64,000 nt of DNA from Promicromonospora sp. AC04 (GTDB lineage: Bacteria > Actinomycetota > Actinomycetes > Actinomycetales > Cellulomonadaceae): the NCBI RefSeq assembly GCF_003058225.1, contig NZ_QBUG01000008.1, forward strand, positions 62,001 through 126,000, read 5' to 3'. This document shows, piece after piece, positions 1-64,000 of the stretch; the stretch's first letter is position 1, and each line of letters opens with the position of its first letter. A program made the position numbers and the translations under genes. Under the pieces are notes generated by a model that had not been told where the DNA came from, did no database searches, and saw nothing but the letters and a program-made list of their open reading frames with translations.

Positions 1-94
1 TGACACTCCGGTTCGCTCCCTGCTCCACTAATGTCTGCGTCACGCAGAGACTGTGTGGCGCAGTATGTTCGAGAACAATCTAACAGGAGGATCC

Positions 95-562
95 ATGAGT
101 ACTCACGCCCCCGAGCAGCTGCGCTCGCTCTACGGCCGGTGGAGCGAGCTGTGGCGAGGCGACTTCAGCCACGCCGCAGAGATTCTCGACGCCGGCTTCG
201 TCGTCCATCAGGCGCGCCCCGACGGCAGCGACTCGGAGCTCGTCACCGGCCCGGAGCGTCTGCTGCCCGAGATCGAGCAGACCATGGCGGCATTTGGCGA
301 AATCGTCATCGACGTCGGCCTCGGGCCCTTTGTCGACGGCGACTTCGTCACCGCCCGCTGGACGATGAACGCCACCTACACCGGCGGCATCCCGCACGCC
401 ACCGCCCCCATCGGCACGCGGATCGCGTTCAGCGGTCACGACATCCTCCGCGTGGCCGACGGCAGGTTCGTCGAGTACTGGACCTGCACCGACATGCTCG
501 ACGGGCTGGCCCAGCTCGGCGCCGTGTCGGGTCCCAACGGGCCGGCCCACGCGGAGCTCTGA
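95..562 (+). CDS. SnoaL-like / ester cyclase-fold protein
   Basis: 155 residues. The sequence has the features of the NTF2-like SnoaL family: an N-terminal helix with LYGRWSELW, a buried VVHQARPDG strand, GPERLLPEIEQTMAAF, then antiparallel strands ending in DGRFVEYWTCTDMLDGLAQLG, the usual SnoaL close. These cone-shaped proteins are polyketide cyclases, isomerases or small-molecule binders; no substrate can be named. An in-frame ATG lies upstream at 53, but the ATG at 95 has an AGGAGG site 6 bases before it. It is followed by the convergent LacI gene; no operon partner is visible to its right. Confidence 0.85.
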   Translation: MSTHAPEQLRSLYGRWSELWRGDFSHAAEILDAGFVVHQARPDGSDSELVTGPERLLPEIEQTMAAFGEIVIDVGLGPFVDGDFVTARWTMNATYTGGIPHATAPIGTRIAFSGHDILRVADGRFVEYWTCTDMLDGLAQLGAVSGPNGPAHAEL

Positions 563-671
563 CCGCGCGGGGTGCATCGCTCCACCCCTGGTCGCCGCAG
601 GGCTGGTGCCTTGGCGGCCGGTGGTTCCGACCGGGTGAAGCGGGCGGTCGGGCGGCGTCGGCCGGTACCTG

Positions 672-1787
672 TTACCGGGCCGTCGCGTCGGTCGACCGGC
701 GCACGACGAGCTGCGAGATCAGCGCGTCGTCGTCCTCGGGCTCGCGCCCGGCGATGCGCGCCAGCAGGTGCTCGACGGCGCGGCGGCCCTGGGCGACGAA
801 GTCGACCCGGAGCGTCGTGAGCGGGGGAGAGAAGTATGCGGCGTCCGGGATGTCGTCGACCCCGGTGATGCTCATGTCCTCGGGAACCCGCAGGTCTCGT
901 TCCCGGAGGGCGAGGAGGGCGCCGAGCGCCATCTGGTCGTTGGCGGCGACGACGGCGGTGAAGTCGAGGCTCGACGGCAGCGCCGAGACCACCTCATGGC
1001 CCGAGCGCGCGGTCCAGTCGCCGTGCACGACGCCGGCGGACACCAGGCCGTGGGCCGCGACGGCGGCCTCGAAGGCGCGGGCGCGGTTGCGTGCCGCCGA
1101 CCAGGCCGAGGGGCCGGCGAGGTGCAGGAGGCGGCGATGGCCGAGCTCGGCCAGGTGGTCGATGAGGGCGGGGAACCCGACGCTGGTGAGCTGCGAGGGA
1201 TGGTCGCTCGCGAACTCGTCCTCCTCGCCGGCGAGGAACGCGGGGACCCGAAAGTTGGCGGTGCCGAAGGCCTGTGCCATGTGATCGGTCGAGGCAAGGG
1301 CCAGCACGCCGGCAAGGTCGTGCTGCGTGACCGTCTGCAGCGCCCGGTCGATCTCGTCGGGATCGCCCATGTCGAGACTCAGGATGTCGAGCACGTAGCC
1401 GGCGTCGCGGGCGGCCTGCGCCGCGCCCTGGATGATCTTGCTCGGGCCGAACTGGTCGAGCTCGTGGGTCAGCGCGCCGATCCGCATCGACCGGCCGGTG
1501 GTCAGCGACCGGGCGGTCAGGTTCGGGCGGTACTCGAGCGCCGCGAGCGCCTCGACGACGCGCTCGCGCGTCGCCGGCCGGATGCCCTCGTAGCCCTGCA
1601 GGAACCGGTGCACGGTCTGGTGCGAGACCCGCGCCAGTGCCGCGACGTCGCGGATCGTCGCGGGCCGCCCCAGCTCCTCCGCCGAGGTGGCGACCGTTTC
1701 GGTGCCGGGTGCGGCCTCGGGCGCCGGGTCTTCCCGGGGCGCGTCCTGCGCCTCACCGGTCTCCAGCGGTGCGGTGCCGGGGGGCAT
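672..1787 (-). CDS. LacI-family transcriptional repressor
   Basis: 371 residues. After a roughly 40-residue Pro/Glu/Ala-rich extension comes the LacI helix-turn-helix and hinge (ATIRDVAALARVSHQTVHRFL, then YRPNLTARSL), followed by a periplasmic-binding-protein-like sugar domain including GVDDIPDAAYFSPPLTTLR. The start chosen (1787) has AAGGAGA upstream; an upstream in-frame start at 1877 would place coding sequence across the operator. It is divergent from the GH42 gene with paired inverted repeats between, so it very likely represses both itself and the GH42-ABC operon, with a galactoside as inducer (inference). The long N-terminal extension before the HTH is unusual for LacI proteins. Confidence 0.93.
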   Translation of the reverse strand: MPPGTAPLETGEAQDAPREDPAPEAAPGTETVATSAEELGRPATIRDVAALARVSHQTVHRFLQGYEGIRPATRERVVEALAALEYRPNLTARSLTTGRSMRIGALTHELDQFGPSKIIQGAAQAARDAGYVLDILSLDMGDPDEIDRALQTVTQHDLAGVLALASTDHMAQAFGTANFRVPAFLAGEEDEFASDHPSQLTSVGFPALIDHLAELGHRRLLHLAGPSAWSAARNRARAFEAAVAAHGLVSAGVVHGDWTARSGHEVVSALPSSLDFTAVVAANDQMALGALLALRERDLRVPEDMSITGVDDIPDAAYFSPPLTTLRVDFVAQGRRAVEHLLARIAGREPEDDDALISQLVVRRSTDATAR

Positions 1788-1853
1788 GCGGTCTCCTTCG
1801 TACGACGAATCCGAGTCGTCCCACGGTATGGCGCGACGGGACACATCCAGCGA

Positions 1854-1898
1854 TGTGACCGGTAACAACTTGGTCACGGGATCTTGTTACCGGTCACA
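1854..1898. promoter_or_regulatory. Paired LacI-type operators
   Basis: TGTGACCGGTAACAA (1854-1868) and its exact reverse complement TTGTTACCGGTCACA (1884-1898) form a perfect 15-bp inverted repeat. Each arm is itself an imperfect palindrome centred on CCGG, the usual form of a LacI-family operator; the two sites are 30 bp apart, about three helical turns, so two dimers would sit on one face. The right site overlaps a plausible -35 (TTGTTA) for the GH42 promoter, with a TAGCGT -10 candidate 17 bp downstream. Confidence 0.85.
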
Positions 1899-1951
1899 TT
1901 CGACGCTAGCGTCACTCACGTTCCAGCGCACGACAACGGAGTAGCTGCCTC

Positions 1952-4108
1952 ATGGACTCACCCATCCCGCCCGATCTGCCGCGTCACGTGATGTTCGGCG
2001 TGGCCTACTACCCGGAGTACCACCGCCAGGACCGGCTGCACGAAGACCTCGACCTGATGGTGACGGCGGGCATCAACGTCATCCGGGTGGGGGAGTCGGT
2101 CTGGTCGACGTGGGAGCCGCGGGACGGCGAGCTCGACCTGGAGTGGCTGGCTCCGGTCCTGGACGCGGCGCAGGACCGCGGGATCGACGTCATCCTCGGG
2201 ACGCCGACGTACGCGGTGCCGCCGTGGCTGCAGACGGCCTATCCGGAGATCGCGGCCGAACGGCGGACCGGCGAGCCGATCCCGTGGGGCGCCCGCCAGG
2301 AGGTCGACTACTCGCACCCGGCGTTCCGGCACCACGCGGAGCGGGTGATTCGCGCCATCCTGCAGCGGTACGCCGGGCACCCGGCGGTGATCGGGTACCA
2401 GGTGGACAACGAGCCGGGCCTGGAGCTGATCCACAACCACGGGACGTTCACCCGGTTCATACGGCGGCTGAAGCAGCAGTATCGCGACGTCGAGACCCTC
2501 AACCGGGAGTGGGGGCTGACCTACTGGTCGCACCGCCTGGACGGCTGGGACGAGCTGTGGCGGCCGGACGGCAACACCTTCCCCCAGTACGACCTGGCCT
2601 GGCGCCGCTATCAAGCGACCGTCACGGAAGAGTTCATCGCCTGGCAGGCGGGCATCGTCGGCGAGTACCGCCGCCCCGGGCAGTTCGTCACCACCTGCCT
2701 GCAGTACCCCCGCCGCGCGCTCGACGACGAGCGGCTCGGGCGCCACCTGGACGTCGTGGCCGGCAACCCGTACTACGGCATGCAGGACCACCTGGAGGCC
2801 GGCACCAACCTCGCCCAGCCGAACTACTGGAACACCACCGGCGTGGCCGGGCTCCTGCGGCAGGCCGACCGTATGTACTCCTCGCGCCAGGCGCGCTACC
2901 TCGTCACCGAGACCAACGCGCAGGCCATCGACGCGTCGCACGCCAATCACCCGCCCTACCCGGGTCAGCTCAAGCAGGCCGCCTACGCGTTCGTCTCCCG
3001 CGGTGCGGCGATGATCGAGTACTGGCACTGGCACACGCTGCCGTACGGCGCCGAGACCTACTGGGGTGGCGTGCTGCCGCACAGCCTCCGGCCGGGCCGG
3101 GTCTATGCCGAGATCGCGGAGATCGGCAACGAGCTCGCCCGGCTCGAGACCACCCTGGACGGGTACGAGCCCGACGCCGACGTCGCGATCCTCTGGTCGA
3201 ACCCCAGCCGCTTCGCCATGCAGTTCATGCCGCCGCTCGCCACCGGCGGCAATGCCGACGACGAGTCCTACGAGCAGATCGTCGACTCGTTCTACCGCGG
3301 TGTGACCGATGCCGGACGGCAGGCGCGCATCCTGCACCTGCCCCAGGCGCACGACGTCGGAGCGCAGGAGCTGGCCCGCCGCTTCCCCGTCCTCGTCGCC
3401 GCCGGGCTGTACCTCACTGCCGACGACGACCTGACCCTGCTGCGCGAGTATGCCGCCGCCGGCGGTCACCTGATCCTCGGTCCGCGCACCGGGTACGCCG
3501 ACCCGGAGGCTCGCGCTCGCGTCGCGATCGCACCCGACGGCCTGCACGACGCCGCGGGCGCCTGGTACGAGGAGTTCTCCAACCTTGACGCCGACGTCCA
3601 GGTGGTGGCCACCGACGGCAGCCCGCTCGTCCTGGACGCGGACGCCAGCGCACACCGCTGGGTCGACGGCCTGATCCCCGACGGCGCTCAGGCCCTGGCC
3701 ACGTACAAGCACCCGCGGTTCGGCGACTTCCCGACGGTCGTCACCCACCCGCACGGCAGCGGACGGGTCACCACCGTCGGCACGGTCCCGTCGCCCGCGC
3801 TCGCGACCGCCGTCGTGCGCTGGGCCGCTCCCCAGGGCGTCGGCGACCTGCTGGCCGGCGACCGCGCCCCGGCCGTCACCGTCTCCTCGGGCACGCTGCC
3901 CGACGGGCGGCGCGCGTGGTTCGTCTTCAACTGGGGCTGGGGCGAGCAGCGACTCGTCCTCGCGGCCGGCGTCCGGGACACCGCTGCCGGCGCCACGCAC
4001 GCCGCCGGCTCGCACCTCACCCTCGGGCCGTGGGGCTGCCGGACGCTCGTCGACGAGAGTGCGCCGGAACCCGCCGCCGTGCTCGAGAGCAGCGAGGCCG
4101 TCCGATGA
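1952..4108 (+). CDS. GH42 beta-galactosidase
   Basis: 718 residues, the normal length for family GH42. The N-terminal TIM barrel opens with FGVAYYPEYH and contains WEPRDGELDLEWL. The acid/base glutamate is E154 in QVDNEPGLE and the nucleophile is E320 in LVTETNAQ; the barrel is followed by the GH42 trimerisation domain (VAILWSNPSRFAMQ) and a C-terminal beta domain. No signal peptide, so it cleaves imported beta-galactosides (or alpha-L-arabinosides) in the cytoplasm. First gene of an operon with a carbohydrate ABC importer; its stop overlaps the next start (ATGA). Its promoter holds the LacI operators. Confidence 0.96.
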   Translation: MDSPIPPDLPRHVMFGVAYYPEYHRQDRLHEDLDLMVTAGINVIRVGESVWSTWEPRDGELDLEWLAPVLDAAQDRGIDVILGTPTYAVPPWLQTAYPEIAAERRTGEPIPWGARQEVDYSHPAFRHHAERVIRAILQRYAGHPAVIGYQVDNEPGLELIHNHGTFTRFIRRLKQQYRDVETLNREWGLTYWSHRLDGWDELWRPDGNTFPQYDLAWRRYQATVTEEFIAWQAGIVGEYRRPGQFVTTCLQYPRRALDDERLGRHLDVVAGNPYYGMQDHLEAGTNLAQPNYWNTTGVAGLLRQADRMYSSRQARYLVTETNAQAIDASHANHPPYPGQLKQAAYAFVSRGAAMIEYWHWHTLPYGAETYWGGVLPHSLRPGRVYAEIAEIGNELARLETTLDGYEPDADVAILWSNPSRFAMQFMPPLATGGNADDESYEQIVDSFYRGVTDAGRQARILHLPQAHDVGAQELARRFPVLVAAGLYLTADDDLTLLREYAAAGGHLILGPRTGYADPEARARVAIAPDGLHDAAGAWYEEFSNLDADVQVVATDGSPLVLDADASAHRWVDGLIPDGAQALATYKHPRFGDFPTVVTHPHGSGRVTTVGTVPSPALATAVVRWAAPQGVGDLLAGDRAPAVTVSSGTLPDGRRAWFVFNWGWGEQRLVLAAGVRDTAAGATHAAGSHLTLGPWGCRTLVDESAPEPAAVLESSEAVR

Positions 4109-5058
4109 CGACCACCACGCCGTACACCGCGCCCACCGGCGAACAGGAGGCCTCCCGCACCACCGCGGAGTCCTCGACCGCTGTCCGCCGCAGGAGGAAG
4201 GACTGGCAGGGCTGGCTGTTCACCTGGCCGTTCGCGTTCGTGTTCGTCTTCGTGTTCATCACGCCGCTGGTCTACGCGCTGTGGCTGAGCCTCTTCCAGA
4301 ACCAGCTCGTGGGCGGCAACTCGTTCGTCGGGCTCGGCAACTACGTCACCGCCTTCCAGGACCCCAGCTTCTGGGACGGCTTCGGGCGGGTCCTCGGGTT
4401 CCTGCTGATCCAGGTCCCGATCATGCTGCTCCTCGCGATGGTCGCTGCCCTGGCCATCGACAGCGCGCGCCTGTACGCCACCGGGCTGTTCCGCGTGGTG
4501 GTCTTCCTGCCCTACGCGGTGCCCGCCGTCGTCGCCGTCCTCATGTGGGGATTCCTGTACAGCGACAACTTCGGCCTGACGGCGAGCATCAACGACTGGC
4601 TCGGCGGCACGGTGCTCCAGCCGTTCGCGCGCCGGTGGGTCACCGCCTCGATCGGCAACATCGTGACCTGGGAGTACGTCGGCTACAACATGGTGATCTT
4701 CTACTCGGCCCTCAAGACGATCCCCACCGAGCTGTACGAGGCGGCCGAGATCGACGGCGCTCGGGGCTGGCAGGTCGTCCGGGCCATCAAGCTGCCCGCC
4801 GTCCGCGGGGCGATAGTGATCGCGACGATCTTCTCGATCATCGGCAGCTTCCAGCTCTTCAACGAGCCGAACGTGCTCCAGCCGCTCGCGAACAACGTCA
4901 TCACCAGCAGCTTCACGCCCAACATGTACGCCTACAACCTGTCGTTCGCCGGGCAGCAGTACAACTACTCGGCCACCGTCGCCATCATCATGGGCGTCTT
5001 CACCGCGGTGATCGCCTACGTGGTGCAGATGCGCGGTTCTCGAAAGGAGGACCGCTGA
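4105..5058 (+). CDS. Carbohydrate ABC transporter permease, MalF/UgpA type
   Basis: 317 residues with about six membrane helices, beginning at residues 37-58 after a basic cytoplasmic N-terminus. The EAA loop that docks the ATPase is visible as ELYEAAEIDGARGWQVVRAIKLP. The ATG overlaps the GH42 stop, indicating translational coupling, so the earlier in-frame starts inside GH42 are rejected. It pairs with the MalG-type permease next to it to form the channel of a CUT1-family sugar importer. No ATPase gene is present in the operon, as is common in actinomycetes where a shared MsiK-type ATPase energises several importers (known for the family, inferred here). Confidence 0.95.
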   Translation: MTTTTPYTAPTGEQEASRTTAESSTAVRRRRKDWQGWLFTWPFAFVFVFVFITPLVYALWLSLFQNQLVGGNSFVGLGNYVTAFQDPSFWDGFGRVLGFLLIQVPIMLLLAMVAALAIDSARLYATGLFRVVVFLPYAVPAVVAVLMWGFLYSDNFGLTASINDWLGGTVLQPFARRWVTASIGNIVTWEYVGYNMVIFYSALKTIPTELYEAAEIDGARGWQVVRAIKLPAVRGAIVIATIFSIIGSFQLFNEPNVLQPLANNVITSSFTPNMYAYNLSFAGQQYNYSATVAIIMGVFTAVIAYVVQMRGSRKEDR

Positions 5059-5972
5059 TGTCCACCGGTCACCGCACCATCAACGTCCGTGCGCGCACCG
5101 GCGGGGCCCGCCGGTCGTTCTCGGTGACGCGCCCGCCCAAGTCGGTAGCCATGACGCTGCTCATGGTGCTGTTCCTCGTGTACGCGCTCGTGCCGATCGT
5201 CTGGCTCCTGGTCAACTCGACCAAGACTCAGGGCGACCTGTTCTCGACGTTCGGTCTCTCGTTCGGGCACACCTTCGCCCTGTGGGACAACATCGTCGCC
5301 ACCGTCACCCACGACGACGGCATCTTCCTGCGCTGGCTCGCCAACACCCTGCTCTACGTCGTCGTCGGAGCCGGTGGCGCGACGTTCCTCGCGACCCTGG
5401 CCGGCTACGGCCTGGCCAAGTTCCGGTTCCCGGGCCGCGGCGCGTACTTCGCCGTCGTCCTCGGCGCCGTCGCAGTGCCGGGAACCGCCCTGGCCGTGCC
5501 CACCTTCCTGCTGTTCAGCCAGCTCGGCCTCACCAACACCCCCTGGTCGATCATCATCCCGTCGCTGATCAGCCCGTTCGGGCTCTACCTCATCTGGGTC
5601 TACACGATCGACTCCGTACCCACCGAGCTCCTGGAGGCCGCCCGGCTCGACGGCGCGGGGGAGCTGCGGACCTTCTTCACCATCTCGGTCCGGCTGCTGG
5701 CACCCGGCATCGTCACCGTCGCGCTGTTCTCGGTCGTCGCGACCTGGAACAACTACTTCCTGCCGCTGATCATGCTCACCGACCCGGACTGGTACCCGCT
5801 GACCGTCGGGCTCAACCAGTGGAGCGCGCAGGCAGCAGGCGTCGCGGCCGAGCCGATCTTCAACCTCGTCGTCACCGGCTCCCTCATCACGATCGTGCCG
5901 ATCGTCGTCATCTTCCTGCTCCTGCAGCGCTTCTGGCAGTCCGGCCTCAGCGCGGGGAGCGTCAAGCAGTGA
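5058..5972 (+). CDS. Carbohydrate ABC transporter permease, MalG/UgpE type
   Basis: 304 residues, six predicted membrane helices (first around residues 31-51), EAA loop ELLEAARLDGAGELRTFFTISVRLLAP. The start overlaps the previous stop (TGATG) and is preceded by AAAGGAGG inside the upstream gene. Second permease of the CUT1-type importer that serves the GH42 beta-galactosidase. Its C-terminus lies about 70 bases before the binding-protein gene. Confidence 0.95.
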   Translation: MSTGHRTINVRARTGGARRSFSVTRPPKSVAMTLLMVLFLVYALVPIVWLLVNSTKTQGDLFSTFGLSFGHTFALWDNIVATVTHDDGIFLRWLANTLLYVVVGAGGATFLATLAGYGLAKFRFPGRGAYFAVVLGAVAVPGTALAVPTFLLFSQLGLTNTPWSIIIPSLISPFGLYLIWVYTIDSVPTELLEAARLDGAGELRTFFTISVRLLAPGIVTVALFSVVATWNNYFLPLIMLTDPDWYPLTVGLNQWSAQAAGVAAEPIFNLVVTGSLITIVPIVVIFLLLQRFWQSGLSAGSVKQ

Positions 5973-6040
5973 CCGGCCACCCCTTAGCCCCACCCGCCCC
6001 CGCTACCCCCGACCAACCACAAAGACGTGAAGGAAAGATC

Positions 6041-7402
6041 ATGACCAGACCAGCCCGCACGACCCGCACCACCCGCACCAAGGCCGCGGCAGCTCTCGCC
6101 GCCGCGGCGCTGACCGCCGTGACCCTCGTCGGCTGCGGCACCGCCGACGACCCGAGCGGCGGCACACCGGCCGGCTCGGCAGCCGACCTCGACGCGGCCC
6201 TCGAGGAGGGCGGCGAGCTCACCTACTGGACGTGGACCCCCTCGGGCGAGGCCCAGGCCGACGCGTTCATGAAGGAGTACCCGAACGTCACGGTCGACGT
6301 CGTCAACGCAGGCACCGCTACCGACGAGTACACCAAGCTGCAGAACGCGATCAAGGCCGGTTCGGGCGCCCCCGACGTCGCGCAGATCGAGTACTACGCG
6401 CTGCAGCAGTTCGTGCTCTCGGACAGCCTGCTCGACCTGTCGGGCTACGGCCTGGGCGACCTGGAGGACCAGTACACGGCCTCCACGTGGTCGGCCGTCA
6501 CCGCCGACGACGCGATCTACGGACTGCCGCAGGACTCCGGCCCGATGGTCCTCCTGTACAACAAGGAGATCTTCGACGAGCACGACATCGACGTCCCCAC
6601 CACCTGGGACGACTACATCGCCGCCGCCAAGAAGCTGCACACCGCCGACCCGTCGAAGTACATCACCAACGACGCCGGCGACCCCGGCTTCGCGCAGCCG
6701 CTGATCTGGCAGGCGGGCGGTCGCCCCTACGCGACCGACGGCACCGACGTGACCGTGAACCTGCAGGACGAGGGCACCAAGCTCTGGGCCGACACCTGGA
6801 ACGAGCTCGTCGAGCCCGGCCTGCTCGCGGACATCCCCACCTGGAGCGACGACTGGTGGAAGGCCCTGAGCGACGGCACCGTTGCCACCATCGTCACCGG
6901 CGCGTGGATGCCGGGGATCCTGGAGGGTTCGGTGCCCGACGGCGCCGGCAAGTGGCGCGTCGCGCCCCTGCCCAGCTACGACGGCTCCGCGACCACCGCC
7001 GAGAACGGCGGCAGCGCCCAGTCGGTCATCAAGCAGAGCAAGAACCCGGCGCTCGCCGCGGCGTTCACGCGCTGGCTCAACAGCTCCGAGGAGAGCGTCG
7101 ACGTCTTCCTGGAGCAGGGCGGCTTCCCCTCGACCACTGCGCACCTCAGCTCTCCGGAGTTCCTCGCCGAGGCGCCCGAGTACTTCGGCGGGCAGAAGAT
7201 CAACGAGGTCCTCGTCGAGGCCTCCGAGAAGGTCGCGCCGGGCTGGCAGTACCTGCCGTTCCAGGTCTACGCCAACAGCGTGTTCCCCGACACCGTCGGC
7301 GCGGCCTACACGGACCACAGCGACCTCAACGCCGGCCTGCAGGCCTGGCAGGACCAGCTCGTCGCGTACGGGAACGCCCAGGGGTTCGGCGTCAACAAGT
7401 GA
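6041..7402 (+). CDS. Sugar-binding lipoprotein of CUT1 ABC importer
   Basis: 453 residues. An Arg/Thr-rich n-region and hydrophobic stretch lead to a lipobox LVGC with the lipidated cysteine at about residue 32. The rest is an SBP_bac_1/8 fold (LTYWTWTPSGEAQADAFMKEY; AIYGLPQDSGPMVLLYNKEIF; hinge and C-lobe with GAWMPGI). Located outside the membrane, it delivers the ligand to the two permeases encoded just upstream. With GH42 in the operon, galacto-oligosaccharides or arabinogalactan fragments are the likely ligand (inference). A strong terminator follows directly. Confidence 0.95.
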   Translation: MTRPARTTRTTRTKAAAALAAAALTAVTLVGCGTADDPSGGTPAGSAADLDAALEEGGELTYWTWTPSGEAQADAFMKEYPNVTVDVVNAGTATDEYTKLQNAIKAGSGAPDVAQIEYYALQQFVLSDSLLDLSGYGLGDLEDQYTASTWSAVTADDAIYGLPQDSGPMVLLYNKEIFDEHDIDVPTTWDDYIAAAKKLHTADPSKYITNDAGDPGFAQPLIWQAGGRPYATDGTDVTVNLQDEGTKLWADTWNELVEPGLLADIPTWSDDWWKALSDGTVATIVTGAWMPGILEGSVPDGAGKWRVAPLPSYDGSATTAENGGSAQSVIKQSKNPALAAAFTRWLNSSEESVDVFLEQGGFPSTTAHLSSPEFLAEAPEYFGGQKINEVLVEASEKVAPGWQYLPFQVYANSVFPDTVGAAYTDHSDLNAGLQAWQDQLVAYGNAQGFGVNK

Positions 7403-7408
7403 CGCCGG

Positions 7409-7450
7409 TCCATGGGGCCGACGCCGGTAGAGCGGCGTCGGCCCCATGGA
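7409..7450 (+). terminator. Strong hairpin terminator of GH42-ABC operon
   Basis: Perfect 18-bp inverted repeat (7409-7426 and 7433-7450) with a 6-base loop GTAGAG, starting 7 bases after the binding-protein stop. There is no T-tract, as is usual for terminators in high-GC actinomycetes. Confidence 0.85.
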
Positions 7451-7460
7451 CGGGAAGGCC

Positions 7461-7512
7461 GTGGCGCCCGCACGGGCGCCACGTGTGGTGACCCCGTGCA
7501 GCGCTGCACGGG
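7461..7512. repeat. Two further palindromes behind the terminator
   Basis: GTGGCGCCCG / CGGGCGCCAC (7461-7482, 2-base spacer) and a perfect 20-bp palindrome CCCGTGCAGC-GCTGCACGGG (7493-7512). With the terminator they make three successive self-complementary elements in about 105 bp. The last ends 25 bases before the next start codon and could act on its promoter or leader; AAGGAGG follows at about 7528. Confidence 0.6.
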
Positions 7513-7537
7513 TCGATGACATCCCCAAGGAGGGGGC

Positions 7538-9778
7538 ATGACGTCTAGATTCAGGCTCGTCCTGGCCGCATTTCTCACGGTGCTCGTGACGGTCCTGGTG
7601 CCGACCGCCATCGCGCAGGCCTACCGGCCGACCGGCGGCATCGTGTACCAGCTCACCGACGCCGACCAGTGTCTCAAGGGGCGCGGGAACTGCGCCGTCT
7701 ACCCGAAGTCCACGGAGCTGCCCAGCGGCCGCCTGGTCGCCGCGTTCGAGAAGGCGACGGTGAACCCGGTCAGCGGTGCCGCGACCGGCGGGACCCTCCC
7801 GGTCTACAAGAGCGACGACGACGGCACCACCTGGCAGTCGCTCTCGACCGTCCGGCCGCCGGCGGAGCTCTCGAGCGACCCCGCCTACGCCAAGTACACG
7901 AGCAACTGGGGGAGTCCGTACCTCTACGTCATGCCACAGACCGTCGGCAACGTCGCCGCCGGCACGCTGCTGGTGGCGAGCCTCGTCACCGGTGAGGACT
8001 ACTACTACACCGAGCACAAGGCGGCCGACCCGAGCTGGACGCCGACGAACGACGGCGACCGCAAGGACCTCGCGATCGCCCTGTTCGCGAGCACCGACGA
8101 GGGCGTGACATGGGACGTCGTCAACATCATCGCGACCGGTGGCTGGCAGGGCGGCAGCGCCGGAGCGATCGGCACGAACGTCGCCGCCGCCAACACCTAC
8201 CGGCAGGTCGACCCCGTCTGGGAGCCGTTCCTCATCGTGCGTGACGGGAAGCTGGTCACCTACTACTCCGACGAGAACGACTACCTCGGCTACAACAGCA
8301 CCACCGGCGTCGCGACGCTGGACCCGGCGAACGACACCGCCACCGACTCGCACGGGCAGATCCTCGCCCACCGCACGTGGGACGGCACGAGCGCGGCGTG
8401 GAGCGCCCCGGTCGTGGACGTCGCCGGCACGACCGTGAACGTCGGCGGGAAGTCGCTGATCGGCGGCGGGCGGCCCGGCATGACGACCATCGCCCCGACG
8501 TCCGACGGCAAGTGGCTGCTCACGTTCGAGTACTGGGGCGGCGGGACGAACACCCGGTTCAAGACCGCCACCGACCCGCTCCGGTTCTTCGCCGACGGAG
8601 ACGTCGACGGCACGGGGGTCGACACCCTCGGCGTCAGCGGCGGATCGCGCAGGCTGGCCACGGGCGGCAGCCCGGTGCTGATCCCCCTGCCGGACGGCCG
8701 GATCGCCTACAACGCGAGCGGCAGCGGGAACATCTGGGTCAGCCGCAGCGGGCTGGCCGCCGGACCGTGGACCGAGTACCAGACCACTGTCGGCGCGGGC
8801 TACAGCCGGGCCCTGCAGTACGTCACGGGAACCGGGCGGGTGGTCATCCTCCAAGGCACGTGGGGCGGCGCCACGAGCAACGCGATCATCCGGTACGGCG
8901 AGGTGGACCTCGGGCGCTCGGCGGGCACGTACTACCAGCTCGTCAACCGGAAGACCGGCCAGGTGATCGGCACGGGCAACCACAGCAACGATGCCAACAT
9001 CGGCAACGGCGACGTTCCCGACGTCGTCCTGGAGGAGGCCGGGTCGGTGGCCGACGGCGACACGCAGTTCTGGCACGTCACCACGAAGGCCGGCGGGGCG
9101 GTGACCCTGCTCAACAAGTCCGGCGGACGGGCGGCGGGCATCTGGACCGGCACGGCATCCGCCGGCCAGCGGATCGGCCAGTGGGTGGACAACACCGAGT
9201 CCGGTCTGTGGAACCTCGTCACGACCGGCGACGGGTACACCAGGCTCCAGGCCGCCGCCAGCACCGGCCTGTACCTGACGGGGGCTACCGCGGGTGCACC
9301 GCTCACCCTCCAGACGGCCGCGACGGACGGCTCGCAGGACTGGACCCTGGTCGAGCAGCGGCCCGAACGCCTCGTCAACCGCAACAGCGGCAAGTGCCTC
9401 GACGTGAACGCGTTCTCCACCGCCGACGGCGGCAGGGTCCAGCAGTGGACCTGCGGCGCCGGGACCAACCAGCAGTGGCAGGTCCAGGCGGTCGCCGGCG
9501 GCTACGTCCAGATCACAGGTGTCAACAGCGGCAAGTGCCTCGACGTGAACGCGAGCTCGACCGCCAACGGCGGGACCGTCCAGCAGTGGACCTGCAACGG
9601 CGGGACCAACCAGCAGTGGCGGGTCCAGGACGTCTCCGGCGGGTACGTCCAGGTCGTCAACCGCAACAGCGGCAAGTGCCTCGACGTCGACGCGTTCTCC
9701 ACGGCGAACGGCGGGACGGTGCAGCAGTGGACGTGCACCGGCGGGACCAACCAGGCGTGGCAGCGTGCCTCGTTGTGA
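7538..9778 (+). CDS. Secreted Asp-box beta-propeller protein with ricin-type lectin domains
   Basis: 746 residues. Signal peptide (residues 1-27, hydrophobic core then AIAQA). Residues about 30-460 are a sialidase-like propeller with Asp boxes SDDDGTTW and STDEGVTW. Residues about 465-610 look like a divergent ricin-type lectin, and residues about 612-746 are a clear CBM13 beta-trefoil with three NSGKCLDV...QQWTC repeats. This is a secreted, carbohydrate-binding glycosidase of the sialidase-like propeller class; I see no decisive catalytic signature, so the substrate is open. The trefoil repeats are also direct repeats in the DNA near 9373, 9520 and 9658. Transcribed alone between two terminators. 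Confidence 0.88.
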   Translation: MTSRFRLVLAAFLTVLVTVLVPTAIAQAYRPTGGIVYQLTDADQCLKGRGNCAVYPKSTELPSGRLVAAFEKATVNPVSGAATGGTLPVYKSDDDGTTWQSLSTVRPPAELSSDPAYAKYTSNWGSPYLYVMPQTVGNVAAGTLLVASLVTGEDYYYTEHKAADPSWTPTNDGDRKDLAIALFASTDEGVTWDVVNIIATGGWQGGSAGAIGTNVAAANTYRQVDPVWEPFLIVRDGKLVTYYSDENDYLGYNSTTGVATLDPANDTATDSHGQILAHRTWDGTSAAWSAPVVDVAGTTVNVGGKSLIGGGRPGMTTIAPTSDGKWLLTFEYWGGGTNTRFKTATDPLRFFADGDVDGTGVDTLGVSGGSRRLATGGSPVLIPLPDGRIAYNASGSGNIWVSRSGLAAGPWTEYQTTVGAGYSRALQYVTGTGRVVILQGTWGGATSNAIIRYGEVDLGRSAGTYYQLVNRKTGQVIGTGNHSNDANIGNGDVPDVVLEEAGSVADGDTQFWHVTTKAGGAVTLLNKSGGRAAGIWTGTASAGQRIGQWVDNTESGLWNLVTTGDGYTRLQAAASTGLYLTGATAGAPLTLQTAATDGSQDWTLVEQRPERLVNRNSGKCLDVNAFSTADGGRVQQWTCGAGTNQQWQVQAVAGGYVQITGVNSGKCLDVNASSTANGGTVQQWTCNGGTNQQWRVQDVSGGYVQVVNRNSGKCLDVDAFSTANGGTVQQWTCTGGTNQAWQRASL

Positions 9779-9798
9779 CCGCTGGTTGTGACCGCTGA

Positions 9799-9837
9799 AG
9801 GTAGCGGAGAGGTAGCACTGCTACCTCTCCGCTACCT
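9799..9837. terminator. Bidirectional terminator between convergent genes
   Basis: Perfect 19-nt arms AGGTAGCGGAGAGGTAGCA (9799-9817) and reverse complement (9819-9837), practical stem 17 bp with a 5-base loop. It lies between the lectin gene stop (9778) and the rhamnosidase stop (9855) and can serve both. Confidence 0.85.
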
Positions 9838-9854
9838 GTTCATGGTCCCGACAG

Positions 9855-12800
9855 TCACCGCTCCGCGATGAACGCGTACCGGCCGGACCCGACCCCGACC
9901 AGGACCGTACCGTCCTCGACCGACACACCCGTGACACCCTCCGCGTGCCGCAGCGGACGCCCCCGCTCGGTGACGGCCTCGGGAGCACGGGCGGGAATCC
10001 GCACCGTCGCGATCGACCCGACGGGGACGGTCACGGTGAGCCTGAGACCGGCGCTCGTGCGGCGCCACTCGCTGGCGACCGTGCCGTACGGCGTCCGGGT
10101 GGAGGCCTTGGCCCGGTCCAGGTGCTCGGTGACCGCCGGGGCGATCGTGATGTCCCGGTACCCGGTCTCCGCCGACGCCTGGATCCCCGCGACGTGCTGG
10201 TAGAACCAGTCGTCCACGGTGCCGAGGAAGTAGTGCCCGTAGGAGCGCGCCTCCAGCGACCAGTGCTCCCACATGGTGGTGGCGCCGTTGTTGATCATGT
10301 AGCCCCAGCTCGGGTAGCCGGTCTGCACGGCGAGCTCGTAGGCGACGTCGGCGTACCCGTGCTGGGTCAGCACCGGCAGCAACCACTTGGTGCCGAGCAC
10401 GCCGGTGTTGAGCTTTGTGCCCTTGGCGCGCACGTCGGCCACGATGCTGTCGACCACCTGCTGCGCCGTCGCGGCGTCGGGCACGAGGCCGAAGGCCACC
10501 GCGAGCACGTTGTGCGTCTGCCGGTACCCGCGGTCCCCGTCGCCGCGGTAGTGCCCGGCGGCGTTGTCGAGGAAGGTGTTGTTGAACGCGGCCCTGATCG
10601 TGGCGGCGTTCCGGGAGAAGTGCTCGACGTCGGCCGCCCTGCCGAGGAACCCGGCGCTGCGCCGCAGATAGGTGGTCATGAGGTACAGGAAGGCGGTGGC
10701 CGAGACGCGCAGGTCCTCGGGTGCGTTGCCGCCCGCCGGGCTCGCCTCGGGGCTTACCCAGTCGCCGAGCCGCGCGTCGGGGACGATGCCGCCCTGGGAC
10801 CGGTTGAACTCCAGGTCGACGTACGTCTTCATCCCGTCGTAGCACTCGGCAAGCACGCGCCGGTCCCCGCCGTACTGGTAGAGCAACCAGGGGATCGTCA
10901 CGTAGGCCGCGTGCCAGGGCGGGCACACGCCCCACTCGCCCCAGTCGCCCGAGCTGGGCGCGATGACCAGCGGCCGGCCCTGGGCGTCGCGCGTCTCCTG
11001 CACGTCGCGCAGCCACTTGGCGAACAGCTCGTGCACGTCGAGGTTCAGCAGGAACATCTCCGCGCCGATGGCGGCGTCGCCGGTCCAGCCGTTCTTCTCG
11101 AACATCGGCGTGTCGGTGGGGATGCCGTGGATGTTGTTCTTCAGCGTGTCCACCACTGCCCGGTGGGTCCGGTTCATGATCTCGCTGGAGCTGTCGAACG
11201 ACCCGGTCTCCGCGGCGGCCGTGTGCACCACCCGCGCGGTGAAGGCTGACAGGGGCGGCGGGCCGTCCTGCGGCCAGCCGGTGATCTCGATGTACTGGAA
11301 GCCCTTGTACGAGAAGCGCGGTTCCCACGTCTCCGGCTCGGCCGTCCCGGCCAGGGTGAAGCGGTCGGTCTGGAATCCGGCCTGGAACCCGCCGTTGTTG
11401 CTCAGGTTGACGCGCCCGGCGGCGGTGAGCTTCTCGCCGTGCGCGGCCCGGACGGTAGCCCCGGCCGTCCCGGTCACGGTGTACCGCACCCAGCCCGCGA
11501 TCACCCGGGGGAACTTCACCACGTAGACGCCCGGCTCCGGCTCCGTGACCTCGACGGCGGGCAGCGACTCGGTCACCTCGATCGGCTGCTGGCGCTGGTT
11601 GACCAGCACGCCCCGCGGGCCCGGCGCCACGGAGGCGGCCGCCCACTCGCCGTCGTCGAACCCGGCCTTGTCCCAGCCGGGCAGGGTGCGGCGCGCGTCG
11701 TAGGCCTCGCCGCCGTAGAGGTCGTCGAACACCGTCGGCCCGTCGTGGATCCGCCAGGCCGCGTCCGTGACCACGCGCTCGACGCCGCCCCCGGCGTATT
11801 CCAGGTGCAGCACCGCACGCACCACCGGGTCGTCGTGCCAGGGCGGCGCCTCCCACCGCCACACGTTGCCGCCGGTCATCCCGTAGAAGCCGCGGCCCAG
11901 CTCGATGCCCAGCGCGTTGCGGCCCCGCCGTAGGCCCCGCGTCAGGTCGACGGCGGTGTACTGGACCGTGTCGTCGTAGTCGGTGAACCCGGGCGCGAGC
12001 ACCTGGTCGTCGGCCGGCCTGCCGTTCAGCGACACGTTCGCGTAGCCGCCCGCGGCCAGGTAGAGCGTGGCGCGCTCGAGGCGCGGCCCGATCTCCAGCT
12101 CCCTCCGCAGCAGCGGCGCGGGCAGCGGGTCGCGCGTCGGCAGCCGTACCCCGCTGCCCCACGGCCCCGAACCGTAGGTAGCGATCTCGGTTGCTCCGAC
12201 CCAGCCGGAGTCGTCCAGGTCCGGCCGTGCGAAGTCCGCCGGGAAGTTCGTCGCGGCCTTCCAGGCACTCCCGGTTGCGAGGATCGACGTCGTCCCGTCC
12301 GAGTACGTCAGGCGCACGACGGCGAGTACCGCTCCCGGGCTGACCGCATCGTTCGTCCCGCGGATCGCGACGACCGTCGTGTCCCCGGACACGTCGGTCG
12401 CGTAGAAGCGGGAGCCCTGCCAGCCGTTCTCCACGGGCTGGGTCGCGCCGACCTCGACGCCGTCCACCCAGAGCGTGAACGAGTCGTCGGCGGTGATCAG
12501 GACCTCGGCTTGCACAGCAGACGCGCCGTCCGGGGCGGTCCGCGTGACGCGGAACGCACGGTCCTGATTGGGCAGCGCACCCTCCGCGAGCCAGATCCAC
12601 GAGGCGCCGTCGAAGGTCAGGTCGGTGACCTGGGCCGGGCGGCGCTCGTTGCCGATCCACTCGGCGCCGGACCAGTCGCTCTCCTCGTACAGCCCGGTGC
12701 GGAAGCCCGACGTCGTCGTGCTGGACCCGTGTGTGGTCGTCACGTCCACCCGCCAGGTGTAGTCCGTGGCGGCGCGCAGCGGGGGCCCGTCGTACTCGAC

Positions 12801-13115
12801 GTTCGCCGACTCGCGGGAGCGCACGACGCCGCTGTCCCACACCGCGCGGGGCCGCGGCCCGCGGGTGCTCACCCGCACCCGGTAGGACTCCTGCTCGACG
12901 CCCCGCCGGTCCGACTCGACGGTCCACGAGAACCGCGGGCGGTCGACGTCGATCCCGAGCGGGCTGGTCTTCTTCTCGACGAGCGGGTCGGCCAGCTGTA
13001 CGGCGCTGACGCCGTGACGAGGCCCGTCTGCCGCGGCTGCGGTGCCGACGGGCAGTGCCGCGGCGGTGGATGCGACGCCGGCAGTCTTCAGAAATAGTCT
13101 GCGATCCAGGGTCAT
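9855..13115 (-). CDS. Secreted GH78 alpha-L-rhamnosidase
   Basis: 1086 residues. Tat signal peptide (DRRLFLKTAG, then Ala-rich to AAAADG). Then the family order: beta-sandwich with PRFSWTVES, a carbohydrate-binding module inserted around residues 170-260, the Bac_rhamnosid N region (LYLAAGGYANVSLNGR, GRGFYGMTGGNVW), and the (alpha/alpha)6 catalytic barrel with MFEKNGWTGDA (E673), WGEWGVCPPW and TTMWEHWSLE, then a C-terminal beta domain. It releases terminal L-rhamnose from plant glycosides or pectin/rhamnogalacturonan outside the cell. Start at 13115 has GGAGG upstream. A CRE-like operator lies about 60 bases upstream, suggesting LacI-family control. Confidence 0.95.
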   Translation of the reverse strand: MTLDRRLFLKTAGVASTAAALPVGTAAAADGPRHGVSAVQLADPLVEKKTSPLGIDVDRPRFSWTVESDRRGVEQESYRVRVSTRGPRPRAVWDSGVVRSRESANVEYDGPPLRAATDYTWRVDVTTTHGSSTTTSGFRTGLYEESDWSGAEWIGNERRPAQVTDLTFDGASWIWLAEGALPNQDRAFRVTRTAPDGASAVQAEVLITADDSFTLWVDGVEVGATQPVENGWQGSRFYATDVSGDTTVVAIRGTNDAVSPGAVLAVVRLTYSDGTTSILATGSAWKAATNFPADFARPDLDDSGWVGATEIATYGSGPWGSGVRLPTRDPLPAPLLRRELEIGPRLERATLYLAAGGYANVSLNGRPADDQVLAPGFTDYDDTVQYTAVDLTRGLRRGRNALGIELGRGFYGMTGGNVWRWEAPPWHDDPVVRAVLHLEYAGGGVERVVTDAAWRIHDGPTVFDDLYGGEAYDARRTLPGWDKAGFDDGEWAAASVAPGPRGVLVNQRQQPIEVTESLPAVEVTEPEPGVYVVKFPRVIAGWVRYTVTGTAGATVRAAHGEKLTAAGRVNLSNNGGFQAGFQTDRFTLAGTAEPETWEPRFSYKGFQYIEITGWPQDGPPPLSAFTARVVHTAAAETGSFDSSSEIMNRTHRAVVDTLKNNIHGIPTDTPMFEKNGWTGDAAIGAEMFLLNLDVHELFAKWLRDVQETRDAQGRPLVIAPSSGDWGEWGVCPPWHAAYVTIPWLLYQYGGDRRVLAECYDGMKTYVDLEFNRSQGGIVPDARLGDWVSPEASPAGGNAPEDLRVSATAFLYLMTTYLRRSAGFLGRAADVEHFSRNAATIRAAFNNTFLDNAAGHYRGDGDRGYRQTHNVLAVAFGLVPDAATAQQVVDSIVADVRAKGTKLNTGVLGTKWLLPVLTQHGYADVAYELAVQTGYPSWGYMINNGATTMWEHWSLEARSYGHYFLGTVDDWFYQHVAGIQASAETGYRDITIAPAVTEHLDRAKASTRTPYGTVASEWRRTSAGLRLTVTVPVGSIATVRIPARAPEAVTERGRPLRHAEGVTGVSVEDGTVLVGVGSGRYAFIAER

Positions 13116-13172
13116 GACGCCTCCAGGCGTGAACGATCATCGGTGATCGTCCGGTTGAGAAGGTCTGCTCCA

Positions 13173-13186
13173 TTGCAACGTTTCAA
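13173..13186 (-). promoter_or_regulatory. LacI-family (CRE-like) operator before rhamnosidase
   Basis: TTGCAACGTTTCAA, a 14-bp near-palindrome (12/14 positions) with the AACGTT core typical of LacI-family operators, 58 bp upstream of the GH78 start. A similar AACGTT-cored dyad lies before the GH30 gene. No regulator gene adjoins either. Confidence 0.55.
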
Positions 13187-13317
13187 CCAAGCGCCGCCAG
13201 TGTAGAGGCGACGGTGCGGCCGTGGCCACCACCGAATCATCCGGTTCGGGTGACGTGGACGGAGCGGGCTCCGCGGAATGCTGGTTCAGGTACGACGCGG
13301 AGCACAGGAGGCCCGAG

Positions 13318-14421
13318 ATGAGCGAACCGTCACCGATCGCCCGCATCTTTCGCCACCCCGTCGCGAGCACGGAGTCGCGTGAGTCGTCCGCGCTGCTCGC
13401 CGGCGCGGGCGCCTTCGTGCTGGGGGCGCTCGTGGGGCTCGTCGTGTTCTGGGACCGGGGTGTGCCGATCTCCGGCCGCGGCTCGATCGGTGACTTCGCC
13501 GCCGTCGGCGGAGCGGTCGTCGCGATCGCCGCGTTCCTCTTCGGCGGCGCACTGCGCCGTACCCAGATCCGACGCGACGCGGCCGGCGGCAGGGGCCGGC
13601 CGCGGCTGCGCTGGTTCGACATCGCGGCCTTGACGCTGGCGCACGCGATCATCGCGCTGCTGGGCTGGGCCGGGTTCGCGTCCGTCCTGAGCGAGAGCTT
13701 CGTCGGAGCGACCGTGTACGCGACGTCCGCCGCGCTGCTCGCCGGCGTCGCCCTCGCCGTGACCGCCTACCTGGCATTCCTCTCCGCCGTGAACCTCACC
13801 CCGATGATGCTCTCGCTGGTCCTGGCGCTGTTCCTCGTGGTCGGTGCCCTCGCCAGCATGCTCAGCGCCACCGATCCGGTCTGGTGGCAGGAGAACCTCA
13901 GCGCCCTCGGGATGACCGACGACCTCTCCGCGATGGCGTTCAACCTGACGCTGATCGTGGCCGGCGTCATCGTCACGACGATCGCGAGCTACGCGACCGC
14001 GAACCTCCCGGACTCGACCCGGCCGGAGGCGCGAGGCCGGAGCCGCGTCCGCCTGGCGCTCGTGCTCATCGGCGTGCTCCTCGCGTGCGTGGGGATCTTT
14101 CCCGTGGACGAGTTCCTGGCAGTACACAACATCGCCGCCACCGGGATGGTGGTCGTCTACGTCGCGCTGGTCGTGAGCCTTCGCAGGCTGCTTCCGTCGA
14201 TGCCAAGAGTGTTCGTACTGCTCGGCTACACCTTCGTCGGCGTCATAGTGGTCCTGGCGATCTTCTTCGTCACCGGGTACTACAACCTCACGGCCGTCGA
14301 GCTGGTCGCGGCGGTGCTCATCTTCAGCTGGATCATCCTGTTCCTGCGCAACAGCGGAGCGGTCGAGACGTCCCGGGACGTCTCGACCGCTCCCCAGGGC
14401 GTCAGCGGCTCCGGGCCGTGA
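13318..14421 (+). CDS. DUF998-like integral membrane protein
   Basis: 367 residues with about eight hydrophobic segments, starting near residue 24. The stretch GIFPVDEFLAVHNIAATGM matches the pattern of DUF998-type membrane proteins (G-x-FP-x-D ... H-N-x-A-x-G). Function unknown. The ATG at 13318 has AGGAGG upstream and is preferred over the in-frame ATG at 13222. The last 22 codons contain a perfect 38-bp palindrome, and the stop overlaps the 3' end of the convergent phosphoesterase gene by 20 bases. Confidence 0.8.
   Translation: MSEPSPIARIFRHPVASTESRESSALLAGAGAFVLGALVGLVVFWDRGVPISGRGSIGDFAAVGGAVVAIAAFLFGGALRRTQIRRDAAGGRGRPRLRWFDIAALTLAHAIIALLGWAGFASVLSESFVGATVYATSAALLAGVALAVTAYLAFLSAVNLTPMMLSLVLALFLVVGALASMLSATDPVWWQENLSALGMTDDLSAMAFNLTLIVAGVIVTTIASYATANLPDSTRPEARGRSRVRLALVLIGVLLACVGIFPVDEFLAVHNIAATGMVVVYVALVVSLRRLLPSMPRVFVLLGYTFVGVIVVLAIFFVTGYYNLTAVELVAAVLIFSWIILFLRNSGAVETSRDVSTAPQGVSGSGP
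14356..14393. terminator. 38-bp perfect palindrome inside the coding 3' end
   Basis: Arms GGAGCGGTCGAGACGTCCC (14356-14374) and exact reverse complement (14375-14393), no spacer. It lies inside the last codons of the DUF998-like gene and just beyond the stop of the convergent phosphoesterase gene (14402). It probably terminates the leftward transcript, and could also shape the rightward one. Confidence 0.7.
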
Positions 14422-16261
14422 GGAACTGGTCGGGCCGCAGGGCTCGGGAGACGATCCGGGTGTCGCCGATCCAGCCGTAGAAGCCTTGCCCGTACTGCTC
14501 GGCGGACTGGGTGCCGCCGATGGCGAACGGCTTGCCGAGCGTCGAGATGCCGCGCGACTCCTCGGCGGCGTTGCGCACGATCTTCGAGCCGTCGACGTAC
14601 ATCACCGTGTGCCGGCCGTCGTTGACGAGCGCGACGTGCATCCAGCGGCCGACCGGGATCGCGTGGCTCCAGGAGGTGGGGTCGGCGTCGACCGGTACCG
14701 GGTAGACGACGAACTGCAGGAACCGCTCGCCCGACAGGTTCAGGCTGCACGTCGGCTCGTCGTCGGACCAGCCGCTGTGCTTGCCGGCGTCGCCCGCGCG
14801 GCCCTCCCAGCTGAGGATGCCCATCCAGGCGTGGTCGCCCAGATAAGGCTCCGGCAGCTTGAGGAACGTCTCGATCGTGTAGCCGGACTCGAACTTCGCG
14901 CTGTTGACCGGGGAGTCGGGGCCGGTCCGCAGCACTGCGCCGCGGTCGGGACCCTGGCCGCCGTCGAACCGGAGGCTCGCGTGGGCCGGCTGGGCGTCGT
15001 GGTGCTCGGCCGACCAGGTCAGCGCCCCCGCGGGGCTGGCGTGCAGGAGCGAGGAGGTGAGGTCGTTACCGTTGCCGGTGAGGTCGCGGGCGACGGTGCC
15101 GGGCGCCACGGGGGCGCCGTCGGCCCCCGCCGTCGCGAACCCGGCCTCGTCGAACCGCCAGTACGCGACTGTGCCGCGCGGCATCACGGCCGACGGCGGC
15201 AGCGGCGCGGGCAGCACCGGCGGCGCGAAGGCGGCGAAGCGCTGGTCGAAGTCGATCTCCACGGTGAACCGGTCGACGTCGCCGCTGAGCTCGACGTGCT
15301 CCGTCTCCAGGGGCGTGGGGTCCTGCCTCGCCTGCAGCCAGGGCGAGAACGTCTCGACGTCGATCACGCCGCGGGCCAGGTCGAACCCGTAATAGCGCAC
15401 CATGCCCGCGCCGCCGTAGTAGCGGTCCTGGTAGTTCGTGATGTGCAGGTGCACCGGGTGGCCGGCGTCGTTGGTCAGGGTGGTGCGGCCGGACGGCCAG
15501 TAGTGCCCGCCGAGCGCGAGGAAGATCTGGTCGTTGCCCTTGATCAGGCGGTCCCAGAGGCGCTGCCCGTTGTCGGACAGGTGGGCCCGGCCGTCGTCCT
15601 CGGCCCAGACCAGGTCGTGGGTGGTCAGGATCGTCGGCAGCGCGTGCGACTCCAGCACGCCCTGGGCCCAGGTGAGCCCGGCGTCGGACATGCGCCAGTC
15701 CAGCGCCAGGACCAGCCAGTCCCGGCCGCCGCCGCGGACCACGTGGTAGCTGTTGTAGCCGTCGGGGGAGGAGCCGCCGTAGGTCGCCATCCGGGCGAAC
15801 CGCTGCGGCCCGAAGGTGCGCAGGTACGGCGTGTCACCCCGCTGGTCGTCGCCGCTGACGTCGTGGTTGCCGGCCAGCACGCTGTACGGCAGCCGGCCGG
15901 CGGCCTCGAACGCGCGGCTCGCCGCGCGCATCTCGGTCGCCGTGCCGTGCTCGGTCACGTCGCCGAGCTGGGTCATGAACACGACGTTGTCCCGCGCCTG
16001 CTCGCGCACCAGGTGCCGCAGCGTCGCGCGGACGGGCTCGGCGTCGGAGCCGCCGTCGTCCAGGAGGTACTGGGTGTCGGGCAGGACGGCGATCGTGAAC
16101 CGCGGGGCGGCCGGGTCGGGCCGGCCGCCGTCCGACGTCGGCGCGGCGGGCGTCTGTGCGGCGGACGCCGCCGTCGTCCCTACGGTCGCGGTGGCTGCTG
16201 ACATGATCGGGACGGCCGCTGCGGCCCGGAAGAGGGACCGGCGGGAGAACTTGTTTTCCAC
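14402..16261 (-). CDS. Secreted calcineurin-like phosphoesterase with LamG/concanavalin-like domain
   Basis: About 619 residues from the proposed GTG start. Tat-type signal (SRRSLFRAAAAVP). Metallophosphatase motifs in order: LPDTQY (a D-x-Q in place of the usual D-x-H), LGDVTEHG, AGNHD, LTTHD and HLHITNYQ, residues about 60-320. A concanavalin/LamG-type domain follows (residues about 365-615: TVAYWRFDE, YTIETFLKLP, GRWMHVALVNDG, FYGWIGDTRIVSRAL). Likely an extracellular phosphoesterase attached to carbohydrate or debris by the C-terminal domain. The start is uncertain: no good ribosome site precedes 16261, and the only upstream ATG (16360) adds 33 residues before the Tat motif and runs through the 16331-16366 boxes. 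Confidence 0.85.
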   Translation of the reverse strand: MENKFSRRSLFRAAAAVPIMSAATATVGTTAASAAQTPAAPTSDGGRPDPAAPRFTIAVLPDTQYLLDDGGSDAEPVRATLRHLVREQARDNVVFMTQLGDVTEHGTATEMRAASRAFEAAGRLPYSVLAGNHDVSGDDQRGDTPYLRTFGPQRFARMATYGGSSPDGYNSYHVVRGGGRDWLVLALDWRMSDAGLTWAQGVLESHALPTILTTHDLVWAEDDGRAHLSDNGQRLWDRLIKGNDQIFLALGGHYWPSGRTTLTNDAGHPVHLHITNYQDRYYGGAGMVRYYGFDLARGVIDVETFSPWLQARQDPTPLETEHVELSGDVDRFTVEIDFDQRFAAFAPPVLPAPLPPSAVMPRGTVAYWRFDEAGFATAGADGAPVAPGTVARDLTGNGNDLTSSLLHASPAGALTWSAEHHDAQPAHASLRFDGGQGPDRGAVLRTGPDSPVNSAKFESGYTIETFLKLPEPYLGDHAWMGILSWEGRAGDAGKHSGWSDDEPTCSLNLSGERFLQFVVYPVPVDADPTSWSHAIPVGRWMHVALVNDGRHTVMYVDGSKIVRNAAEESRGISTLGKPFAIGGTQSAEQYGQGFYGWIGDTRIVSRALRPDQFLTARSR

Positions 16262-16330
16262 GGTCAGATCGTGGCCGGGCTTGCTGGCCCTGGGGTGACG
16301 CGGAGTGGAACGGAGCCTGACCACTGACCG

Positions 16331-16366
16331 GCGACCTTGGCCCCGCCCGTGAAGGACCAACGCCCC
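16331..16366 (+). promoter_or_regulatory. Pair of DosR-like boxes before SQR-DsrC-DsrE2 operon
   Basis: GCGACCTTGGCCCC (16331-16344) and AGGACCAACGCCCC (16353-16366) each match GGGNCNNNNGNCCC with one deviation, and start exactly 22 bp apart. The second ends 35 bases before the start codon. The same paired arrangement occurs at 18633-18668 and 22624-22659. Confidence 0.6.
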
Positions 16367-16401
16367 TAACGGTCAGGAGGCGGCGTCCTGAGACTGGGGG
16401 C

Positions 16402-17664
16402 ATGAGCGAACGAATCGTGATCCTCGGTGGTGGTACCGGCGGCACGCTGTCGGCCAACCGCCTGCGCGGGATGCTGGACGACGACGTGGAGATCACCGTC
16501 GTCGACCACGACGACGACCACGTCTACCAGCCCGGCCTGCTGTTCGTCCCCTTCGGGCTGGCCCGGCCCGAGAGTCTCGTCCGTTCCCGCCCGCGTCAGC
16601 TGCACGCCGGCATCGACTATCGCCGTAGGGGCGTCGAACGGGTCGACATCAACAAGGACCAGGTGCACCTGGAGGGCGGCGCGGTGCTGCCGTACGACCT
16701 GCTGGTGATCGCCACCGGTGCACGACTGCTACCGGAGGAGACCGAAGGGCTCGCCGGGCCGGGCAGGCTGCCGACGGTGCACACCTTCTACGAGTACGAG
16801 GGCGCCGAGGCGCTGGCCGGCGCGCTGGCGGCCTTCGACGGCGGCCGCCTGGTGGTTGACGTGGTGGACATGCCGATCAAGTGCCCGGTTGCACCCCTGG
16901 AGTTCTGCTTCCTGGCCGACTGGTACTTCCGGGAGCGTGGCATCCGCGACGCGGTGTCGCTGACGTTCGTGACACCGCTGGACGCGGCGTTCACGAAGCC
17001 GGTGGCCGCCCGCGCCCTGGCGGGGCTGCTGGCCGAGAAGGGGATCGAGCTGGTGACCGAGTTCAACACGGGCAGCGTCGAGGGCGGCGACGGCGACGAT
17101 GCCGGTGACCGCCTGGTGTCCTTCGACGGCCGCGAGGTCCCCTTCGACCTGGCGGTCATGGTGCCGCTGCACGGCGGTGCCGCCTACGTGGACGCCTCGG
17201 CGGGGCTGGGCGACGAGCTCGGCTTCATACCCACCGACCCCCACACCCTGCAGTCCACGGTGCGGCCCAACATCTTCGTGATCGGCGACGCGGCGGCGAT
17301 CCCGACCTCCAAGGCCGGTTCCGTGACGCACTTCGAGGGCGAGATCCTGACCCGCAACGTCGCGCGGTTCCTCGCTGGTGAAGAGCTGGAGCCCGGCTTC
17401 GACGGCCACGCCAACTGCTTCATCGAGACCGGCTTCCACAAGGCACTGCTGATCGACTTCAACTACGACACCGAGCCCCTGCCGGGCCGCTTCCCGGCCG
17501 GTGTGGGCCTGCCGCTGCTGAGGGAGTCCCGGCTCAACCACCTCGGCAAGCGGATGTTCGCCTGGTTGTACTGGCACATCCTGCTGCCCGGCCGGGACAT
17601 CCCCGGCGTCGCCGCGGCGATGCCGCACGCGAGCAAGCACGTACCCGCGACCACTGACCACTGA
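16402..17664 (+). CDS. SQR/FCSD-like FAD-dependent oxidoreductase
   Basis: 420 residues. FAD-binding GGGTGG at residues 8-13, NAD(P)-fold middle region, and FAD-closing VIGDAAAIPTSKAGS near residue 290. Cysteines C161 (PIKCPVAP) and C339 (ANCFIETG) sit where sulfide:quinone oxidoreductases keep their redox cysteines, and the C-terminus (MFAWLYWHILLPG) is amphipathic as in membrane-associated members. Probable role: oxidise sulfide or a persulfide carrier and pass electrons to quinone. First gene of an operon with DsrC/TusE- and DsrE2-like proteins (spacings 29 and 52 bases), which supports sulfur-relay chemistry. DosR-like boxes precede it. Confidence 0.85.
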   Translation: MSERIVILGGGTGGTLSANRLRGMLDDDVEITVVDHDDDHVYQPGLLFVPFGLARPESLVRSRPRQLHAGIDYRRRGVERVDINKDQVHLEGGAVLPYDLLVIATGARLLPEETEGLAGPGRLPTVHTFYEYEGAEALAGALAAFDGGRLVVDVVDMPIKCPVAPLEFCFLADWYFRERGIRDAVSLTFVTPLDAAFTKPVAARALAGLLAEKGIELVTEFNTGSVEGGDGDDAGDRLVSFDGREVPFDLAVMVPLHGGAAYVDASAGLGDELGFIPTDPHTLQSTVRPNIFVIGDAAAIPTSKAGSVTHFEGEILTRNVARFLAGEELEPGFDGHANCFIETGFHKALLIDFNYDTEPLPGRFPAGVGLPLLRESRLNHLGKRMFAWLYWHILLPGRDIPGVAAAMPHASKHVPATTDH

Positions 17665-17693
17665 CGAGCCGAACGACGAGGAGGAGGCGCGAC

Positions 17694-18011
17694 ATGCCGA
17701 CCGTGACCTACGCGGGCACCCAGGTGCTCGTGAACGAGGAGGGATTCTTCACCGATCCCGAGCAGTGGCGCGAGGAGATGGCACCCGAGATCGCCCGCGA
17801 GGCCGGGATCCCCGCGCTGACCGAGCAGCACTGGCAGGTCATCAAGCACGTGCGCCACGAGTACGAGCTCAGGGGCACCGGCCCGACCGTGCGGGCGCTG
17901 GGCAAGACCTCCGGCGTCAGCGTCAAGGAGCTCTACGAGCTCTTCCCGAAGGGCCCGGCGAAGCTGGCGGCGAAGACCGCGGGCATTCCCAAGCCCCGCG
18001 GCTGCATCTGA
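17694..18011 (+). CDS. DsrC/TusE-family sulfur carrier
   Basis: 105 residues, normal family length. Conserved landmarks: NEEGFFTDPEQWREEMA, ALTEQHWQVIKHVRHEY, then the C-terminal arm LFPKGPAKLAAKTAGIPKPRGCI with the penultimate cysteine C104 (Cys-A). The second cysteine of true dissimilatory DsrC, about ten residues earlier, is alanine, so this is TusE/RspA-like and would carry a persulfide on one cysteine. GGAGGAGG precedes the start. Between an SQR-like enzyme and DsrE2 it probably shuttles sulfane sulfur. Confidence 0.92.
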   Translation: MPTVTYAGTQVLVNEEGFFTDPEQWREEMAPEIAREAGIPALTEQHWQVIKHVRHEYELRGTGPTVRALGKTSGVSVKELYELFPKGPAKLAAKTAGIPKPRGCI

Positions 18012-18063
18012 GGTCCACATCCACGTCTGAGGTCCACGAACGACCACGAAGAGGAGGCATGCC

Positions 18064-18537
18064 ATGACGGGCAACGGCAAGATCGAGAAGGTCTCGATCA
18101 TCATTTCCAAGGGCTCTCTCGAAGGTGTCTACCCGGGGCTGATCATGGCCAACGGCGCTCGCGCCGAGGGGATGGAGGCGAACCTGTTCTTCACCTTCTT
18201 CGGGCTGGACGCGATCCACAAGGACCGCTACGAGCACATCAAGGTGGCCACCGTGGGCAACCCCGGCCTGCACCTGCCGACCTGGGCGGGCGCGATCCCT
18301 GGGGTGTCGGCGGCGATGACCCGGTACATGGGCCACAAGATGGACAGGCTCGATATCCCACCCATCCCTGAGTTCGTCCAGATGATCGCCGACACCGGCG
18401 CGGGGCTGTACGCGTGCCAGGCATCGGTCGATCTCTTCGGCTTCGGCAGGGACGACTTCATCGGGCAGGTCAAGGACATCATCACCGTCGGTGAGTTCTA
18501 CGACCTCGCGGCCGGTGGCCAGATCGTCTTCACGTGA
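18064..18537 (+). CDS. DsrE2-like (DsrE/DsrF/DrsH family) sulfurtransferase
   Basis: 157 residues. Opens with VSIIISKGSLEGVYPGLIMANGARAEGMEANLFFTFFGLDAI, the DsrE/F fold start, and has the conserved LYACQASVDLFG with C118 as the sulfur-accepting cysteine. Hydrophobic patches and MTRYMGHKM fit the membrane-associated DsrE2 subgroup. AGAGGAGG site 9 bases upstream. Partner of the DsrC/TusE-like and SQR-like proteins in one operon. No TusA or rhodanese gene is present, which is unusual for DsrE2. Confidence 0.9.
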   Translation: MTGNGKIEKVSIIISKGSLEGVYPGLIMANGARAEGMEANLFFTFFGLDAIHKDRYEHIKVATVGNPGLHLPTWAGAIPGVSAAMTRYMGHKMDRLDIPPIPEFVQMIADTGAGLYACQASVDLFGFGRDDFIGQVKDIITVGEFYDLAAGGQIVFT

Positions 18538-18632
18538 CGCGCGGCCACTTCCGCCGCGAGCCGGGACCCGACGACGAGCGTGGCACCAGCTCGCCGAGGG
18601 AGAACGAACGGGGAAGGACGCGAGCCGACGAG

Positions 18633-18668
18633 GGGACCTACGTCCCAGGGATGCGGGGCGGACGACCC
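18633..18668 (+). promoter_or_regulatory. Pair of DosR-like boxes before PPDK
   Basis: GGGACCTACGTCCC (18633-18646, perfect 5-bp arms) and GGGGCGGACGACCC (18655-18668), both full matches to GGGNCNNNNGNCCC and exactly 22 bp apart. The right 34 bp (18642-18675) are 29/34 identical to 22633-22666 in the nitroreductase/ATPase intergenic region. They lie about 120-160 bases before the start codon. Confidence 0.75.
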
Positions 18669-18790
18669 TGACGGCGGGGTGCTCCGGGCCACGAGCCTGG
18701 TAGTACTCACGCAGTCGTGTCGGCCTGCCCGGCACGACCGTGGAGTACAGCACGAGCACCCGATCGCGGGCGTTGACCGATGGAGGCGCG

Positions 18791-21502
<2,712 letters not shown>

Positions 21503-21515
21503 TCCGACGTGCGTC

Positions 21516-21546
21516 GGCTCCCGTCCGGCATCGCCGGACGGGAGCC
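21516..21546. terminator. Bidirectional terminator
   Basis: 13-bp perfect stem GGCTCCCGTCCGG / CCGGACGGGAGCC with loop CATCG, between the convergent PPDK (stop 21502) and nitroreductase (stop 21569). Confidence 0.85.
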
Positions 21547-21568
21547 ACGGACGGGGGCACGGCGGGGC

Positions 21569-22516
21569 TCACGTCGTCGTCGCACCCAGCGTCCGGCGGG
21601 GCGCGTGTTCCGGCCTCGGGCTGTTCCCGAGCCGTATGAGCATCTGCGGGAAGGCACTGAGAGACAGAGCCTGGCGCAGATCATGGCGCGTCGTGGGGTT
21701 CTCCAGGACGGTGGTCGCGAAGGACGCGTGGACGAAGTAGGTCGTGGCGACCAGCAGCGCATGCTCCAGCGCCTGACCGGCTGCGACCCACTCCCGGGGG
21801 GAGTCGCCCGGGGTGGTCAGGACGGCCAGTGTCGAGTTCCGCTCGAAGTGTTCCCGGCCCCGACTGGCGGGGAACCGGCGCGCAGGCGCATCGGCGTTGC
21901 TCGGCGCGCGCCCGAGAAGCTGCTCGGGTATGCCGTCGTCGCGGCCTGCCCAGGTGGTGGTCCATGCCGCCTCCTCGGCGCGGCCGGCCATGTCCTCTGC
22001 CGCGATGGCCTCCGCCTTCCGCACGAGCCCGATCACCTCGGTGCGCGAGCGGTCCGACGGCTGGATCGGGCGCAGGCTGGCCCCCTCGGCGTAGGCGGCT
22101 CGCTGGATGGTGACCAGGACGTCCGCGGGGAGGGGCTGGTCATCGAAGGGGACGCGGGACGTCGCGCGGTGCTCGATCGCCACGGACAGCTCGAGCTCGT
22201 CCGCGCTCGGGTCGTCGCCTGGTTCGAGGACGAGCTCGGCGACGAGCAGCTCGTCGTCCGGATCCGGCAGGACCGTGACGACCGGGGTCAGCGACTCGCG
22301 ACGGGCCGCCACCCGTGCGTTGAACAGGAAGGCTCCGCAGCTGATCAACATCTCACGGCCCTGGGGGTCGCTGTGCCGCAGCTGCCTCGACCGGTCGGCA
22401 CGTAGCGTCACGGTGCTGCCCGCGACCGCCACCTTCCACGGCTGGGTGTTCAGGACGCTGGGAGCCTCTCCAGCCGCCCTCAGGATCCTCTCGACCCGTG
22501 CGTCGACGACGTCCAT
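21569..22516 (-). CDS. Acg-type nitroreductase-like flavoprotein
   Basis: 315 residues. The N-terminus ILRAAGEAPSVLNTQPWKV is the nitroreductase/Acg FMN-binding start; SLRPIQPSDR, RNSTLAVLTTPGDSPREWVAAGQALEHALLVAT and the C-terminal PQMLIRLG complete the fold. It matches the M. tuberculosis Acg (Rv2032) subgroup, members of which are DosR-induced and may sequester FMN rather than reduce nitro compounds (known for the family). Start at 22516 has GGAAGGGAG upstream; longer in-frame starts run into the intergenic boxes. Divergent from the P-type ATPase; the box pair is 108 bp from both start codons. Confidence 0.9.
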   Translation of the reverse strand: MDVVDARVERILRAAGEAPSVLNTQPWKVAVAGSTVTLRADRSRQLRHSDPQGREMLISCGAFLFNARVAARRESLTPVVTVLPDPDDELLVAELVLEPGDDPSADELELSVAIEHRATSRVPFDDQPLPADVLVTIQRAAYAEGASLRPIQPSDRSRTEVIGLVRKAEAIAAEDMAGRAEEAAWTTTWAGRDDGIPEQLLGRAPSNADAPARRFPASRGREHFERNSTLAVLTTPGDSPREWVAAGQALEHALLVATTYFVHASFATTVLENPTTRHDLRQALSLSAFPQMLIRLGNSPRPEHAPRRTLGATTT

Positions 22517-22623
22517 GGCTCGTCTCCCTTCCTCGGCTGCCAGGTTTCGGCGCGTACCCCGTTCCTGAAGCGCGCTCACCGTCCCCAGTTGCCAGTCTTC
22601 GCGCGAGGCTCGTGCCGGGGCAT

Positions 22624-22659
22624 GTGCCAAAGGTCCCGTGGATGCGGGGCAGACGGCCC
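22624..22659. promoter_or_regulatory. Pair of DosR-like boxes between nitroreductase and ATPase
   Basis: GTGCCAAAGGTCCC (22624-22637, one deviation) and GGGGCAGACGGCCC (22646-22659, full match to GGGNCNNNNGNCCC), 22 bp apart. Equidistant from the two divergent genes, so it can control both. Overlaps the 34-bp element shared with the PPDK promoter. Confidence 0.7.
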
Positions 22660-22766
22660 TGATGGCCGGCGTCGGCTCCGTGCGGAGATGAGATGCCGGG
22701 GCGCGGCGTCGGGGTGGCCGCGCGGCTCGCCCGAGCCAGCGGCACGGAGCGACGTCGGGGGAGACG

Positions 22767-25394
22767 ATGACGACGACCGACACGAGCACGTCGGGCAGCA
22801 GCGAGCTCACCGGCCTGTCGTCGTCCGAGGCGGCTCATCGTCTCCAGGAGCTGGGCCCGAACCTCGTTCCCGGGCCCCGGCCGCCGTCTCCGGTGCGACT
22901 GCTGCTCGGGCAGCTGGTTCACTTCTTCGCGCTGCTGCTCTGGGCCGCGGCGGTCCTTGCGTGGTTCGCCGACATGCCCGAGCTCGCGATCGCCATCGCG
23001 GTGGTCGTGATCGTCAACGGCGTCTTCGCGTTCCTGCAGGAGTATCGGGCGGACCAGGCCGGGCAGAAGCTGCTCGAGCTGATGCCGGCCCTGGCGACGG
23101 TCCTTCGCGACCGGCGCCGCCGCCAGATCCCCGTACGTGACGTCGTGGTCGGAGACCTCCTTCTCCTGGAGGCCGGGGACGGTATGGCCGCGGACGGCCG
23201 CCTCGTCTCGGTGACCGGGCTCGCCCTCGACGAGTCGGCACTGACCGGCGAGAGCACCACCACGCATCCGTCGCCGGGGGACGTCGTCCACGCGGGGACC
23301 TATGTGGTCGAGGGCGAGGCGGCAGCGGAGGTCACCGCTACGGCGCAGGCGACCGAGCTGGCGCACATCATGGCCCTCACCCGGACGGCGAGCCGTTCCG
23401 CGAGCCCGCTGGCGATCCGGCTGCGGCGCGTCGTGCGCGTCGTCGCCGGGATCGCGATCTCCGTCGGCATCGCGTTCTTCATCGTCTCCCAGGTACTCGG
23501 GATGCCGATGTCGGACGGGTTCCTCTTCGCCGTCGGCGTCATGGTCGCCCTGGTCCCGGAGGGGCTGCTGCCGACGGTGACGCTCTCCCTGGCGCGGGGT
23601 GCGCAGCGGATGGCGTCCCGCAACGCGCTCGTGCGCCGGCTCGACTCGGTCGAGACGATGGGCTCCACGACGTTCATCTGCACCGACAAGACCGGCACAC
23701 TGACCCGCAACGAGATGTCCGTCGTCGAGGTGTGGACGCCCCGGGGGACGGCGTCCGTCGTCGGGCACGGATATGCGCCGACCGCACGGGTCACCGCCGA
23801 CGCCGCGACGCTGCCCGCCGTCCGCGACGTGGCCGTGGCGGCCACCCGCTGCTCGACCGGGCGGATGGTCCGCAGCGGTGAGCGGTGGACGGCGCACGGG
23901 GACCCGATGGAGGTCGCGCTGCACGTGCTCGCCCTGCGGACCGGTGTCGACGTGGACGCCGCGGAGGCCGCGGCGCCGGTGCGGAGGCGGCTGCCGTTCG
24001 ACTCGCGCCGCCGGCGCATGTCCGTCGTCGCCGGGGACCACGTGTACGTCAAGGGCGCCCCGGACTCGGTGCTGCCGTCCACGTCCGCGGGGGAGGCCGC
24101 GGACCGGGCCGTGAGCGAGCTGGCCGCCAGGGGTCTGCGGGTCCTCGCCGTCGCGCGGCGGCCCACCACCGCGGCCGACGTGGACGCACCCGCGGCCGAG
24201 GTGGAGGCGCGCCTGGAGCTGCTCGGCCTCGTGGCCCTGGAGGACCCGCCCCGCGACGACGTCCACGGCGCGGTGGCCGCCTGCCGTACGGCGGGGATCA
24301 AGCTGGCAATGGTGACCGGCGACCACGTCGGGACGGCGACGGCGATCGCCCGAGAGGTGGGGTTGCTGCGGGACGGACCGGTCCTCGAAGGTTCCGACCT
24401 CCCCGCGGACGACGACGCGCTCGGCGAGCTGGTCGACCGGGACGGAGTGGTGATCGCCCGCGTCACGCCGGAGGACAAGCTGCGGATCGCGCGGGCGCTG
24501 CACGCACGCGGCCACGTGGTCGCGATGACGGGCGACGGCGTCAACGACGGGCCGGCGCTGCGCGAGGCCGACATCGGCATCGCCATGGGGCGCAGCGGCT
24601 CGGACGTCGCGCGCGAGGCCGCGGACGTCGTACTTCTCGACGACAACTTCGCGACCATCGTCGCCGCCGTCGAGCTGGGCCGCACGACGTTCGCCAACAT
24701 CCGCCGGTTCCTGACCTACCACCTGACCGACAACGTCGCCGAGCTGACTCCGTTCCTGATCTGGGCGCTCAGCGGCGGCAACATACCCCTTGCCCTGACC
24801 GTGCTGCAGATCCTCGCCCTCGACATCGGCACCGACCTGCTGCCCGCGCTCGCGCTCGGCGCGGAGCCGCCCAGCCGCGCGACGATGCGGCAGCGGCCGT
24901 CGACCGGTGCGCTGATCGACCGGGGGCTGCTGGGGCGGGTGTTCGGCATCCTCGGCCCGGCCGAGGCAGCCGTCGAGATGGCGGCGTTCTTCGTGGTCCT
25001 CGGTCTGGCCGGCTGGGTCGTCGGCGCGGAACCCTCCGCGCAGACGCTGGCCGCGGCGTCCGGGGCCGCGTTCGCCGCCGTCGTGCTGGGGCAGCTCGGC
25101 AACGCCTTCGCCTGCCGCAGCGAGCTCCGCTGGGTCGGTGCGATGCGGATGACCGGCAACCCGATGCTGCTCTGGGCGGTGGCGGTCGAGCTGGTCCTGC
25201 TCGCGGTCTTCCTGGCGCCCCCGTTGTCCGGCCTGCTGGGCGGGAGCCCGCCACCCGCCGCCGGCTGGGCGGTGGTGCTCGCCGCGCCCGTGGCCGTCGT
25301 CCTCGCCGACGCCGCCGCCAAGGCGGTCCGAGCGAGGTCCGGACGTCGGCAGGCCCTCGGCCGGTCGCTCGACGCGTCTACCCGGCGACGGTGA
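22767..25394 (+). CDS. P2-type cation-transporting ATPase (CtpF-like)
   Basis: 875 residues. Order: cation-ATPase N-terminal domain (LSSSEAAHRLQELGPNLVPG), actuator motif LTGEST, transmembrane PEGLLPTVTLSLA in place of the PEGL of Ca/Na/K pumps, phosphorylated D307 in CTDKTGT, nucleotide domain KGAPDSVL, hinge MTGDGVNDGPALREADIGIAMG, and a C-terminal four-helix membrane block (QILALDIGTDLLPALALG). Exports or imports a hard cation (Ca, Na, K or Mn class); specificity is not readable. No CPC heavy-metal motif. In M. tuberculosis CtpF is DosR-controlled, which agrees with the boxes upstream. The last 17 bases overlap the convergent ApbE gene. Confidence 0.93.
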   Translation: MTTTDTSTSGSSELTGLSSSEAAHRLQELGPNLVPGPRPPSPVRLLLGQLVHFFALLLWAAAVLAWFADMPELAIAIAVVVIVNGVFAFLQEYRADQAGQKLLELMPALATVLRDRRRRQIPVRDVVVGDLLLLEAGDGMAADGRLVSVTGLALDESALTGESTTTHPSPGDVVHAGTYVVEGEAAAEVTATAQATELAHIMALTRTASRSASPLAIRLRRVVRVVAGIAISVGIAFFIVSQVLGMPMSDGFLFAVGVMVALVPEGLLPTVTLSLARGAQRMASRNALVRRLDSVETMGSTTFICTDKTGTLTRNEMSVVEVWTPRGTASVVGHGYAPTARVTADAATLPAVRDVAVAATRCSTGRMVRSGERWTAHGDPMEVALHVLALRTGVDVDAAEAAAPVRRRLPFDSRRRRMSVVAGDHVYVKGAPDSVLPSTSAGEAADRAVSELAARGLRVLAVARRPTTAADVDAPAAEVEARLELLGLVALEDPPRDDVHGAVAACRTAGIKLAMVTGDHVGTATAIAREVGLLRDGPVLEGSDLPADDDALGELVDRDGVVIARVTPEDKLRIARALHARGHVVAMTGDGVNDGPALREADIGIAMGRSGSDVAREAADVVLLDDNFATIVAAVELGRTTFANIRRFLTYHLTDNVAELTPFLIWALSGGNIPLALTVLQILALDIGTDLLPALALGAEPPSRATMRQRPSTGALIDRGLLGRVFGILGPAEAAVEMAAFFVVLGLAGWVVGAEPSAQTLAAASGAAFAAVVLGQLGNAFACRSELRWVGAMRMTGNPMLLWAVAVELVLLAVFLAPPLSGLLGGSPPPAAGWAVVLAAPVAVVLADAAAKAVRARSGRRQALGRSLDASTRRR

Positions 25395-26214
25395 ACGGGT
25401 GGGCGTCGATCAGGGTCACCTCGGTGATGCCCGCCCAGCGCCGGACGCGGCCGTCCGGCGCGACGAGCATCCCCGAGGTGCTGTCCGCATCGCCGAGCCA
25501 GCCGAGGTCGTCGAAGCCGGCGACGACGGCCGTGGTCGCCCAGAGATCGGCGTGCGCGAGCCGGTCGGCCACGACGGTCGCGGAGCGCACCCCGGTCGCG
25601 GGTTGCCCGGTCCGGGGATCGACGATGTGGTTGCCCCGTTCGCCGGTGCCCGAGGTGGCGACGGCGCCGTCGCCGACGTCGATAGTGGCCAGCGTGGCGG
25701 TCCGGACCTCGGGGTCCGCGATACCGACGCGCCAGCGCCAGGCCGATCCCGGGGCGGTCGCCAGCTGCATGTCGCCGCCGGCGTTCATGCCGACCGCCTC
25801 GACACGCGGCTCGGCCAGGAGCGGCTGCAGGAACCGGGCCGTCGCCTGCTCCACGGCCCAGCCCTTGACCAGCCCCGTCGGGTCGAACCAGCCCTGCCAC
25901 CACGCGGAGAACCTCCCGCGCGTGGCCACTTCGGCGGCCTGGCTCTCACGGAGCGCCTCCGCGACCATCGGGTCGGCGTCCGCCACGTCCAGCTCGCCCC
26001 GGGCCATGCGGCGGAGGTCGGAGTCCTCGCGGAACGTGGAGAAGACCCGGTCGACCTCGCGCAGGTGGTCGAAGGCTCGGCCTACGGCGCGGTGCACCAC
26101 CGTCGTGTCGAGGTCACGGTCGAGGTCGCCGAGGACGACGTGCACGCTGATCGGCATACCCATGATCTGCTCGACGTCGACCAACCGGCGGAAGCTGCTC
26201 TGGCTCATGCTCAT
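25378..26214 (-). CDS. apbE: ApbE-like FAD:protein FMN transferase
   Basis: 278 residues. ApbE landmarks: EQIMGMPISVHV, REVDRVFSTFREDSDLRRM, GLVKGWAVEQA, MNAGGDMQLA, VATSGTGERGNHIVDPRTG and ADLWATTAVVAG near the C-terminus. It attaches FMN covalently to a Thr in target proteins; the target is evidently the FMN-binding protein encoded immediately upstream, whose SGAT motif is the attachment site. The start is 9 bases after that gene's stop. No lipoprotein signal is seen, so it may act in the cytoplasm or the substrate may be modified before export. Confidence 0.92.
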   Translation of the reverse strand: MSMSQSSFRRLVDVEQIMGMPISVHVVLGDLDRDLDTTVVHRAVGRAFDHLREVDRVFSTFREDSDLRRMARGELDVADADPMVAEALRESQAAEVATRGRFSAWWQGWFDPTGLVKGWAVEQATARFLQPLLAEPRVEAVGMNAGGDMQLATAPGSAWRWRVGIADPEVRTATLATIDVGDGAVATSGTGERGNHIVDPRTGQPATGVRSATVVADRLAHADLWATTAVVAGFDDLGWLGDADSTSGMLVAPDGRVRRWAGITEVTLIDAHPFTVAG

Positions 26215-26222
26215 CACCCCGG

Positions 26223-26777
26223 TCAGCCGTGCGCCTGGTCGAGGGCGCTCTGCAGCGAGTCGAGGTAGCCGCCGCTCGTGACGGTGGCACCCGAGACCAT
26301 GTCGATCTGCGCGCTCTGCGCGGCGAGGACCTCGCCATTGAGCACGGGGATGGCGTAGCCGTTGATCTGCTCGTCTCTGCCGTTCCCGGTCGGGTACTGG
26401 AGGACCTGCGAGTCGGTGATCTGTCCGCCGGAGACCGTGATCTGCACCTGCACGGGACCCCACTGCGTCGAGGCGGTCGTCCCCTGGTAGGTGCCGTCCT
26501 GCAGGCCCGACGAGGTTGCCGACGTCGAGCCGCCGGAGCTGGTCGTGCCGGCCGAGCTGGTCGTGCCGGCCGAGCTCGTCGTGCCGGCCGAGCCCGACCC
26601 GTCGTCGGACTCGTCGCCCGAGCTCGTCGTGCCGCCCGTGCTGTTTCCTTGGCCCGTGGGCGAGAGCGACAGAGGTTCGAGCGCCGTCGGCGTGACCACC
26701 TCGGTGGAGGTCCGGTAGCCGAACAGCAGCACCAGGGCGGTGAAGGTGGTCAGGAGTGCGTAGATGATCCTGCTCAT
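26223..26777 (-). CDS. Exported FMN-binding (RnfG/NqrC-like) electron carrier
   Basis: 184 residues. One N-terminal membrane anchor (residues 3-22), a Gly/Ser/Thr-rich linker (about residues 42-90) with repeated SAGTTS units, then an FMN-binding domain (LQDGTYQGTT, WGPVQVQITVSGGQITDSQV) ending in DMVSGATVTSGGYLDSLQSAL. T165 of SGAT is the predicted covalent FMN site. It lies between a ferric-reductase-like membrane protein and ApbE and should shuttle electrons on the outer face of the membrane. AGGAG precedes the start. Confidence 0.93.
   Translation of the reverse strand: MSRIIYALLTTFTALVLLFGYRTSTEVVTPTALEPLSLSPTGQGNSTGGTTSSGDESDDGSGSAGTTSSAGTTSSAGTTSSGGSTSATSSGLQDGTYQGTTASTQWGPVQVQITVSGGQITDSQVLQYPTGNGRDEQINGYAIPVLNGEVLAAQSAQIDMVSGATVTSGGYLDSLQSALDQAHG
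26536..26589 (-). repeat. Three 18-bp tandem repeats in FMN-protein linker
   Basis: GAGCTGGTCGTGCCGGCC at 26536, 26554 and 26572 (third copy one base different). They encode the SAGTTS linker units; copy-number change would alter linker length without a frameshift. Confidence 0.9.
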
Positions 26778-26795
26778 GATTGCTCCTGTCGTTTC

Positions 26796-28226
26796 CTAGA
26801 TCGCGAATGCTTCGGAGTGGATGCGGGACGGGGCCACGCCCAGGCGGTCGAGGTCGGCGCGCACGGCGTCCATCCAGGGCACGGGCCCGCAGAGGTAGAT
26901 GTCGTACTGGGCCAGGTCGGGGGCCAGGTGTGCGATGAGCTGGGTCCCCTGCCACTGCTCGTGCTGGCGCGGAAGCCAGGGGGAGCTCACGCGCGTGCGC
27001 GGTCCGTCGAGCGGTACGTGGCGGACGCCGCGCTCCCGGACGAGTGCGGCGACGGCCTCGCTCAGCAGAGCCGCCTCAGGGTGGCTGTCCCGGGTGACCA
27101 GGGTCGCGGCGCCCGGCGCGTAGGGCTGCTCCTGCAGCAGGGAGACCAGGGGCGCCACGCCGGCACCGGCGCCCAGCATGAGCAGCTTCGTACCCTGTCG
27201 CCGCGCTCCGACGAGGTGGCCGTACGGCCCTTCGACCAGCACCGTCGTGCCCGGGCGAAGCCGGCCCAGACGGCTGGTCCCGTCGCCCACCACCCGCGCC
27301 GTGAGGCTCAGCCCGTCCGCGCTCGGACGGGCGGAGATGGAGAACGGGTGACCGCGTGACCAGCCGGGCCCGTCCATGAAGCGCCAGACGAAGAACTGCC
27401 CGGCCTGGACACGCAGCCGGTGCATGTTGCGTCCGGTCAGCCGCACGGTCACCCCGCTGCTCCCGTCCGGCACCACCTCGGCCACACGCAGGCTGTGGCG
27501 TGCCGACCGCACGAGAGGGACGATCACGCGGTAGACGAGGGCGCAGCCGGCGGCCACCGCCCACAGCGTCCACCAGTACCAGGTCGCCGCCGGCGAGGCG
27601 AGGAAGTCCGCGCCGGTCCAGAGCTGGTGCGGCAGCGCCAGTCCCACCCCTAGGTACGCGTACAGGTGCAGCAGGTGCCAGGACTCGTAGCGCATCCTGC
27701 GCCGGGCGCGCCGGATCGACAGGGCGACCACGCCGATGATGAGTACGGTGCCCGCCGCGGCCAGCAGCATGCCGGGGTAGTCGACTATCAGCTCCCAGAG
27801 CTGCGGGAGGAACCCGATGGCTGCCAGGCCCGCGTAGCCGAAGGTGATCAGCACGATGTGGGCGAGCATCAGCCAGAACGACCAGAACCCGGTGAGGCGA
27901 TGGCCCCGGGTCAGCGTGTCATGGCCGAAGGCCTTCTCGAACAGCGGCACCCGGGCCATCAGCAGCACCTGGTAGAGCAGCAGGTTCGCCGCCACCAGCC
28001 CGGTGATCCGGCCGAGCGTGGTCAGCATCGGTGCGCCGCCCTGCACGGTGGACTGGATCCCACCGCCGTCGACCCACAGCGCCACCACGAACAGGCTGGT
28101 CAGCCAGAGGGTGGCGATCCCCGCCGTCCGCCACAGACGCAGGCTGCGAAGGCCGCCGCGCTCGCGCGGAGCGTGCGACGGGACAGGTCGTGCCGAGGCC
28201 GGTGTACCGCGTACCAGGGTGTCCAT
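26796..28226 (-). CDS. Ferric reductase-like membrane flavocytochrome / ferredoxin-NADP reductase fusion
   Basis: 476 residues from ATG 28226. About six membrane helices (residues 35-245) with ferric-reductase-type heme histidines in HRLTGFWSFWLMLAHIVL and SWHLLHLYAYLGVGLALPHQLW, then an FAD domain (GQFFVWRF, RGHPFSISARP) and NAD(P) domain (LLMLGAGAGVAPLVSLL, YDIYLCGPVPWM). It should pass electrons from cytosolic NAD(P)H across the membrane, here to the FMN-binding protein downstream. An overlapping GTG at 28232 is equally possible; no ribosome site is evident, so the message may be leaderless. Heads the leftward operon with FMN-binding protein and ApbE, and is divergent from the two-component system. 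Confidence 0.9.
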   Translation of the reverse strand: MDTLVRGTPASARPVPSHAPRERGGLRSLRLWRTAGIATLWLTSLFVVALWVDGGGIQSTVQGGAPMLTTLGRITGLVAANLLLYQVLLMARVPLFEKAFGHDTLTRGHRLTGFWSFWLMLAHIVLITFGYAGLAAIGFLPQLWELIVDYPGMLLAAAGTVLIIGVVALSIRRARRRMRYESWHLLHLYAYLGVGLALPHQLWTGADFLASPAATWYWWTLWAVAAGCALVYRVIVPLVRSARHSLRVAEVVPDGSSGVTVRLTGRNMHRLRVQAGQFFVWRFMDGPGWSRGHPFSISARPSADGLSLTARVVGDGTSRLGRLRPGTTVLVEGPYGHLVGARRQGTKLLMLGAGAGVAPLVSLLQEQPYAPGAATLVTRDSHPEAALLSEAVAALVRERGVRHVPLDGPRTRVSSPWLPRQHEQWQGTQLIAHLAPDLAQYDIYLCGPVPWMDAVRADLDRLGVAPSRIHSEAFAI

Positions 28227-28249
28227 GTCCACAGCGTCGGACCCGGTCT

Positions 28250-28311
28250 CTAAGACTGGGCTCAGAATTCGGGCCCGGGGCGCGCGCTGCCGATTCTTAG
28301 CGAACTCTTGG
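28250..28311. promoter_or_regulatory. OmpR-type response-regulator repeats
   Basis: CTAAGA (28250) and CTCAGA (28261) are an 11-bp-spaced direct repeat; TTCTTAG (28294) and CTCTTGG (28305) form a second, in inverted orientation. On their own strands the two 18-bp elements agree at 13/18 positions. Eleven-base direct repeats are the classic binding sites of OmpR/PhoB-family regulators; the adjacent regulator at 28374 is the obvious candidate. Confidence 0.6.
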
Positions 28312-28373
28312 AGCGTGGACGGAGGATAGGCATGAGCCGGAGCAGCGCTCCACGAAACGTCCAGGAGGCGAGA

Positions 28374-29054
28374 ATGGACTCCCAGACCGCCCCCCCGCGG
28401 CCCGCGCTCCTGGTCGTGGAGGACGACCTGGAGATCGCGGGGATGATGTCCGAGGTCCTGTCCGAGTACTACGAGGTCGACCACGCCGCCGACGCGGAGC
28501 GCGGGCTGGACCTGTGCCTGCACCGGCACTACGACGCGCTGGTGGTGGACCGCCGGCTGCCGGGCATGGACGGCGTGACGCTGGTCGCCGCGGTCCGGCG
28601 AGCCCGGATCAACACGCCCGTCCTCATGCTGACCGCCCTGGGCACGGTGGACGACAAGGTCTCGGGCCTCGACGGCGGCGCGAACGACTACCTGGTCAAG
28701 CCGTTCGAGTTCGACGAGCTGCTGGCCCGCCTGCGGGCGCTCCGGCGCGGTTTCGCGGCGGCCGGCCGACGCCGATACCTCGGCGACTGGATCTACACGC
28801 CGGACAACCAGACGATCTACTCGCCCACGGGCGCCCGCATCCCGCTCACGACGACGGAGAACGCACTGCTCGACCTGCTCAGCTCCAGCCCGGAGCACGT
28901 GTTCTCCCGTGACGAGATCCTGCACGCCGTGTTCAGCGCCGACGACTCCCCGGGAAGCGTCGACACCTACGTGCACTATCTCCGAAGGAAGACCAGCCAT
29001 CAGATGGTCGAGACCGTTCGCGCACGGGGATACCGGGTGGGGGACATGCCGTGA
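28374..29054 (+). CDS. OmpR/PhoB-family response regulator
   Basis: 226 residues. Receiver domain (residues about 10-125) with acidic pair VVEDD, phosphoacceptor D59 in VVDRRLPGMDG, LTALG and KPFEFDELLARLRAL; winged-helix effector domain (residues about 135-222: TTTENALLDLLSSSPEHVFSRDEIL, VDTYVHYLRRK, VRARGYRV). The ATG at 28374 has CAGGAGG upstream and beats the in-frame ATG at 28308. Start codon of the sensor kinase overlaps the stop (GTGA). Likely regulates the divergent electron-transfer operon through the repeats between them (inference). Confidence 0.95.
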   Translation: MDSQTAPPRPALLVVEDDLEIAGMMSEVLSEYYEVDHAADAERGLDLCLHRHYDALVVDRRLPGMDGVTLVAAVRRARINTPVLMLTALGTVDDKVSGLDGGANDYLVKPFEFDELLARLRALRRGFAAAGRRRYLGDWIYTPDNQTIYSPTGARIPLTTTENALLDLLSSSPEHVFSRDEILHAVFSADDSPGSVDTYVHYLRRKTSHQMVETVRARGYRVGDMP

Positions 29055-30028
29055 CCGCGACCTCTGACAGGTCGCGCGTGCGCCGCGCGGCCCTCGCGAT
29101 CGGCCTCTACGTCGGCATCGCCTCGGCCGTCCTCACGGTCGCGGGCGTGGCCGCGCTGGTCACCGTGATCTCCCTGCGGGCGCGGGAGGAGAGCATCGAG
29201 CACGGGATCTCCCGCCCCCGCGGCGGCGAGGAGGTCGCGTGGGTGGTGGAGCGGGACGAAGTGATCGGCCTCGTCGTCGTGCTGGGCGCGATCGGCATCG
29301 TGCTGGTCGGTCTCGTCGCCTGGCTCGCCGCCCACCGCGCGGTCGCGCCGCTCGCCGAGGCGCTGCGGCTGCAGCGGAACTTCGTCGCCGACGCCAGCCA
29401 CGAGCTGCGCACCCCGCTGACCGTGCTCACCAGCCGGCTGCAGGTGCTGGAGCGTCGGCTGGAACGCGAGGAGCCCGCCGAGGAGGTCGTCGGCCAGCTG
29501 CGGGCCGACGCCGCGTCGATGGCGGACGTCATCAACGACCTGCTGCTCAGCGCGGAGGGAGACGCGGAGCCGGGTGATCCGGTGACGGCCGTCGCCGACA
29601 CGGTCCGGACCGCAGTGTCTTCCCTGGAGGTCCTCGCGCAGGAGGCAGGGCTCCGCATCGAGACCCGGATCGACGCGACGCCGACCGTCGCGGTGCCGCG
29701 CGTCTCCCTGGCGCGGTGCGTCGTGGCGCTCGTCGACAACGCGGTCCAGCACTCGCCGGCCGGCGCGGTCGTCGAGGTGCTCGTCGGGACGGACGGCGGG
29801 ACGGCGTCGCTTCGGGTGCGCGACAGCGGTCCGGGGATCCAAGGAATCAGCCCGGAGCGGGTCTTCGACCGGTTCGCCCGCTCGTCCGGGAACCCGCGGC
29901 GCCGGAGCTTCGGCCTCGGTCTGGCGCTCGTGCGGGACATCGCGCGCCGCTATCACGGCGACGTGACCGTCGAGTCGACCTCGCCGCAGGGGACGACCCT
30001 GCTCCTGCAGCTCCCTTGCGTGCGTTGA
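29051..30028 (+). CDS. Sensor histidine kinase
   Basis: 325 residues, GTG start overlapping the regulator stop. Two membrane helices (residues about 13-38 and 74-98) flank a short extracytoplasmic loop of roughly 35 residues, too small for a folded sensor domain, so it likely senses the membrane or a partner protein. H-box DASHELRTPLTVLTSRL with H117, N-box LVDNAVQHSP, G1 RDSGPGI, G2 FGLGLALVRDIARRYHG. No HAMP domain is obvious. Partner of the regulator at 28374. Confidence 0.94.
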   Translation: MTATSDRSRVRRAALAIGLYVGIASAVLTVAGVAALVTVISLRAREESIEHGISRPRGGEEVAWVVERDEVIGLVVVLGAIGIVLVGLVAWLAAHRAVAPLAEALRLQRNFVADASHELRTPLTVLTSRLQVLERRLEREEPAEEVVGQLRADAASMADVINDLLLSAEGDAEPGDPVTAVADTVRTAVSSLEVLAQEAGLRIETRIDATPTVAVPRVSLARCVVALVDNAVQHSPAGAVVEVLVGTDGGTASLRVRDSGPGIQGISPERVFDRFARSSGNPRRRSFGLGLALVRDIARRYHGDVTVESTSPQGTTLLLQLPCVR

Positions 30029-30037
30029 GCGGGCTCG

Positions 30038-30068
30038 GCCCCGTTCGCACCCGTTCGGGCAACGGGGC
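30038..30068 (+). terminator. Possible weak terminator
   Basis: 8-bp stem GCCCCGTT / AACGGGGC with a 15-base loop, 10 bases after the kinase stop. The long loop makes it a weak candidate. Confidence 0.35.
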
Positions 30069-30150
30069 TGATCCTGCAGCCGCTCCAGCAGTCCTGGGCG
30101 TCCGACCCCGGACCGGCGTCGACGACGCCCTCCGGCGCACCCGGGTTGGC

Positions 30151-30178
30151 GCCACTACGAGAACGTTTTCAAAGTGGC
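30151..30178 (+). promoter_or_regulatory. LacI-family (CRE-like) operator before GH30 gene
   Basis: A 28-bp dyad: outer arms GCCACT / AGTGGC and centre GAGAACGTTTTC (11/14 pairs overall). The AACGTT core resembles the operator before the GH78 gene. It lies 67 bp before the GH30 start. Confidence 0.6.
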
Positions 30179-30244
30179 TGATCTCGGGATAGCGTGACCG
30201 TCGCACGTGTGGAAGGCGACCCCAAGGGCTCAAAGGAGAGCACC

Positions 30245-31681
30245 ATGAGACGAGCACTTTCCGTTGTTCTGGCCACGACAGCCGCCACTTGCCTCGTGGG
30301 GGCGGCGTTGGCACCCGGCGCCGTCGGGCAGGTATCCGATGGCCCGGAACGCTCCACGACCGCTATCGACCTCCAGCCGAGGGACGAGCGTCAGACGGTC
30401 GAGGGATTCGGGTTCTCGAGCGCGTTCCAGCGGGCCACGCTGCTGTACCAGATCTCGGAGCCGCAGCGCTCGGAGGCCCTGGACCTCCTGCTGGGAAGGG
30501 ACGGCGCCGCACCCGACATCCTGCGGATAGGGATCGGGGGACAGAGCAATGACACCTACGACGTGATGCTCTCGATCCAGCCCGAGGACCCGGGCGGCCC
30601 CGACGCCGAGCCGGAGTACCAGTGGGACGGGTGGGACAACGGCTCGGTCTGGTTCGCCCAGGAGGCCAAGGCACGCGGCGTCGACCGCTTCTACGGCAAC
30701 GCCTGGACCGCCCCCGCCTACATGAAGACCAACGGCTCGGCCGTCCGGGGTGGCGCGCTGTGCGGTCTCTCGAACGCGACCTGTGCGAGCGGCGACTGGA
30801 CCGAGGCCTACGCGAACTACCTCGTGGCGTGGGCTGACCTCTATGCCCAGGAGGGCATCGACATCGAGAGCCTCGCCTTCACGAACGAGCCGGACTGGAA
30901 CGCGAGCTATGAGTCGATGCTGTTCACCCCGGCGCAGGCCGCGGAGTTCACCGGGATCGTCGGACCCATCGCGAAGAGGGCCGGCTACGGCGTGGTGTGC
31001 TGCGACTCGTTCGGCTGGGAGCAGGGCAAGCCGTACCTCGAGGCGCTCATGGCCGACAGGGACGCGTGGCGCTACCTCGACGCGTACAGCGCGCACTCCT
31101 ACGCCAGCCCGTCGGTGACGCCGGCCGACACCGACAAGCCCGTCTGGATGTCGGAATGGGCGACGTCGGCCTCGGCGGCCGGGTGGAACGAGAACTGGGA
31201 CGGCGGCCAGGGCGTCTCCACCGACGGCATCGTCATGGCGGAGCACATGCAGGACTCGCTGGCGCAGGCCGGGGTCACCGCCTACCTGTGGTGGCTCGGC
31301 GTGAGCCAGGGGGCCTCCGCGTCGCTGATCCAGGCTGATGTGGCCGGGGACACGTACCGGGTGTCGTCGAGGTACTACGCCTTCTCGGCGTTCAGCCGGT
31401 ACATCGACGCGGGCGCCGTGCGGTTCGACGTCGAGCACGAGACGGACGGCCTCAAGGTCTCGGCCTACCGGAACCCGGACGGCTCGCGCGTGGTGCAGCT
31501 CCTCAACCTGAACCAGGCGCCGGTGAGCACGGACATCGACCTGCCCCGACCCGTGACGGCCTACCTGACCGACAACGACCACGACCTGGAGCAGGTGGAC
31601 ACGATCGCCACCCCGGTACGCGGGAGCACAGAGCTGGAGCTGCCTGCCCGATCGCTCGTCACGCTCGTCTCGGAGCGGTGA
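30245..31681 (+). CDS. Secreted GH30 glycoside hydrolase (endo-beta-1,6-galactanase/glucosylceramidase type)
   Basis: 478 residues. Signal peptide ([22 protein letters not shown], cleavage near GAVGQ). GH30 landmarks: [26 protein letters not shown], the acid/base E215 in FTNEPDW and nucleophile E304 in WMSEWAT, then a C-terminal beta domain ([27 protein letters not shown]). GH30 enzymes act on beta-1,6-galactan, beta-1,6-glucan, xylan or glucosylceramide; with GH42 nearby, arabinogalactan side chains are plausible (inference). AAAGGAGAG precedes the ATG at 30245. Single gene between a CRE-like dyad and a strong terminator. Confidence 0.92.
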
Positions 31682-31688
31682 TTGTCGC

Positions 31689-31719
31689 GCCTCGCGCTCC
31701 GGATCCCGGAGCGCGAGGC
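31689..31719 (+). terminator. Terminator of GH30 gene
   Basis: Perfect 14-bp stem GCCTCGCGCTCCGG / CCGGAGCGCGAGGC with a 3-base loop, 8 bases after the stop. Confidence 0.85.
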
Positions 31720-31831
31720 CGCTGCGCCCGGACCTATGTGGTCGGAAGACGTCGGTGTCACCCCGTGCCCGATGGCGCCGTCGGGCGATGGCCGCGACGG
31801 TACTGTCCGCGGGTGAGCGTGCTTGACGTGC

Positions 31832-31854
31832 GCGATATCATTGACTCGATATCG
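31832..31854 (+). promoter_or_regulatory. Toxin-antitoxin operator candidate
   Basis: Two GATATC-centred palindromes, GCGATATC (31832-31839) and CGATATCG (31847-31854), 15 bp apart and 17 bp before the antitoxin start. FitA/VapB-type antitoxins bind such paired palindromes over their own promoter. Confidence 0.5.
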
Positions 31855-31870
31855 TTTGGAGGTGGCCATC

Positions 31871-32098
31871 ATGGAACAGATCCTCATTCGCAATCTGCCC
31901 GCCGGGACCAAGGCGGTCCTGACCGAGCGCGCCGCCCGGCACCACCGGTCGATGGAGGCCGAGGCCCGGGCCATCGTGGAGGAAGCCCTCGTCGGCGAAC
32001 CGACGAGCATCGTCGACTACCTTGCAATGCCCGAGAGCGACGACATCGACTTCGAGCCCGGGCGTCTGGGCCTGACCGCCCGCACCGCCGAGCTCTGA
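31871..32098 (+). CDS. FitA/VapB-like antitoxin
   Basis: 75 residues. N-terminal ribbon-helix-helix ([37 protein letters not shown]) typical of FitA-type antitoxins, then an acidic flexible tail ([11 protein letters not shown]) that would wrap the toxin. GGAGG lies at 31858-31862 before the ATG. The stop overlaps the toxin start (TGATG). Binds and neutralises the PIN toxin and, with it, represses the promoter. Confidence 0.9.
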
Positions 32099-32520
32099 TG
32101 TACGTCCTGGACACCAACGTCGTCTCCGCCCTGAGGCGACCCGACCGCGAACCTGTGGTCGCGGACTGGGCACGTAGCGTCCCGCTCGTCGACCAGTACG
32201 TGACGGCGCTGACCGTCGCGGAGATCGAGCGTGGCGTCGTCCGCAAGGAGCAGACGGATCCCGCCCAGGGGTCGGTCCTTCGGCGATGGCTTGCAGAGCG
32301 TGTCCTGCCCGGCTTCGCCGGCCGCGTCCTGCCGTTCGACCTGCCTGCCGCGCGGATCCTTGCTCGCTACCCGGTCCCGGAGCACGCTCCGTACGACGAC
32401 GCCCAGATCGCGGCCGTCGCCGAGGCCCACGGGATGACCGTGGTCACCCGCAACCTGCGCCACTTCACTCCCCTGGGCGTCCGCGTGTTCTGCCCGTGGG
32501 AGCAGCAGCCCAGGACGTAG
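32098..32520 (+). CDS. PIN-domain ribonuclease toxin (VapC/FitB family)
   Basis: 140 residues. PIN active-site acids are visible: D5 in [12 protein letters not shown]42 in TVAEIERG, and D100/D101 in [15 protein letters not shown], followed by TRNLRHF. Family members cleave specific RNAs under stress. Translationally coupled to the antitoxin. No truncation is seen, so the module appears intact. Confidence 0.92.
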
Positions 32521-32619
32521 GCGGCCAGCAACGGCGAGGCCGGTCCGGTCGGGCGCGTCGGCCGGGCGGGCGGGCGAGCGGCGGGATGTGGTGGGCGACG
32601 ATGTTGTGAGCTCGCTCGT

Positions 32620-32633
32620 AAACCGATCGGTTT
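32620..32633 (+). promoter_or_regulatory. TetR operator at its own promoter
   Basis: AAACCGATCGGTTT, a perfect 14-bp palindrome 33 bp before the TetR start. Two matching sites occur at 34042-34079 in front of the Roadblock gene. Confidence 0.8.
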
Positions 32634-32665
32634 CCAATTTGCGGGGCCCGGGATAATCTCGCCGT

Positions 32666-33235
32666 ATGAGTACTGAGGCGAAGGCTGGTCCCCGAGAGCG
32701 GCTGCTCGAGGCGGCGGCCACGCTCACCTACCGAGACGGTGTCGGTATCGGCATCGAGGCGCTGTGCAGAGCGGCGGGAGTGTCGAAACGCTCCATGTAT
32801 CAGCTGTTCGCGAGCAAGGGCGAGCTGCTGGCGGCGAGCCTGGAGGACCGCGCCCCTGCCTTCGTGGCGAGCCTCCTGCCCGCAGCGGATGATCGCCGTC
32901 CACCCCGCGAGCGGATCCTGCACGTCTTCGAGCAGGTAGAGCTGCAGGCGGGTGCGCCCGAGTTCCAGGGCTGCCGGTATCTTGCGATCCAGATCGAGCT
33001 CAAGGACCCGAGCCATCCGGCGAGCCAGGTGGCGCACCGGGTCAAGGCGAACCTGACGGCATTCTTCCGTGGCGAGGCCGAACGGGGCGGGGCGGGCGAT
33101 CCGGACCTGCTGGCCCGGCAGCTCGGCATCGTCTTCGACGGCGGCAGCGCCCGTGCCGGGATCGGGGCCGACGATCTGACGGGACTGCTCGTGCCCACCG
33201 CGGCCACTCTGCTCGATGCGATGGGTGTGCACTGA
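32666..33235 (+). CDS. TetR-family regulator
   Basis: 189 residues. N-terminal HTH (RERLLEAAATLTYRDGVGIGIEALCRAAGVSKRSMYQLFASKGELLAASL) with a typical TetR recognition helix; C-terminal ligand/dimer domain (FQGCRYLAIQIELKDPSHPA, VFDGGSARAGI). Similar proteins are small-molecule-responsive repressors. The palindrome AAACCGATCGGTTT over its own promoter and twice before the neighbouring Roadblock gene makes those its probable targets. Convergent with the Roadblock gene, 193 bases apart; I see nothing coding in that gap. Confidence 0.93.
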   Translation: MSTEAKAGPRERLLEAAATLTYRDGVGIGIEALCRAAGVSKRSMYQLFASKGELLAASLEDRAPAFVASLLPAADDRRPPRERILHVFEQVELQAGAPEFQGCRYLAIQIELKDPSHPASQVAHRVKANLTAFFRGEAERGGAGDPDLLARQLGIVFDGGSARAGIGADDLTGLLVPTAATLLDAMGVH

Positions 33236-33428
33236 GGCCACCTGGTGCTTGCAGATGAGGACACCTCCGCGGGCCACCGGGGCGCGTCGAGAAGTTGCGA
33301 CGCGGCCGTCCAGCCGCCGCCGAGACCTGCCAGTCCCAGTGGGAGCCCGAAGACGCCCAGCGAGAGGGTTCGTCGTGCCGGTACTGCCGCGCTCAGAGCT
33401 TCGCCCGCCGGGCGCAGGGTTGCGGTCC

Positions 33429-33878
33429 TCATCCCGCGCTGGCGGCCCGGGTCTGCCCGTCGACCGGCAGGCCGCCACGCATCTCCGAGATCAGCTGCGG
33501 CGTGAGCGTGGCCTCGGTGCGGGACACCAGAAGAGCCATCTCGTAGCCGATGAGGCCGATGTCGCACGTGGCCTCCGCGACCACGCCGAGCACTGACCCG
33601 TTCGAGACGCTCATCAGGAAGAGGAACCCGCTGTCCATCTCGATGATCGTCTGACGGACGTTGCCGCCGTTGAGCTGACGGGACGCTCCACGCGTGAGGC
33701 TCGACATGCCCGAGACGATTGCCGCGAGCTGGTCGCCGCTGGTGCGGTCGAGCTGGTCGGACATCGCCATGAGCAGGCCGTCTGCTGATACGACGAGCGT
33801 GTGTCGGCTGCCGGGGACGGTATGCACGAAGTTGTCGAGCAGCCAGCCAAAATTCGTTGCTTCGGTGCTGAAGGCCAT
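33429..33878 (-). CDS. Roadblock/LC7-domain protein
   Basis: 149 residues. Roadblock fold signature: FGWLLDNFVHTVPGSRHTLVVSADGLLMAMSDQLDRTSGDQLAAIVSGMSSL, then RQTIIEMDSGFLFLMSVSNGSVLGVVA. In actinomycetes such proteins act as regulatory partners of small GTPases, usually inside cvn 'conservon' operons with a kinase, DUF742 protein and GTPase; none of those is here, so it is an orphan. Start at 33878 has AGGAGAG upstream; the in-frame ATG at 33905 has none. Its promoter region holds two copies of the TetR operator. Confidence 0.92.
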   Translation of the reverse strand: MAFSTEATNFGWLLDNFVHTVPGSRHTLVVSADGLLMAMSDQLDRTSGDQLAAIVSGMSSLTRGASRQLNGGNVRQTIIEMDSGFLFLMSVSNGSVLGVVAEATCDIGLIGYEMALLVSRTEATLTPQLISEMRGGLPVDGQTRAASAG

Positions 33879-34041
33879 TCGCTTCTCTCCTGGAGCCTGA
33901 GTCATGCGTGGTCGATGCGGTGGACGCCCGGTGTCTGGCGCGGACCTCGCTGAAAGCAGTCTTGAAACGGTTCGCGCAACGTCCGGCACGGCTCCGGACC
34001 GGGCACTCAACGGCTCTCTCGATGGGACCGAACGTGCTGAG

Positions 34042-34079
34042 AAACCGACCGGTTTCCCACAACATAAACCGATCGGTTT
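34042..34079 (-). promoter_or_regulatory. Two TetR operators before Roadblock gene
   Basis: AAACCGACCGGTTT (34042-34055, one mispair) and AAACCGATCGGTTT (34066-34079, perfect), 24 bp apart, the same sequence as the TetR gene's own operator. They are about 165-200 bp from the Roadblock start. Confidence 0.75.
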
Positions 34080-34257
34080 TGCAGTGCAAGTTCCGCTACG
34101 ACCCGATCTGCGCCGTCTTCGCATGCACCTCTGGACAGGCTCGGATCGCCGACCATGCCGACAACCCATCGGGACGGCTGCGGGGATGGCGGTTCTCGCT
34201 GGACCGCATCGGCGGAGTGTCGGTCTCGACCTCACCGAGACCGCGTGGGGCAGGCCA

Positions 34258-34290
34258 TGCGGATCCAAGTATGCTTAGATTGCATCCAAT
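34258..34290 (+). promoter_or_regulatory. Paired GntR-type sites, promoter 1 of the catabolic regulon
   Basis: TGCGGATCCAAG (34258-34269, 8/12 to ATTGGATCCAAT) and ATTGCATCCAAT (34279-34290, 11/12), 21 bp apart, 47 bp before the phosphotriesterase-like start. Confidence 0.65.
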
Positions 34291-34336
34291 ATTCGTGCCG
34301 GGTGAGGTCGATCCCCGGCGATTGAGGGGTGCACGG

Positions 34337-35359
34337 ATGATTCACACGGTCCTCGGCGCGGTCGACGCCGCAGATCTCGGCACGGTGAGCATGCACGAGC
34401 ACCTGTTGACCGACGCGAGTGCGCTGGTGCGGCGAGGGGTCCAGGACCTGGACGCCGATCAGCCGGTTACGTCCGAGCTTGCCGGTGCTCTGCGCTGGAG
34501 TCAGCTTGGGCTGTCCGACAACCTGCGCCTCGACGATCCAGAGCTGCTCTCCGATGAGCTGCTCCTCGCTGCCCAGGCTGGCCTGCGCGCCGCTGTCGAC
34601 CTCAGCTCATTCGGCTTCGGGCCCGACCACTCGCGCCTACCTGCACTGGCCCGCGCCGCAGGCGTGCATCTCGTCGCCGGATACGGCGCCTATCTGCCCC
34701 GGCTCCTTCCTGGCTGGTTCGTCGACCTCGATCTGGATGGGCGGGAAGCGCTCTTCGAGCGTGCACTCATCGAGGCGATCCCGGGCGTGGGCTACACCGC
34801 CGGGATCCTCGGCCTGATGGGGACGACGGAGGCATTCAGTGCCCCCGAGGGGGAACAGGAACGGATCAGCCTCACTGCCGCGGCTCGCGCCGCCGCGCGC
34901 ACCGGCGCGGCCGTGACAGTACGGCTCGCGGCTGATGCTCGTAACGGCCTCAAGGTGCTCGAGCACGTGCTCACCGAGGGCGTCGCGGTAGACCGGGTGA
35001 TCATCGCGACCGTCGACGAGTTTCTCGACCTGTCCTACCTGCGTGATCTCGGTCAGTCCGGCGCGGTGCTGGAGCTCTGCTTCGGCAACGAGGGCTCGCA
35101 CGTCGGCCGGATTCGCAACGCGAGTGATCCACAGCGCCTCGACGCACTGCTCGAGCTGCTCGCCACGGAGCCTGACTTCCGGTGGGTGCTCGGACACGCC
35201 ACCTGGACCAAGAGCCAGTTGCGCCGATTCGGCGGTCCCGGCTTCGAACACCTACCCGCCCGCGTCCTGCCGGGGCTGCGCGCCCTTGGCGTGCCGCAGG
35301 AAGTGCTCGACCGGATGAGCGTCCAAGAGCCGGCCCGCCTGCTCGACCGCGCCGGCTGA
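34337..35359 (+). CDS. Phosphotriesterase-like protein, apparently degenerate
   Basis: 340 residues. The start VLGAVDAADLGTVSMHEHLLTD (metal-binding H20/H22) and the end WVLGHATWTKSQLRRFGGPGFEHLPARVLPGLRALGVPQEVLDRM match the phosphotriesterase-related family. Between them, the usual metal residues are missing: the carboxylated-lysine strand reads GYTAGILGLMG, the S-V-H strand reads AAVTVRLAAD, and the G-H-x-D strand reads VIIATVDEF. Either an altered metal centre or a non-catalytic/binding role. ATG 34337 is chosen over far-upstream starts because those run through the regulatory sites. 47 bases before the aldehyde dehydrogenase, probably one operon. Confidence 0.8.
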   Translation: MIHTVLGAVDAADLGTVSMHEHLLTDASALVRRGVQDLDADQPVTSELAGALRWSQLGLSDNLRLDDPELLSDELLLAAQAGLRAAVDLSSFGFGPDHSRLPALARAAGVHLVAGYGAYLPRLLPGWFVDLDLDGREALFERALIEAIPGVGYTAGILGLMGTTEAFSAPEGEQERISLTAAARAAARTGAAVTVRLAADARNGLKVLEHVLTEGVAVDRVIIATVDEFLDLSYLRDLGQSGAVLELCFGNEGSHVGRIRNASDPQRLDALLELLATEPDFRWVLGHATWTKSQLRRFGGPGFEHLPARVLPGLRALGVPQEVLDRMSVQEPARLLDRAG

Positions 35360-35406
35360 CGGCGACGTCCCCCCACCCACACCCGCACCGCCTCGGAGGA
35401 TTCCTC

Positions 35407-36861
35407 ATGAGAGACCAGCTCACTCCCCTCGCCCCAGTCGAGCCGTACCTCGTCGACGGCGCCTGGCTCGCCCCGGACGGTGCCGAGCTGCTCGACGTGA
35501 TCGATCCCGCCACCGAGGAGCTCCTGACCCGGGTGCCCCAGGCAGGAGCCGCCGAGATCGAGACAGCCGTCGCGTCCGCCCGGCGTGCCCACCAGGACCG
35601 ACGGTGGAGCGGCATGAGCCCGCACGACCGCAGCCGCGTGCTGCACCGCGTGGCCGACCTCATCGAGGAGCGGCTCGAAGACCTCGCGATCCTCGAGACG
35701 CGCGACAACGGAAAGCCGATCGAGCGCTCCCGCGCCGACACGGCGACGTCCGCACGCGTCTTCCGCTACTACGCCGGTGCGCCCTCGCGGCTGACCGGCG
35801 CCGTCGTCCCGGTCGACGGCGGTGCGCACCACGTCTACACGACGCTCGAACCCGTCGGCGTCGCCGCCCTCATCCTGCCCTGGAACTTCCCCGTCATGAC
35901 CGCCAGCTTCAAGCTGGCCCCGGCGCTCGCGGCAGGCTGCGCGGTGGTGGTGAAACCGGCCGAGCAGACGCCGCTGACCATGCTGCGGCTCGCGGCGATC
36001 TGCGCGGAGGCCGGGGTACCGGCCGGCGTCGTCAACGTGCTCACCGGCGACGGCCGGGTAGGTGCCGCGTTGAGTGCGCACCCGGACGTCGACAAGGTCT
36101 CGTTCACGGGGAGCACCGAGGTCGGTCGCAAGGTCATGACCGCCGCGAGCGCGGACTTCAAGCGGCTCACGCTCGAGCTGGGCGGCAAGAGCCCGAACAT
36201 CGTCTTCGAGGACGCCGACCTCGACGCGGCGGTGCTGACCGCGATGCGCGCCTCGTTCGGTCACTCGGGCCAGATGTGCACGGCGGGCAGCAGGCTGCTC
36301 GTGCAGCGCTCGATCCTTGACGAGGCCACCGAGCGGCTCGCCGCGGCAGTGCGGAACGTGGCGCTCGGCGACGGCCTGGCCGGCGGTGTGACCGTCGGGC
36401 CGCTGGTCTCGGAGGAGCAGCGTCAGCAGGTGCTCGGCTACATCGAGCGGGGTCGTGCCGAGGGCGCGACCGTCGCGGTCGGCGGGGGCGTGCCGGAGCG
36501 CGAGGGCTACTACGTGGAGCCCACGCTCTTCACCGGGGTCACCAACACGATGACGATCGCCCGTGAGGAGATCTTCGGCCCGGTCGTCGGGATCATCCCG
36601 TTCGACGACGAGGACGACGCGGTGGCCATCGCGAACGACACGCACTACGGCCTGGCGGCCGGCGTCTGGACCCGCGACCTCTCGCGCGCCCACCGGATGG
36701 GGCAGCGGCTGCGAGCGGGCACGGTGTGGGTCAACACCTACAACATCTTCGACCCGGCGCTCTCGTTCGGCGGGGTGGGGGACTCGGGGCTCGGCCGCGA
36801 CCTCGGCGAGGACGCGTTGCGCGCGTTCTGCGAGCCGAAGAGCGTGGTCATCGCGCTCTGA
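35407..36861 (+). CDS. NAD(P)-dependent aldehyde dehydrogenase
   Basis: 484 residues, standard ALDH length. Catalytic C291 in GQMCTAGSR and general base E257 in LELGGKSPN; cofactor loop FTGSTEVG; substrate-tunnel PWNFPVM; C-terminal FGGVGDSGLGRDLGEDALR. Oxidises aldehydes to acids in the cytoplasm. In this island it would consume the aldehyde made by the copper amine oxidase or flavin oxidase (inference). GGAGG precedes the ATG at 35407. Converges with the RidA gene, stops 4 bases apart. Confidence 0.95.
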   Translation: MRDQLTPLAPVEPYLVDGAWLAPDGAELLDVIDPATEELLTRVPQAGAAEIETAVASARRAHQDRRWSGMSPHDRSRVLHRVADLIEERLEDLAILETRDNGKPIERSRADTATSARVFRYYAGAPSRLTGAVVPVDGGAHHVYTTLEPVGVAALILPWNFPVMTASFKLAPALAAGCAVVVKPAEQTPLTMLRLAAICAEAGVPAGVVNVLTGDGRVGAALSAHPDVDKVSFTGSTEVGRKVMTAASADFKRLTLELGGKSPNIVFEDADLDAAVLTAMRASFGHSGQMCTAGSRLLVQRSILDEATERLAAAVRNVALGDGLAGGVTVGPLVSEEQRQQVLGYIERGRAEGATVAVGGGVPEREGYYVEPTLFTGVTNTMTIAREEIFGPVVGIIPFDDEDDAVAIANDTHYGLAAGVWTRDLSRAHRMGQRLRAGTVWVNTYNIFDPALSFGGVGDSGLGRDLGEDALRAFCEPKSVVIAL

Positions 36862-36865
36862 GCCG

Positions 36866-37372
36866 TCAGTCCGCGGCCGAGCGGGGCCGGCACTCCAGGC
36901 TCAGCCAGAGCTCGAAGCAGGCGCTCCGCGACAGGGCGGTCGCGCCGATCGAGGCCCGGCCCATCCGGCCGGCCACGGGCCCGAACACGTCGAGGAAGAG
37001 ATCGCTCGCCGCGTTCGAGACCTCGTTGAGCTGCTCGAAGCCGGGCGGGCAGAGCACGAAGCAGAGGCCGCGCGAAAGTGCCACCACCTCGTCGAGCGAG
37101 CCCAGGGCGTACCGGATCATGCCCAGCGCGTTCACGGCGGTGTAGCGCGCGGCCTCCTGCGCCTGTTCGAGGGTCACCTCGACGCCGACCGATCCCGGGT
37201 GCAGGAGCGTGCCGTCCCGTGACTCGGGCGTCAGGCCGCTGAGCTCCAGGAGGTCCCCGGTGCGATGGAACGCCTTCAGCGCGCTTCCGTACCGGCCGCC
37301 GTAGGGCGGGTTCGCGTAGTCCGGGATCGCAAGGTCGAGCTCTCGCACACGGGCTTCGGGGGAGTCGGGCAT
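36866..37372 (-). CDS. RidA-family (YjgF/UK114) imine/enamine deaminase
   Basis: 168 residues. RidA fold: YGSALKAFHRTGDLLELSGLTPES, EQAQEAARYTAVNALGMIRYALGSLDEV, PPGFEQLNEVSNAASDLFLDVFG, and RMGRASIGATALSRSACFELWLSLE with the conserved Arg before the A-x-L motif. Members hydrolyse reactive enamine/imine intermediates released by PLP and flavin amine oxidases, which are encoded right beside it. Divergent from the class V aminotransferase, sharing the paired GntR-type sites. Confidence 0.9.
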   Translation of the reverse strand: MPDSPEARVRELDLAIPDYANPPYGGRYGSALKAFHRTGDLLELSGLTPESRDGTLLHPGSVGVEVTLEQAQEAARYTAVNALGMIRYALGSLDEVVALSRGLCFVLCPPGFEQLNEVSNAASDLFLDVFGPVAGRMGRASIGATALSRSACFELWLSLECRPRSAAD

Positions 37373-37407
37373 GACGACCTCTCGGATCAGGACGGGCTGG
37401 TTGGAAC

Positions 37408-37440
37408 AATGGATACAATCAGGCTAGCATCGGATCCAGT
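37408..37440. promoter_or_regulatory. Paired GntR-type sites, promoter 2
   Basis: AATGGATACAAT (37408-37419) and ATCGGATCCAGT (37429-37440), each 10/12 to ATTGGATCCAAT and 21 bp apart. Between the divergent RidA (start 37372) and aminotransferase (start 37481) genes. Confidence 0.7.
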
Positions 37441-37480
37441 CGCGAGCGTGGCGGCGCCCGCCCGAGGAAGGATCCGCACC

Positions 37481-38734
37481 ATGACGATCGGCCTGGAGGA
37501 CGGCGCGTCCCTGCCCCCGGCGACTCCGGCGACCGCGGCGATCGACGTCGCCGCCGAACGCGCCCGGACGGCCGGTGCCCTGGGGCGGCGCTACTTCAAC
37601 GCCGCCGGCGCGGGCCTGATGAGCGACGCGGTGCTCGAGCGCACGATCCGCCACCTGCGCCTCGAGCACGGTGTCGGCGGCTACGAGGCCGCCAGGGCGA
37701 TGGCCGACGAGGCGGCCGAGCTCTACGAGACCGCCGCAGCCCTGCTCGGCGCGGCCGCCGACGAGATCGCCTGCTTCGACTCGGCGACCAGCGGGCTGCG
37801 CAGCATCTTCGACGCGCTGCGCCTCGGGCCGGGTGACACCGTCATCGCGCCCCGATCGAGCTACGTGAGCCAGGCGCTCCGGCTGCTCGCGATGAAGCGG
37901 CACGCCGGCGTGCGTCTCGACGTCGTGCCCAACGACGCCGCCGGGGGCATGGACCTGGAGGCGCTCGAGCGGGCGCTGGGTCAGGCGACCGGCCGCGTCG
38001 TCGTCAGCGCCGTCCACGTGCCCACCTCGTCGGGCCTCGTCGAGCCGGTGGCCGCCATCGCGGCACTCGCGCGGGACCGCGGCGCGCTCACGGTGCTCGA
38101 CGCCACGCAGTCCGTCGGTCAGATCGACGTCGACGTCCGCGCGATCGGATGCGACGCGCTCGTCACCACGGGACGCAAGTTCCTGCGCGGCCCGCGCGGT
38201 ACCGCGCTGGCCTACCTGCGCCGCGGCGTGCTCGACGGGCTCGGTACGTGGGCACCGGACGTGCGGGGCGCGGTCTGGACGAGCGCGGACGAGTGGACGA
38301 CGGACCGCACGGCGCGGCAGCTGGAGACCTGGGAGGCGGCCGTGGCCGCGCGGCTCGGCCTCGGCGTCGCGCTGCGCGAGGCGCTCGACCGGGGCATGGC
38401 CGCCACCGAGGCGCACCTCGTGCGCCTCGGTGCCGGTCTGCGCGGGGCGCTCGCCGCGATCGACGGCGTGACGGTCGCGGACCCGCCCGCCTCGCCGTCC
38501 GGCATCGTGACCTTCACGGTCGCCGGCCTGCCGAGCAACCAGGTCGTCGGCCGCCTGCGGGAGGCGCGGATCGACACCATCGCGATCCCCGCGAGCCATG
38601 CGCAGTGGGACCTCGGCACCCGCGGTCTGGACAGCGTCGTGCGCGTCTCGCCGCACGTCTACAACGACGAGGCGGACGTCGGCGTGCTCCTCGGTCGCGT
38701 GGCGGAGATCGCCACCGAGGCGACGGCACGATGA
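37481..38734 (+). CDS. Class V PLP-dependent aminotransferase / lyase
   Basis: 417 residues. Aspartate-aminotransferase fold of class V: FNAAGAGLMSDAV, FDSATSGLRSIFDALRL, cofactor D207 in VLDATQSVGQ, PLP lysine K233 in TTGRKFLRGPRGT, and C-terminal GIVTFTVAGLPSNQVVGRLREARI. Resembles the isopenicillin-N-epimerase/cysteine-desulfurase-like group with unknown substrate; no desulfurase cysteine loop is seen. AGGAAGG before the ATG at 37481. Its stop overlaps the flavin oxidase start (ATGA), opening a five-gene run with no gaps to 44820. Confidence 0.9.
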   Translation: MTIGLEDGASLPPATPATAAIDVAAERARTAGALGRRYFNAAGAGLMSDAVLERTIRHLRLEHGVGGYEAARAMADEAAELYETAAALLGAAADEIACFDSATSGLRSIFDALRLGPGDTVIAPRSSYVSQALRLLAMKRHAGVRLDVVPNDAAGGMDLEALERALGQATGRVVVSAVHVPTSSGLVEPVAAIAALARDRGALTVLDATQSVGQIDVDVRAIGCDALVTTGRKFLRGPRGTALAYLRRGVLDGLGTWAPDVRGAVWTSADEWTTDRTARQLETWEAAVAARLGLGVALREALDRGMAATEAHLVRLGAGLRGALAAIDGVTVADPPASPSGIVTFTVAGLPSNQVVGRLREARIDTIAIPASHAQWDLGTRGLDSVVRVSPHVYNDEADVGVLLGRVAEIATEATAR

Positions 38735-39876
38735 GCACGATGAACAGGCACGACGCCATAGTCCTCGGGCTGGGCATCCACGGGTCCGCCGCGGTCTACG
38801 AGCTCGCGCGGCGCGGCTTCGACGTCGTCGGCATCGACCGCTTCGCACCGGGCCACGCACGCGGGTCCTCGCACGGTGCCACGCGCATGTTCCGCCGCGC
38901 CTACCCCAACCCCCTGTGGAACGACCTGGTCGAGCGCGCCCACCGCGGCTGGGAGCGCTGGGGCGCCGACGACGGCGCGCCCTTCCTCCACCCCACCGGC
39001 GGCCTCTACGCCCACCGGGGCATGCCGACCATGCAGGGCGGCCGCAGCCGGCCCGTCGAACGGGCCGAGGTGGGCGCCGTCGCCCCCTCCCTGCGGCTCC
39101 CGCAGGGGTACGGTGCCGTCCACGACCCGGACGCCGGTGTCCTCGAAGCCGCCCGTGCGCTCGCCCACGCCCAGGCCGGTGCGCTCGGGGCAGGTGCGAC
39201 GCTGCGCTTCGAGGAGTCGGTGCTGGGCTGGACAGTGGAGCACGGGACGGCGGAGCACGGGACGGCGGAGCACGGGACGGCGGAGCACGGGACGGTGACG
39301 GTACGGACCGACCGGGGCGAGCTGCGCGGCCGCCGTCTGGTGATCGCCGGCGGTGCGTGGGTACCGCGCCTGCTGCCTGCGACGGCGGGCTTCTTCGAGG
39401 TCTGGCGGATCGTGACCTTCACCGCGCCGACCGGGCAGCCCGTCGCCCAGCCGCCGGCGCTCGGCTGCTTCTCGGTCGACCTGCCGGAGGGGCTCGTCTT
39501 CGGGCTGCCCGAGGCGGCCGGCTCCGGCGCGAAGATCGGTCTCGATGCGGGGCCGGTCTGGGACCCGGAGGTCCCCGTTGCTCCGCCGACCGACGCCGAG
39601 GCCGAGCACCTCGCCGGCCTGCTGCGCCGGTTCGCGCCGGGTATCACGACAGACGGCGGCGAGGCCGCCGCCTGCCTCTACACGATGACGCCCGACAGAC
39701 GCTTCGTCCTCGGAGCGCTGCCCGGCCGTCCGGAGGTGATCGTCGCCGCCGCGTGCTCCGGACACGGCTTCAAGTTCGGCCCGGCGATCGGCGAGGCGGT
39801 CGCCGACCTCGTCGCCGGCGTCGACCGGCCCGACCTCGCGTTCCTGGACCCCGCACGGATGGTGACCGCAGCATGA
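38731..39876 (+). CDS. MSOX-type FAD-dependent amine oxidase
   Basis: 381 residues. FAD-binding GLGIHGSAAVYELARRG, GIDRF and GSSHGATRMFRRAYP, as in monomeric sarcosine / N-methyltryptophan oxidases; ACLYTMTPDRRFVLG supplies the cysteine that carries FAD covalently in this family, and SGHGFKFGPAIGE closes the fold. Oxidises a secondary or N-methylated amine with O2 to imine/aldehyde and H2O2. Odd feature: four EHGTA repeats around residues 170-189, from 15-bp tandem repeats. Coupled to both neighbours by ATGA overlaps. Confidence 0.93.
   Translation: MSTMNRHDAIVLGLGIHGSAAVYELARRGFDVVGIDRFAPGHARGSSHGATRMFRRAYPNPLWNDLVERAHRGWERWGADDGAPFLHPTGGLYAHRGMPTMQGGRSRPVERAEVGAVAPSLRLPQGYGAVHDPDAGVLEAARALAHAQAGALGAGATLRFEESVLGWTVEHGTAEHGTAEHGTAEHGTVTVRTDRGELRGRRLVIAGGAWVPRLLPATAGFFEVWRIVTFTAPTGQPVAQPPALGCFSVDLPEGLVFGLPEAAGSGAKIGLDAGPVWDPEVPVAPPTDAEAEHLAGLLRRFAPGITTDGGEAAACLYTMTPDRRFVLGALPGRPEVIVAAACSGHGFKFGPAIGEAVADLVAGVDRPDLAFLDPARMVTAA
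39238..39297 (+). repeat. Four 15-bp tandem repeats inside flavin oxidase gene
   Basis: GAGCACGGGACGGCG at 39238, 39253, 39268 and (two-base variant ending GTG) 39283, encoding EHGTA-EHGTA-EHGTA-EHGTV. In-frame copy change would be tolerated by the reading frame. Confidence 0.95.
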
Positions 39877-41432
39877 CAACCCCTGACCGCATCGCCGTCG
39901 CCGCCCCGCACCCGGCGGCCGTGGACGCCGCCGCGGAGGCCGTGGCGGCCGGCGGCGGCACGATCGACGCGGCGCTCGCCGCGGCGACCGCGCTCACCGT
40001 CGTCTACCCGCACCAGTGCGGGATCGGTGGTGACCTCGTCGCGCTCGTGCGGCGCCCCGGCCACGGCGTCGTCGCGGTGCTCTCAGCGGGCGCCGCCCCT
40101 GCCGGGATCGACGCCGCGGCCCTCGCCCGCGACGAGCGAATGCCACGGCAGGGCGCCCAGACCGTCACGGTGCCCGGCGCGGTCGCCGGCTGGGAGACCA
40201 TCGCGGGGCTCGGCGCGCGGCTCGGTCTCGCGGCACCGCTGCGCCGCGCCGCGGGGCTCGCGGCCCAGGGCTTCCCGATCTCGCCAGGACTGGCCCGGGC
40301 GATCGCGACCCGCCGCGGCGAGCTCCTCGCCGACGAGGGCCTGCGCGAGGTGTTCGGCGACGGCGACGGCGGCCTGCTCGGCGAGGGCGACACGCTCGTC
40401 CAGCCCGCGCTCGCCGCCACCCTCGCCGAGCTCGCGGAAGACCCCCGGTCCATGTACGAGGGCCGCATCCCCGAGTCCCTCGCGGCCCGGCTGCGGTCGC
40501 TGGGCGGTGCGCACACCGCTGCGGACTTCGCGGGGCACCGCGCCGAGCTGCTGGAGCCGGCCACTGTCGAGGCGGGCGGAGTGCGCTGGTCGGTGGCCCC
40601 GCCGCCCAGCCAGGGTGTCGTGCTGCTCGGCATCCTTCCCGAAGCGCTCGACGGCGACACCGCGGAGCTCGTCGAGGCGGTGCACGAGGCGGCGCTCACC
40701 CGCCAGGCGCGGCTCGGCGATCCGCGGGGCGGCGCGATCGACGTCGCGGCGATGCTCGATCCGCGCGGACGCGCCGGCGACGGGGCGCTCCCGCGTGCCG
40801 GCCGCGCCCTGGGCGACACCGTCGCCGTGACCGCCGCGGGCAGCGACGGCACCGTTGTCACCCTCATCCAGAGCGTCTACCAGCTGTTCGGGTCCGGCAT
40901 CCTCGACCCCGCGACCGGCGTCGTGCTGCACAACCGCGGCTCCGCCTTCAGCACCGATCCCGCCCACCCGGGCCGCGTCGGCCCGGGCCTGCGGCCGCCG
41001 CACACCCTGCTGCCGGTCATCGCGGAGTCCGACGGGCTCGTGGTCGGCCTCGGCTGCCAGGGCGGCAGCGCTCAGCCGTGGATCCTCGCGCAGGTCGCCC
41101 GCGACCTGCTCGACCGCACCACGGACCCGGCGGAGGTGCTCCTGCGCCCGCGCTTCGTCGTCGGCTCGCGCGACCTCGGCCACGAGGTGATGACCCTGGT
41201 GGCCGAGCCGGGCGTCGGCGACGCCGTCACCGCCGCCAACGAGCTCGGCCTGCCGGTCGCCCGGGCCGACGGGCCGATCGACGAGGCGGGTCACGTGCAG
41301 ACCGTGCGCCTGCACGCCGACGGCCGGCTCGACGCCGCGAGCGACCCCCGCGCGGACGGGCGAGCGCTCGTCCTCGACGCCCACGGACCAGCACCCCGCA
41401 CACGACCCCGGTACCCGAAGGAAGAACCATGA
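39873..41432 (+). CDS. Gamma-glutamyltransferase-family (Ntn) hydrolase
   Basis: 519 residues, family length. N-terminal block AAPHPAAVDAAAEAVAAGGGTIDAALAAATALTVVYPHQCGIGGD, processing-site region with the likely nucleophile T316 in ALGDTVAVTAAGSDGTVVTLIQSVYQLFGSG, and C-terminal PPHTLLPVIAE...GCQGGSAQPWILAQV. GGT enzymes self-cleave before this threonine and hydrolyse or transfer gamma-glutamyl groups. No signal peptide is present, unlike most GGTs, so it probably acts in the cytoplasm, perhaps releasing an amine from a gamma-glutamyl-amine for the oxidases beside it (inference). Confidence 0.9.
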   Translation: MTTPDRIAVAAPHPAAVDAAAEAVAAGGGTIDAALAAATALTVVYPHQCGIGGDLVALVRRPGHGVVAVLSAGAAPAGIDAAALARDERMPRQGAQTVTVPGAVAGWETIAGLGARLGLAAPLRRAAGLAAQGFPISPGLARAIATRRGELLADEGLREVFGDGDGGLLGEGDTLVQPALAATLAELAEDPRSMYEGRIPESLAARLRSLGGAHTAADFAGHRAELLEPATVEAGGVRWSVAPPPSQGVVLLGILPEALDGDTAELVEAVHEAALTRQARLGDPRGGAIDVAAMLDPRGRAGDGALPRAGRALGDTVAVTAAGSDGTVVTLIQSVYQLFGSGILDPATGVVLHNRGSAFSTDPAHPGRVGPGLRPPHTLLPVIAESDGLVVGLGCQGGSAQPWILAQVARDLLDRTTDPAEVLLRPRFVVGSRDLGHEVMTLVAEPGVGDAVTAANELGLPVARADGPIDEAGHVQTVRLHADGRLDAASDPRADGRALVLDAHGPAPRTRPRYPKEEP

Positions 41433-43411
41433 GCACCAGCGCCCACGTCCTCGACCCGCTCTCGTCCGCGGAGATCGCCTCCTTCGTCGCCGTCGTCCGC
41501 GAGAGCGACCGGATCGGCGCGCGCCCACGCTTCTGGGGCGTCGCCCTCGACGAGGAGAAGGCCCGCGGCGTCCAGCCCGGCGGCCCGCGGCCGGTGCGGC
41601 TCGTCGTCATGAACCCCGACGCGCACGCCGCGTGGGAGGTGCGCGGCTGGACCTCCGGACCCGAGAGCCCGGCCGTCGTCGAGGTGTGGTCCGACGTCGA
41701 CCACCGCCGACCCGGCGTCTCGAGCGACGAGGCGCGGCTCATCGCGCAGGCCGCCCGCAACTCGCCCCTGCTGAAGGCGGCGCTCGCCGAGCGCGGCATC
41801 ACGGACACCTCGCTCGTCTGGGTCGACCCCGAGTCGATCACCGGGTTCGTGCCCGAGGACCTCGCCGACCGCCGGCTCAGCTGGGGCACCGTCTGGTACC
41901 GCGAGTTCCCGGAGGACAACGGCTACGCGCGGCCCGTCGCCGGCCTCGTGCCGATCCTCGACCTCGACACCCTCGAGGTGGTTCGCATCGAGGACCACGG
42001 GGTCATCCCCATGGCGAGCGAGACGGGCGTCTACACCTCCGGTACCTGGGGAGCGGATCGTACGGTCGCGCCCCTCGACGTCGTGCAGCCCGAGGGGCCA
42101 GGCTTCCGGATCGAGGGGCACCGGGTCACCTGGCAGAACTGGAGCTTCCGCATCGGCTTCACCCACCGCGAGGGCCTGGTGCTGCACGAGCTGACCTACC
42201 GCGACGGCGACGTCGAGCGTCCCGTCCTGCGCCGTGCCGCGGTCAACGAGATGTACGTGCCCTACCTGGACAGCGACCCGACGGCGTACCGCAAGAACTT
42301 CTTCGACTGGGGCGAGTACGGTGCGGGACCGCTGACCGCGAGCCTCGAGCTCGGCTGCGACTGCCTCGGCGAGATCCGCTACTTCGACGTCGACTACCTC
42401 GACGGGCACGGCGTGCCGCAGACGATCGCGAACGGGATCTGCCTGCACGAGGAGGACGACTCGATCCTCTGGAAGCACGTCAACACCCGGACCGGCAGCG
42501 CGGAGGTGCGCCGCAGCCGCCGTCTGGTCGTCTCCAGCTTCGCGACCGTGGCGAACTACGACTACGGCTTCTACTGGTCGCTCTACCAGGACGGCTCGGT
42601 CGAGCTCGAGGTCAAGCTCACGGGCCTCATGTCGGTCTCGGGTATCGCGGACGGCGAGCGGCCGCGCTACGGACGGCTCGTCGCTCCGAACGTCCAGGCG
42701 CCCACGCACCAGCACTACTTCGCGGTGCGGCTGGACACCGCCGTCGACGGGCCGCTGAACCGGCTGGTCGAGGTGCATGCCGAACCCGAGCCGGACGAGG
42801 CGCTCAACCCCTACGGCAACGCCTGTGTCGCCGTGGAGACGCCGATCTCGTCGGAGTCGCTCGGGGCCCGTCGCGCCGACCCGTCCAGGGCCCTGCACTG
42901 GCGGGTCGAAAGCGGGTCCGGCGTGAACCGCTACGGGGAGAGCACCGCGTACCGGCTGGCGATCCAGAACACGGCCCAGCTGTACGCCCGGCCCGGGAGC
43001 GTCGTCGAGCGCAAGGCGCCCTTCGTGGGCAGCCACCTGTGGGCGAGCGCGTTCGACCCCGAGCAGCGCTTCATCGCGGGCGAGTACCCGAACCAGGGCG
43101 AGCTCGGGGACGACGGCGTGCACGTCTGGCAGCGCGCGGACCGCTCGCTTGAGAACGAGCGGCTCGTGCTCTGGCCCGTGCTCGGCGTGCACCACTTTCC
43201 GCGCCCCGAGCAGTGGCCGGTCATGCCGGTCGACAAGATCGGCCTGCGCCTCGAGCCCGACGGCTTCTTCGACCGTAACCCCGCCCTGGACGTGCCGCCG
43301 TCGGCCTCCGGTCACTCCTCTGGCCACTCCTCAGGTCACTCCTCCGGCCACTGTGCGTGCGACGGCGGGCGGGCCTGCGACTGCGGGCACGGCGAGGAGG
43401 GCGGTCACTGA
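41429..43411 (+). CDS. Copper amine oxidase (TPQ-dependent)
   Basis: 660 residues, close in plan to Arthrobacter phenylethylamine/histamine oxidases. Catalytic base D293 in FFDWGEYG; TPQ precursor Y377 in VANYDYG; copper ligands H427 and H429 in THQHYF and the third in GVHHFPRPEQWPVMP (H588/H589). Converts a primary amine with O2 to aldehyde, NH3 and H2O2. The last 30 or so residues are an unusual tail: repeated SGHS units followed by a Cys/His cluster (CACDGGRACDCGHGEEGGH), a plausible copper-loading site. AAGGAAG before the ATG. Overlaps neighbours on both sides. Confidence 0.96.
   Translation: MSTSAHVLDPLSSAEIASFVAVVRESDRIGARPRFWGVALDEEKARGVQPGGPRPVRLVVMNPDAHAAWEVRGWTSGPESPAVVEVWSDVDHRRPGVSSDEARLIAQAARNSPLLKAALAERGITDTSLVWVDPESITGFVPEDLADRRLSWGTVWYREFPEDNGYARPVAGLVPILDLDTLEVVRIEDHGVIPMASETGVYTSGTWGADRTVAPLDVVQPEGPGFRIEGHRVTWQNWSFRIGFTHREGLVLHELTYRDGDVERPVLRRAAVNEMYVPYLDSDPTAYRKNFFDWGEYGAGPLTASLELGCDCLGEIRYFDVDYLDGHGVPQTIANGICLHEEDDSILWKHVNTRTGSAEVRRSRRLVVSSFATVANYDYGFYWSLYQDGSVELEVKLTGLMSVSGIADGERPRYGRLVAPNVQAPTHQHYFAVRLDTAVDGPLNRLVEVHAEPEPDEALNPYGNACVAVETPISSESLGARRADPSRALHWRVESGSGVNRYGESTAYRLAIQNTAQLYARPGSVVERKAPFVGSHLWASAFDPEQRFIAGEYPNQGELGDDGVHVWQRADRSLENERLVLWPVLGVHHFPRPEQWPVMPVDKIGLRLEPDGFFDRNPALDVPPSASGHSSGHSSGHSSGHCACDGGRACDCGHGEEGGH
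43310..43351 (+). repeat. 12-bp repeats encoding His-rich tail of amine oxidase
   Basis: GGTCACTCCTCT, GGCCACTCCTCA and GGTCACTCCTCC (12-bp period from 43310) plus a half unit encode repeated GHSS before the Cys/His cluster. Confidence 0.9.
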
Positions 43412-44820
43412 TGGAGCACCTCGCGGACTGGAGTGCCGTGCGCCTCGCCGGGGCGATCGCCTCGGGCGAGGTCTCGGCCGTCGAGGTGATGCGTGCCCAC
43501 CTGGAGCGCATCGAGGAGCGCAACCCGGTCATCAACGCGGTGGTCTCGCAGCAGCCGGACTCGGTCAGCCTGGCCGCCGCGCGGGACGCCGACCGGCGTC
43601 GTGCCACGGGGGAGGAGCTGGGGCCGCTGCACGGCCTGCCGACGGCGGTGAAGGACCTGATGGACGTGGTGGGCTTCCCGACGACGCACGGCTCCGCGGC
43701 GTTCGCCGACGCACCGGCGGCGCAGCACGACAGCGTGCTCGCGACCCTGCTGCGCGAGGCCGGGGCGATCATCATCGGCAAGACGAACACGCCCGAGATG
43801 GGCCAGGGCGTGCTGAGCTTCAACCCGGTGTTCGGCACCACGGTCAACCCGTGGGACACCACGCGGCACGCGGGCGGGTCGAGCGGCGGCGCGGCGGCGG
43901 CCCTGTCCGCGCGGATGCTGCCCATAGCGGACGGCTCGGACAGCGGCGGCAGCCTGCGCTACCCCGCGGCGTTCTGCAACGTCGTGGGCGTGCGGCCGAG
44001 CCCGGGCCGGGTAGCGAGCGGCCGCACCGGCAACGCCTGGACGCCGCACGGCGTCACGGGCCCCATGGCCCGCGACTCCGCCGACGCCGCGTACTTCCTC
44101 GACGCCCTCGCGGTCGAGAAGAGCGTCTGGCCGCTGTCCTCCCTGCCCAACCGTCCGGCCCGCCCCGTCGAGCTCGACGGGCTGCGCATCGCATGGAGCG
44201 CGGACGCCGGCGGCCTGCCCGTCGACCCGGCGATCCGCGCCGTCCACGCGGCCTTCGCCGAGCAGCTCGCCGGGCTCGGCGTGGTCGTCGAGCCCGGCGA
44301 GCCCGACTTCGACGGCGCCGACGAGGCATGGGAGACGATCGAGACCTTCGAGTTCTTCCTCGGCGGCCGGCATGCCGTCGACGCAGGCGCGTCCGGCTTC
44401 CGGCCGGACTACCTGCGCAACGTGGAACAGGGACGAGCCACGACCGCCACGCAGCTGGCCGACGCCTACGAACGACGCACCCGCGCCTACCGCGACACCG
44501 CCGCGCTCCTGGAGCGGCACGACGTGCTCATCCTGCCGGCCACCCCGGTCGCGGCACCGCCCGCCGAGCTCGAGTGGGTCGATCAGGTCGACGGCCGGCG
44601 GTTCGACCGGTACTTCACCTGGCAGATGCTCGCCAACCGCCTGACGCTCACCGCGCACCCCGTGGTCGTGACGTCGGCGGGCTTCACCCCGGACGGGCTG
44701 CCCGTCGGGGTGCAGGTCGTCGGTCGCCACGGCCGGGAGGCGCAGCTCCTCGCGGTGACCCGCGCCATCGAGGAGGCCACCGGCTGGATCGCCCGAACGC
44801 CGTTCCCGTCTCGCCGATGA
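43411..44820 (+). CDS. Amidase-signature hydrolase
   Basis: 469 residues. Complete Ser-cisSer-Lys triad: K81 (LPTAVKDL), S157 (AGGSSGG) and S181 (SDSGGSLR). The body (NPWDTTRHAGGSSGG, FTPDGLPVGVQVVG) is normal. Hydrolyses a carboxamide; substrate not readable. Start overlaps the amine oxidase stop (TGATG) with GAGGAGG upstream. Last gene of the run; a nested inverted repeat follows. Confidence 0.94.
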   Translation: MEHLADWSAVRLAGAIASGEVSAVEVMRAHLERIEERNPVINAVVSQQPDSVSLAAARDADRRRATGEELGPLHGLPTAVKDLMDVVGFPTTHGSAAFADAPAAQHDSVLATLLREAGAIIIGKTNTPEMGQGVLSFNPVFGTTVNPWDTTRHAGGSSGGAAAALSARMLPIADGSDSGGSLRYPAAFCNVVGVRPSPGRVASGRTGNAWTPHGVTGPMARDSADAAYFLDALAVEKSVWPLSSLPNRPARPVELDGLRIAWSADAGGLPVDPAIRAVHAAFAEQLAGLGVVVEPGEPDFDGADEAWETIETFEFFLGGRHAVDAGASGFRPDYLRNVEQGRATTATQLADAYERRTRAYRDTAALLERHDVLILPATPVAAPPAELEWVDQVDGRRFDRYFTWQMLANRLTLTAHPVVVTSAGFTPDGLPVGVQVVGRHGREAQLLAVTRAIEEATGWIARTPFPSRR

Positions 44821-44843
44821 CCTCGGCTGGTCTGCCCACCGGT

Positions 44844-44968
44844 CGGCGAGTGCAGACCTTGCCGCGGCCCGTTTCGGCGAGTGCAGAGCTTGTTGCGGTT
44901 ACAGGGTGGATATCCGCGACCAAGTCTGCAGTCGCCGAAAGGGCGTGCGGCAAGGTCTGCAGTCGCCG
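44844..44968. repeat. Nested REP-like inverted repeats, probable bidirectional terminator
   Basis: Four copies of a GGCGAgTGCAGA-cCTTG-like unit: outer arms 44844-44865 and 44947-44968 (21/22 complementary), inner arms 44872-44892 and 44921-44940. They fill the gap between the convergent amidase and GntR genes and can fold as one long cruciform or two hairpins. The unit looks like a dispersed intergenic palindrome rather than a one-off terminator. Confidence 0.75.
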
Positions 44969-44990
44969 GGCCAGGCCGCCGGGCCCTGGG

Positions 44991-45683
44991 TCAGCCCGTG
45001 AACACCGTCGAGGAGCGCCGCTCGTACCACTGCGCGAGATGCTCGCCCGAACGCAGCACGTGCTCGCGCATGAGCGCGGCGGAGCGGTCGCGGTCGCCGG
45101 CGGCCAGGGCGTCGACGATCTCCTCGTGCTCGCGGAAGTTCTCGTCGCGGTACCGGGTGTAGTCCCGCAGCACGCGGGCGGACACGTTGCGGGGGAAGGC
45201 GTCGTTGATCTCGATGAGCATGCGGGTCAGCCGGGCGTTGCCCGACGCGTTGTAGATCAGGCCGTGGAACTGGTCGTTCTCGCTCCCGTCCTGCCCCGTC
45301 GCCTTGCCGGCGGCGACCGCGACGGAGTGCTCGTACATGGCGGTGTTGGCGGTGCGCAGCTCGGCGATGGTGGCGTCGTCGAGGCGGTCGACGGCGCGGC
45401 GCGCGGCGAGCGACTCGAGCTCGGCGCGCACCTCGTAGGCCTCGCGCACCTCCCAGGGTGCGGGAACCCGCACGACGGCGCCGCGGTTGGGCACCACCTC
45501 GATCAGGCCGCCGCTCTGCAGCTGGCGCAGGGCCTCGCGCACCGGCGTGCGGCTGATGCCGAACTGAGCGGCGAGCTCGGCCTGGCGCAGCGGTGCCCCG
45601 ATCGGGATCTCGCCGGACATGATCCTGGCGCGGATGCGTGCTGCCAGGTCGTCAACGAGGGCGTTGCCGTCGGTCGTGGTCAC
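44991..45683 (-). CDS. GntR-family regulator, FCD (FadR/VanR) subfamily
   Basis: 230 residues. N-terminal winged helix (LAARIRARIMSGEIPIGAPLRQAELAAQFGISRTPVREALRQLQSGGLIEVVPNRGAVV) and an all-helical FCD effector domain (EVREAYEVRAELESLAARRAV, FHGLIYNASGNARLTRMLIEI, REHEEIVDALAAGDRDRSAALMREHV) with the metal-binding His pattern. A GTG at 45683 with AAGGGA upstream is chosen; a longer ATG start at 45866 would translate through the operators. It is divergent from the amidohydrolase operon and is the obvious candidate to bind the six paired ATTGKATCCAAT elements of this island. Confidence 0.93.
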   Translation of the reverse strand: MTTTDGNALVDDLAARIRARIMSGEIPIGAPLRQAELAAQFGISRTPVREALRQLQSGGLIEVVPNRGAVVRVPAPWEVREAYEVRAELESLAARRAVDRLDDATIAELRTANTAMYEHSVAVAAGKATGQDGSENDQFHGLIYNASGNARLTRMLIEINDAFPRNVSARVLRDYTRYRDENFREHEEIVDALAAGDRDRSAALMREHVLRSGEHLAQWYERRSSTVFTG

Positions 45684-45719
45684 GTCGCTGTTCCCTTCGG
45701 TCGCGGGCAGTGTCTGCCC

Positions 45720-45753
45720 TGCGTATCCAATGATGTCAAAGATTGGATCCCCG
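45720..45753 (-). promoter_or_regulatory. Paired GntR-type sites, promoter 3 (own gene)
   Basis: TGCGTATCCAAT (45720-45731, 8/12) and ATTGGATCCCCG (45742-45753, 9/12), 22 bp apart, 37-70 bp before the GntR start: likely autoregulation. Confidence 0.6.
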
Positions 45754-45796
45754 TTGGTCCCCGAGGCCGGTGACGCGCCGTACCGGTCTGCGGTAG

Positions 45797-45829
45797 ATTG
45801 GATCCAATACTTACTAGATTGTATGGGAT
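45797..45829 (+). promoter_or_regulatory. Paired GntR-type sites, promoter 4
   Basis: Perfect palindrome ATTGGATCCAAT (45797-45808) and ATTGTATGGGAT (45818-45829, 8/12), 21 bp apart, ending 48 bp before the amidohydrolase start. Best copy of the motif in the window. Confidence 0.8.
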
Positions 45830-45877
45830 AGGCGGCCGCGGGTCGTCCCGACCCACCGGCCCGCAAGGAGACGACGC

Positions 45878-46639
45878 ATGATCATCGACGCGTACAACAC
45901 GACCCAGGACCGCCGGGGGCGCAGCGACTACCTCAGCGGCGCGCGCCCGGGCGAGGAGCCGCCGGCCTACACGCCCTTCGACCCGCAGCGCATCCTCGAC
46001 CGCATGGACGCCGCCGGCGTCGACAGGGCGATGGTCTGCTCCCTGGCCCAGGGCATCGAGAACGACTTCCTCATGGAGCTCGTCGGCAAGCATCCCGACC
46101 GGTTCTTCGGCTTCGGCCAGGTCATGCCGCAGTGGGAGAACGCGGCCGACGAGATCCGCCGGTTCCACGCGGGCGGCCTCGTCGGGCTCAAGCTCCACCC
46201 CAGCCTGCACGGGTATCACGTCGCCGACCACGGCCTGCTCGACCCGCTCTTCGCGATCTGCGCCGAGCTCGGTATGCCGGTGCTCATCAACGCCCTGGAC
46301 GACGCGTTCTGCGCGCCGCTCGCGATCGAGGAGATCGCCAAGGGCTTCCCGGAGGTGCCGACGATCATCGCCCACATGGGCGCGGTGTGGAACGTGCCCG
46401 AGGCCATCATCGTCGCGGAGCGCAACCCGCACATCTACCTCGAGACCTCGGCCACCCTCATGTCGGACGTGAAGCGCGCCTACGCGCGGCTCGGCGCCGA
46501 GAAGATCCTGCTGGGTTCGGAGTGGCCCGGCAGCGACTTCGACCTCGAACGGATGAAGATCGCCAAGGCCATCCCCGACGAGGCGGATCGCGCGCTGGTC
46601 GAGGGCGGCAACATGGCACGCATCCTGGGCTGGGCATGA
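45878..46639 (+). CDS. Amidohydrolase-2 family protein
   Basis: 253 residues. TIM-barrel landmarks: MVCSLAQGIENDFLMELVGKHPDRFFGFG, GLVGLKLHPSLHGY, IIAHMGAVWNVPEAI, ILLGSEWPG, and C-terminal EGGNMARILGWA. The N-terminal H-x-H that normally binds metal is replaced (IIDAYNTT), so the metal site is atypical. Family members are decarboxylases or C-N/C-O hydrolases. AAGGAGA before the start. Couples to the deaminase-like gene by an ATGA overlap. Confidence 0.88.
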   Translation: MIIDAYNTTQDRRGRSDYLSGARPGEEPPAYTPFDPQRILDRMDAAGVDRAMVCSLAQGIENDFLMELVGKHPDRFFGFGQVMPQWENAADEIRRFHAGGLVGLKLHPSLHGYHVADHGLLDPLFAICAELGMPVLINALDDAFCAPLAIEEIAKGFPEVPTIIAHMGAVWNVPEAIIVAERNPHIYLETSATLMSDVKRAYARLGAEKILLGSEWPGSDFDLERMKIAKAIPDEADRALVEGGNMARILGWA

Positions 46640-47085
46640 CCGGGGCCGAGCGTCCCGTGCTCGACGGCCCGCCCGCCGGGATGGGCGACGCCGACCGCGA
46701 GCTGCTGCGCACCGCACGGGCCCTGCTCGACGCGCGCTACGTCGCGGGCGTGCACGAGGTCGCGGCCGCGCTCCGGCTCGCGGATGGGCGCGTGGTCACC
46801 GGGCTGCACGTCGAGGCGAGCACCGGCCGCGCCTCCGTGTGCGCCGAGTCTGCGGCGCTCAGCGCGGCGATCGCCGCCGGCTCGCCGGTCGTCTCGATCG
46901 TCGGCGTGCTGCGCCGCCCCGGGGGCAGCCACCACATCATCGAGCCGTGCGGCGTCTGCGCCGAGCTGCTCGGCGATCACGCGCCGGACGCCGTCGTGTG
47001 GGTCGCCGTCGGCGACGGCTTCGGCGCCGTCCGGGTGCGCGAGCTGCTGCCGTTCCGCCGCCGCCGGGCCGACCGGCCCGTCTGA
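46636..47085 (+). CDS. Cytidine-deaminase-like zinc protein
   Basis: 149 residues. Zinc ligands C69, C105 and C108 with the proton-shuttling E71 in VCAESAALSAAI and EPCGVCAELL, the tetrameric cytidine/blasticidin deaminase pattern. TGLHVEAS in the substrate strand differs from the usual NVE-NA motif of cytidine deaminase, so the substrate may be another aminated heterocycle. Lies between an amidohydrolase and an isochorismatase-type hydrolase, consistent with stepwise removal of nitrogen from a ring or ureide compound (inference). Confidence 0.88.
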   Translation: MTGAERPVLDGPPAGMGDADRELLRTARALLDARYVAGVHEVAAALRLADGRVVTGLHVEASTGRASVCAESAALSAAIAAGSPVVSIVGVLRRPGGSHHIIEPCGVCAELLGDHAPDAVVWVAVGDGFGAVRVRELLPFRRRRADRPV

Positions 47086-47092
47086 CCGCGGC

Positions 47093-47108
47093 TTTACGCC
47101 GCTGAAAC
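47093..47108 (+). promoter_or_regulatory. GlnR-like box
   Basis: TTTAC-n6-GAAAC (47093-47108) matches one a/b half of the actinomycete GlnR box (gTnAC-n6-GaAAC), about 100 bases before the isochorismatase-type gene. The second half is not convincing. Confidence 0.4.
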
Positions 47109-47209
47109 ACACCGCGAAATCAACCGCGCAGAGGATGGCGGCACGGACGGCTCGTGCGCGCCAGGGCGCACCACTACCCCTTCACGATCGTCCCGGAAGG
47201 AACTACGTC

Positions 47210-47815
47210 ATGCTCGCCGTGACCGGCAGACCCGTGCTCATCGTCGTCGACATCCAGGGCGGCGCGACCGCCTCCCTGCCCACGCCGGGTATCCCGGTCA
47301 TGGCGGGCAAGCAGGAACGTGCGCCCCTCGTGCGCGGCCTCATCGCGCACTGCCGCGAGAACGGCGTGCCGGTGGTCTTCATCCAGGAGGTGCACAAGCC
47401 CGATCTCGTCGACATCGGCCGCGAGCTCGACGGGTCCGAGGGGCCGCACTGCATCGAGGGTGAGGACGGCACGGAGCTCGCGTCGTGGATCGAGCCCCGG
47501 CCGGAGGAATTCGTCATCCGCAAGCGGCGCTACTCCGCCTTCTTCGGCACCGAGCTCGAGATCGTGCTCAAGGCGTACCAGGCCGGGACCGTGCTGCTGG
47601 TCGGTGGGCTGACCGACGTCTGCATCCACTACACGGCGGCGGACGCGCACCAGCACGACTACTTCGTCCGCGTCGTCACGGACTGCGTCGGCGGCTCCAG
47701 CCTGCGCGCCCACGACGCCGCGCTGGAGGCCATCGCCTACCTGCAGCGGGACGCCCTGGTCACCTCCGGGGACGTGCACGCGTGGCTGGACGAGCAGGAG
47801 ACGGCTCGTGCCTGA
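47210..47815 (+). CDS. Isochorismatase-family cysteine hydrolase (biuret/triuret-hydrolase-like class)
   Basis: 201 residues. Catalytic triad D14 (LIVVDIQGG), K105 (VIRKRRYSAFFGT) and C138 (GGLTDVCIHYTAADAHQHDY), the pattern of amide-hydrolysing members (biuret, triuret, N-carbamoyl and nicotinamide hydrolases). Substrate unproven; a ureide or biuret-like amide would fit the AtzE/AtzF/AtzG-like proteins encoded further right. ATG 47210 has GGAAGG upstream; the longer in-frame start at 46784 lies inside the previous gene. Confidence 0.9.
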   Translation: MLAVTGRPVLIVVDIQGGATASLPTPGIPVMAGKQERAPLVRGLIAHCRENGVPVVFIQEVHKPDLVDIGRELDGSEGPHCIEGEDGTELASWIEPRPEEFVIRKRRYSAFFGTELEIVLKAYQAGTVLLVGGLTDVCIHYTAADAHQHDYFVRVVTDCVGGSSLRAHDAALEAIAYLQRDALVTSGDVHAWLDEQETARA

Positions 47816-49169
47816 ACGCGGCGTCGGGCCGCGGATCCTCGTCGCCCCGGTCCGCACGATGGACCCGGAGCAGCCGGACGCCGAGGCGGTGCTCGTCGTC
47901 GGTGACCGGATCGGGGCCGTCGGCCAGGCGGACGAGGTGCGCGCCGCCGCGCCGTCGGGCGCCGTCGAGGAGGTGCTCGACGGCTACCTGGTCCCGGGGC
48001 TGATCGACGCCCACGCCCATGCCCAGCGCGCCGGCCTCAAGGCGCTGCAGCTCCTGGACGACGACGCGGACGCCGAAGCCTTCTCCGCCGCGATGCTCGC
48101 CGACGCCGACGCCGACCCGGACGCGCCCGACTGGCTCGGCCAGGAGCCCCCGACGGTGAAGCAGCGTCTCGCCGCGCTGCGCAGGGTGCAGCCGCTGCTG
48201 CACGCCATGGGTTTCACCGGGGTGATCGACCCCGCCGTCACGGTCCCCGAGCTCGAGGGCTACCGCGAGGCCCGCCGCCTGGGCGCCCTCACCCTGCGGA
48301 TCGTGGCCATGCCCTACCCGGAGCTCGGCACGCCCGAGGTCCCCGACGTCGACGCGGTGCCCGCGCTGCTCGCCGGGATCGGCGGCACCACCGGGACGGG
48401 TGACGACCAGCTGCGGCTGGGGCCGATCAAGGTCTACTACGACGGCGAGGGCCTGAAAGGGCAGGCGCTGCTCGAGCGCCCGTGGCGGGACGACTACCAC
48501 GGCGTCCGGCGGATCTCGCCCGAGGAGTTCGCGAGGCTGGCCGCGGCCTGCGTCGCCGCGGGCTGGGGGCTCGGCGTGCACGCGGTCGGCGGCGGTGCGG
48601 TGGCGGAGGTGCTCGACGGCTTCGAGGCGGCCGCCCCGCCCGGCGGGCTCGAACCCTTGCGCTGCCAGCTCATCCACGCCTACCTCGAACCGAGCCCCGA
48701 GAGCATCGCCCGTGCGGCCCGGCTCGGCGTCATCGCCTCGCTGCAGCCCTCGATCGCCTGGAACAACGCGGCCGGCCTCACCGCGAGGCTGGGGGAGCGC
48801 GCGGCCGAGGTCAACCCCGTGCGCGCCTGGCTCGACGCCGGTGCGCATCTCGCGTTCGGCTCCGACGCCCCGTACTTCCCCTTCGACCCGCGCAGGCTCG
48901 CGCCCATGGCCGCCATCCGCCGGATGCGCGGGCTCGACGCGCCGGTCGGCCCGGGGCAGGCGATCACGCTGCTGGAGGCCCTGGAGGGCTACACCCGCGG
49001 CGCGGCCTTCGCGAGCCTGGCGGAGGACCGGCGCGGCATGCTCCGCGAGGGCTACCTGGCCGACTGGGTGCTGCTCGACGTCGACCCGGCGCGCTGCGCG
49101 CCCGAGGCCTTCGCTGCCGCGCGCGTGCTGCGCACCGAGGTAGGAGGTCGCACGGTGTTCGGCGCCTGA
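47808..49169 (+). CDS. Metal-dependent amidohydrolase (YtcJ-like)
   Basis: 453 residues, GTG start overlapping the previous stop by 8 bases. VPGLIDAHAHAQRAG gives the H-x-H metal pair; LRLGPIKVYYDGEG supplies the bridging-lysine strand, GLGVHAVGGGAV and QLIHAYL further histidines, and HLAFGSDAPYFPFDP the catalytic aspartate, followed by the C-terminal EGYLADWVLLDVDP. Amidohydrolase-3 type, hydrolysing an amide, ureide or cyclic imide. Part of the 45878-49169 operon. Confidence 0.9.
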   Translation: MPERGVGPRILVAPVRTMDPEQPDAEAVLVVGDRIGAVGQADEVRAAAPSGAVEEVLDGYLVPGLIDAHAHAQRAGLKALQLLDDDADAEAFSAAMLADADADPDAPDWLGQEPPTVKQRLAALRRVQPLLHAMGFTGVIDPAVTVPELEGYREARRLGALTLRIVAMPYPELGTPEVPDVDAVPALLAGIGGTTGTGDDQLRLGPIKVYYDGEGLKGQALLERPWRDDYHGVRRISPEEFARLAAACVAAGWGLGVHAVGGGAVAEVLDGFEAAAPPGGLEPLRCQLIHAYLEPSPESIARAARLGVIASLQPSIAWNNAAGLTARLGERAAEVNPVRAWLDAGAHLAFGSDAPYFPFDPRRLAPMAAIRRMRGLDAPVGPGQAITLLEALEGYTRGAAFASLAEDRRGMLREGYLADWVLLDVDPARCAPEAFAAARVLRTEVGGRTVFGA

Positions 49170-49222
49170 GGCCGTTCCGCACGCGGGCGAGTGTTCGGCA
49201 CTTGTAATCCGGCGGTAACACT

Positions 49223-49255
49223 ATTGGATGCGTACTTGGCTATATTGGATCCAAG
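49223..49255 (+). promoter_or_regulatory. Paired GntR-type sites, promoter 5
   Basis: ATTGGATGCGTA (49223-49234, 8/12) and ATTGGATCCAAG (49244-49255, 11/12), 21 bp apart, 80-112 bp before the Dpp-type binding protein. A GTAAT-n6-GTAAC pair (49204-49219) just upstream weakly resembles a GlnR half box on the other strand. Confidence 0.75.
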
Positions 49256-49261
49256 TTGGAC

Positions 49262-49301
49262 TCGAGGTGATCCTGCCTCCGGCATCCGGAGCTCACCTCG
49301 A
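49262..49301 (+). promoter_or_regulatory. Leader hairpin before binding-protein gene
   Basis: TCGAGGTGA (49262-49270) pairs with TCACCTCGA (49293-49301), and inside it CTCCGG / CCGGAG (49277-49291) with a 3-base loop. It starts 7 bp after the last regulatory site, 33 bp before the start codon, so it is probably in the 5' leader. Attenuation or mRNA protection is possible. Confidence 0.5.
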
Positions 49302-49334
49302 TGCACCACCCACATTCCCTGGAGGACAGCACCC

Positions 49335-50900
49335 ATGGCTAGGAAGAGCACTGTTGCCGGCGTGATGCTGGCGGTGGTGAGCCTCGCGCTCACCGCATGC
49401 GCCGGAGGCGCGTCCGGCACCGAAGCCGCGCCGACCGACACGATCAACGCGGAGCTCTGGTACGCGCCCGCGACCTTCGACCCCGCGCGGGCGTCCGCGA
49501 CCGCGGACGTGAACGTCGCCCGGCTCGGCTTCGACACCCTGCTGCGTCAGGGCGAGACCGAGGGGTACATGGGTGGGCTCGCATCGGAGTGGGAAGCGGT
49601 CTCGGCCTCGGAGTACGTCTTCACCCTCCGCGACGACGCGACCTGTGCCGACGGTACGGCCATCAGCCCGTCGGTGGTCGCGAACTCGTTCGAGTACCTC
49701 GTGGGCCTCGACGACCCGGGTGCCCAGACCTGGAAGAACCAGGCGTTCGGCCCGGGCGAGCCGACCTTCACGCCCGACGACGAGGCCGGCACGCTCGACA
49801 TCACGCTCAGCGAGCCCTACTCGCAGCTGCTCGGCGGCGTCACCCGACCGGGCACGGGAATCATCTGCCCCGCCGGTCTCGAGGACCCCGAGGGGCTCGC
49901 CGCCGGTACCGTCGACGGCGCCTGGTCGGGCCCCTACACCCTCACCGACTTCTCGGCCGGTGTGAGTGCCACCTACGCGCTGCGCGAGGGCTACGACCAG
50001 TGGCCCGCCTGGGAGAGCGTCGAGGGCGAGCCCGCCGCGACCATCAACCTGACGGTGCAGTCCGACTCCAACACGAGCGCCAACCTCCTGGAGTCCGGCG
50101 GCGTCGACGTCGCGCGCTTCTACGACTCCAACGCGCTGCGCTTCGAGGACGACGACGCCTACAACACGGTCACGTTCGCCAGCTCCGCGTACAACCTCGT
50201 GTTCAACCAGGCCCCGGGATCCGGTTCGGTCTTCGAGGGCGACCAGGAGCTGCGCACCGCCGTCGCCCAGGCCATCGACCCGCAGGGCTTCAACGACGCG
50301 GGCCTGGACGGCCTCGGCGTCGCGCAGTACACCGTGAACTCGGCGAGCTACGCCTGCGCCCTCGAGGAGCCGGCACTGCTCCAGGAGTACGACCCCGCTG
50401 CCGCCGCCGACGTGCTCGACGGCCAGACCATCCGCCTGCTCATCATGAGCAACTGGGACCCGGCCGCGGACTTCCTCGCCGAGTCGCTGCGCGCAGCCGG
50501 CGCCACCGTCGAGGTCTCGGCGCCGGACCCCGCCGACTGGACCGCCCAGATGCGCACCGAGCCCAAGACGTGGGACGTCGCGGTCGCCGCGGAGAACGCC
50601 GAGACCGGGCTCATCCACACCTCGATCTCCCGGTACCTCGGCGCGACCTACCCCGAGGGCGGCACGAACGTCGCGTCGACCGACAACCCCGAGGGCGTGG
50701 AGCTGTTCGAGGCCGGCATGAGCGCCGACGACCCCGACGAACAGTGCGAGAACTTCCTCGCCGCCCAGCGGTCGATCCTCGAGCGGGTGGACATGGTTCC
50801 GCTGGTCACCGACAGCCACCGCTACGTCGCCCGCGAAGGCTTCGCGACCTACGTGTTCTCGGGCTACTGGGACATCTCCGCGATGCGCATCCTCAGCTGA
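49335..50900 (+). CDS. Dpp/Opp-type substrate-binding lipoprotein
   Basis: 521 residues. Signal with lipobox LTAC (lipid cysteine about residue 22), then an SBP_bac_5 fold: ATFDPARASATADVNVARLGFDTLLRQG, FTLRDDATCADGTAISPSVVANSFEYL, WSGPYTLTDFSAGVSATYALREGY, and the C-terminal lobe ending DISAMRIL. Such proteins bind peptides, opines, nickel or other small polar compounds. Heads the importer operon 49335-54519; GGAGG precedes the start. With amidase and amidohydrolase genes all round, an amide-containing or peptide-like substrate is likely (inference). Confidence 0.94.
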   Translation: MARKSTVAGVMLAVVSLALTACAGGASGTEAAPTDTINAELWYAPATFDPARASATADVNVARLGFDTLLRQGETEGYMGGLASEWEAVSASEYVFTLRDDATCADGTAISPSVVANSFEYLVGLDDPGAQTWKNQAFGPGEPTFTPDDEAGTLDITLSEPYSQLLGGVTRPGTGIICPAGLEDPEGLAAGTVDGAWSGPYTLTDFSAGVSATYALREGYDQWPAWESVEGEPAATINLTVQSDSNTSANLLESGGVDVARFYDSNALRFEDDDAYNTVTFASSAYNLVFNQAPGSGSVFEGDQELRTAVAQAIDPQGFNDAGLDGLGVAQYTVNSASYACALEEPALLQEYDPAAAADVLDGQTIRLLIMSNWDPAADFLAESLRAAGATVEVSAPDPADWTAQMRTEPKTWDVAVAAENAETGLIHTSISRYLGATYPEGGTNVASTDNPEGVELFEAGMSADDPDEQCENFLAAQRSILERVDMVPLVTDSHRYVAREGFATYVFSGYWDISAMRILS

Positions 50901-50943
50901 GGTCGCCAGGAGTCGCAAGGACCGGAACGCCGAGAGGAAACCC

Positions 50944-51990
50944 ATGAGCACGCTGACCGCCGAGCCGTCCACGGCACCCGACCCGGGCGCCCCCGGCCCG
51001 AACGGCGCCCCGGGCGCCGCATCCCTGGCCGGGGCCTGGCGCAGGTTCCTCCTGCGCCGGGCGGGCGGGCTCGCGGTCAACCTCGTGCTGCTCCTGCTCG
51101 TCACGTTCCTGATCGTGCAGCTCATCCCCGGCGACCCGGCCGTCGCGATCGCCGGCGAGAGCGCCACCCTCGCGCAGGTGGAGCTCGTGCGTACGCAGCT
51201 CGGGCTGGACCAGCCGCTGCTGGTCCAGCTCGGGACCTACTTCGCCGGCGTCGTGCAGGGCGACTTCGGGGACTCCTACCGGTACCGCGTCCCCGCCCTG
51301 GACGTCGTGGCCGCGGCGGTGCCGTTCACCCTGAGCATCACGCTCATCGCGGTGCTGCTCCTCCTCGCGCTCGGGGTCGCGCTCGGCATGGGGGTCGGCG
51401 TCGCCACGCGCGGAGACCGCCACCGGTGGCTGGACCTGTCGTTCAACCTGGTGACCGGCCTCGTCTCGTCGGTGCCGACGTACGTCATGGCCACGGCCCT
51501 GGTGGCCGTCTTCGCGATCACGCTGCGCTGGCTGCCGCCCGCGTACTCGCCCGCCTACGGTTTCGGCCAGGCGGCGATCCTCCCGATCGCGGCACTGACC
51601 ATCAGCGGTACCTGCTCGGTCGCCAGGATCGTGCGCCGGGAGACGGCGGTCATCCTCGAGCAGGACTACATGCGCACAGCGCGCGGATGGCGCCTGCCCG
51701 CACTCTCGCTCTATGCCAAGCACATGCTGCCGAACCTGCTGACCACGGCGCTGACACTCTCGGGCATCATCCTCACCGCGCTGCTGGGCTCGGCGCTCGT
51801 CACCGAGGCGGTCTTCGCCTGGCCCGGCCTCGGCGGCGTCATCGTGCAGGCGATCGCTATCGACAAGGACTACCCGGTCATCCGGGCCGCAGTCTTCGTC
51901 ATCGGGCTGATCTCGCTCGTCATCACCCTGGTCATCGACGTCATCCTGGGTCTCATCGACCCGCGCACCCTCGGAGAGAAGCGTGGCTGA
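50944..51990 (+). CDS. Dpp/Opp-type ABC permease (DppB-like)
   Basis: 348 residues. Six membrane helices (first about residues 42-60), family N-terminus VNLVLLLLVTFLIVQLIPGDPAV, DQPLLVQLGTYFAGVVQGDFGDSYRY, and the EAA loop VILEQDYMRTARGWRLPALSLYAKHMLPN. Forms the membrane channel with the permease half of the next protein, whose GTG start overlaps its stop by 8 bases. GAGAGGAA before the ATG. Confidence 0.95.
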   Translation: MSTLTAEPSTAPDPGAPGPNGAPGAASLAGAWRRFLLRRAGGLAVNLVLLLLVTFLIVQLIPGDPAVAIAGESATLAQVELVRTQLGLDQPLLVQLGTYFAGVVQGDFGDSYRYRVPALDVVAAAVPFTLSITLIAVLLLLALGVALGMGVGVATRGDRHRWLDLSFNLVTGLVSSVPTYVMATALVAVFAITLRWLPPAYSPAYGFGQAAILPIAALTISGTCSVARIVRRETAVILEQDYMRTARGWRLPALSLYAKHMLPNLLTTALTLSGIILTALLGSALVTEAVFAWPGLGGVIVQAIAIDKDYPVIRAAVFVIGLISLVITLVIDVILGLIDPRTLGEKRG

Positions 51991-53749
51991 CTCCATCCCC
52001 TCCGTCATCCCCTCCGTCACTTCCTCCGTCGGGACACCGTCCGTCGGGTCCGCACCGACCGGGCGGCCCCGCGCCTTCGCCTGGAACGCCGGGCTGGTCG
52101 TCGGCCTCGCCATGCTCGGTGTCGTGGCGATCGTCGCGGTCCTCGCGCCGATCGCACTCGGCACACAGGCGTCCGGGATCGGCGGCACCCCGAACCTCGG
52201 ACCCGCACCGGGCCACCCGCTCGGCACCGACTCCCTCGGACGCGACATGCTCGCCCGAACGCTGGTCGCCACCCGGTCCACGGTCCTCATGGCGCTCGCG
52301 GCGACGGCCCTCTCGGCCGTCGCGGGCATCACCTTCGGCGTCGCCGTCTGGCTCGCACCCCACCGCCTGCGCGAGCTCGGGCTGCGGGCCATCGAGCTCG
52401 CCGTCAGCTACCCGACGATGCTCGTCGCGATCATCGTCGCGGCGATCCTCGGCCAGGGCATCGTGCAGGTGGTCGTGGCGATCGCGATCGCCAACATCGC
52501 CGGCTTCGCCCGGCTGACCGCCAACCTCGCCGCGCGGATCGCGTCGAACGAGTACGTGACCACTGCCCGTCTCATGGGTGTGCCGGCCCATCTCGTCGCG
52601 ACCCGCCACGTGCTGCCGAACATGGCAGAGCCCACGCTCATCCTCGTGGCCGGGGCCTTCTCGGGTGCGCTCGTCGAGATCTCCGGCCTGTCGTTCATCG
52701 GCCTCGGCGCCCAGACGCCGGCCTTCGACTGGGGCACGCTGCTCAACGACGGCCTGAGCAAGATCGTCATGAACCCGGTGGTGGTGGTCGGCCCGGCCGT
52801 CGCGCTCACCTTCACCTCGCTCGCGGCGCTGCTCGTGGGAGACGGGCTCGCCGCTGCGGCCAACCCGCGCTCCAACACTACGCGCTCCCGCCTGGTCCGC
52901 GGCATGGGCACCCCGTCCCCGGGCACCGGTGAGGAGGACGCCGTGCTCGTCGCCGACGGCATCCGCGTCGAGCACGGCGGCTCCGGCCGCGAGCTCGTCA
53001 AGGACGTCTCGTTCACGATCCGCCGCGGAGAGGTGCTCGGCATCGTGGGCGAGTCCGGCTCGGGCAAGTCGCTCACCGCCTCGGTGGTCGCCCAGCTCGT
53101 CGGCGAGGGGCTCACCGCCTCCGCGCGCCGGCTCGAGCTCGGCGGCACCGACCTGCTCGGCCGGGTGCCCGCGACCACGCTCGCCCAGCGTGTCGGCCTG
53201 ATCTACCAGGACCCGGGCACGGCGCTGAACCCCGCCCTCAGCCTGGGCAGCCAGCTCTCCGACGTGCTGCGCGTCCGGCTGCGGCACAGCCGGCGGGCCG
53301 CTACCGACCTGCTGCTCCAGAAGTTCCGCTCGGTGCTGCTCCCGGACCCCGAGGGCCGGCTGCGCCAGTACCCGCACCAGCTCTCGGGCGGCATGAAGCA
53401 GCGCGCCATGATCGCCTCGGCGATGAGCACCGGCCCCGACCTCATCATCGCCGACGAGCCCACCACCGCCCTCGACGTCACCGTGCAGCGCGAGGTGCTC
53501 ACGGTGCTCAAGCGGATGAACCGCGAGTCCGGGACGGCGGTGCTCTTCATCTCGCACGACCTCGGGGTGGTGCGTGCCCTGTGCGACCGCGTGCTCGTGA
53601 TGAAGGACGGCGAGATCGTCGAGCAGCTCGACGACGTCGCGGCGCTCTCCGGGGCGACCGTGGCGCACCCGTACACGAAGCAGCTCCTCGCTGCGACCCC
53701 GGCCGTCACGGTGACCGGCGCGAACGACACGACGGAGGCGCGGGTATGA
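51983..53749 (+). CDS. Fused DppC-type permease and DppD-type ATPase
   Basis: 588 residues. Residues about 30-300 are a DppC permease (HPLGTDSLGRDMLARTLVATRST; EAA loop YVTTARLMGVPAHLVATRHVLPNMAEP; LSFIGLGAQTPAFDWG). A linker at about 300-312 leads to an ABC ATPase: Walker A GESGSGKS, Q-loop IYQDPGTALNP, signature LSGGMKQR, Walker B LIIADEPTTALD, switch H in ISHDLG. The fusion is known in actinomycetes but not the rule. Ser/Val/Pro-rich N-terminal 25 residues are low complexity. The reading frame is continuous across the junction, so it is a true fusion and not a missed stop. Confidence 0.94.
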   Translation: MADSIPSVIPSVTSSVGTPSVGSAPTGRPRAFAWNAGLVVGLAMLGVVAIVAVLAPIALGTQASGIGGTPNLGPAPGHPLGTDSLGRDMLARTLVATRSTVLMALAATALSAVAGITFGVAVWLAPHRLRELGLRAIELAVSYPTMLVAIIVAAILGQGIVQVVVAIAIANIAGFARLTANLAARIASNEYVTTARLMGVPAHLVATRHVLPNMAEPTLILVAGAFSGALVEISGLSFIGLGAQTPAFDWGTLLNDGLSKIVMNPVVVVGPAVALTFTSLAALLVGDGLAAAANPRSNTTRSRLVRGMGTPSPGTGEEDAVLVADGIRVEHGGSGRELVKDVSFTIRRGEVLGIVGESGSGKSLTASVVAQLVGEGLTASARRLELGGTDLLGRVPATTLAQRVGLIYQDPGTALNPALSLGSQLSDVLRVRLRHSRRAATDLLLQKFRSVLLPDPEGRLRQYPHQLSGGMKQRAMIASAMSTGPDLIIADEPTTALDVTVQREVLTVLKRMNRESGTAVLFISHDLGVVRALCDRVLVMKDGEIVEQLDDVAALSGATVAHPYTKQLLAATPAVTVTGANDTTEARV

Positions 53750-54519
53750 GCGCGAACATGGTCGAGGTGCGCGGGCTCGACGTCACCTTCGGCGACACGC
53801 GGGTGCTGCACGGCGTCGACCTCGCGCTGGCCAAGGGCCGCACGGTTGGCGTCGTCGGCGAGTCCGGCTCGGGCAAGTCGACCCTCGCCAAGGTCCTCGT
53901 CGGAGCCGTGCCCGCCGCGACCGGCCAGGTCGAGGTGGACGGGGTCGACGTCGTCGGGGCCGGCCGCGCGGCCCTGCGCGCCTACCGCCGCCGGATCCAG
54001 ATGATCCCGCAGGACCCGTACTCGTCGCTCTCCCCGCGGCGCACCGTCGGCCAGGCGCTCGCCGAGGCCGTCGACCCGGTGCGCGCCCGCGTGGCGGACC
54101 ACGAGGAGCTCATCGTCTCCTGGCTGGAGCGGGTCGGCCTCACCGCGGACATGCTGCACCGCTACCCGCACGAGTTCTCCGGCGGCCAGCGTCAGCGCAT
54201 CGCCATCGCCCGGGGCCTCATCATCGACCCGCACCTCGTGATCGCCGACGAGATCACCTCCGCGCTCGACGTCTCGGTCCAGGCCCAGATCCTCGACCTG
54301 CTCGCGGAGATCAAGACCGCCATGGGCCTGACCATGATGTTCATCTCGCACAACCTCGCAGTGGTGCAGCGCGTGAGCGACGAGGTGCTCGTGCTGTACC
54401 GCGGGCAGGCCGTGGAGTCCGGCCCGGTCGAGCGCATCTACGCCGATCCGCAGCACTGGTACACCCGTCGCCTGCTCGACGCGGACCCGGGATCTCCCGG
54501 ATTCAGCCTGGCGAGCTGA
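53746..54519 (+). CDS. Dpp/Opp-type ABC ATPase (DppF-like)
   Basis: 257 residues. Walker A GESGSGKST, Q-loop MIPQDPYSSLSPRRTVG, signature FSGGQRQR, Walker B LVIADEITSALD (Ile where Pro is usual), H-switch MFISHNL. Second ATPase of the importer, paired with the C-terminal half of the fusion protein. ATGA overlap with the fusion gene. Its C-terminus is short, without the long oligopeptide-binding tail of OppF. Confidence 0.95.
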   Translation: MSANMVEVRGLDVTFGDTRVLHGVDLALAKGRTVGVVGESGSGKSTLAKVLVGAVPAATGQVEVDGVDVVGAGRAALRAYRRRIQMIPQDPYSSLSPRRTVGQALAEAVDPVRARVADHEELIVSWLERVGLTADMLHRYPHEFSGGQRQRIAIARGLIIDPHLVIADEITSALDVSVQAQILDLLAEIKTAMGLTMMFISHNLAVVQRVSDEVLVLYRGQAVESGPVERIYADPQHWYTRRLLDADPGSPGFSLAS

Positions 54520-54550
54520 GCTCCATCCGATGACCGAGAGGAGCGGCACC

Positions 54551-55801
54551 ATGTCCGCCCGCGTACCGCACGTCCCCGTCGCCCAGGGGACCACCCGCTT
54601 CGTGGGTGCCACGCTGATCGACGGCACCGGTGCGCCGCCGTCGGCCGACGCCGAGGTGGAGGTCCGCGACGGCGTGCTCACCTACGCGGGCCCGCGCCGG
54701 CCGGACGCCGACGGCGCGGTGCGCACCGTCGACCTGTCGGGCAGCTTCCTCATGCCCGGGTTCGTGGACGCGCACGTGCACCTCGCGATGCTGCCGCACC
54801 CGCCCGAGACCCAGCGCCAGTGGTTCCCCGAGGAGGGAGCGCTCGAGGTCGCCGCCGCGCTGCGCTCCACGCTCCTCGCCGGGGTCACCACCGCGCGGGA
54901 CCTGGACGGGCTGACCCCCGGGTACCGCAACGCCATCGCCCACGGCACGACGACCGGGCCCCGCCTGCACCTGGCGATCGCGATGCTCTCGCCGACGGGC
55001 GGGCACGCCGATCCGGTGCTCCCCAACGGCACGCTCCCGGCCTGGGCGACCCGGTCCGGCATGCCGGCGGCCGGCATCGTCGACACGGAGGACGACGTCG
55101 TCCGGACCGTCCGCGAGCTGGTGCGCACCGGCGCGGACGCCATCAAGGTGTGCACCTCCGGCGGCGTCGGATCGCCGAACGACCTGCCCGGCGACGCCGG
55201 GCTGCCCGTGGAGCACGTGCGGCTCATCGCCGAGCTGGTCGCCGCGCGCGGCGGCCGTCCGATCACGGCGCACGCGCTCACCGACGCGGCCGTGCGGGCC
55301 GCCGTGCTGGGCGGCGCGGCGAGCATCGAGCACGGCTACGACCTGAGCGACGCCACGATCTCGCTCATGCTCGAGCACGGCACCGTGCTCGTGCCGACGC
55401 TCAGCACCCTCATGCGCGAGCTCGACCCGTCGACGACCTCGCCCGAGCGGCTGCGGGACCGTGCGGAGCTGCAGCGGCGGGGGCTCGACGCGGTACGCCG
55501 GGCGGTCGCCGCGGGAGTGCCGGTCGCCCTCGGTACCGACGCGGGCGTCCACCCGCACGGCCGCAACCTCCGGGAGCTGGCCTGGCTCGTCGAGGCGGGC
55601 CTCGACCCGCTCGCGGCGATCCGGGCAGGCACCCTGCAGGGCGCCCGGCTGCTCGGGCTCGACGAGCACCTGGGCTCGGTGGAACCGGGCAAGCTCGCCG
55701 ACCTCGTGGTGACCACCGTGAACCCGCTCACGGCGATCGACCGGATGGCGGACGACGGAGCGGTGACCATGGTCGTGCAGGCCGGCCGGGTGCTCGGCTA
55801 G
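54551..55801 (+). CDS. Imidazolonepropionase/prolidase-like amidohydrolase
   Basis: 416 residues. Composite beta-sandwich and TIM barrel: TRFVGATLIDGTGAPP, PGFVDAHVHLAM with H75/H77, a bridging lysine in DAIKVCTSGGVGS, ITAHALTDAAV, ASIEHGYDLSD, and catalytic Asp in ALGTDAGVHPHG. Members hydrolyse Xaa-Pro dipeptides, imides or ureides. GAGAGGAG precedes the ATG at 54551, which is 31 bases after the importer ATPase, so it belongs to that operon. Its last bases overlap a convergent small ORF. Confidence 0.92.
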   Translation: MSARVPHVPVAQGTTRFVGATLIDGTGAPPSADAEVEVRDGVLTYAGPRRPDADGAVRTVDLSGSFLMPGFVDAHVHLAMLPHPPETQRQWFPEEGALEVAAALRSTLLAGVTTARDLDGLTPGYRNAIAHGTTTGPRLHLAIAMLSPTGGHADPVLPNGTLPAWATRSGMPAAGIVDTEDDVVRTVRELVRTGADAIKVCTSGGVGSPNDLPGDAGLPVEHVRLIAELVAARGGRPITAHALTDAAVRAAVLGGAASIEHGYDLSDATISLMLEHGTVLVPTLSTLMRELDPSTTSPERLRDRAELQRRGLDAVRRAVAAGVPVALGTDAGVHPHGRNLRELAWLVEAGLDPLAAIRAGTLQGARLLGLDEHLGSVEPGKLADLVVTTVNPLTAIDRMADDGAVTMVVQAGRVLG

Positions 55802-55929
55802 CTCGACCGGCTGCCGAGGAACCCGCGCCGGCCGCCGTAGCCGGTGATGTTCTGCACGCCCTGGGTCGCGAGGGGCTCGACGAGGAAGCCCGTCCCGAGG
55901 ATCCGGTCGGCGAGGGAGACCGTGATCAT
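55798..55929 (-). CDS. Small ORF (43 aa) coupled to AtzF-like amidase
   Basis: 43 residues: begins MITVSLADRILGTGFLVEP and ends GYGGRRGFLGSRSS. The start overlaps the amidase stop (ATGA), the same coupling used between the real genes of this operon, which is the main reason to call it. No family is recognised. It is Gly/Arg-rich at the C-terminus. Its stop overlaps the convergent amidohydrolase stop by 4 bases. It could be a small amidase partner (another amidase in this window has one) or a chance ORF. Confidence 0.45.
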   Translation of the reverse strand: MITVSLADRILGTGFLVEPLATQGVQNITGYGGRRGFLGSRSS

Positions 55930-57200
55930 GGGAGGCCCCGGACGAGTGCGGCGAGCCCGTGGTCGGTGAACGCCGGCGCGACCAGCTGCGCGCCGAACGG
56001 GAGCCCGTCGACGGTCCCGGCGGGGTAGGCGAGGGCGGCGAGGTCGAGCAGGTTGGCGAAGTTGGTGAAGCGACCGAGCCGGCTGTTGACCGCGATCGGC
56101 TCGGCGGCCACCGCCGCGAGCGTGGGGTGCTCGGTAGTGGTCGGCAGCAGGACCGCATCGACCCGGGAGAAGAGCTCGCGGGCGACGACGGCCGCCTGGT
56201 CGAGGCGCTCCTGGTCCTGGAAGAGCCGCCATGCGGGGATCTCCTTGGCCCGGGCGATGATGCCCCCGACGACGGGGTCGACGTCGTCGGGGTGGGCGTC
56301 GACGAAGGCGCCGACGGCGGCATAACGCTCCGCGACGAAGGCGCCGTCGTAGAGCATCGTGGCGACCTCGAGGAGCACGGTGATGTCGACCGGGACGGGC
56401 TCGGCCCCGGACGCCGCCCAGCGGGTGGTCTCGGCGTCGAAGGCCTCGGCCCAGCCGGGTGCGAGATCCCCGAGCCGGCCGGGCAACGGGACGCCGATGC
56501 GTGCCCGGGCCGGGAGGGTGACGGCCTCACCGGCGCGGCTGAGCGGGTCTCGCCGGTCGGGCCCCGCCATGACCGCGAGGGCCGCCTCGGCGACGTCCAG
56601 GTCGGCCGACATCACGGTGACGACGTCGAGGCTGCGGCACGCGGGCACGACCCCGGCCGCGCTGACCGTCCCCCTGGTGGGCTTGATGCCGTAGAGCCCG
56701 TGGAAGGCCGCGGGCACCCGCCCCGACCCCGCGGTGTCGGTGCCGAGGGCGAGGTCCGCCACACCGAGGGCGACGGCTACCGCCGAGCCCGAGGAGGAGC
56801 CGCCGGAGATGCAGGTCGCGTCGGTGGCATGGCGCACGGGGCCGTAGGGGGAGCGGGTGCCGACCAGCCCGGTGGCGAACTGGTCGAGGTTGGTGGCGCC
56901 GAGCACGACGGCGCCGGCCGCACGCAGCCGCGCGACGGCCGTGGCGTCCTGGGCCGGCTGGTACGCGTACGCCGGGCACGCCGCCGTGGTGGCGATACCG
57001 GCCACGTCGATGTTGCCCTTCACCGCGACGAGCAGACCCGCCAGCGGCAGCTCCTGCCCGGCCGCAGCGCGTCCGAGCGTCGCGGCAAGCTCCGCTGCCA
57101 CGGCTCCTTGCGGGCGCAGCTCGATCCAGGCCTCGGGCCGAGCCCGTGCACGCTCGTACCGCTCCGCGACATGCGTCGCCGGATCCGTCATTGTGATCAT
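55926..57200 (-). CDS. Allophanate hydrolase-like amidase (AtzF amidase domain only)
   Basis: 424 residues. Triad K61 (LLVAVKGNIDVAG), S135 (CISGGSSSGSA) and S159 (GTDTAGSGRVPAAFHGLYGIKPTRG). TSAAGVVPACRSLDVVTV-like text and the end VDGLPFGAQLVAPAFTDHGLAALV are characteristic of the allophanate-hydrolase branch. Full-length AtzF (about 600 residues) has an extra C-terminal domain that decarboxylates N-carboxycarbamate; it is absent here. ATGA overlaps couple it to the cyclase before it and the 43-residue ORF after it. Confidence 0.88.
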   Translation of the reverse strand: MITMTDPATHVAERYERARARPEAWIELRPQGAVAAELAATLGRAAAGQELPLAGLLVAVKGNIDVAGIATTAACPAYAYQPAQDATAVARLRAAGAVVLGATNLDQFATGLVGTRSPYGPVRHATDATCISGGSSSGSAVAVALGVADLALGTDTAGSGRVPAAFHGLYGIKPTRGTVSAAGVVPACRSLDVVTVMSADLDVAEAALAVMAGPDRRDPLSRAGEAVTLPARARIGVPLPGRLGDLAPGWAEAFDAETTRWAASGAEPVPVDITVLLEVATMLYDGAFVAERYAAVGAFVDAHPDDVDPVVGGIIARAKEIPAWRLFQDQERLDQAAVVARELFSRVDAVLLPTTTEHPTLAAVAAEPIAVNSRLGRFTNFANLLDLAALAYPAGTVDGLPFGAQLVAPAFTDHGLAALVRGLP

Positions 57201-57892
57201 GCGTCCGCTCCGCCGCCGTCGAGGACGATCGTCTCCGGCCCCTTTCCGCTGGTCGAACCCGGCAGTGGCAGCAGCACGGTCGGCGCCGGGGCGGCCTCGC
57301 GACCCTCGAACGGCACGGGCTGGCAGACCATCAGGTAGTCGCCCGGTTCTACCTGCGCGAGGTCGGCGTTCTCGAGGATGACAACACCGGCGCCGCACAG
57401 GATGACGTGCGTGGGCCAGGCCTCGGTGTGGGCGGGCGCCTCCATCGTCATGTAGTCCAGGCCGGCGAAGACGACGTCGTGGTCGACGAGCCATTGCGCG
57501 CCGCTCGGTGCGAGGCCGACCCAGGTCTCGGACCGCGTGTTCCTGGTGAGTGCCTCGGTCGAGTTACGGGTCTTGAACAGCACGCGCGCCGCCCCCTCGG
57601 CGCCTGCCGCTTCCAGGTCTTCAGCGGTGATCTCCTCGGCCACTCCGCGGAGGTCGAGCACGCGGGTCGGGCCCACCAGATGCTCCAGCGGAATCTGCTC
57701 GACCGTCGCGCCGCCCGGTACGAAGTGGGCCGGAGCATCAACATGCGTTCCCGTGTGCGCCCCGATGAGCCAGCGCGAGACATCCGAGGGAGAGCCATCT
57801 GCGATGCGCTCGACCATCTCGAAGGTGGGGCGCCGCCCCCAGTGCAGCATCTCGGTGTGTATGGGGATGTTGATGTCGATGACGCCGGTCAT
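57197..57892 (-). CDS. KynB-like metal-dependent cyclase/hydrolase
   Basis: 231 residues. The signature HTGTHVDAPAHFVPGG supplies metal and catalytic histidines as in arylformamidase/KynB and isatin hydrolase; DINIPIHTEMLHWGRRP and the C-terminal AWPTHVILCGAGVVILENADL also match. Hydrolyses a formamide or cyclic amide. The start at 57892 has GGAGGAG upstream; a longer in-frame start at 58027 would run through the regulator sites. First gene of the leftward operon with the AtzF-like amidase. Confidence 0.9.
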   Translation of the reverse strand: MTGVIDINIPIHTEMLHWGRRPTFEMVERIADGSPSDVSRWLIGAHTGTHVDAPAHFVPGGATVEQIPLEHLVGPTRVLDLRGVAEEITAEDLEAAGAEGAARVLFKTRNSTEALTRNTRSETWVGLAPSGAQWLVDHDVVFAGLDYMTMEAPAHTEAWPTHVILCGAGVVILENADLAQVEPGDYLMVCQPVPFEGREAAPAPTVLLPLPGSTSGKGPETIVLDGGGADA

Positions 57893-57913
57893 TGGCTCTC
57901 CTCCGCACGGCGC

Positions 57914-57946
57914 AGTGGATTCTGTTTCGTGCAGATTGTATCCAAT
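57914..57946. promoter_or_regulatory. Paired GntR-type sites, promoter 6
   Basis: AGTGGATTCTGT (57914-57925, 8/12) and ATTGTATCCAAT (57935-57946, 11/12), 21 bp apart, 22-54 bp before the cyclase start and 240 bp before the divergent nitrilase-family gene. Confidence 0.7.
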
Positions 57947-58087
57947 CATGCGGCTGGTGCAAGCTCCCTCCACAGCGACCTGACGCTCCCACATGCTCCC
58001 GTCGAGCCGCCCAGCTTGGTGGCGCATCGGCCGCCTGGGTGAAGAAAAGCGCAGGTCAGAGGCGTGTTCCGGCCGGGCGCAGCTGGC

Positions 58088-58125
58088 TTAACCGTCGAGT
58101 AATCGCGCTTGCACGGCTGAGAAAC
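58088..58125 (+). promoter_or_regulatory. GlnR-like box before nitrilase-ABC operon
   Basis: TTAAC-n6-GTAAT-n6-TGCAC-n6-GAAAC with all three spacers exactly 6 bases, following the actinomycete GlnR plan gTnAC-n6-GaAAC-n6-GtnAC-n6-GAAAc. The fit is full at the last half-site and partial at the others. Ends 60 bp before the start codon. Confidence 0.5.
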
Positions 58126-58185
58126 ACCAGCCCCCAAGACTCGATCGTGCCGGCAAGGCGTCGGTATCGCGTCACGGAGGGGTTC

Positions 58186-59106
58186 ATGGCACACCAGCCG
58201 ATCAAGGTGGCATCCGCGGCCATCGAGGTGCAGTGGGATCCGGCCGCCAACCTTGCGCAGTTCGAGGTGCGGATGCGCGAAGCGGCGGACCAGGGCGTCG
58301 ATCTGCTCGTCCTGCCCGAGCAGGCGTTGCAGGGCTATCTGCCCGACACGCTCTCGCTCGACCTCGACCACGTCGGCTACCAGCAGGAGCACGCCGAGCC
58401 GCTCGACGGCCCGTCGGTGCGGCGCATCGTGGCACTCGCATCCGAGCTCGGCCTGCACGTGATCTTCGGCATGACCGAACGCGACACCCGTAGCTCGCAC
58501 GTGCTGTACAACACCGCCGTCCTGCTCGGGCCAAGCGGCCTGGTCGGCAGCTACCGCAAGGTGCATCAGCCCGGCGACGAGAAGCACGTCTACTGGCCGG
58601 GCGACGAGTTTCCGGTGTTCGACACCGAGCTCGGCCGCATCGGGATGCTGATCTGCTACGACAAGTGCTTCCCCGAGACCACGCGGGCGCTCGCGCTGCG
58701 CGGCGCGCAGATCCTCGTCATGCCGACCGCCTGGGCCTACCAGGACGCGGCATGCGACCCCGCCACCGACCCGATGGTCGACTACTACACGCTCTTCGGC
58801 CGGGTGCGGGCGCTGGAGAACCAGTGCTGGTTCATCGGCGCCAACCTCGTCGGTCCGCTCGGGCGCCTGCGGTACCACGGTCACAGCCGCGTCATCGACC
58901 CGCTCGGGCGGATCGTCGCCGACACCGGGCCGCAGGCGGGGCTCGCGATAGCCGAGATCGACGTCGCGGGCGCCATCGCCCGCGCCCGCAGCCGCGACTA
59001 CATCGCTTACGACTTCCTCAAGGACTACATCCCGATCGACGCGGGCGGCGCGATCAGCCGCTCGGTCGTCCCGACCTCAGCACTCGAAGGCAGGTGGACG
59101 GCATGA
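58186..59106 (+). CDS. Nitrilase-superfamily amidase (carbon-nitrogen hydrolase)
   Basis: 306 residues. Catalytic Glu-Lys-Cys: E45 (LVLPEQALQG), K125 (GSYRKVHQPG) and C157 (GMLICYDKCFPE). FGRVRALENQCWFIGANLVG and SRVIDPLGRIVADTG are typical of the aliphatic amidase / N-carbamoyl amidohydrolase branches. Acts on an amide or N-carbamoyl compound in the cytoplasm. GGAGGGG precedes the ATG at 58186. Its stop overlaps the ABC ATPase start (ATGA), so hydrolysis and uptake are coupled genetically. Confidence 0.93.
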   Translation: MAHQPIKVASAAIEVQWDPAANLAQFEVRMREAADQGVDLLVLPEQALQGYLPDTLSLDLDHVGYQQEHAEPLDGPSVRRIVALASELGLHVIFGMTERDTRSSHVLYNTAVLLGPSGLVGSYRKVHQPGDEKHVYWPGDEFPVFDTELGRIGMLICYDKCFPETTRALALRGAQILVMPTAWAYQDAACDPATDPMVDYYTLFGRVRALENQCWFIGANLVGPLGRLRYHGHSRVIDPLGRIVADTGPQAGLAIAEIDVAGAIARARSRDYIAYDFLKDYIPIDAGGAISRSVVPTSALEGRWTA

Positions 59107-59873
59107 GCGTGCTCGACATTGCAGGTATCTCGAAGCGGTACACGGAGGACGGCCCGCAGGTCCTCAAGGACGTCAGCTTTCGCGCGGAGAAGAACGAGTT
59201 CGTCACGATCGTCGGCCCCTCCGGGTGCGGCAAGTCGACGCTGTTCAACATCGTCGCCGGCCTCCTGCCCCCGAGCCGGGGCGAGGTCCGCCTCGACGGC
59301 GAGGTCGTCACCGGCACGACGACGCCGCACATCGGGTACGTGCTGCAGAAGGACCTGCTCTTTCCCTGGCTGACCGTCCTCGACAACGTCGGGCTGGGCC
59401 TCGAGATCCAGGGGATGCGACGTCGCGAGGCGCGTGAGCGGGCGCGTTCGATCTTCGCCGCGTACAACCTCGAGGGCTACGAGGACAAGTACCCCTCGGC
59501 GCTCTCCGGCGGCATGCGCCAGCGTGCGGCGCTCATGCGGACCCTCGTCACCGACCCCGACGTGATCCTCATGGACGAGGCCTACAAGGCGCTCGACTAC
59601 CCGCTGAAGATCCAGCTCGAGAGCGAGCTCCTGGAGACCGTGCGAGAGCGGGGAAAGACCGTCGTCTTCGTCACCCACGACATCGAGGAGGCGGTGACCC
59701 TGTCCGACCGCGTCTACGTGCTCAAGGCCAGGCCCGGCGAGGTCGTCAACGAGATCCCGATCTCGCTCACGACCGACAGCACGCGGATCGACCAACGCCG
59801 GCTCGCATCGGAGTTCAACGACTACTACGAAGCCATCTGGACGAGCATCGGCCGAGCGCCGCTCGCCGCGTGA
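59103..59873 (+). CDS. SsuB/TauB-type ABC ATPase
   Basis: 256 residues. Walker A GPSGCGKST, Q-loop VLQKDLLFPWLTVLDNVGLGLEIQG, signature LSGGMRQRAALMRTLVTDP, H-switch FVTHDIEEAVTLSDRVYVL. Walker B reads VILMDEAYKALD where DEPFSALD is standard; the catalytic Glu is kept but the following Pro-Phe-Ser is not, an oddity. Energises the importer formed with the two following gene products (nitrate/sulfonate/taurine/pyrimidine class). Confidence 0.94.
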   Translation: MSVLDIAGISKRYTEDGPQVLKDVSFRAEKNEFVTIVGPSGCGKSTLFNIVAGLLPPSRGEVRLDGEVVTGTTTPHIGYVLQKDLLFPWLTVLDNVGLGLEIQGMRRREARERARSIFAAYNLEGYEDKYPSALSGGMRQRAALMRTLVTDPDVILMDEAYKALDYPLKIQLESELLETVRERGKTVVFVTHDIEEAVTLSDRVYVLKARPGEVVNEIPISLTTDSTRIDQRRLASEFNDYYEAIWTSIGRAPLAA

Positions 59874-59884
59874 AAGGAGGAGAC

Positions 59885-60709
59885 ATGACCGCACTCGACG
59901 TCGCAGACGACCTTGCCGTCGCAGCCCCCTCGACCGCCGCAAGGCGGCGCGCCATGAGCTACCGCACCCTGCTGATCGCCCTGCAGGCCGGCATCGCCGT
60001 CGCGCTCGTCGCGGCATGGGAGATCGGTGCGAGCACCGGTGCCGTGAACACCTTCCTGTTCTCCAGCCCGAGCCGCGTCGGCCAGGTGATCGTCGAGCGC
60101 TGGCAGAGCGGCGACCTGGTCCTCGACGTCGGCACCACCGCGCTGGAGGTCGCGCTCGGCTTCGTCATCGGCGCTGTCGGCGGCTCGGTGATCGGCCTGC
60201 TGCTGTGGTACTCGAAGTTCGTCGCCGACCTCAGCGCCCCCTTCATCGCGGCGATCGGCAGCATCCCGGTGCTCGCCATCGCGCCCATGACGATCATCTG
60301 GTTCGGCACCGGTCTCGAGTCCAAGATCGTCATCGTCGCCTTCTCCTGCGTCGTCGTCTCGCTGACGACCTCCTACCGCGGCGCCCGCATGGCAGATCAG
60401 GACCTACTCAACCTCGTCCGCTCCTTCGGTGGCAACCGCGGCACGGCCTTCCGCCGGGTCGTCGTACCCGCCTCCATGACCTGGGTCGTGCAGGCGCTGA
60501 AGCTCAACGTGGGCTTCGCGATCGTCGGCGCCATCGTCGGGGAGTACATCTCCTCCAACGCTGGCATCGGCCACATGATCCTGCTCGGCAGCTCGAACTT
60601 CAGCGTCAACATCGTGCTCGCCGGCCTCGCCCTCGTCATGGTCACGGTGCTCGTCTTCACCCTCATCGTCTCCGGCATCGAACACATCGTCCTTCGTTGG
60701 GAAAAGTAA
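59885..60709 (+). CDS. SsuC/ThiX-type ABC permease
   Basis: 274 residues with about six membrane helices. Family text FLFSSPSRVGQVIVERWQSGDL, APFIAAIGSIPVLAIAPMTIIWFGTGLESKI, and the EAA loop DLLNLVRSFGGNRGTAFRRVVVPASM followed by VGAIVGEYISSNAGIGHMI. AAAGGAGGAG precedes the ATG at 59885, preferred over an in-frame GTG at 59870 that overlaps the ATPase stop. Channel of the NMT1-type importer. Confidence 0.94.
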   Translation: MTALDVADDLAVAAPSTAARRRAMSYRTLLIALQAGIAVALVAAWEIGASTGAVNTFLFSSPSRVGQVIVERWQSGDLVLDVGTTALEVALGFVIGAVGGSVIGLLLWYSKFVADLSAPFIAAIGSIPVLAIAPMTIIWFGTGLESKIVIVAFSCVVVSLTTSYRGARMADQDLLNLVRSFGGNRGTAFRRVVVPASMTWVVQALKLNVGFAIVGAIVGEYISSNAGIGHMILLGSSNFSVNIVLAGLALVMVTVLVFTLIVSGIEHIVLRWEK

Positions 60710-60717
60710 GGAATCAC

Positions 60718-61755
60718 ATGAGTCTCCACAGCAACCATCGTCTCGCTGCGCTCGCGGCCAGCGCCCTCGTCCTGGCCGCAGCGGGCTGCAGCTCGCAAGA
60801 CACCAGCGCGATCGCAGGCTCGGGCTCGGACGAGGTAGTGATCAACCAGGCATTCCAGTCGCTGCTGTATCTGCCGCTGTACGTGGCCGAGGAGCAGGGG
60901 TACTTCGAGGACGAGGGCGTCGACGTCACGATCGACACCGGTGGTGGCGGTACCCAGTCGTGGTCCGCGGTGCTCGGCGGCTCGGCCGACTTCTCGATCC
61001 AGGACCCGGTGTTCGTCCCAAAGTCGCACGAGCAGGGCGGCGAGGGCGTGGTCGTCGCCGCGGTGCAGAACGCGCCGACCGTCTTCATCATCGGCAAGGA
61101 CGACACCGACCTGCAGGAGGACCTGTCCTTCCTCGACGGCAAGCGGGTGGTGACGAGCCCCGAGCCGGACACGACCTGGGCGTTCATGACCTACCTCGCG
61201 CAGCAGAACGACATCGACGTCGAGATCGTCAACGTCGCGATCGGCAACGAGCTGGCGGCCGTCGAGTCAGGGCAGGCGGACTACGCGCTCGCCGTCGACC
61301 CGCAGGTCGCGCAGGGTGAGGCGATCGGGCTGACGAGCGTGTACTCGTTCTCGGCCAACGAGGACTGGTCACCCTTCGCCTTCTCGAGCCTCACCACGAC
61401 GCAGGCGTACATCGACGAGAACCCGGAGGCGGCGCAGGGTGTCGTGACAGCGTTCGAGCGCGCGAGCCGCTCCATCTACGCCGACCCCGAGCGGGCGATC
61501 GAGATCGCCCAGCAGTACTTCAGCGACCTCGACGAGGACGTGATCGCGACCTCCGTCAACCGCGAGATCGAGGCGAGGGGCTACCCCGAGACGGTGCTCG
61601 TCACGCCCGAGTCCTGGGACAACAACCTGGAGATCGCCCTGTACGCGGACAACGTCGAGGCCTACCCCTCGGACGCGACGAGCTACGAGACGAACGTGAA
61701 CACCGAGCTCGCCGAGCAGGCGGCCGTCGAGGCCGACGAAGCCGGGACGGAATGA
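60718..61755 (+). CDS. NMT1/THI5-type substrate-binding lipoprotein
   Basis: 345 residues. Lipobox AAGC (cysteine about residue 24). NMT1-like fold: INQAFQSLLYLPLYVAEEQGYFEDEGVDVTI, GGGGTQSWSAVLGGSADFSIQDPVF, FLDGKRVVTSPEPDTTWAFMTYL, VESGQADYALAVDPQVAQGEA. This class binds sulfonates, nitrate, riboflavin or pyrimidine/thiamin precursors and related N-compounds. Acidic C-terminal tail. Last protein of the importer; followed by a strong hairpin and then the AtzG/AtzE-like pair. Confidence 0.94.
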   Translation: MSLHSNHRLAALAASALVLAAAGCSSQDTSAIAGSGSDEVVINQAFQSLLYLPLYVAEEQGYFEDEGVDVTIDTGGGGTQSWSAVLGGSADFSIQDPVFVPKSHEQGGEGVVVAAVQNAPTVFIIGKDDTDLQEDLSFLDGKRVVTSPEPDTTWAFMTYLAQQNDIDVEIVNVAIGNELAAVESGQADYALAVDPQVAQGEAIGLTSVYSFSANEDWSPFAFSSLTTTQAYIDENPEAAQGVVTAFERASRSIYADPERAIEIAQQYFSDLDEDVIATSVNREIEARGYPETVLVTPESWDNNLEIALYADNVEAYPSDATSYETNVNTELAEQAAVEADEAGTE

Positions 61756-61759
61756 GCAT

Positions 61760-61794
61760 CGGGTGCCGGCACGGCGAGCCCGTGCCGGCACCCG
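61760..61794 (+). terminator. Strong intercistronic hairpin
   Basis: 15-bp perfect stem CGGGTGCCGGCACGG / CCGTGCCGGCACCCG with a 5-base loop. It lies between the binding-protein stop (61755) and the AtzG-like start (61817), as often seen after binding-protein genes where it stabilises upstream mRNA and lowers downstream expression. Confidence 0.75.
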
Positions 61795-61816
61795 CCTGCC
61801 AGGAAGGGTGTAGACG

Positions 61817-62008
61817 ATGGATGCACAGCAGGTAAGAGGACTGTTGCGTGAGCACGGCGTGCACCTCGACGGCGGCGACGCCGAGACGGCGACGGTCGTG
61901 CTGGCGCAGGACTGGCTCGCGCGAGCCGCCCGGGTGCGCGCCGTGGCGGAGCGCGTGATCCCGGCCGGCGAGCCGCCGATCACCGTCGTGCAGGGCGAGG
62001 ACCGCTGA
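61817..62008 (+). CDS. AtzG-like small amidase subunit (DUF4089-type)
   Basis: 63 residues. Helical with VRGLLREHGVHLDGGDAETATVVLAQDWLARAARVRAVAERVI, ending ITVVQGEDR. Size, helix pattern and position directly before an AtzE-like amidase match AtzG, the small partner that AtzE needs to be soluble and active (known for the cyanuric-acid pathway). AGGAAGG precedes the start; its stop overlaps the amidase start (TGATG), fitting an equimolar complex. Recognition is from size, context and pattern, not alignment. Confidence 0.75.
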   Translation: MDAQQVRGLLREHGVHLDGGDAETATVVLAQDWLARAARVRAVAERVIPAGEPPITVVQGEDR

Positions 62009-63414
62009 TGCGGGGGCTGCTCGACCTGTCCGTCGCCGAGGTCGCCGCGGGGCTGCGCCGACGCGAGTACAGCGTCGTCGACGTGGTGTCGGCCTCCCTC
62101 ACGCGGATCGAGGAGACCACCGAGCTGGCGGCGTACGTAGACGTCTACGCCGATCGCGCGCTGAAGATCGCGCAGGCGCACCAGACGTTGCTCGGCAACG
62201 GGATCGACCTCGGCCCGCTGCACGGCGTGCCGATCGCGGTGAAGGACAACGTCGACGTCGAGGGCACGCTGACTGCGGCGGGCAGCCGCATCCTGCAGGG
62301 CAACTTCTCGGAGGAGGACGCGACGGTGGTGGCACGCCTGCGTAAGCAGGGCGCCATCATCGTCGGGACGACGAACCTGCACGAGTTCGCCTGGGGTGGC
62401 ACGACCGACAACCCGCACTTCGGCAGGACCCGCAATCCCTGGGACCTGAGCCGGAGCCCCGCGGGTTCGAGCGGCGGCTCGGGTGCGGCAGTCGCGGCAC
62501 GCACTGTGTTCGCGGCGCTCGGCACCGACACCGGTGGTTCGGTGCGGCTGCCGGCCTCGATGAACGGCGTCACGGGCATCCGACCGGGCATCGGCCGGGT
62601 CAGCAACGCCGGCGTCTACCCGCTGGCCTGGTCGCTCGACACCGTCGGGCCGCTGGCGGGCAGCGCACAGGACTGCGCCGTGCTGCTGGACGCCATGAGT
62701 GGGCGCGACGCCCGCGACCCGCAGTCCTACGGCCACCCGACCAACAGCCTGGCCGCGATGGAGGACCGCGGGCTGCGGGGCGCGCGGATCGGCGTCATCT
62801 CCGGCGTCAGCCGGGTCCAGCTGCAGCCCGCCGTGCTCGACGCCTTCGACAGCACCCTCGCGCTGCTGGAACGGCTCGGGGCGAGCGTGCGCGAGATCGA
62901 GATCCTCGACCTGGAAGCCGTCGTCGACGCTCTGGTCATCGTCGACGCCGTCGAGCCGAGCGCCCACCACGCGCCCTGGCTGCGAAGCCGCCCGGGCGAC
63001 TACGGCGCCGACGTCCGCGCCAACCTCGAAGCCGGGCTCGTCATCCCGGCGGTCGACTACGTACAGGCGCAGCGGTACCGCGCCCACGTGCGACGGCAGT
63101 TCTCGGACGCGTTCGACCAGGTCGACGTGCTGCTCACCCCGACGTTGCCGTTCACCGCTCCCGGCGTCGGGCAGACGACCATCACCATCGACAGCGCCGA
63201 ACGCGATGTCCTGACCAGCCTGATGCGCTTCACTGCGCTCGCGAGCGTGCCCGGTCTACCGGCGATGAGCCTGCCCATCGGGTTCGACGCCGACGGCCTG
63301 CCCATCGGGCTGCAGGTGATCGGCGCGCCCGACGACGAGGCAGGGGTGCTGCGGCTCGGCGCCGCGCTGCAGTCGCAGACCGACTGGCATCAGCGGCGAC
63401 CGTCGCTCGCCTGA
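62008..63414 (+). CDS. AtzE-like amidase-signature hydrolase
   Basis: 468 residues. Triad K79 (HGVPIAVKDNVDVEG), S154 (RSPAGSSGGSGAAV) and S178 (GTDTGGSVRLPASMNGVTGIRPGIGRVS). AtzE/GatA-like throughout (SLDTVGPLAGSAQDCAVLLDAMSG; SLPIGFDADGLPIGLQVIG). AtzE hydrolyses 1-carboxybiuret; here the exact amide is unknown. Coupled to the AtzG-like protein. Overlaps the convergent GntR/UTRA gene by 25 bases. Confidence 0.9.
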   Translation: MRGLLDLSVAEVAAGLRRREYSVVDVVSASLTRIEETTELAAYVDVYADRALKIAQAHQTLLGNGIDLGPLHGVPIAVKDNVDVEGTLTAAGSRILQGNFSEEDATVVARLRKQGAIIVGTTNLHEFAWGGTTDNPHFGRTRNPWDLSRSPAGSSGGSGAAVAARTVFAALGTDTGGSVRLPASMNGVTGIRPGIGRVSNAGVYPLAWSLDTVGPLAGSAQDCAVLLDAMSGRDARDPQSYGHPTNSLAAMEDRGLRGARIGVISGVSRVQLQPAVLDAFDSTLALLERLGASVREIEILDLEAVVDALVIVDAVEPSAHHAPWLRSRPGDYGADVRANLEAGLVIPAVDYVQAQRYRAHVRRQFSDAFDQVDVLLTPTLPFTAPGVGQTTITIDSAERDVLTSLMRFTALASVPGLPAMSLPIGFDADGLPIGLQVIGAPDDEAGVLRLGAALQSQTDWHQRRPSLA

Positions 63415-64000
63415 CCGTCGCTCGCCCGACCGTCGCCGGCCCGACCGTCGAGGAACGGCCTGCGCTGGAAGTGGTTGACGATGTGGATCTGGTCGGAGCG
63501 GTAGTAGCCGGTGGCGATCTCGACCAGCGTGCCGTCGGACCGGTAGGTCTTGCGATGCTGCAGCATCGTCGGATCGCCGACCTCGAGACGCAACAGCTCC
63601 GCGACCCCGGCGTCCGCTCGCGCCGCCCCGGTCGTCACGACCGCCTCGCCGAGCTCGTGGCCGAAGGACTCGAGGTAGGCGAAGGTCCCGCCGCCCAGGC
63701 TCGGCGAGTCGACGGGAGGGCGCCTCAGCCCCAGGTCCGTGCGCAGGAATGACGACCAGAGCACGAGCGGCTCCGGTCCCATCGTCAACCGCTCCCAGCG
63801 GATGACGCGCTCGCCGGGCTCGAGCTCGAGCTGCTCGGCGACGGCCGGCGTCGGGTCGAGCTCGCTCCAGTCGATGAGGCGGTAGAAGACGAGACGTTCG
63901 GTCAGGTTCGTCTCGCCGTCCTCACCGATCGCGCGCAGAGAGTTGAGCTGGTGCAGCAGGACGTGCGTGGTTGGCTGGGTGCCCTGCCCCGGGATGCGGC
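63390..64000 (-). CDS. GntR-family regulator, UTRA (HutC) domain, partial
   Basis: The reading frame is open through to the right edge; the visible 202 residues lack the N-terminal helix-turn-helix, which lies beyond the window. UTRA features are seen: IPGQGTQPTTHVLL, ELEPGERVIRWERLTMGPEPLVLWSSFLR, GEAVVTTGAARADAGVAELLRLEVGDPTMLQHRKTYRSDGTLVEIATGYYRSDQIHI. HutC-type regulators respond to small nitrogenous or sugar-phosphate ligands. The tail is repeated DGRAS/DGQAS units from a 15-bp tandem repeat. It may control the nitrilase-ABC-AtzGE operon it faces. Confidence 0.88.
   Translation of the reverse strand, partial: RIPGQGTQPTTHVLLHQLNSLRAIGEDGETNLTERLVFYRLIDWSELDPTPAVAEQLELEPGERVIRWERLTMGPEPLVLWSSFLRTDLGLRRPPVDSPSLGGGTFAYLESFGHELGEAVVTTGAARADAGVAELLRLEVGDPTMLQHRKTYRSDGTLVEIATGYYRSDQIHIVNHFQRRPFLDGRAGDGRASDGQASDGRR
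63398..63450. repeat. 15-bp tandem repeat across convergent stops
   Basis: GACCGTCGCTCGCCT-like units start at 63398, 63413, 63428 and 63443. They span the AtzE-like stop (63414) and encode the DGR-rich tail of the UTRA regulator on the other strand. Confidence 0.85.

Follow-up and report, generated by a model that had tools for sequence, protein, structure and literature searches.

We asked whether the catabolic genes clustered around a GntR-type regulator gene in Promicromonospora sp. AC04 form one regulon, and what the paired palindromic boxes lying between them are. The window (i.e. the whole stretch of DNA analysed, 64,000 nucleotides) holds six pairs of 12-bp boxes resembling ATTGGATCCAAT, which a first-pass annotation had placed at 34258, 37408, 45720, 45797, 49223 and 57914. 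All six were recovered there with the spacings it gave (21, 21, 22, 21, 21 and 21 bp, in that order), and its claim that they are intergenic agrees with our gene call, in which 6/6 fall outside called genes. The 24-kb island reads as follows, box matches being given out of 12 positions of ATTGGATCCAAT:

34258..34290, plus strand: candidate operator pair 5' of the phosphotriesterase-like gene (8+11 of 12, spacing 21)
34337..36861, plus strand: phosphotriesterase-like and aldehyde dehydrogenase genes (gene call, domain searches)
36866..37348, minus strand: Rid/YjgF-like gene, Pfam score under the curated cut-off (gene call, Pfam)
37408..37440, no strand assigned: candidate operator pair between the divergent Rid gene (minus) and PLP-enzyme operon (plus) (10+10 of 12, spacing 21)
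37481..44820, plus strand: PLP enzyme, FAD oxidase, transpeptidase-like, copper amine oxidase and amidase genes
44991..45683, minus strand: FCD/GntR regulator, 230 aa (Pfam GntR and FCD; model and fold search)
45720..45753, minus strand: candidate operator pair closest to the gntR start (8+9 of 12, spacing 22)
45797..45829, plus strand: candidate operator pair before the amidohydrolase operon, holding an exact box (12+8 of 12, spacing 21)
45878..49169, plus strand: amidohydrolase, cytidine-deaminase-like, isochorismatase-like and amidohydrolase genes
49223..49255, plus strand: candidate operator pair before the ABC-transporter operon (8+11 of 12, spacing 21)
49362..55801, plus strand: peptide-type ABC transporter (four genes) and amidohydrolase
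55926..57892, minus strand: allophanate-hydrolase-like amidase and cyclase-family hydrolase
57914..57946, no strand assigned: candidate operator pair 22 bp 5' of the cyclase gene (minus), also upstream of 58186 (plus) (8+11 of 12, spacing 21)

A typical pair consists of one good box and one degenerate box, the 45720 pair being the weakest of the six. Several pairs have counterparts in relatives: those at 34258 and 57914 are each kept before the orthologous gene in three relatives, that at 49223 is kept in 11 (loci L019-L027, L029 and L030), and the intergenic region of the 45797 site also carries pairs in loci L019-L030. As the 57914 pair goes with the minus-strand cyclase gene in these relatives, we are unsure whether the plus-strand genes from 58186 belong to it, i.e. 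where the right edge of the regulon lies.

Chance was ruled out as the origin of the pairs by scrambled palindromes, the spacing profile, scans of the strain's own genome and a survey of 98 relatives. Single boxes with at most 3 mismatches occur eight times in the window (seven in the island, one at 28052), while shuffled windows gave a mean of 2.88 and none of 100 shuffles reached eight. When box pairs with a summed score of at least 18 of 24 were scanned over spacings 12 to 60, five were found at spacing 21, two at 44 and one each at 16, 26 and 55; each of 30 scrambled palindromes gave 0 pairs at spacing 21. Across the 6.85-Mb genome, six places lie within one mismatch of ATTGKATCCAAT, five in the island and one outside (C12:182671), the latter unpaired; at up to two mismatches, 37 matches were obtained vs 16 for the reversed control. 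An initial pair pattern gave no match in this genome, as one box is degenerate in most pairs. A pair-core pattern, itself blind to the 45720 and 45797 pairs, gave five matches, all in the island at four of the six sites, and none for the reversed control; equal frequency of the paired motif outside the island, which the first-pass annotation had said would tell against its reading, is thus not what the genome-wide scan returned. The 98 relatives yielded 20 scattered pair matches (control, 8).

The link between pairs and regulator was examined at 70 actinobacterial loci picked by regulator similarity alone, whose homologues share 52-85% identity. A pair was present in 70/70 of them vs 0/38 loci of distant GntR homologues, counts that are non-independent across the 70 loci since these are related. 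In 59/70 loci the gntR match start had a pair in the 200 bp upstream of it; the remaining 11 had none within that distance. The spacing profile counted 171 pairs at 21 bp and between 0 and 41 at each of the remaining spacings in the range 12 to 60, and 30 scrambled palindromes gave a mean of 0.7 pairs. Secondary peaks stood at 16 bp (41 pairs) and 42 bp (20 pairs); from at most 16 cases of each that were inspected, the 16-bp peak seems to be a register shadow of the box, the 42-bp peak a third weak box. Among 179 homologue-locus pairs, 168 were spaced 21 and 178 fell outside called genes; the commonest downstream gene was gntR (50), a PLP gene following 37 pairs and a Rid gene 17. Pairs were retained at orthologous promoters in other genera, and in several actinobacterial orders the 21-bp pair has outlasted changes in the island's gene order and gene content.

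Twelve genomes carrying such a locus gave 53 pair matches (control, 2), of which 45 lie, by coordinates, no more than 20 kb from a regulator homologue and five have no known tie to the regulator. Seven further genomes gave 21 (control, 0), about five of them without a known tie. Genome G068, which encodes a 60% homologue, gave no strict-pattern match and only degenerate pairs. In Jiangella anatolica, two matches fell on contig C194, which is not the regulator's contig and carries island-gene orthologues and four pairs, and regulation in trans was considered. This reading was dropped because in Jiangella endophytica the same amidohydrolase (79% identity) shares the regulator's contig, about 26 kb away by coordinates; C194 is probably a detached piece of the same island.

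The sites, their spacing, their promoter position and their conservation with the regulator are properties of the sequences compared, and the pairs are very probably binding sites of the island's FCD/GntR regulator. That they belong to another regulator encoded elsewhere has a negligible probability: pairs do accompany the entire island and not just the regulator, whose link to them rests on sequence, but in Kineosporia (L135) a pair stands just upstream of a paralogue of 52% identity where the 16 kb retrieved gave no match to any other island gene, and the scanned neighbour-gene clusters yielded a single further regulator, of TetR type, in a cluster of 4 loci. Regulon and sites are strongly supported on comparative grounds: the earlier proposal of one regulon under the island's own GntR protein agrees with the 70/70 vs 0/38 loci, with the 59 loci that have a pair near the gntR match start and with the pairs kept at orthologous promoters.

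The regulator itself had been described as a FadR/VanR-type GntR protein in the middle of the island, and it proved to be an FCD/GntR protein resembling VanR-group members. Both an N-terminal GntR winged helix (PF00392, 69.1 bits, cut-off 27; match beginning at residue 11) and a C-terminal FCD domain (PF07729, 85.1 bits, cut-off 24.3) were detected by Pfam. A C-terminal domain of six helices marks the VanR group, against seven in FadR; in the monomer model the wing is followed by seven helical segments, of which two are one residue apart. In a fold search with this model, PmiR and Atu1419 had the best E-values with modest TM-scores, the highest TM-scores among the matches listed being those of 7u5q. 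Short palindromic boxes, the candidate operators, stand at target promoters throughout the 70 loci, in keeping with the VanR group. Residues R45, T46, R49, H140, H186 and H208 are invariant in 70/70 aligned homologues; by analogy, the first three would be DNA contacts and the histidines a metal site (roles from the Atu1419 passages of PMC7797058 and general knowledge).

How would such a protein use paired boxes? The pairs sit close to genes, the called start being a median of 39 bp away. Where the spacer meets the right box, 30/89 oriented pairs show a TANNNT hexamer, which the opposite strand shows in fewer than 8. Such a -10-like hexamer is visible in only one third of oriented pairs, and a search for the sigma-70 consensus at 45600-45900 found none. 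On balance we think it likely that dimers of the regulator sit side by side on the pairs, bind cooperatively and repress about 20 genes until an inducer appears. The pairs would then be operators of the protein encoded at 44991-45683, with one dimer per 12-bp palindrome and the two dimers on one DNA face, two helical turns apart and in contact, a good and a poor box jointly making a strong site through cooperativity. At many promoters the right-hand box would overlap the -10 region, so that bound regulator would block RNA polymerase and about 20 genes, gntR included, would be kept off; entry of a catabolite of the island substrate into the FCD pocket would release the regulator. Binding, cooperativity, repression and inducer are what we infer.

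The same promoter geometry could also serve dimers without contact, one box lying at -10 and the other in the -35/-10 interval, the second box just raising local occupancy. The hexamer at 30/89 junctions means that geometry could fix the spacing, but spacing 21 holds in 168/179 pairs despite widely varying distances to the start codon, and many pairs have no -10-like hexamer, so we regard this version as unlikely. Some GntR proteins activate, and the same regulator and sites might accordingly serve activation; the position of the pairs near start codons and over the likely -10 is that of a repressor, which makes activation highly improbable.

Among published systems, VanR, a GntR-type repressor, presumably acts on the boxes of a vanillate-promoter construct of Caulobacter crescentus. 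The printed sequence of this construct holds ATTGGATCCAAT and a second box, ATTGGATCCA, 39 bp apart by our count vs 21 here (PMC6538847). The promoter belongs to an aromatic acid pathway of an alphaproteobacterium, and the likeness is one of the boxes. Paired ATTGGATCCAAT boxes were thus already in print, and what is new is the regulon and the fixed 21-bp phasing. A literature search with the motif strings led to this paper, the matches listed being mostly from unrelated fields and taken for primers.

For VanR, the matches listed led to Atu1419 and AlkR. The passages on Atu1419 of Agrobacterium fabrum (PMC7797058) describe a VanR-group FCD/GntR repressor whose fold matches our model, with a conserved metal site and, as proposed here, a palindromic operator over the -10 box and an autoregulated catabolic region; its operator is a 10-bp palindrome, ATGTATACAT, whereas here 12-bp boxes stand in fixed 21-bp pairs. 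Atu1419 is described there as a tetramer, with two palindromes 190 bp apart and looping proposed. Given the fold match of our model, a preformed tetramer could clamp adjacent palindromes with two dimer arms or loop between promoters. Nevertheless, the Atu1419 sites are about 10 nm apart on palindromes 190 bp distant, a 21-bp pair (about 7 nm) better fits neighbouring dimers, and the structure here was modelled as a monomer only; we hold a tetramer to be quite improbable. Side-by-side dimers recall NanR of Escherichia coli, also an FCD/GntR repressor, of which several dimers bind neighbouring repeats cooperatively according to the passages of PMC8012715. There, however, three dimers occupy a (GGTATA)3 direct repeat and cooperate through a 32-residue N-terminal extension, while the operator here is palindromic and the 230-residue regulator is without such an extension; neither NanR-type feature (direct-repeat operator, long N-terminal extension) was found. 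AlkR of Pseudomonas aeruginosa, a VanR-group repressor, binds as a dimer to a single palindrome covering the -10, ATTGTCAGACAAT, and the passages describing it (PMC12042122) give one main site, two weak extra sites, an alkane monooxygenase target and an acyl-CoA inducer. NanR alone was found in a search for paired or tandem GntR operators and nothing in one for the gene cluster, both weak absences as most subscription papers lay outside their scope.

These results group unnamed catabolic genes, which occur in dozens of actinobacteria, as a single defined regulon whose regulator is named and whose operators are predicted. If the fixed pair works as a cooperative unit of two dimers, it joins the few described multi-dimer FCD/GntR modes (Atu1419 tetramer, NanR triple repeat). 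More tentatively, the phased two-dimer operator could be the true recognition unit for a whole clade of VanR-like regulators, the patchy island carrying its own complete cooperative switch, a generalisation that we find possible rather than likely.

Island products were resolved to enzyme classes only. The conserved copper amine oxidase, FAD oxidase, PLP enzyme, aldehyde dehydrogenase and amidohydrolases mark a route for degrading amines or amides. Its substrate, probably a compound with an amine or amide group, could be traced through the regulator's inducer. Many relatives' loci add a Rieske oxygenase and a glutamine-synthetase-like ligase, from which a gamma-glutamylated-amine route may be considered; in the strain's own genome the Rieske query gave no match, an empty answer that is no proof of absence, and the ligase query gave matches of only 34%, on a different contig. 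A plasmid origin was rejected, regulator matches in the plasmid collection all being below 60% identity and the best about 40%. Twelve congeners held no close amidohydrolase (best E 6.1e-7) and no close regulator. The island's distribution is patchy, and transfer and loss both fit it.

Six pairs of 12-bp GGATCC-centred palindromic boxes, predicted in the first-pass annotation, were recovered in the window (71.5% G+C; genome size 6.85 Mb) at the same positions and spacings, and all six lie outside genes in our own gene call. The consensus ATTGGATCCAAT was retained in part: as the match counts per pair indicate (8+11 etc.), in most pairs it agrees well with one box and loosely with its partner.

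Box pairs in the window (start, spacing, matches of 12 to the consensus for each box)
34258, pair 1, spacing 21 bp, 8+11
37408, pair 2, spacing 21 bp, 10+10
45720, pair 3, spacing 22 bp, 8+9
45797, pair 4, spacing 21 bp, 12+8
49223, pair 5, spacing 21 bp, 8+11
57914, pair 6, spacing 21 bp, 8+11

The island indeed encodes a GntR-type regulator in its middle (44991..45683, minus strand), with GntR and FCD domains, and the proposed regulon of about 20 genes agrees with our count of 20, operon limits being drawn from gene order.

Units of the predicted regulon
phosphotriesterase-like protein and aldehyde dehydrogenase
Rid
PLP enzyme, FAD oxidase, transpeptidase-like protein, copper amine oxidase and amidase
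gntR
amidohydrolase, deaminase-like protein, isochorismatase-like protein and amidohydrolase
peptide-type ABC transporter (four genes) and amidohydrolase
cyclase-family hydrolase and allophanate-hydrolase-like amidase

Phenylethylamine oxidases are the closest solved structures to the amine oxidase, and the relatives' loci also hold a Rieske oxygenase (47/70), a glutamine-synthetase-like ligase (45/70) and a reductase (24/70). Right behind the last pair, a nitrilase-family hydrolase and an NMT1/THI5-type ABC transporter, possible further members of the regulon, are encoded (58186-61755). At the window's right edge, another GntR-type regulator, HutC-like and bearing a UTRA domain (63390-64000, minus strand; L143:391-1626, minus strand, in the fetched locus), adjoins an amidase (62008-63414).

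The window contained 8 single boxes when up to 3 mismatches were allowed, against a shuffle mean of 2.88 (none of 100 shuffles reached 8); one of the 8 (28052) lay outside the island. Across the whole genome, ATTGKATCCAAT was matched with at most 1 mismatch at 6 places, 5 inside the island, and with at most 2 mismatches in 37 hits against 16 for the reversed control. The sole box with at most 1 mismatch beyond the island (G000:C12:182671-182682, ATTGTATGCAAT, in the window's own genome) was unpaired in the pair scan. Twelve of 16 outside-island places, each with 3 kb of sequence, were searched for pairs scoring at least 16 of 24; two held weak pairs (17 in L010; 17, plus one at 16, in L012) and the other 10 held none at this threshold. 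The pair-core pattern GNATNC-N13-TTGNATCC gave 5 hits in this genome, all within the island, where they fall on four of its six pairs, and none in the control; it misses 45720 because of the 22-bp spacing and 45797 because the right box is degenerate.

Comparison loci (n=80) were chosen purely by regulator similarity, i.e. a close set of 70 (L019-L088, identity 52-85%) from many actinobacterial genera, including Rathayibacter, Agreia, Curtobacterium, Microbacterium, Kineosporia, Jiangella, Pseudonocardia, Actinoplanes, Streptomyces, Nonomuraea, Demequina and Patulibacter, and a distant set of 10 (L089-L098, 31-49%). At least one pair was present in 70/70 close loci (211 pairs; threshold 17 of 24, spacing 20-22) and, at 18 of 24, in 68/70 (174 pairs), counts that are not independent events since the loci are mutually related. 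No pair was found in 38 control loci (L089-L098 and L101-L128, 274 kb), from which L100, a 60% homologue, was excluded. Between 12 and 60 bp, the spacing profile of the 70 loci gave 171 at 21, 41 at 16, 20 at 42 and 0-14 elsewhere; 30 scrambled palindromes at 21 bp gave a mean of 0.7 pairs, the largest value (18) coming from one sharing the GGATCC core. Among 179 pairs from window and loci, 178 lay outside called genes, with spacings of 21 (168), 22 (8) and 20 (3), most often upstream of gntR (50), the PLP enzyme (37), Rieske oxygenase (22), Rieske reductase (20) and Rid (17). In 59/70 loci the 200 bp preceding the start of the gntR match contained a pair; in 11/70 they did not. A protein of 170-184 residues without Pfam match (cluster c23; L022:9317-9871, L026:9317-9871) occupies the amidohydrolase-gntR interval in 12 loci and lies downstream of 16 pairs.

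Orthologous promoters carried pairs as well. Those of the phosphotriesterase-like and cyclase genes did so in Agreia, Curtobacterium and strain PS02343 (one cyclase pair scoring best at spacing 20). A pair also preceded the transporter operon in 11 relatives, and L019-L030 had pairs in their amidohydrolase-gntR region.

In 12 genomes having a regulator-homologue locus, the pair-core pattern gave 53 hits (control 2), 45 of them within 20 kb of the homologue by manual comparison of coordinates, including one adjoining a 52% paralogue in Kineosporia. The remaining 8 comprised one that neighbours an orthologue of the cyclase gene on a small contig, two on a Jiangella contig with further island orthologues and five without explanation. 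As this island gene set is located on the regulator's contig in Jiangella endophytica, the separate contig of Jiangella anatolica probably belongs to the same island, and action at a distance was dropped. Seven further genomes gave 21 hits (control 0), about 16 of which appear, by coordinates, on the regulator's contig. The 98 relatives of the window's genome gave 20 hits in 13 genomes (control 8), without any cluster. G068, bearing a 60% homologue, had no hit with this pattern and five degenerate pairs within 19 kb at the looser threshold of 16. The Kineosporia mesophila paralogue (L135, 7563-8239; 52% identity) has its own pair just upstream, matches to other island genes were absent from the fetched 16 kb, and it is perhaps a sister regulon sharing the operator.

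R45, T46, R49, H140, H186 and H208 of the regulator are conserved in 70/70 aligned sequences. Its structure model (mean pLDDT 88.4) gave its best E-values with PmiR and Atu1419 and, among the matches listed, its highest TM-scores with 7u5q. We take two boxes in a Caulobacter construct under vanillate-promoter control to be VanR operators. As printed (PMC6538847), the construct contains ATTGGATCCAAT and a second box, ATTGGATCCA, 39 bp apart by our own count, whereas the island pairs are spaced by 21 bp; the box itself, already present there, is thus not new. Atu1419, a repressor of the VanR group whose operators are palindromic, binds as a tetramer to palindromes 190 bp apart (PMC7797058), NanR binds as three dimers to a direct repeat (PMC8012715) and AlkR uses mainly one palindrome (PMC12042122), in contrast to the fixed 21-bp palindrome pairs of the island. 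The literature searched, with partial coverage, yielded no other case of a pair fixed at 21 bp that is kept across orders at nearly all targets.

Because 21 bp correspond to two helical turns, two dimers would sit side by side on one DNA face, and the strict spacing together with the mixture of good and poor boxes suggests that they bind cooperatively, as predicted from sequence. Pairs lay near start codons, at a median distance of 39 bp in the 89 that have a single target and a called start. In 30 of these 89, a TANNNT hexamer occurred at offset 17 or 18, where the spacer meets the right box, compared with fewer than 8 on the other strand, which fits a -10 element lying under the right-hand dimer; no sigma-70 promoter emerged from a consensus scan of 45600-45900. 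Repression, cooperativity and an inducer are what we infer for this system. Some transporter promoters of L019-L030 have a third, weak box at a distance of 42 bp from the outer one, so that three dimers may bind there.
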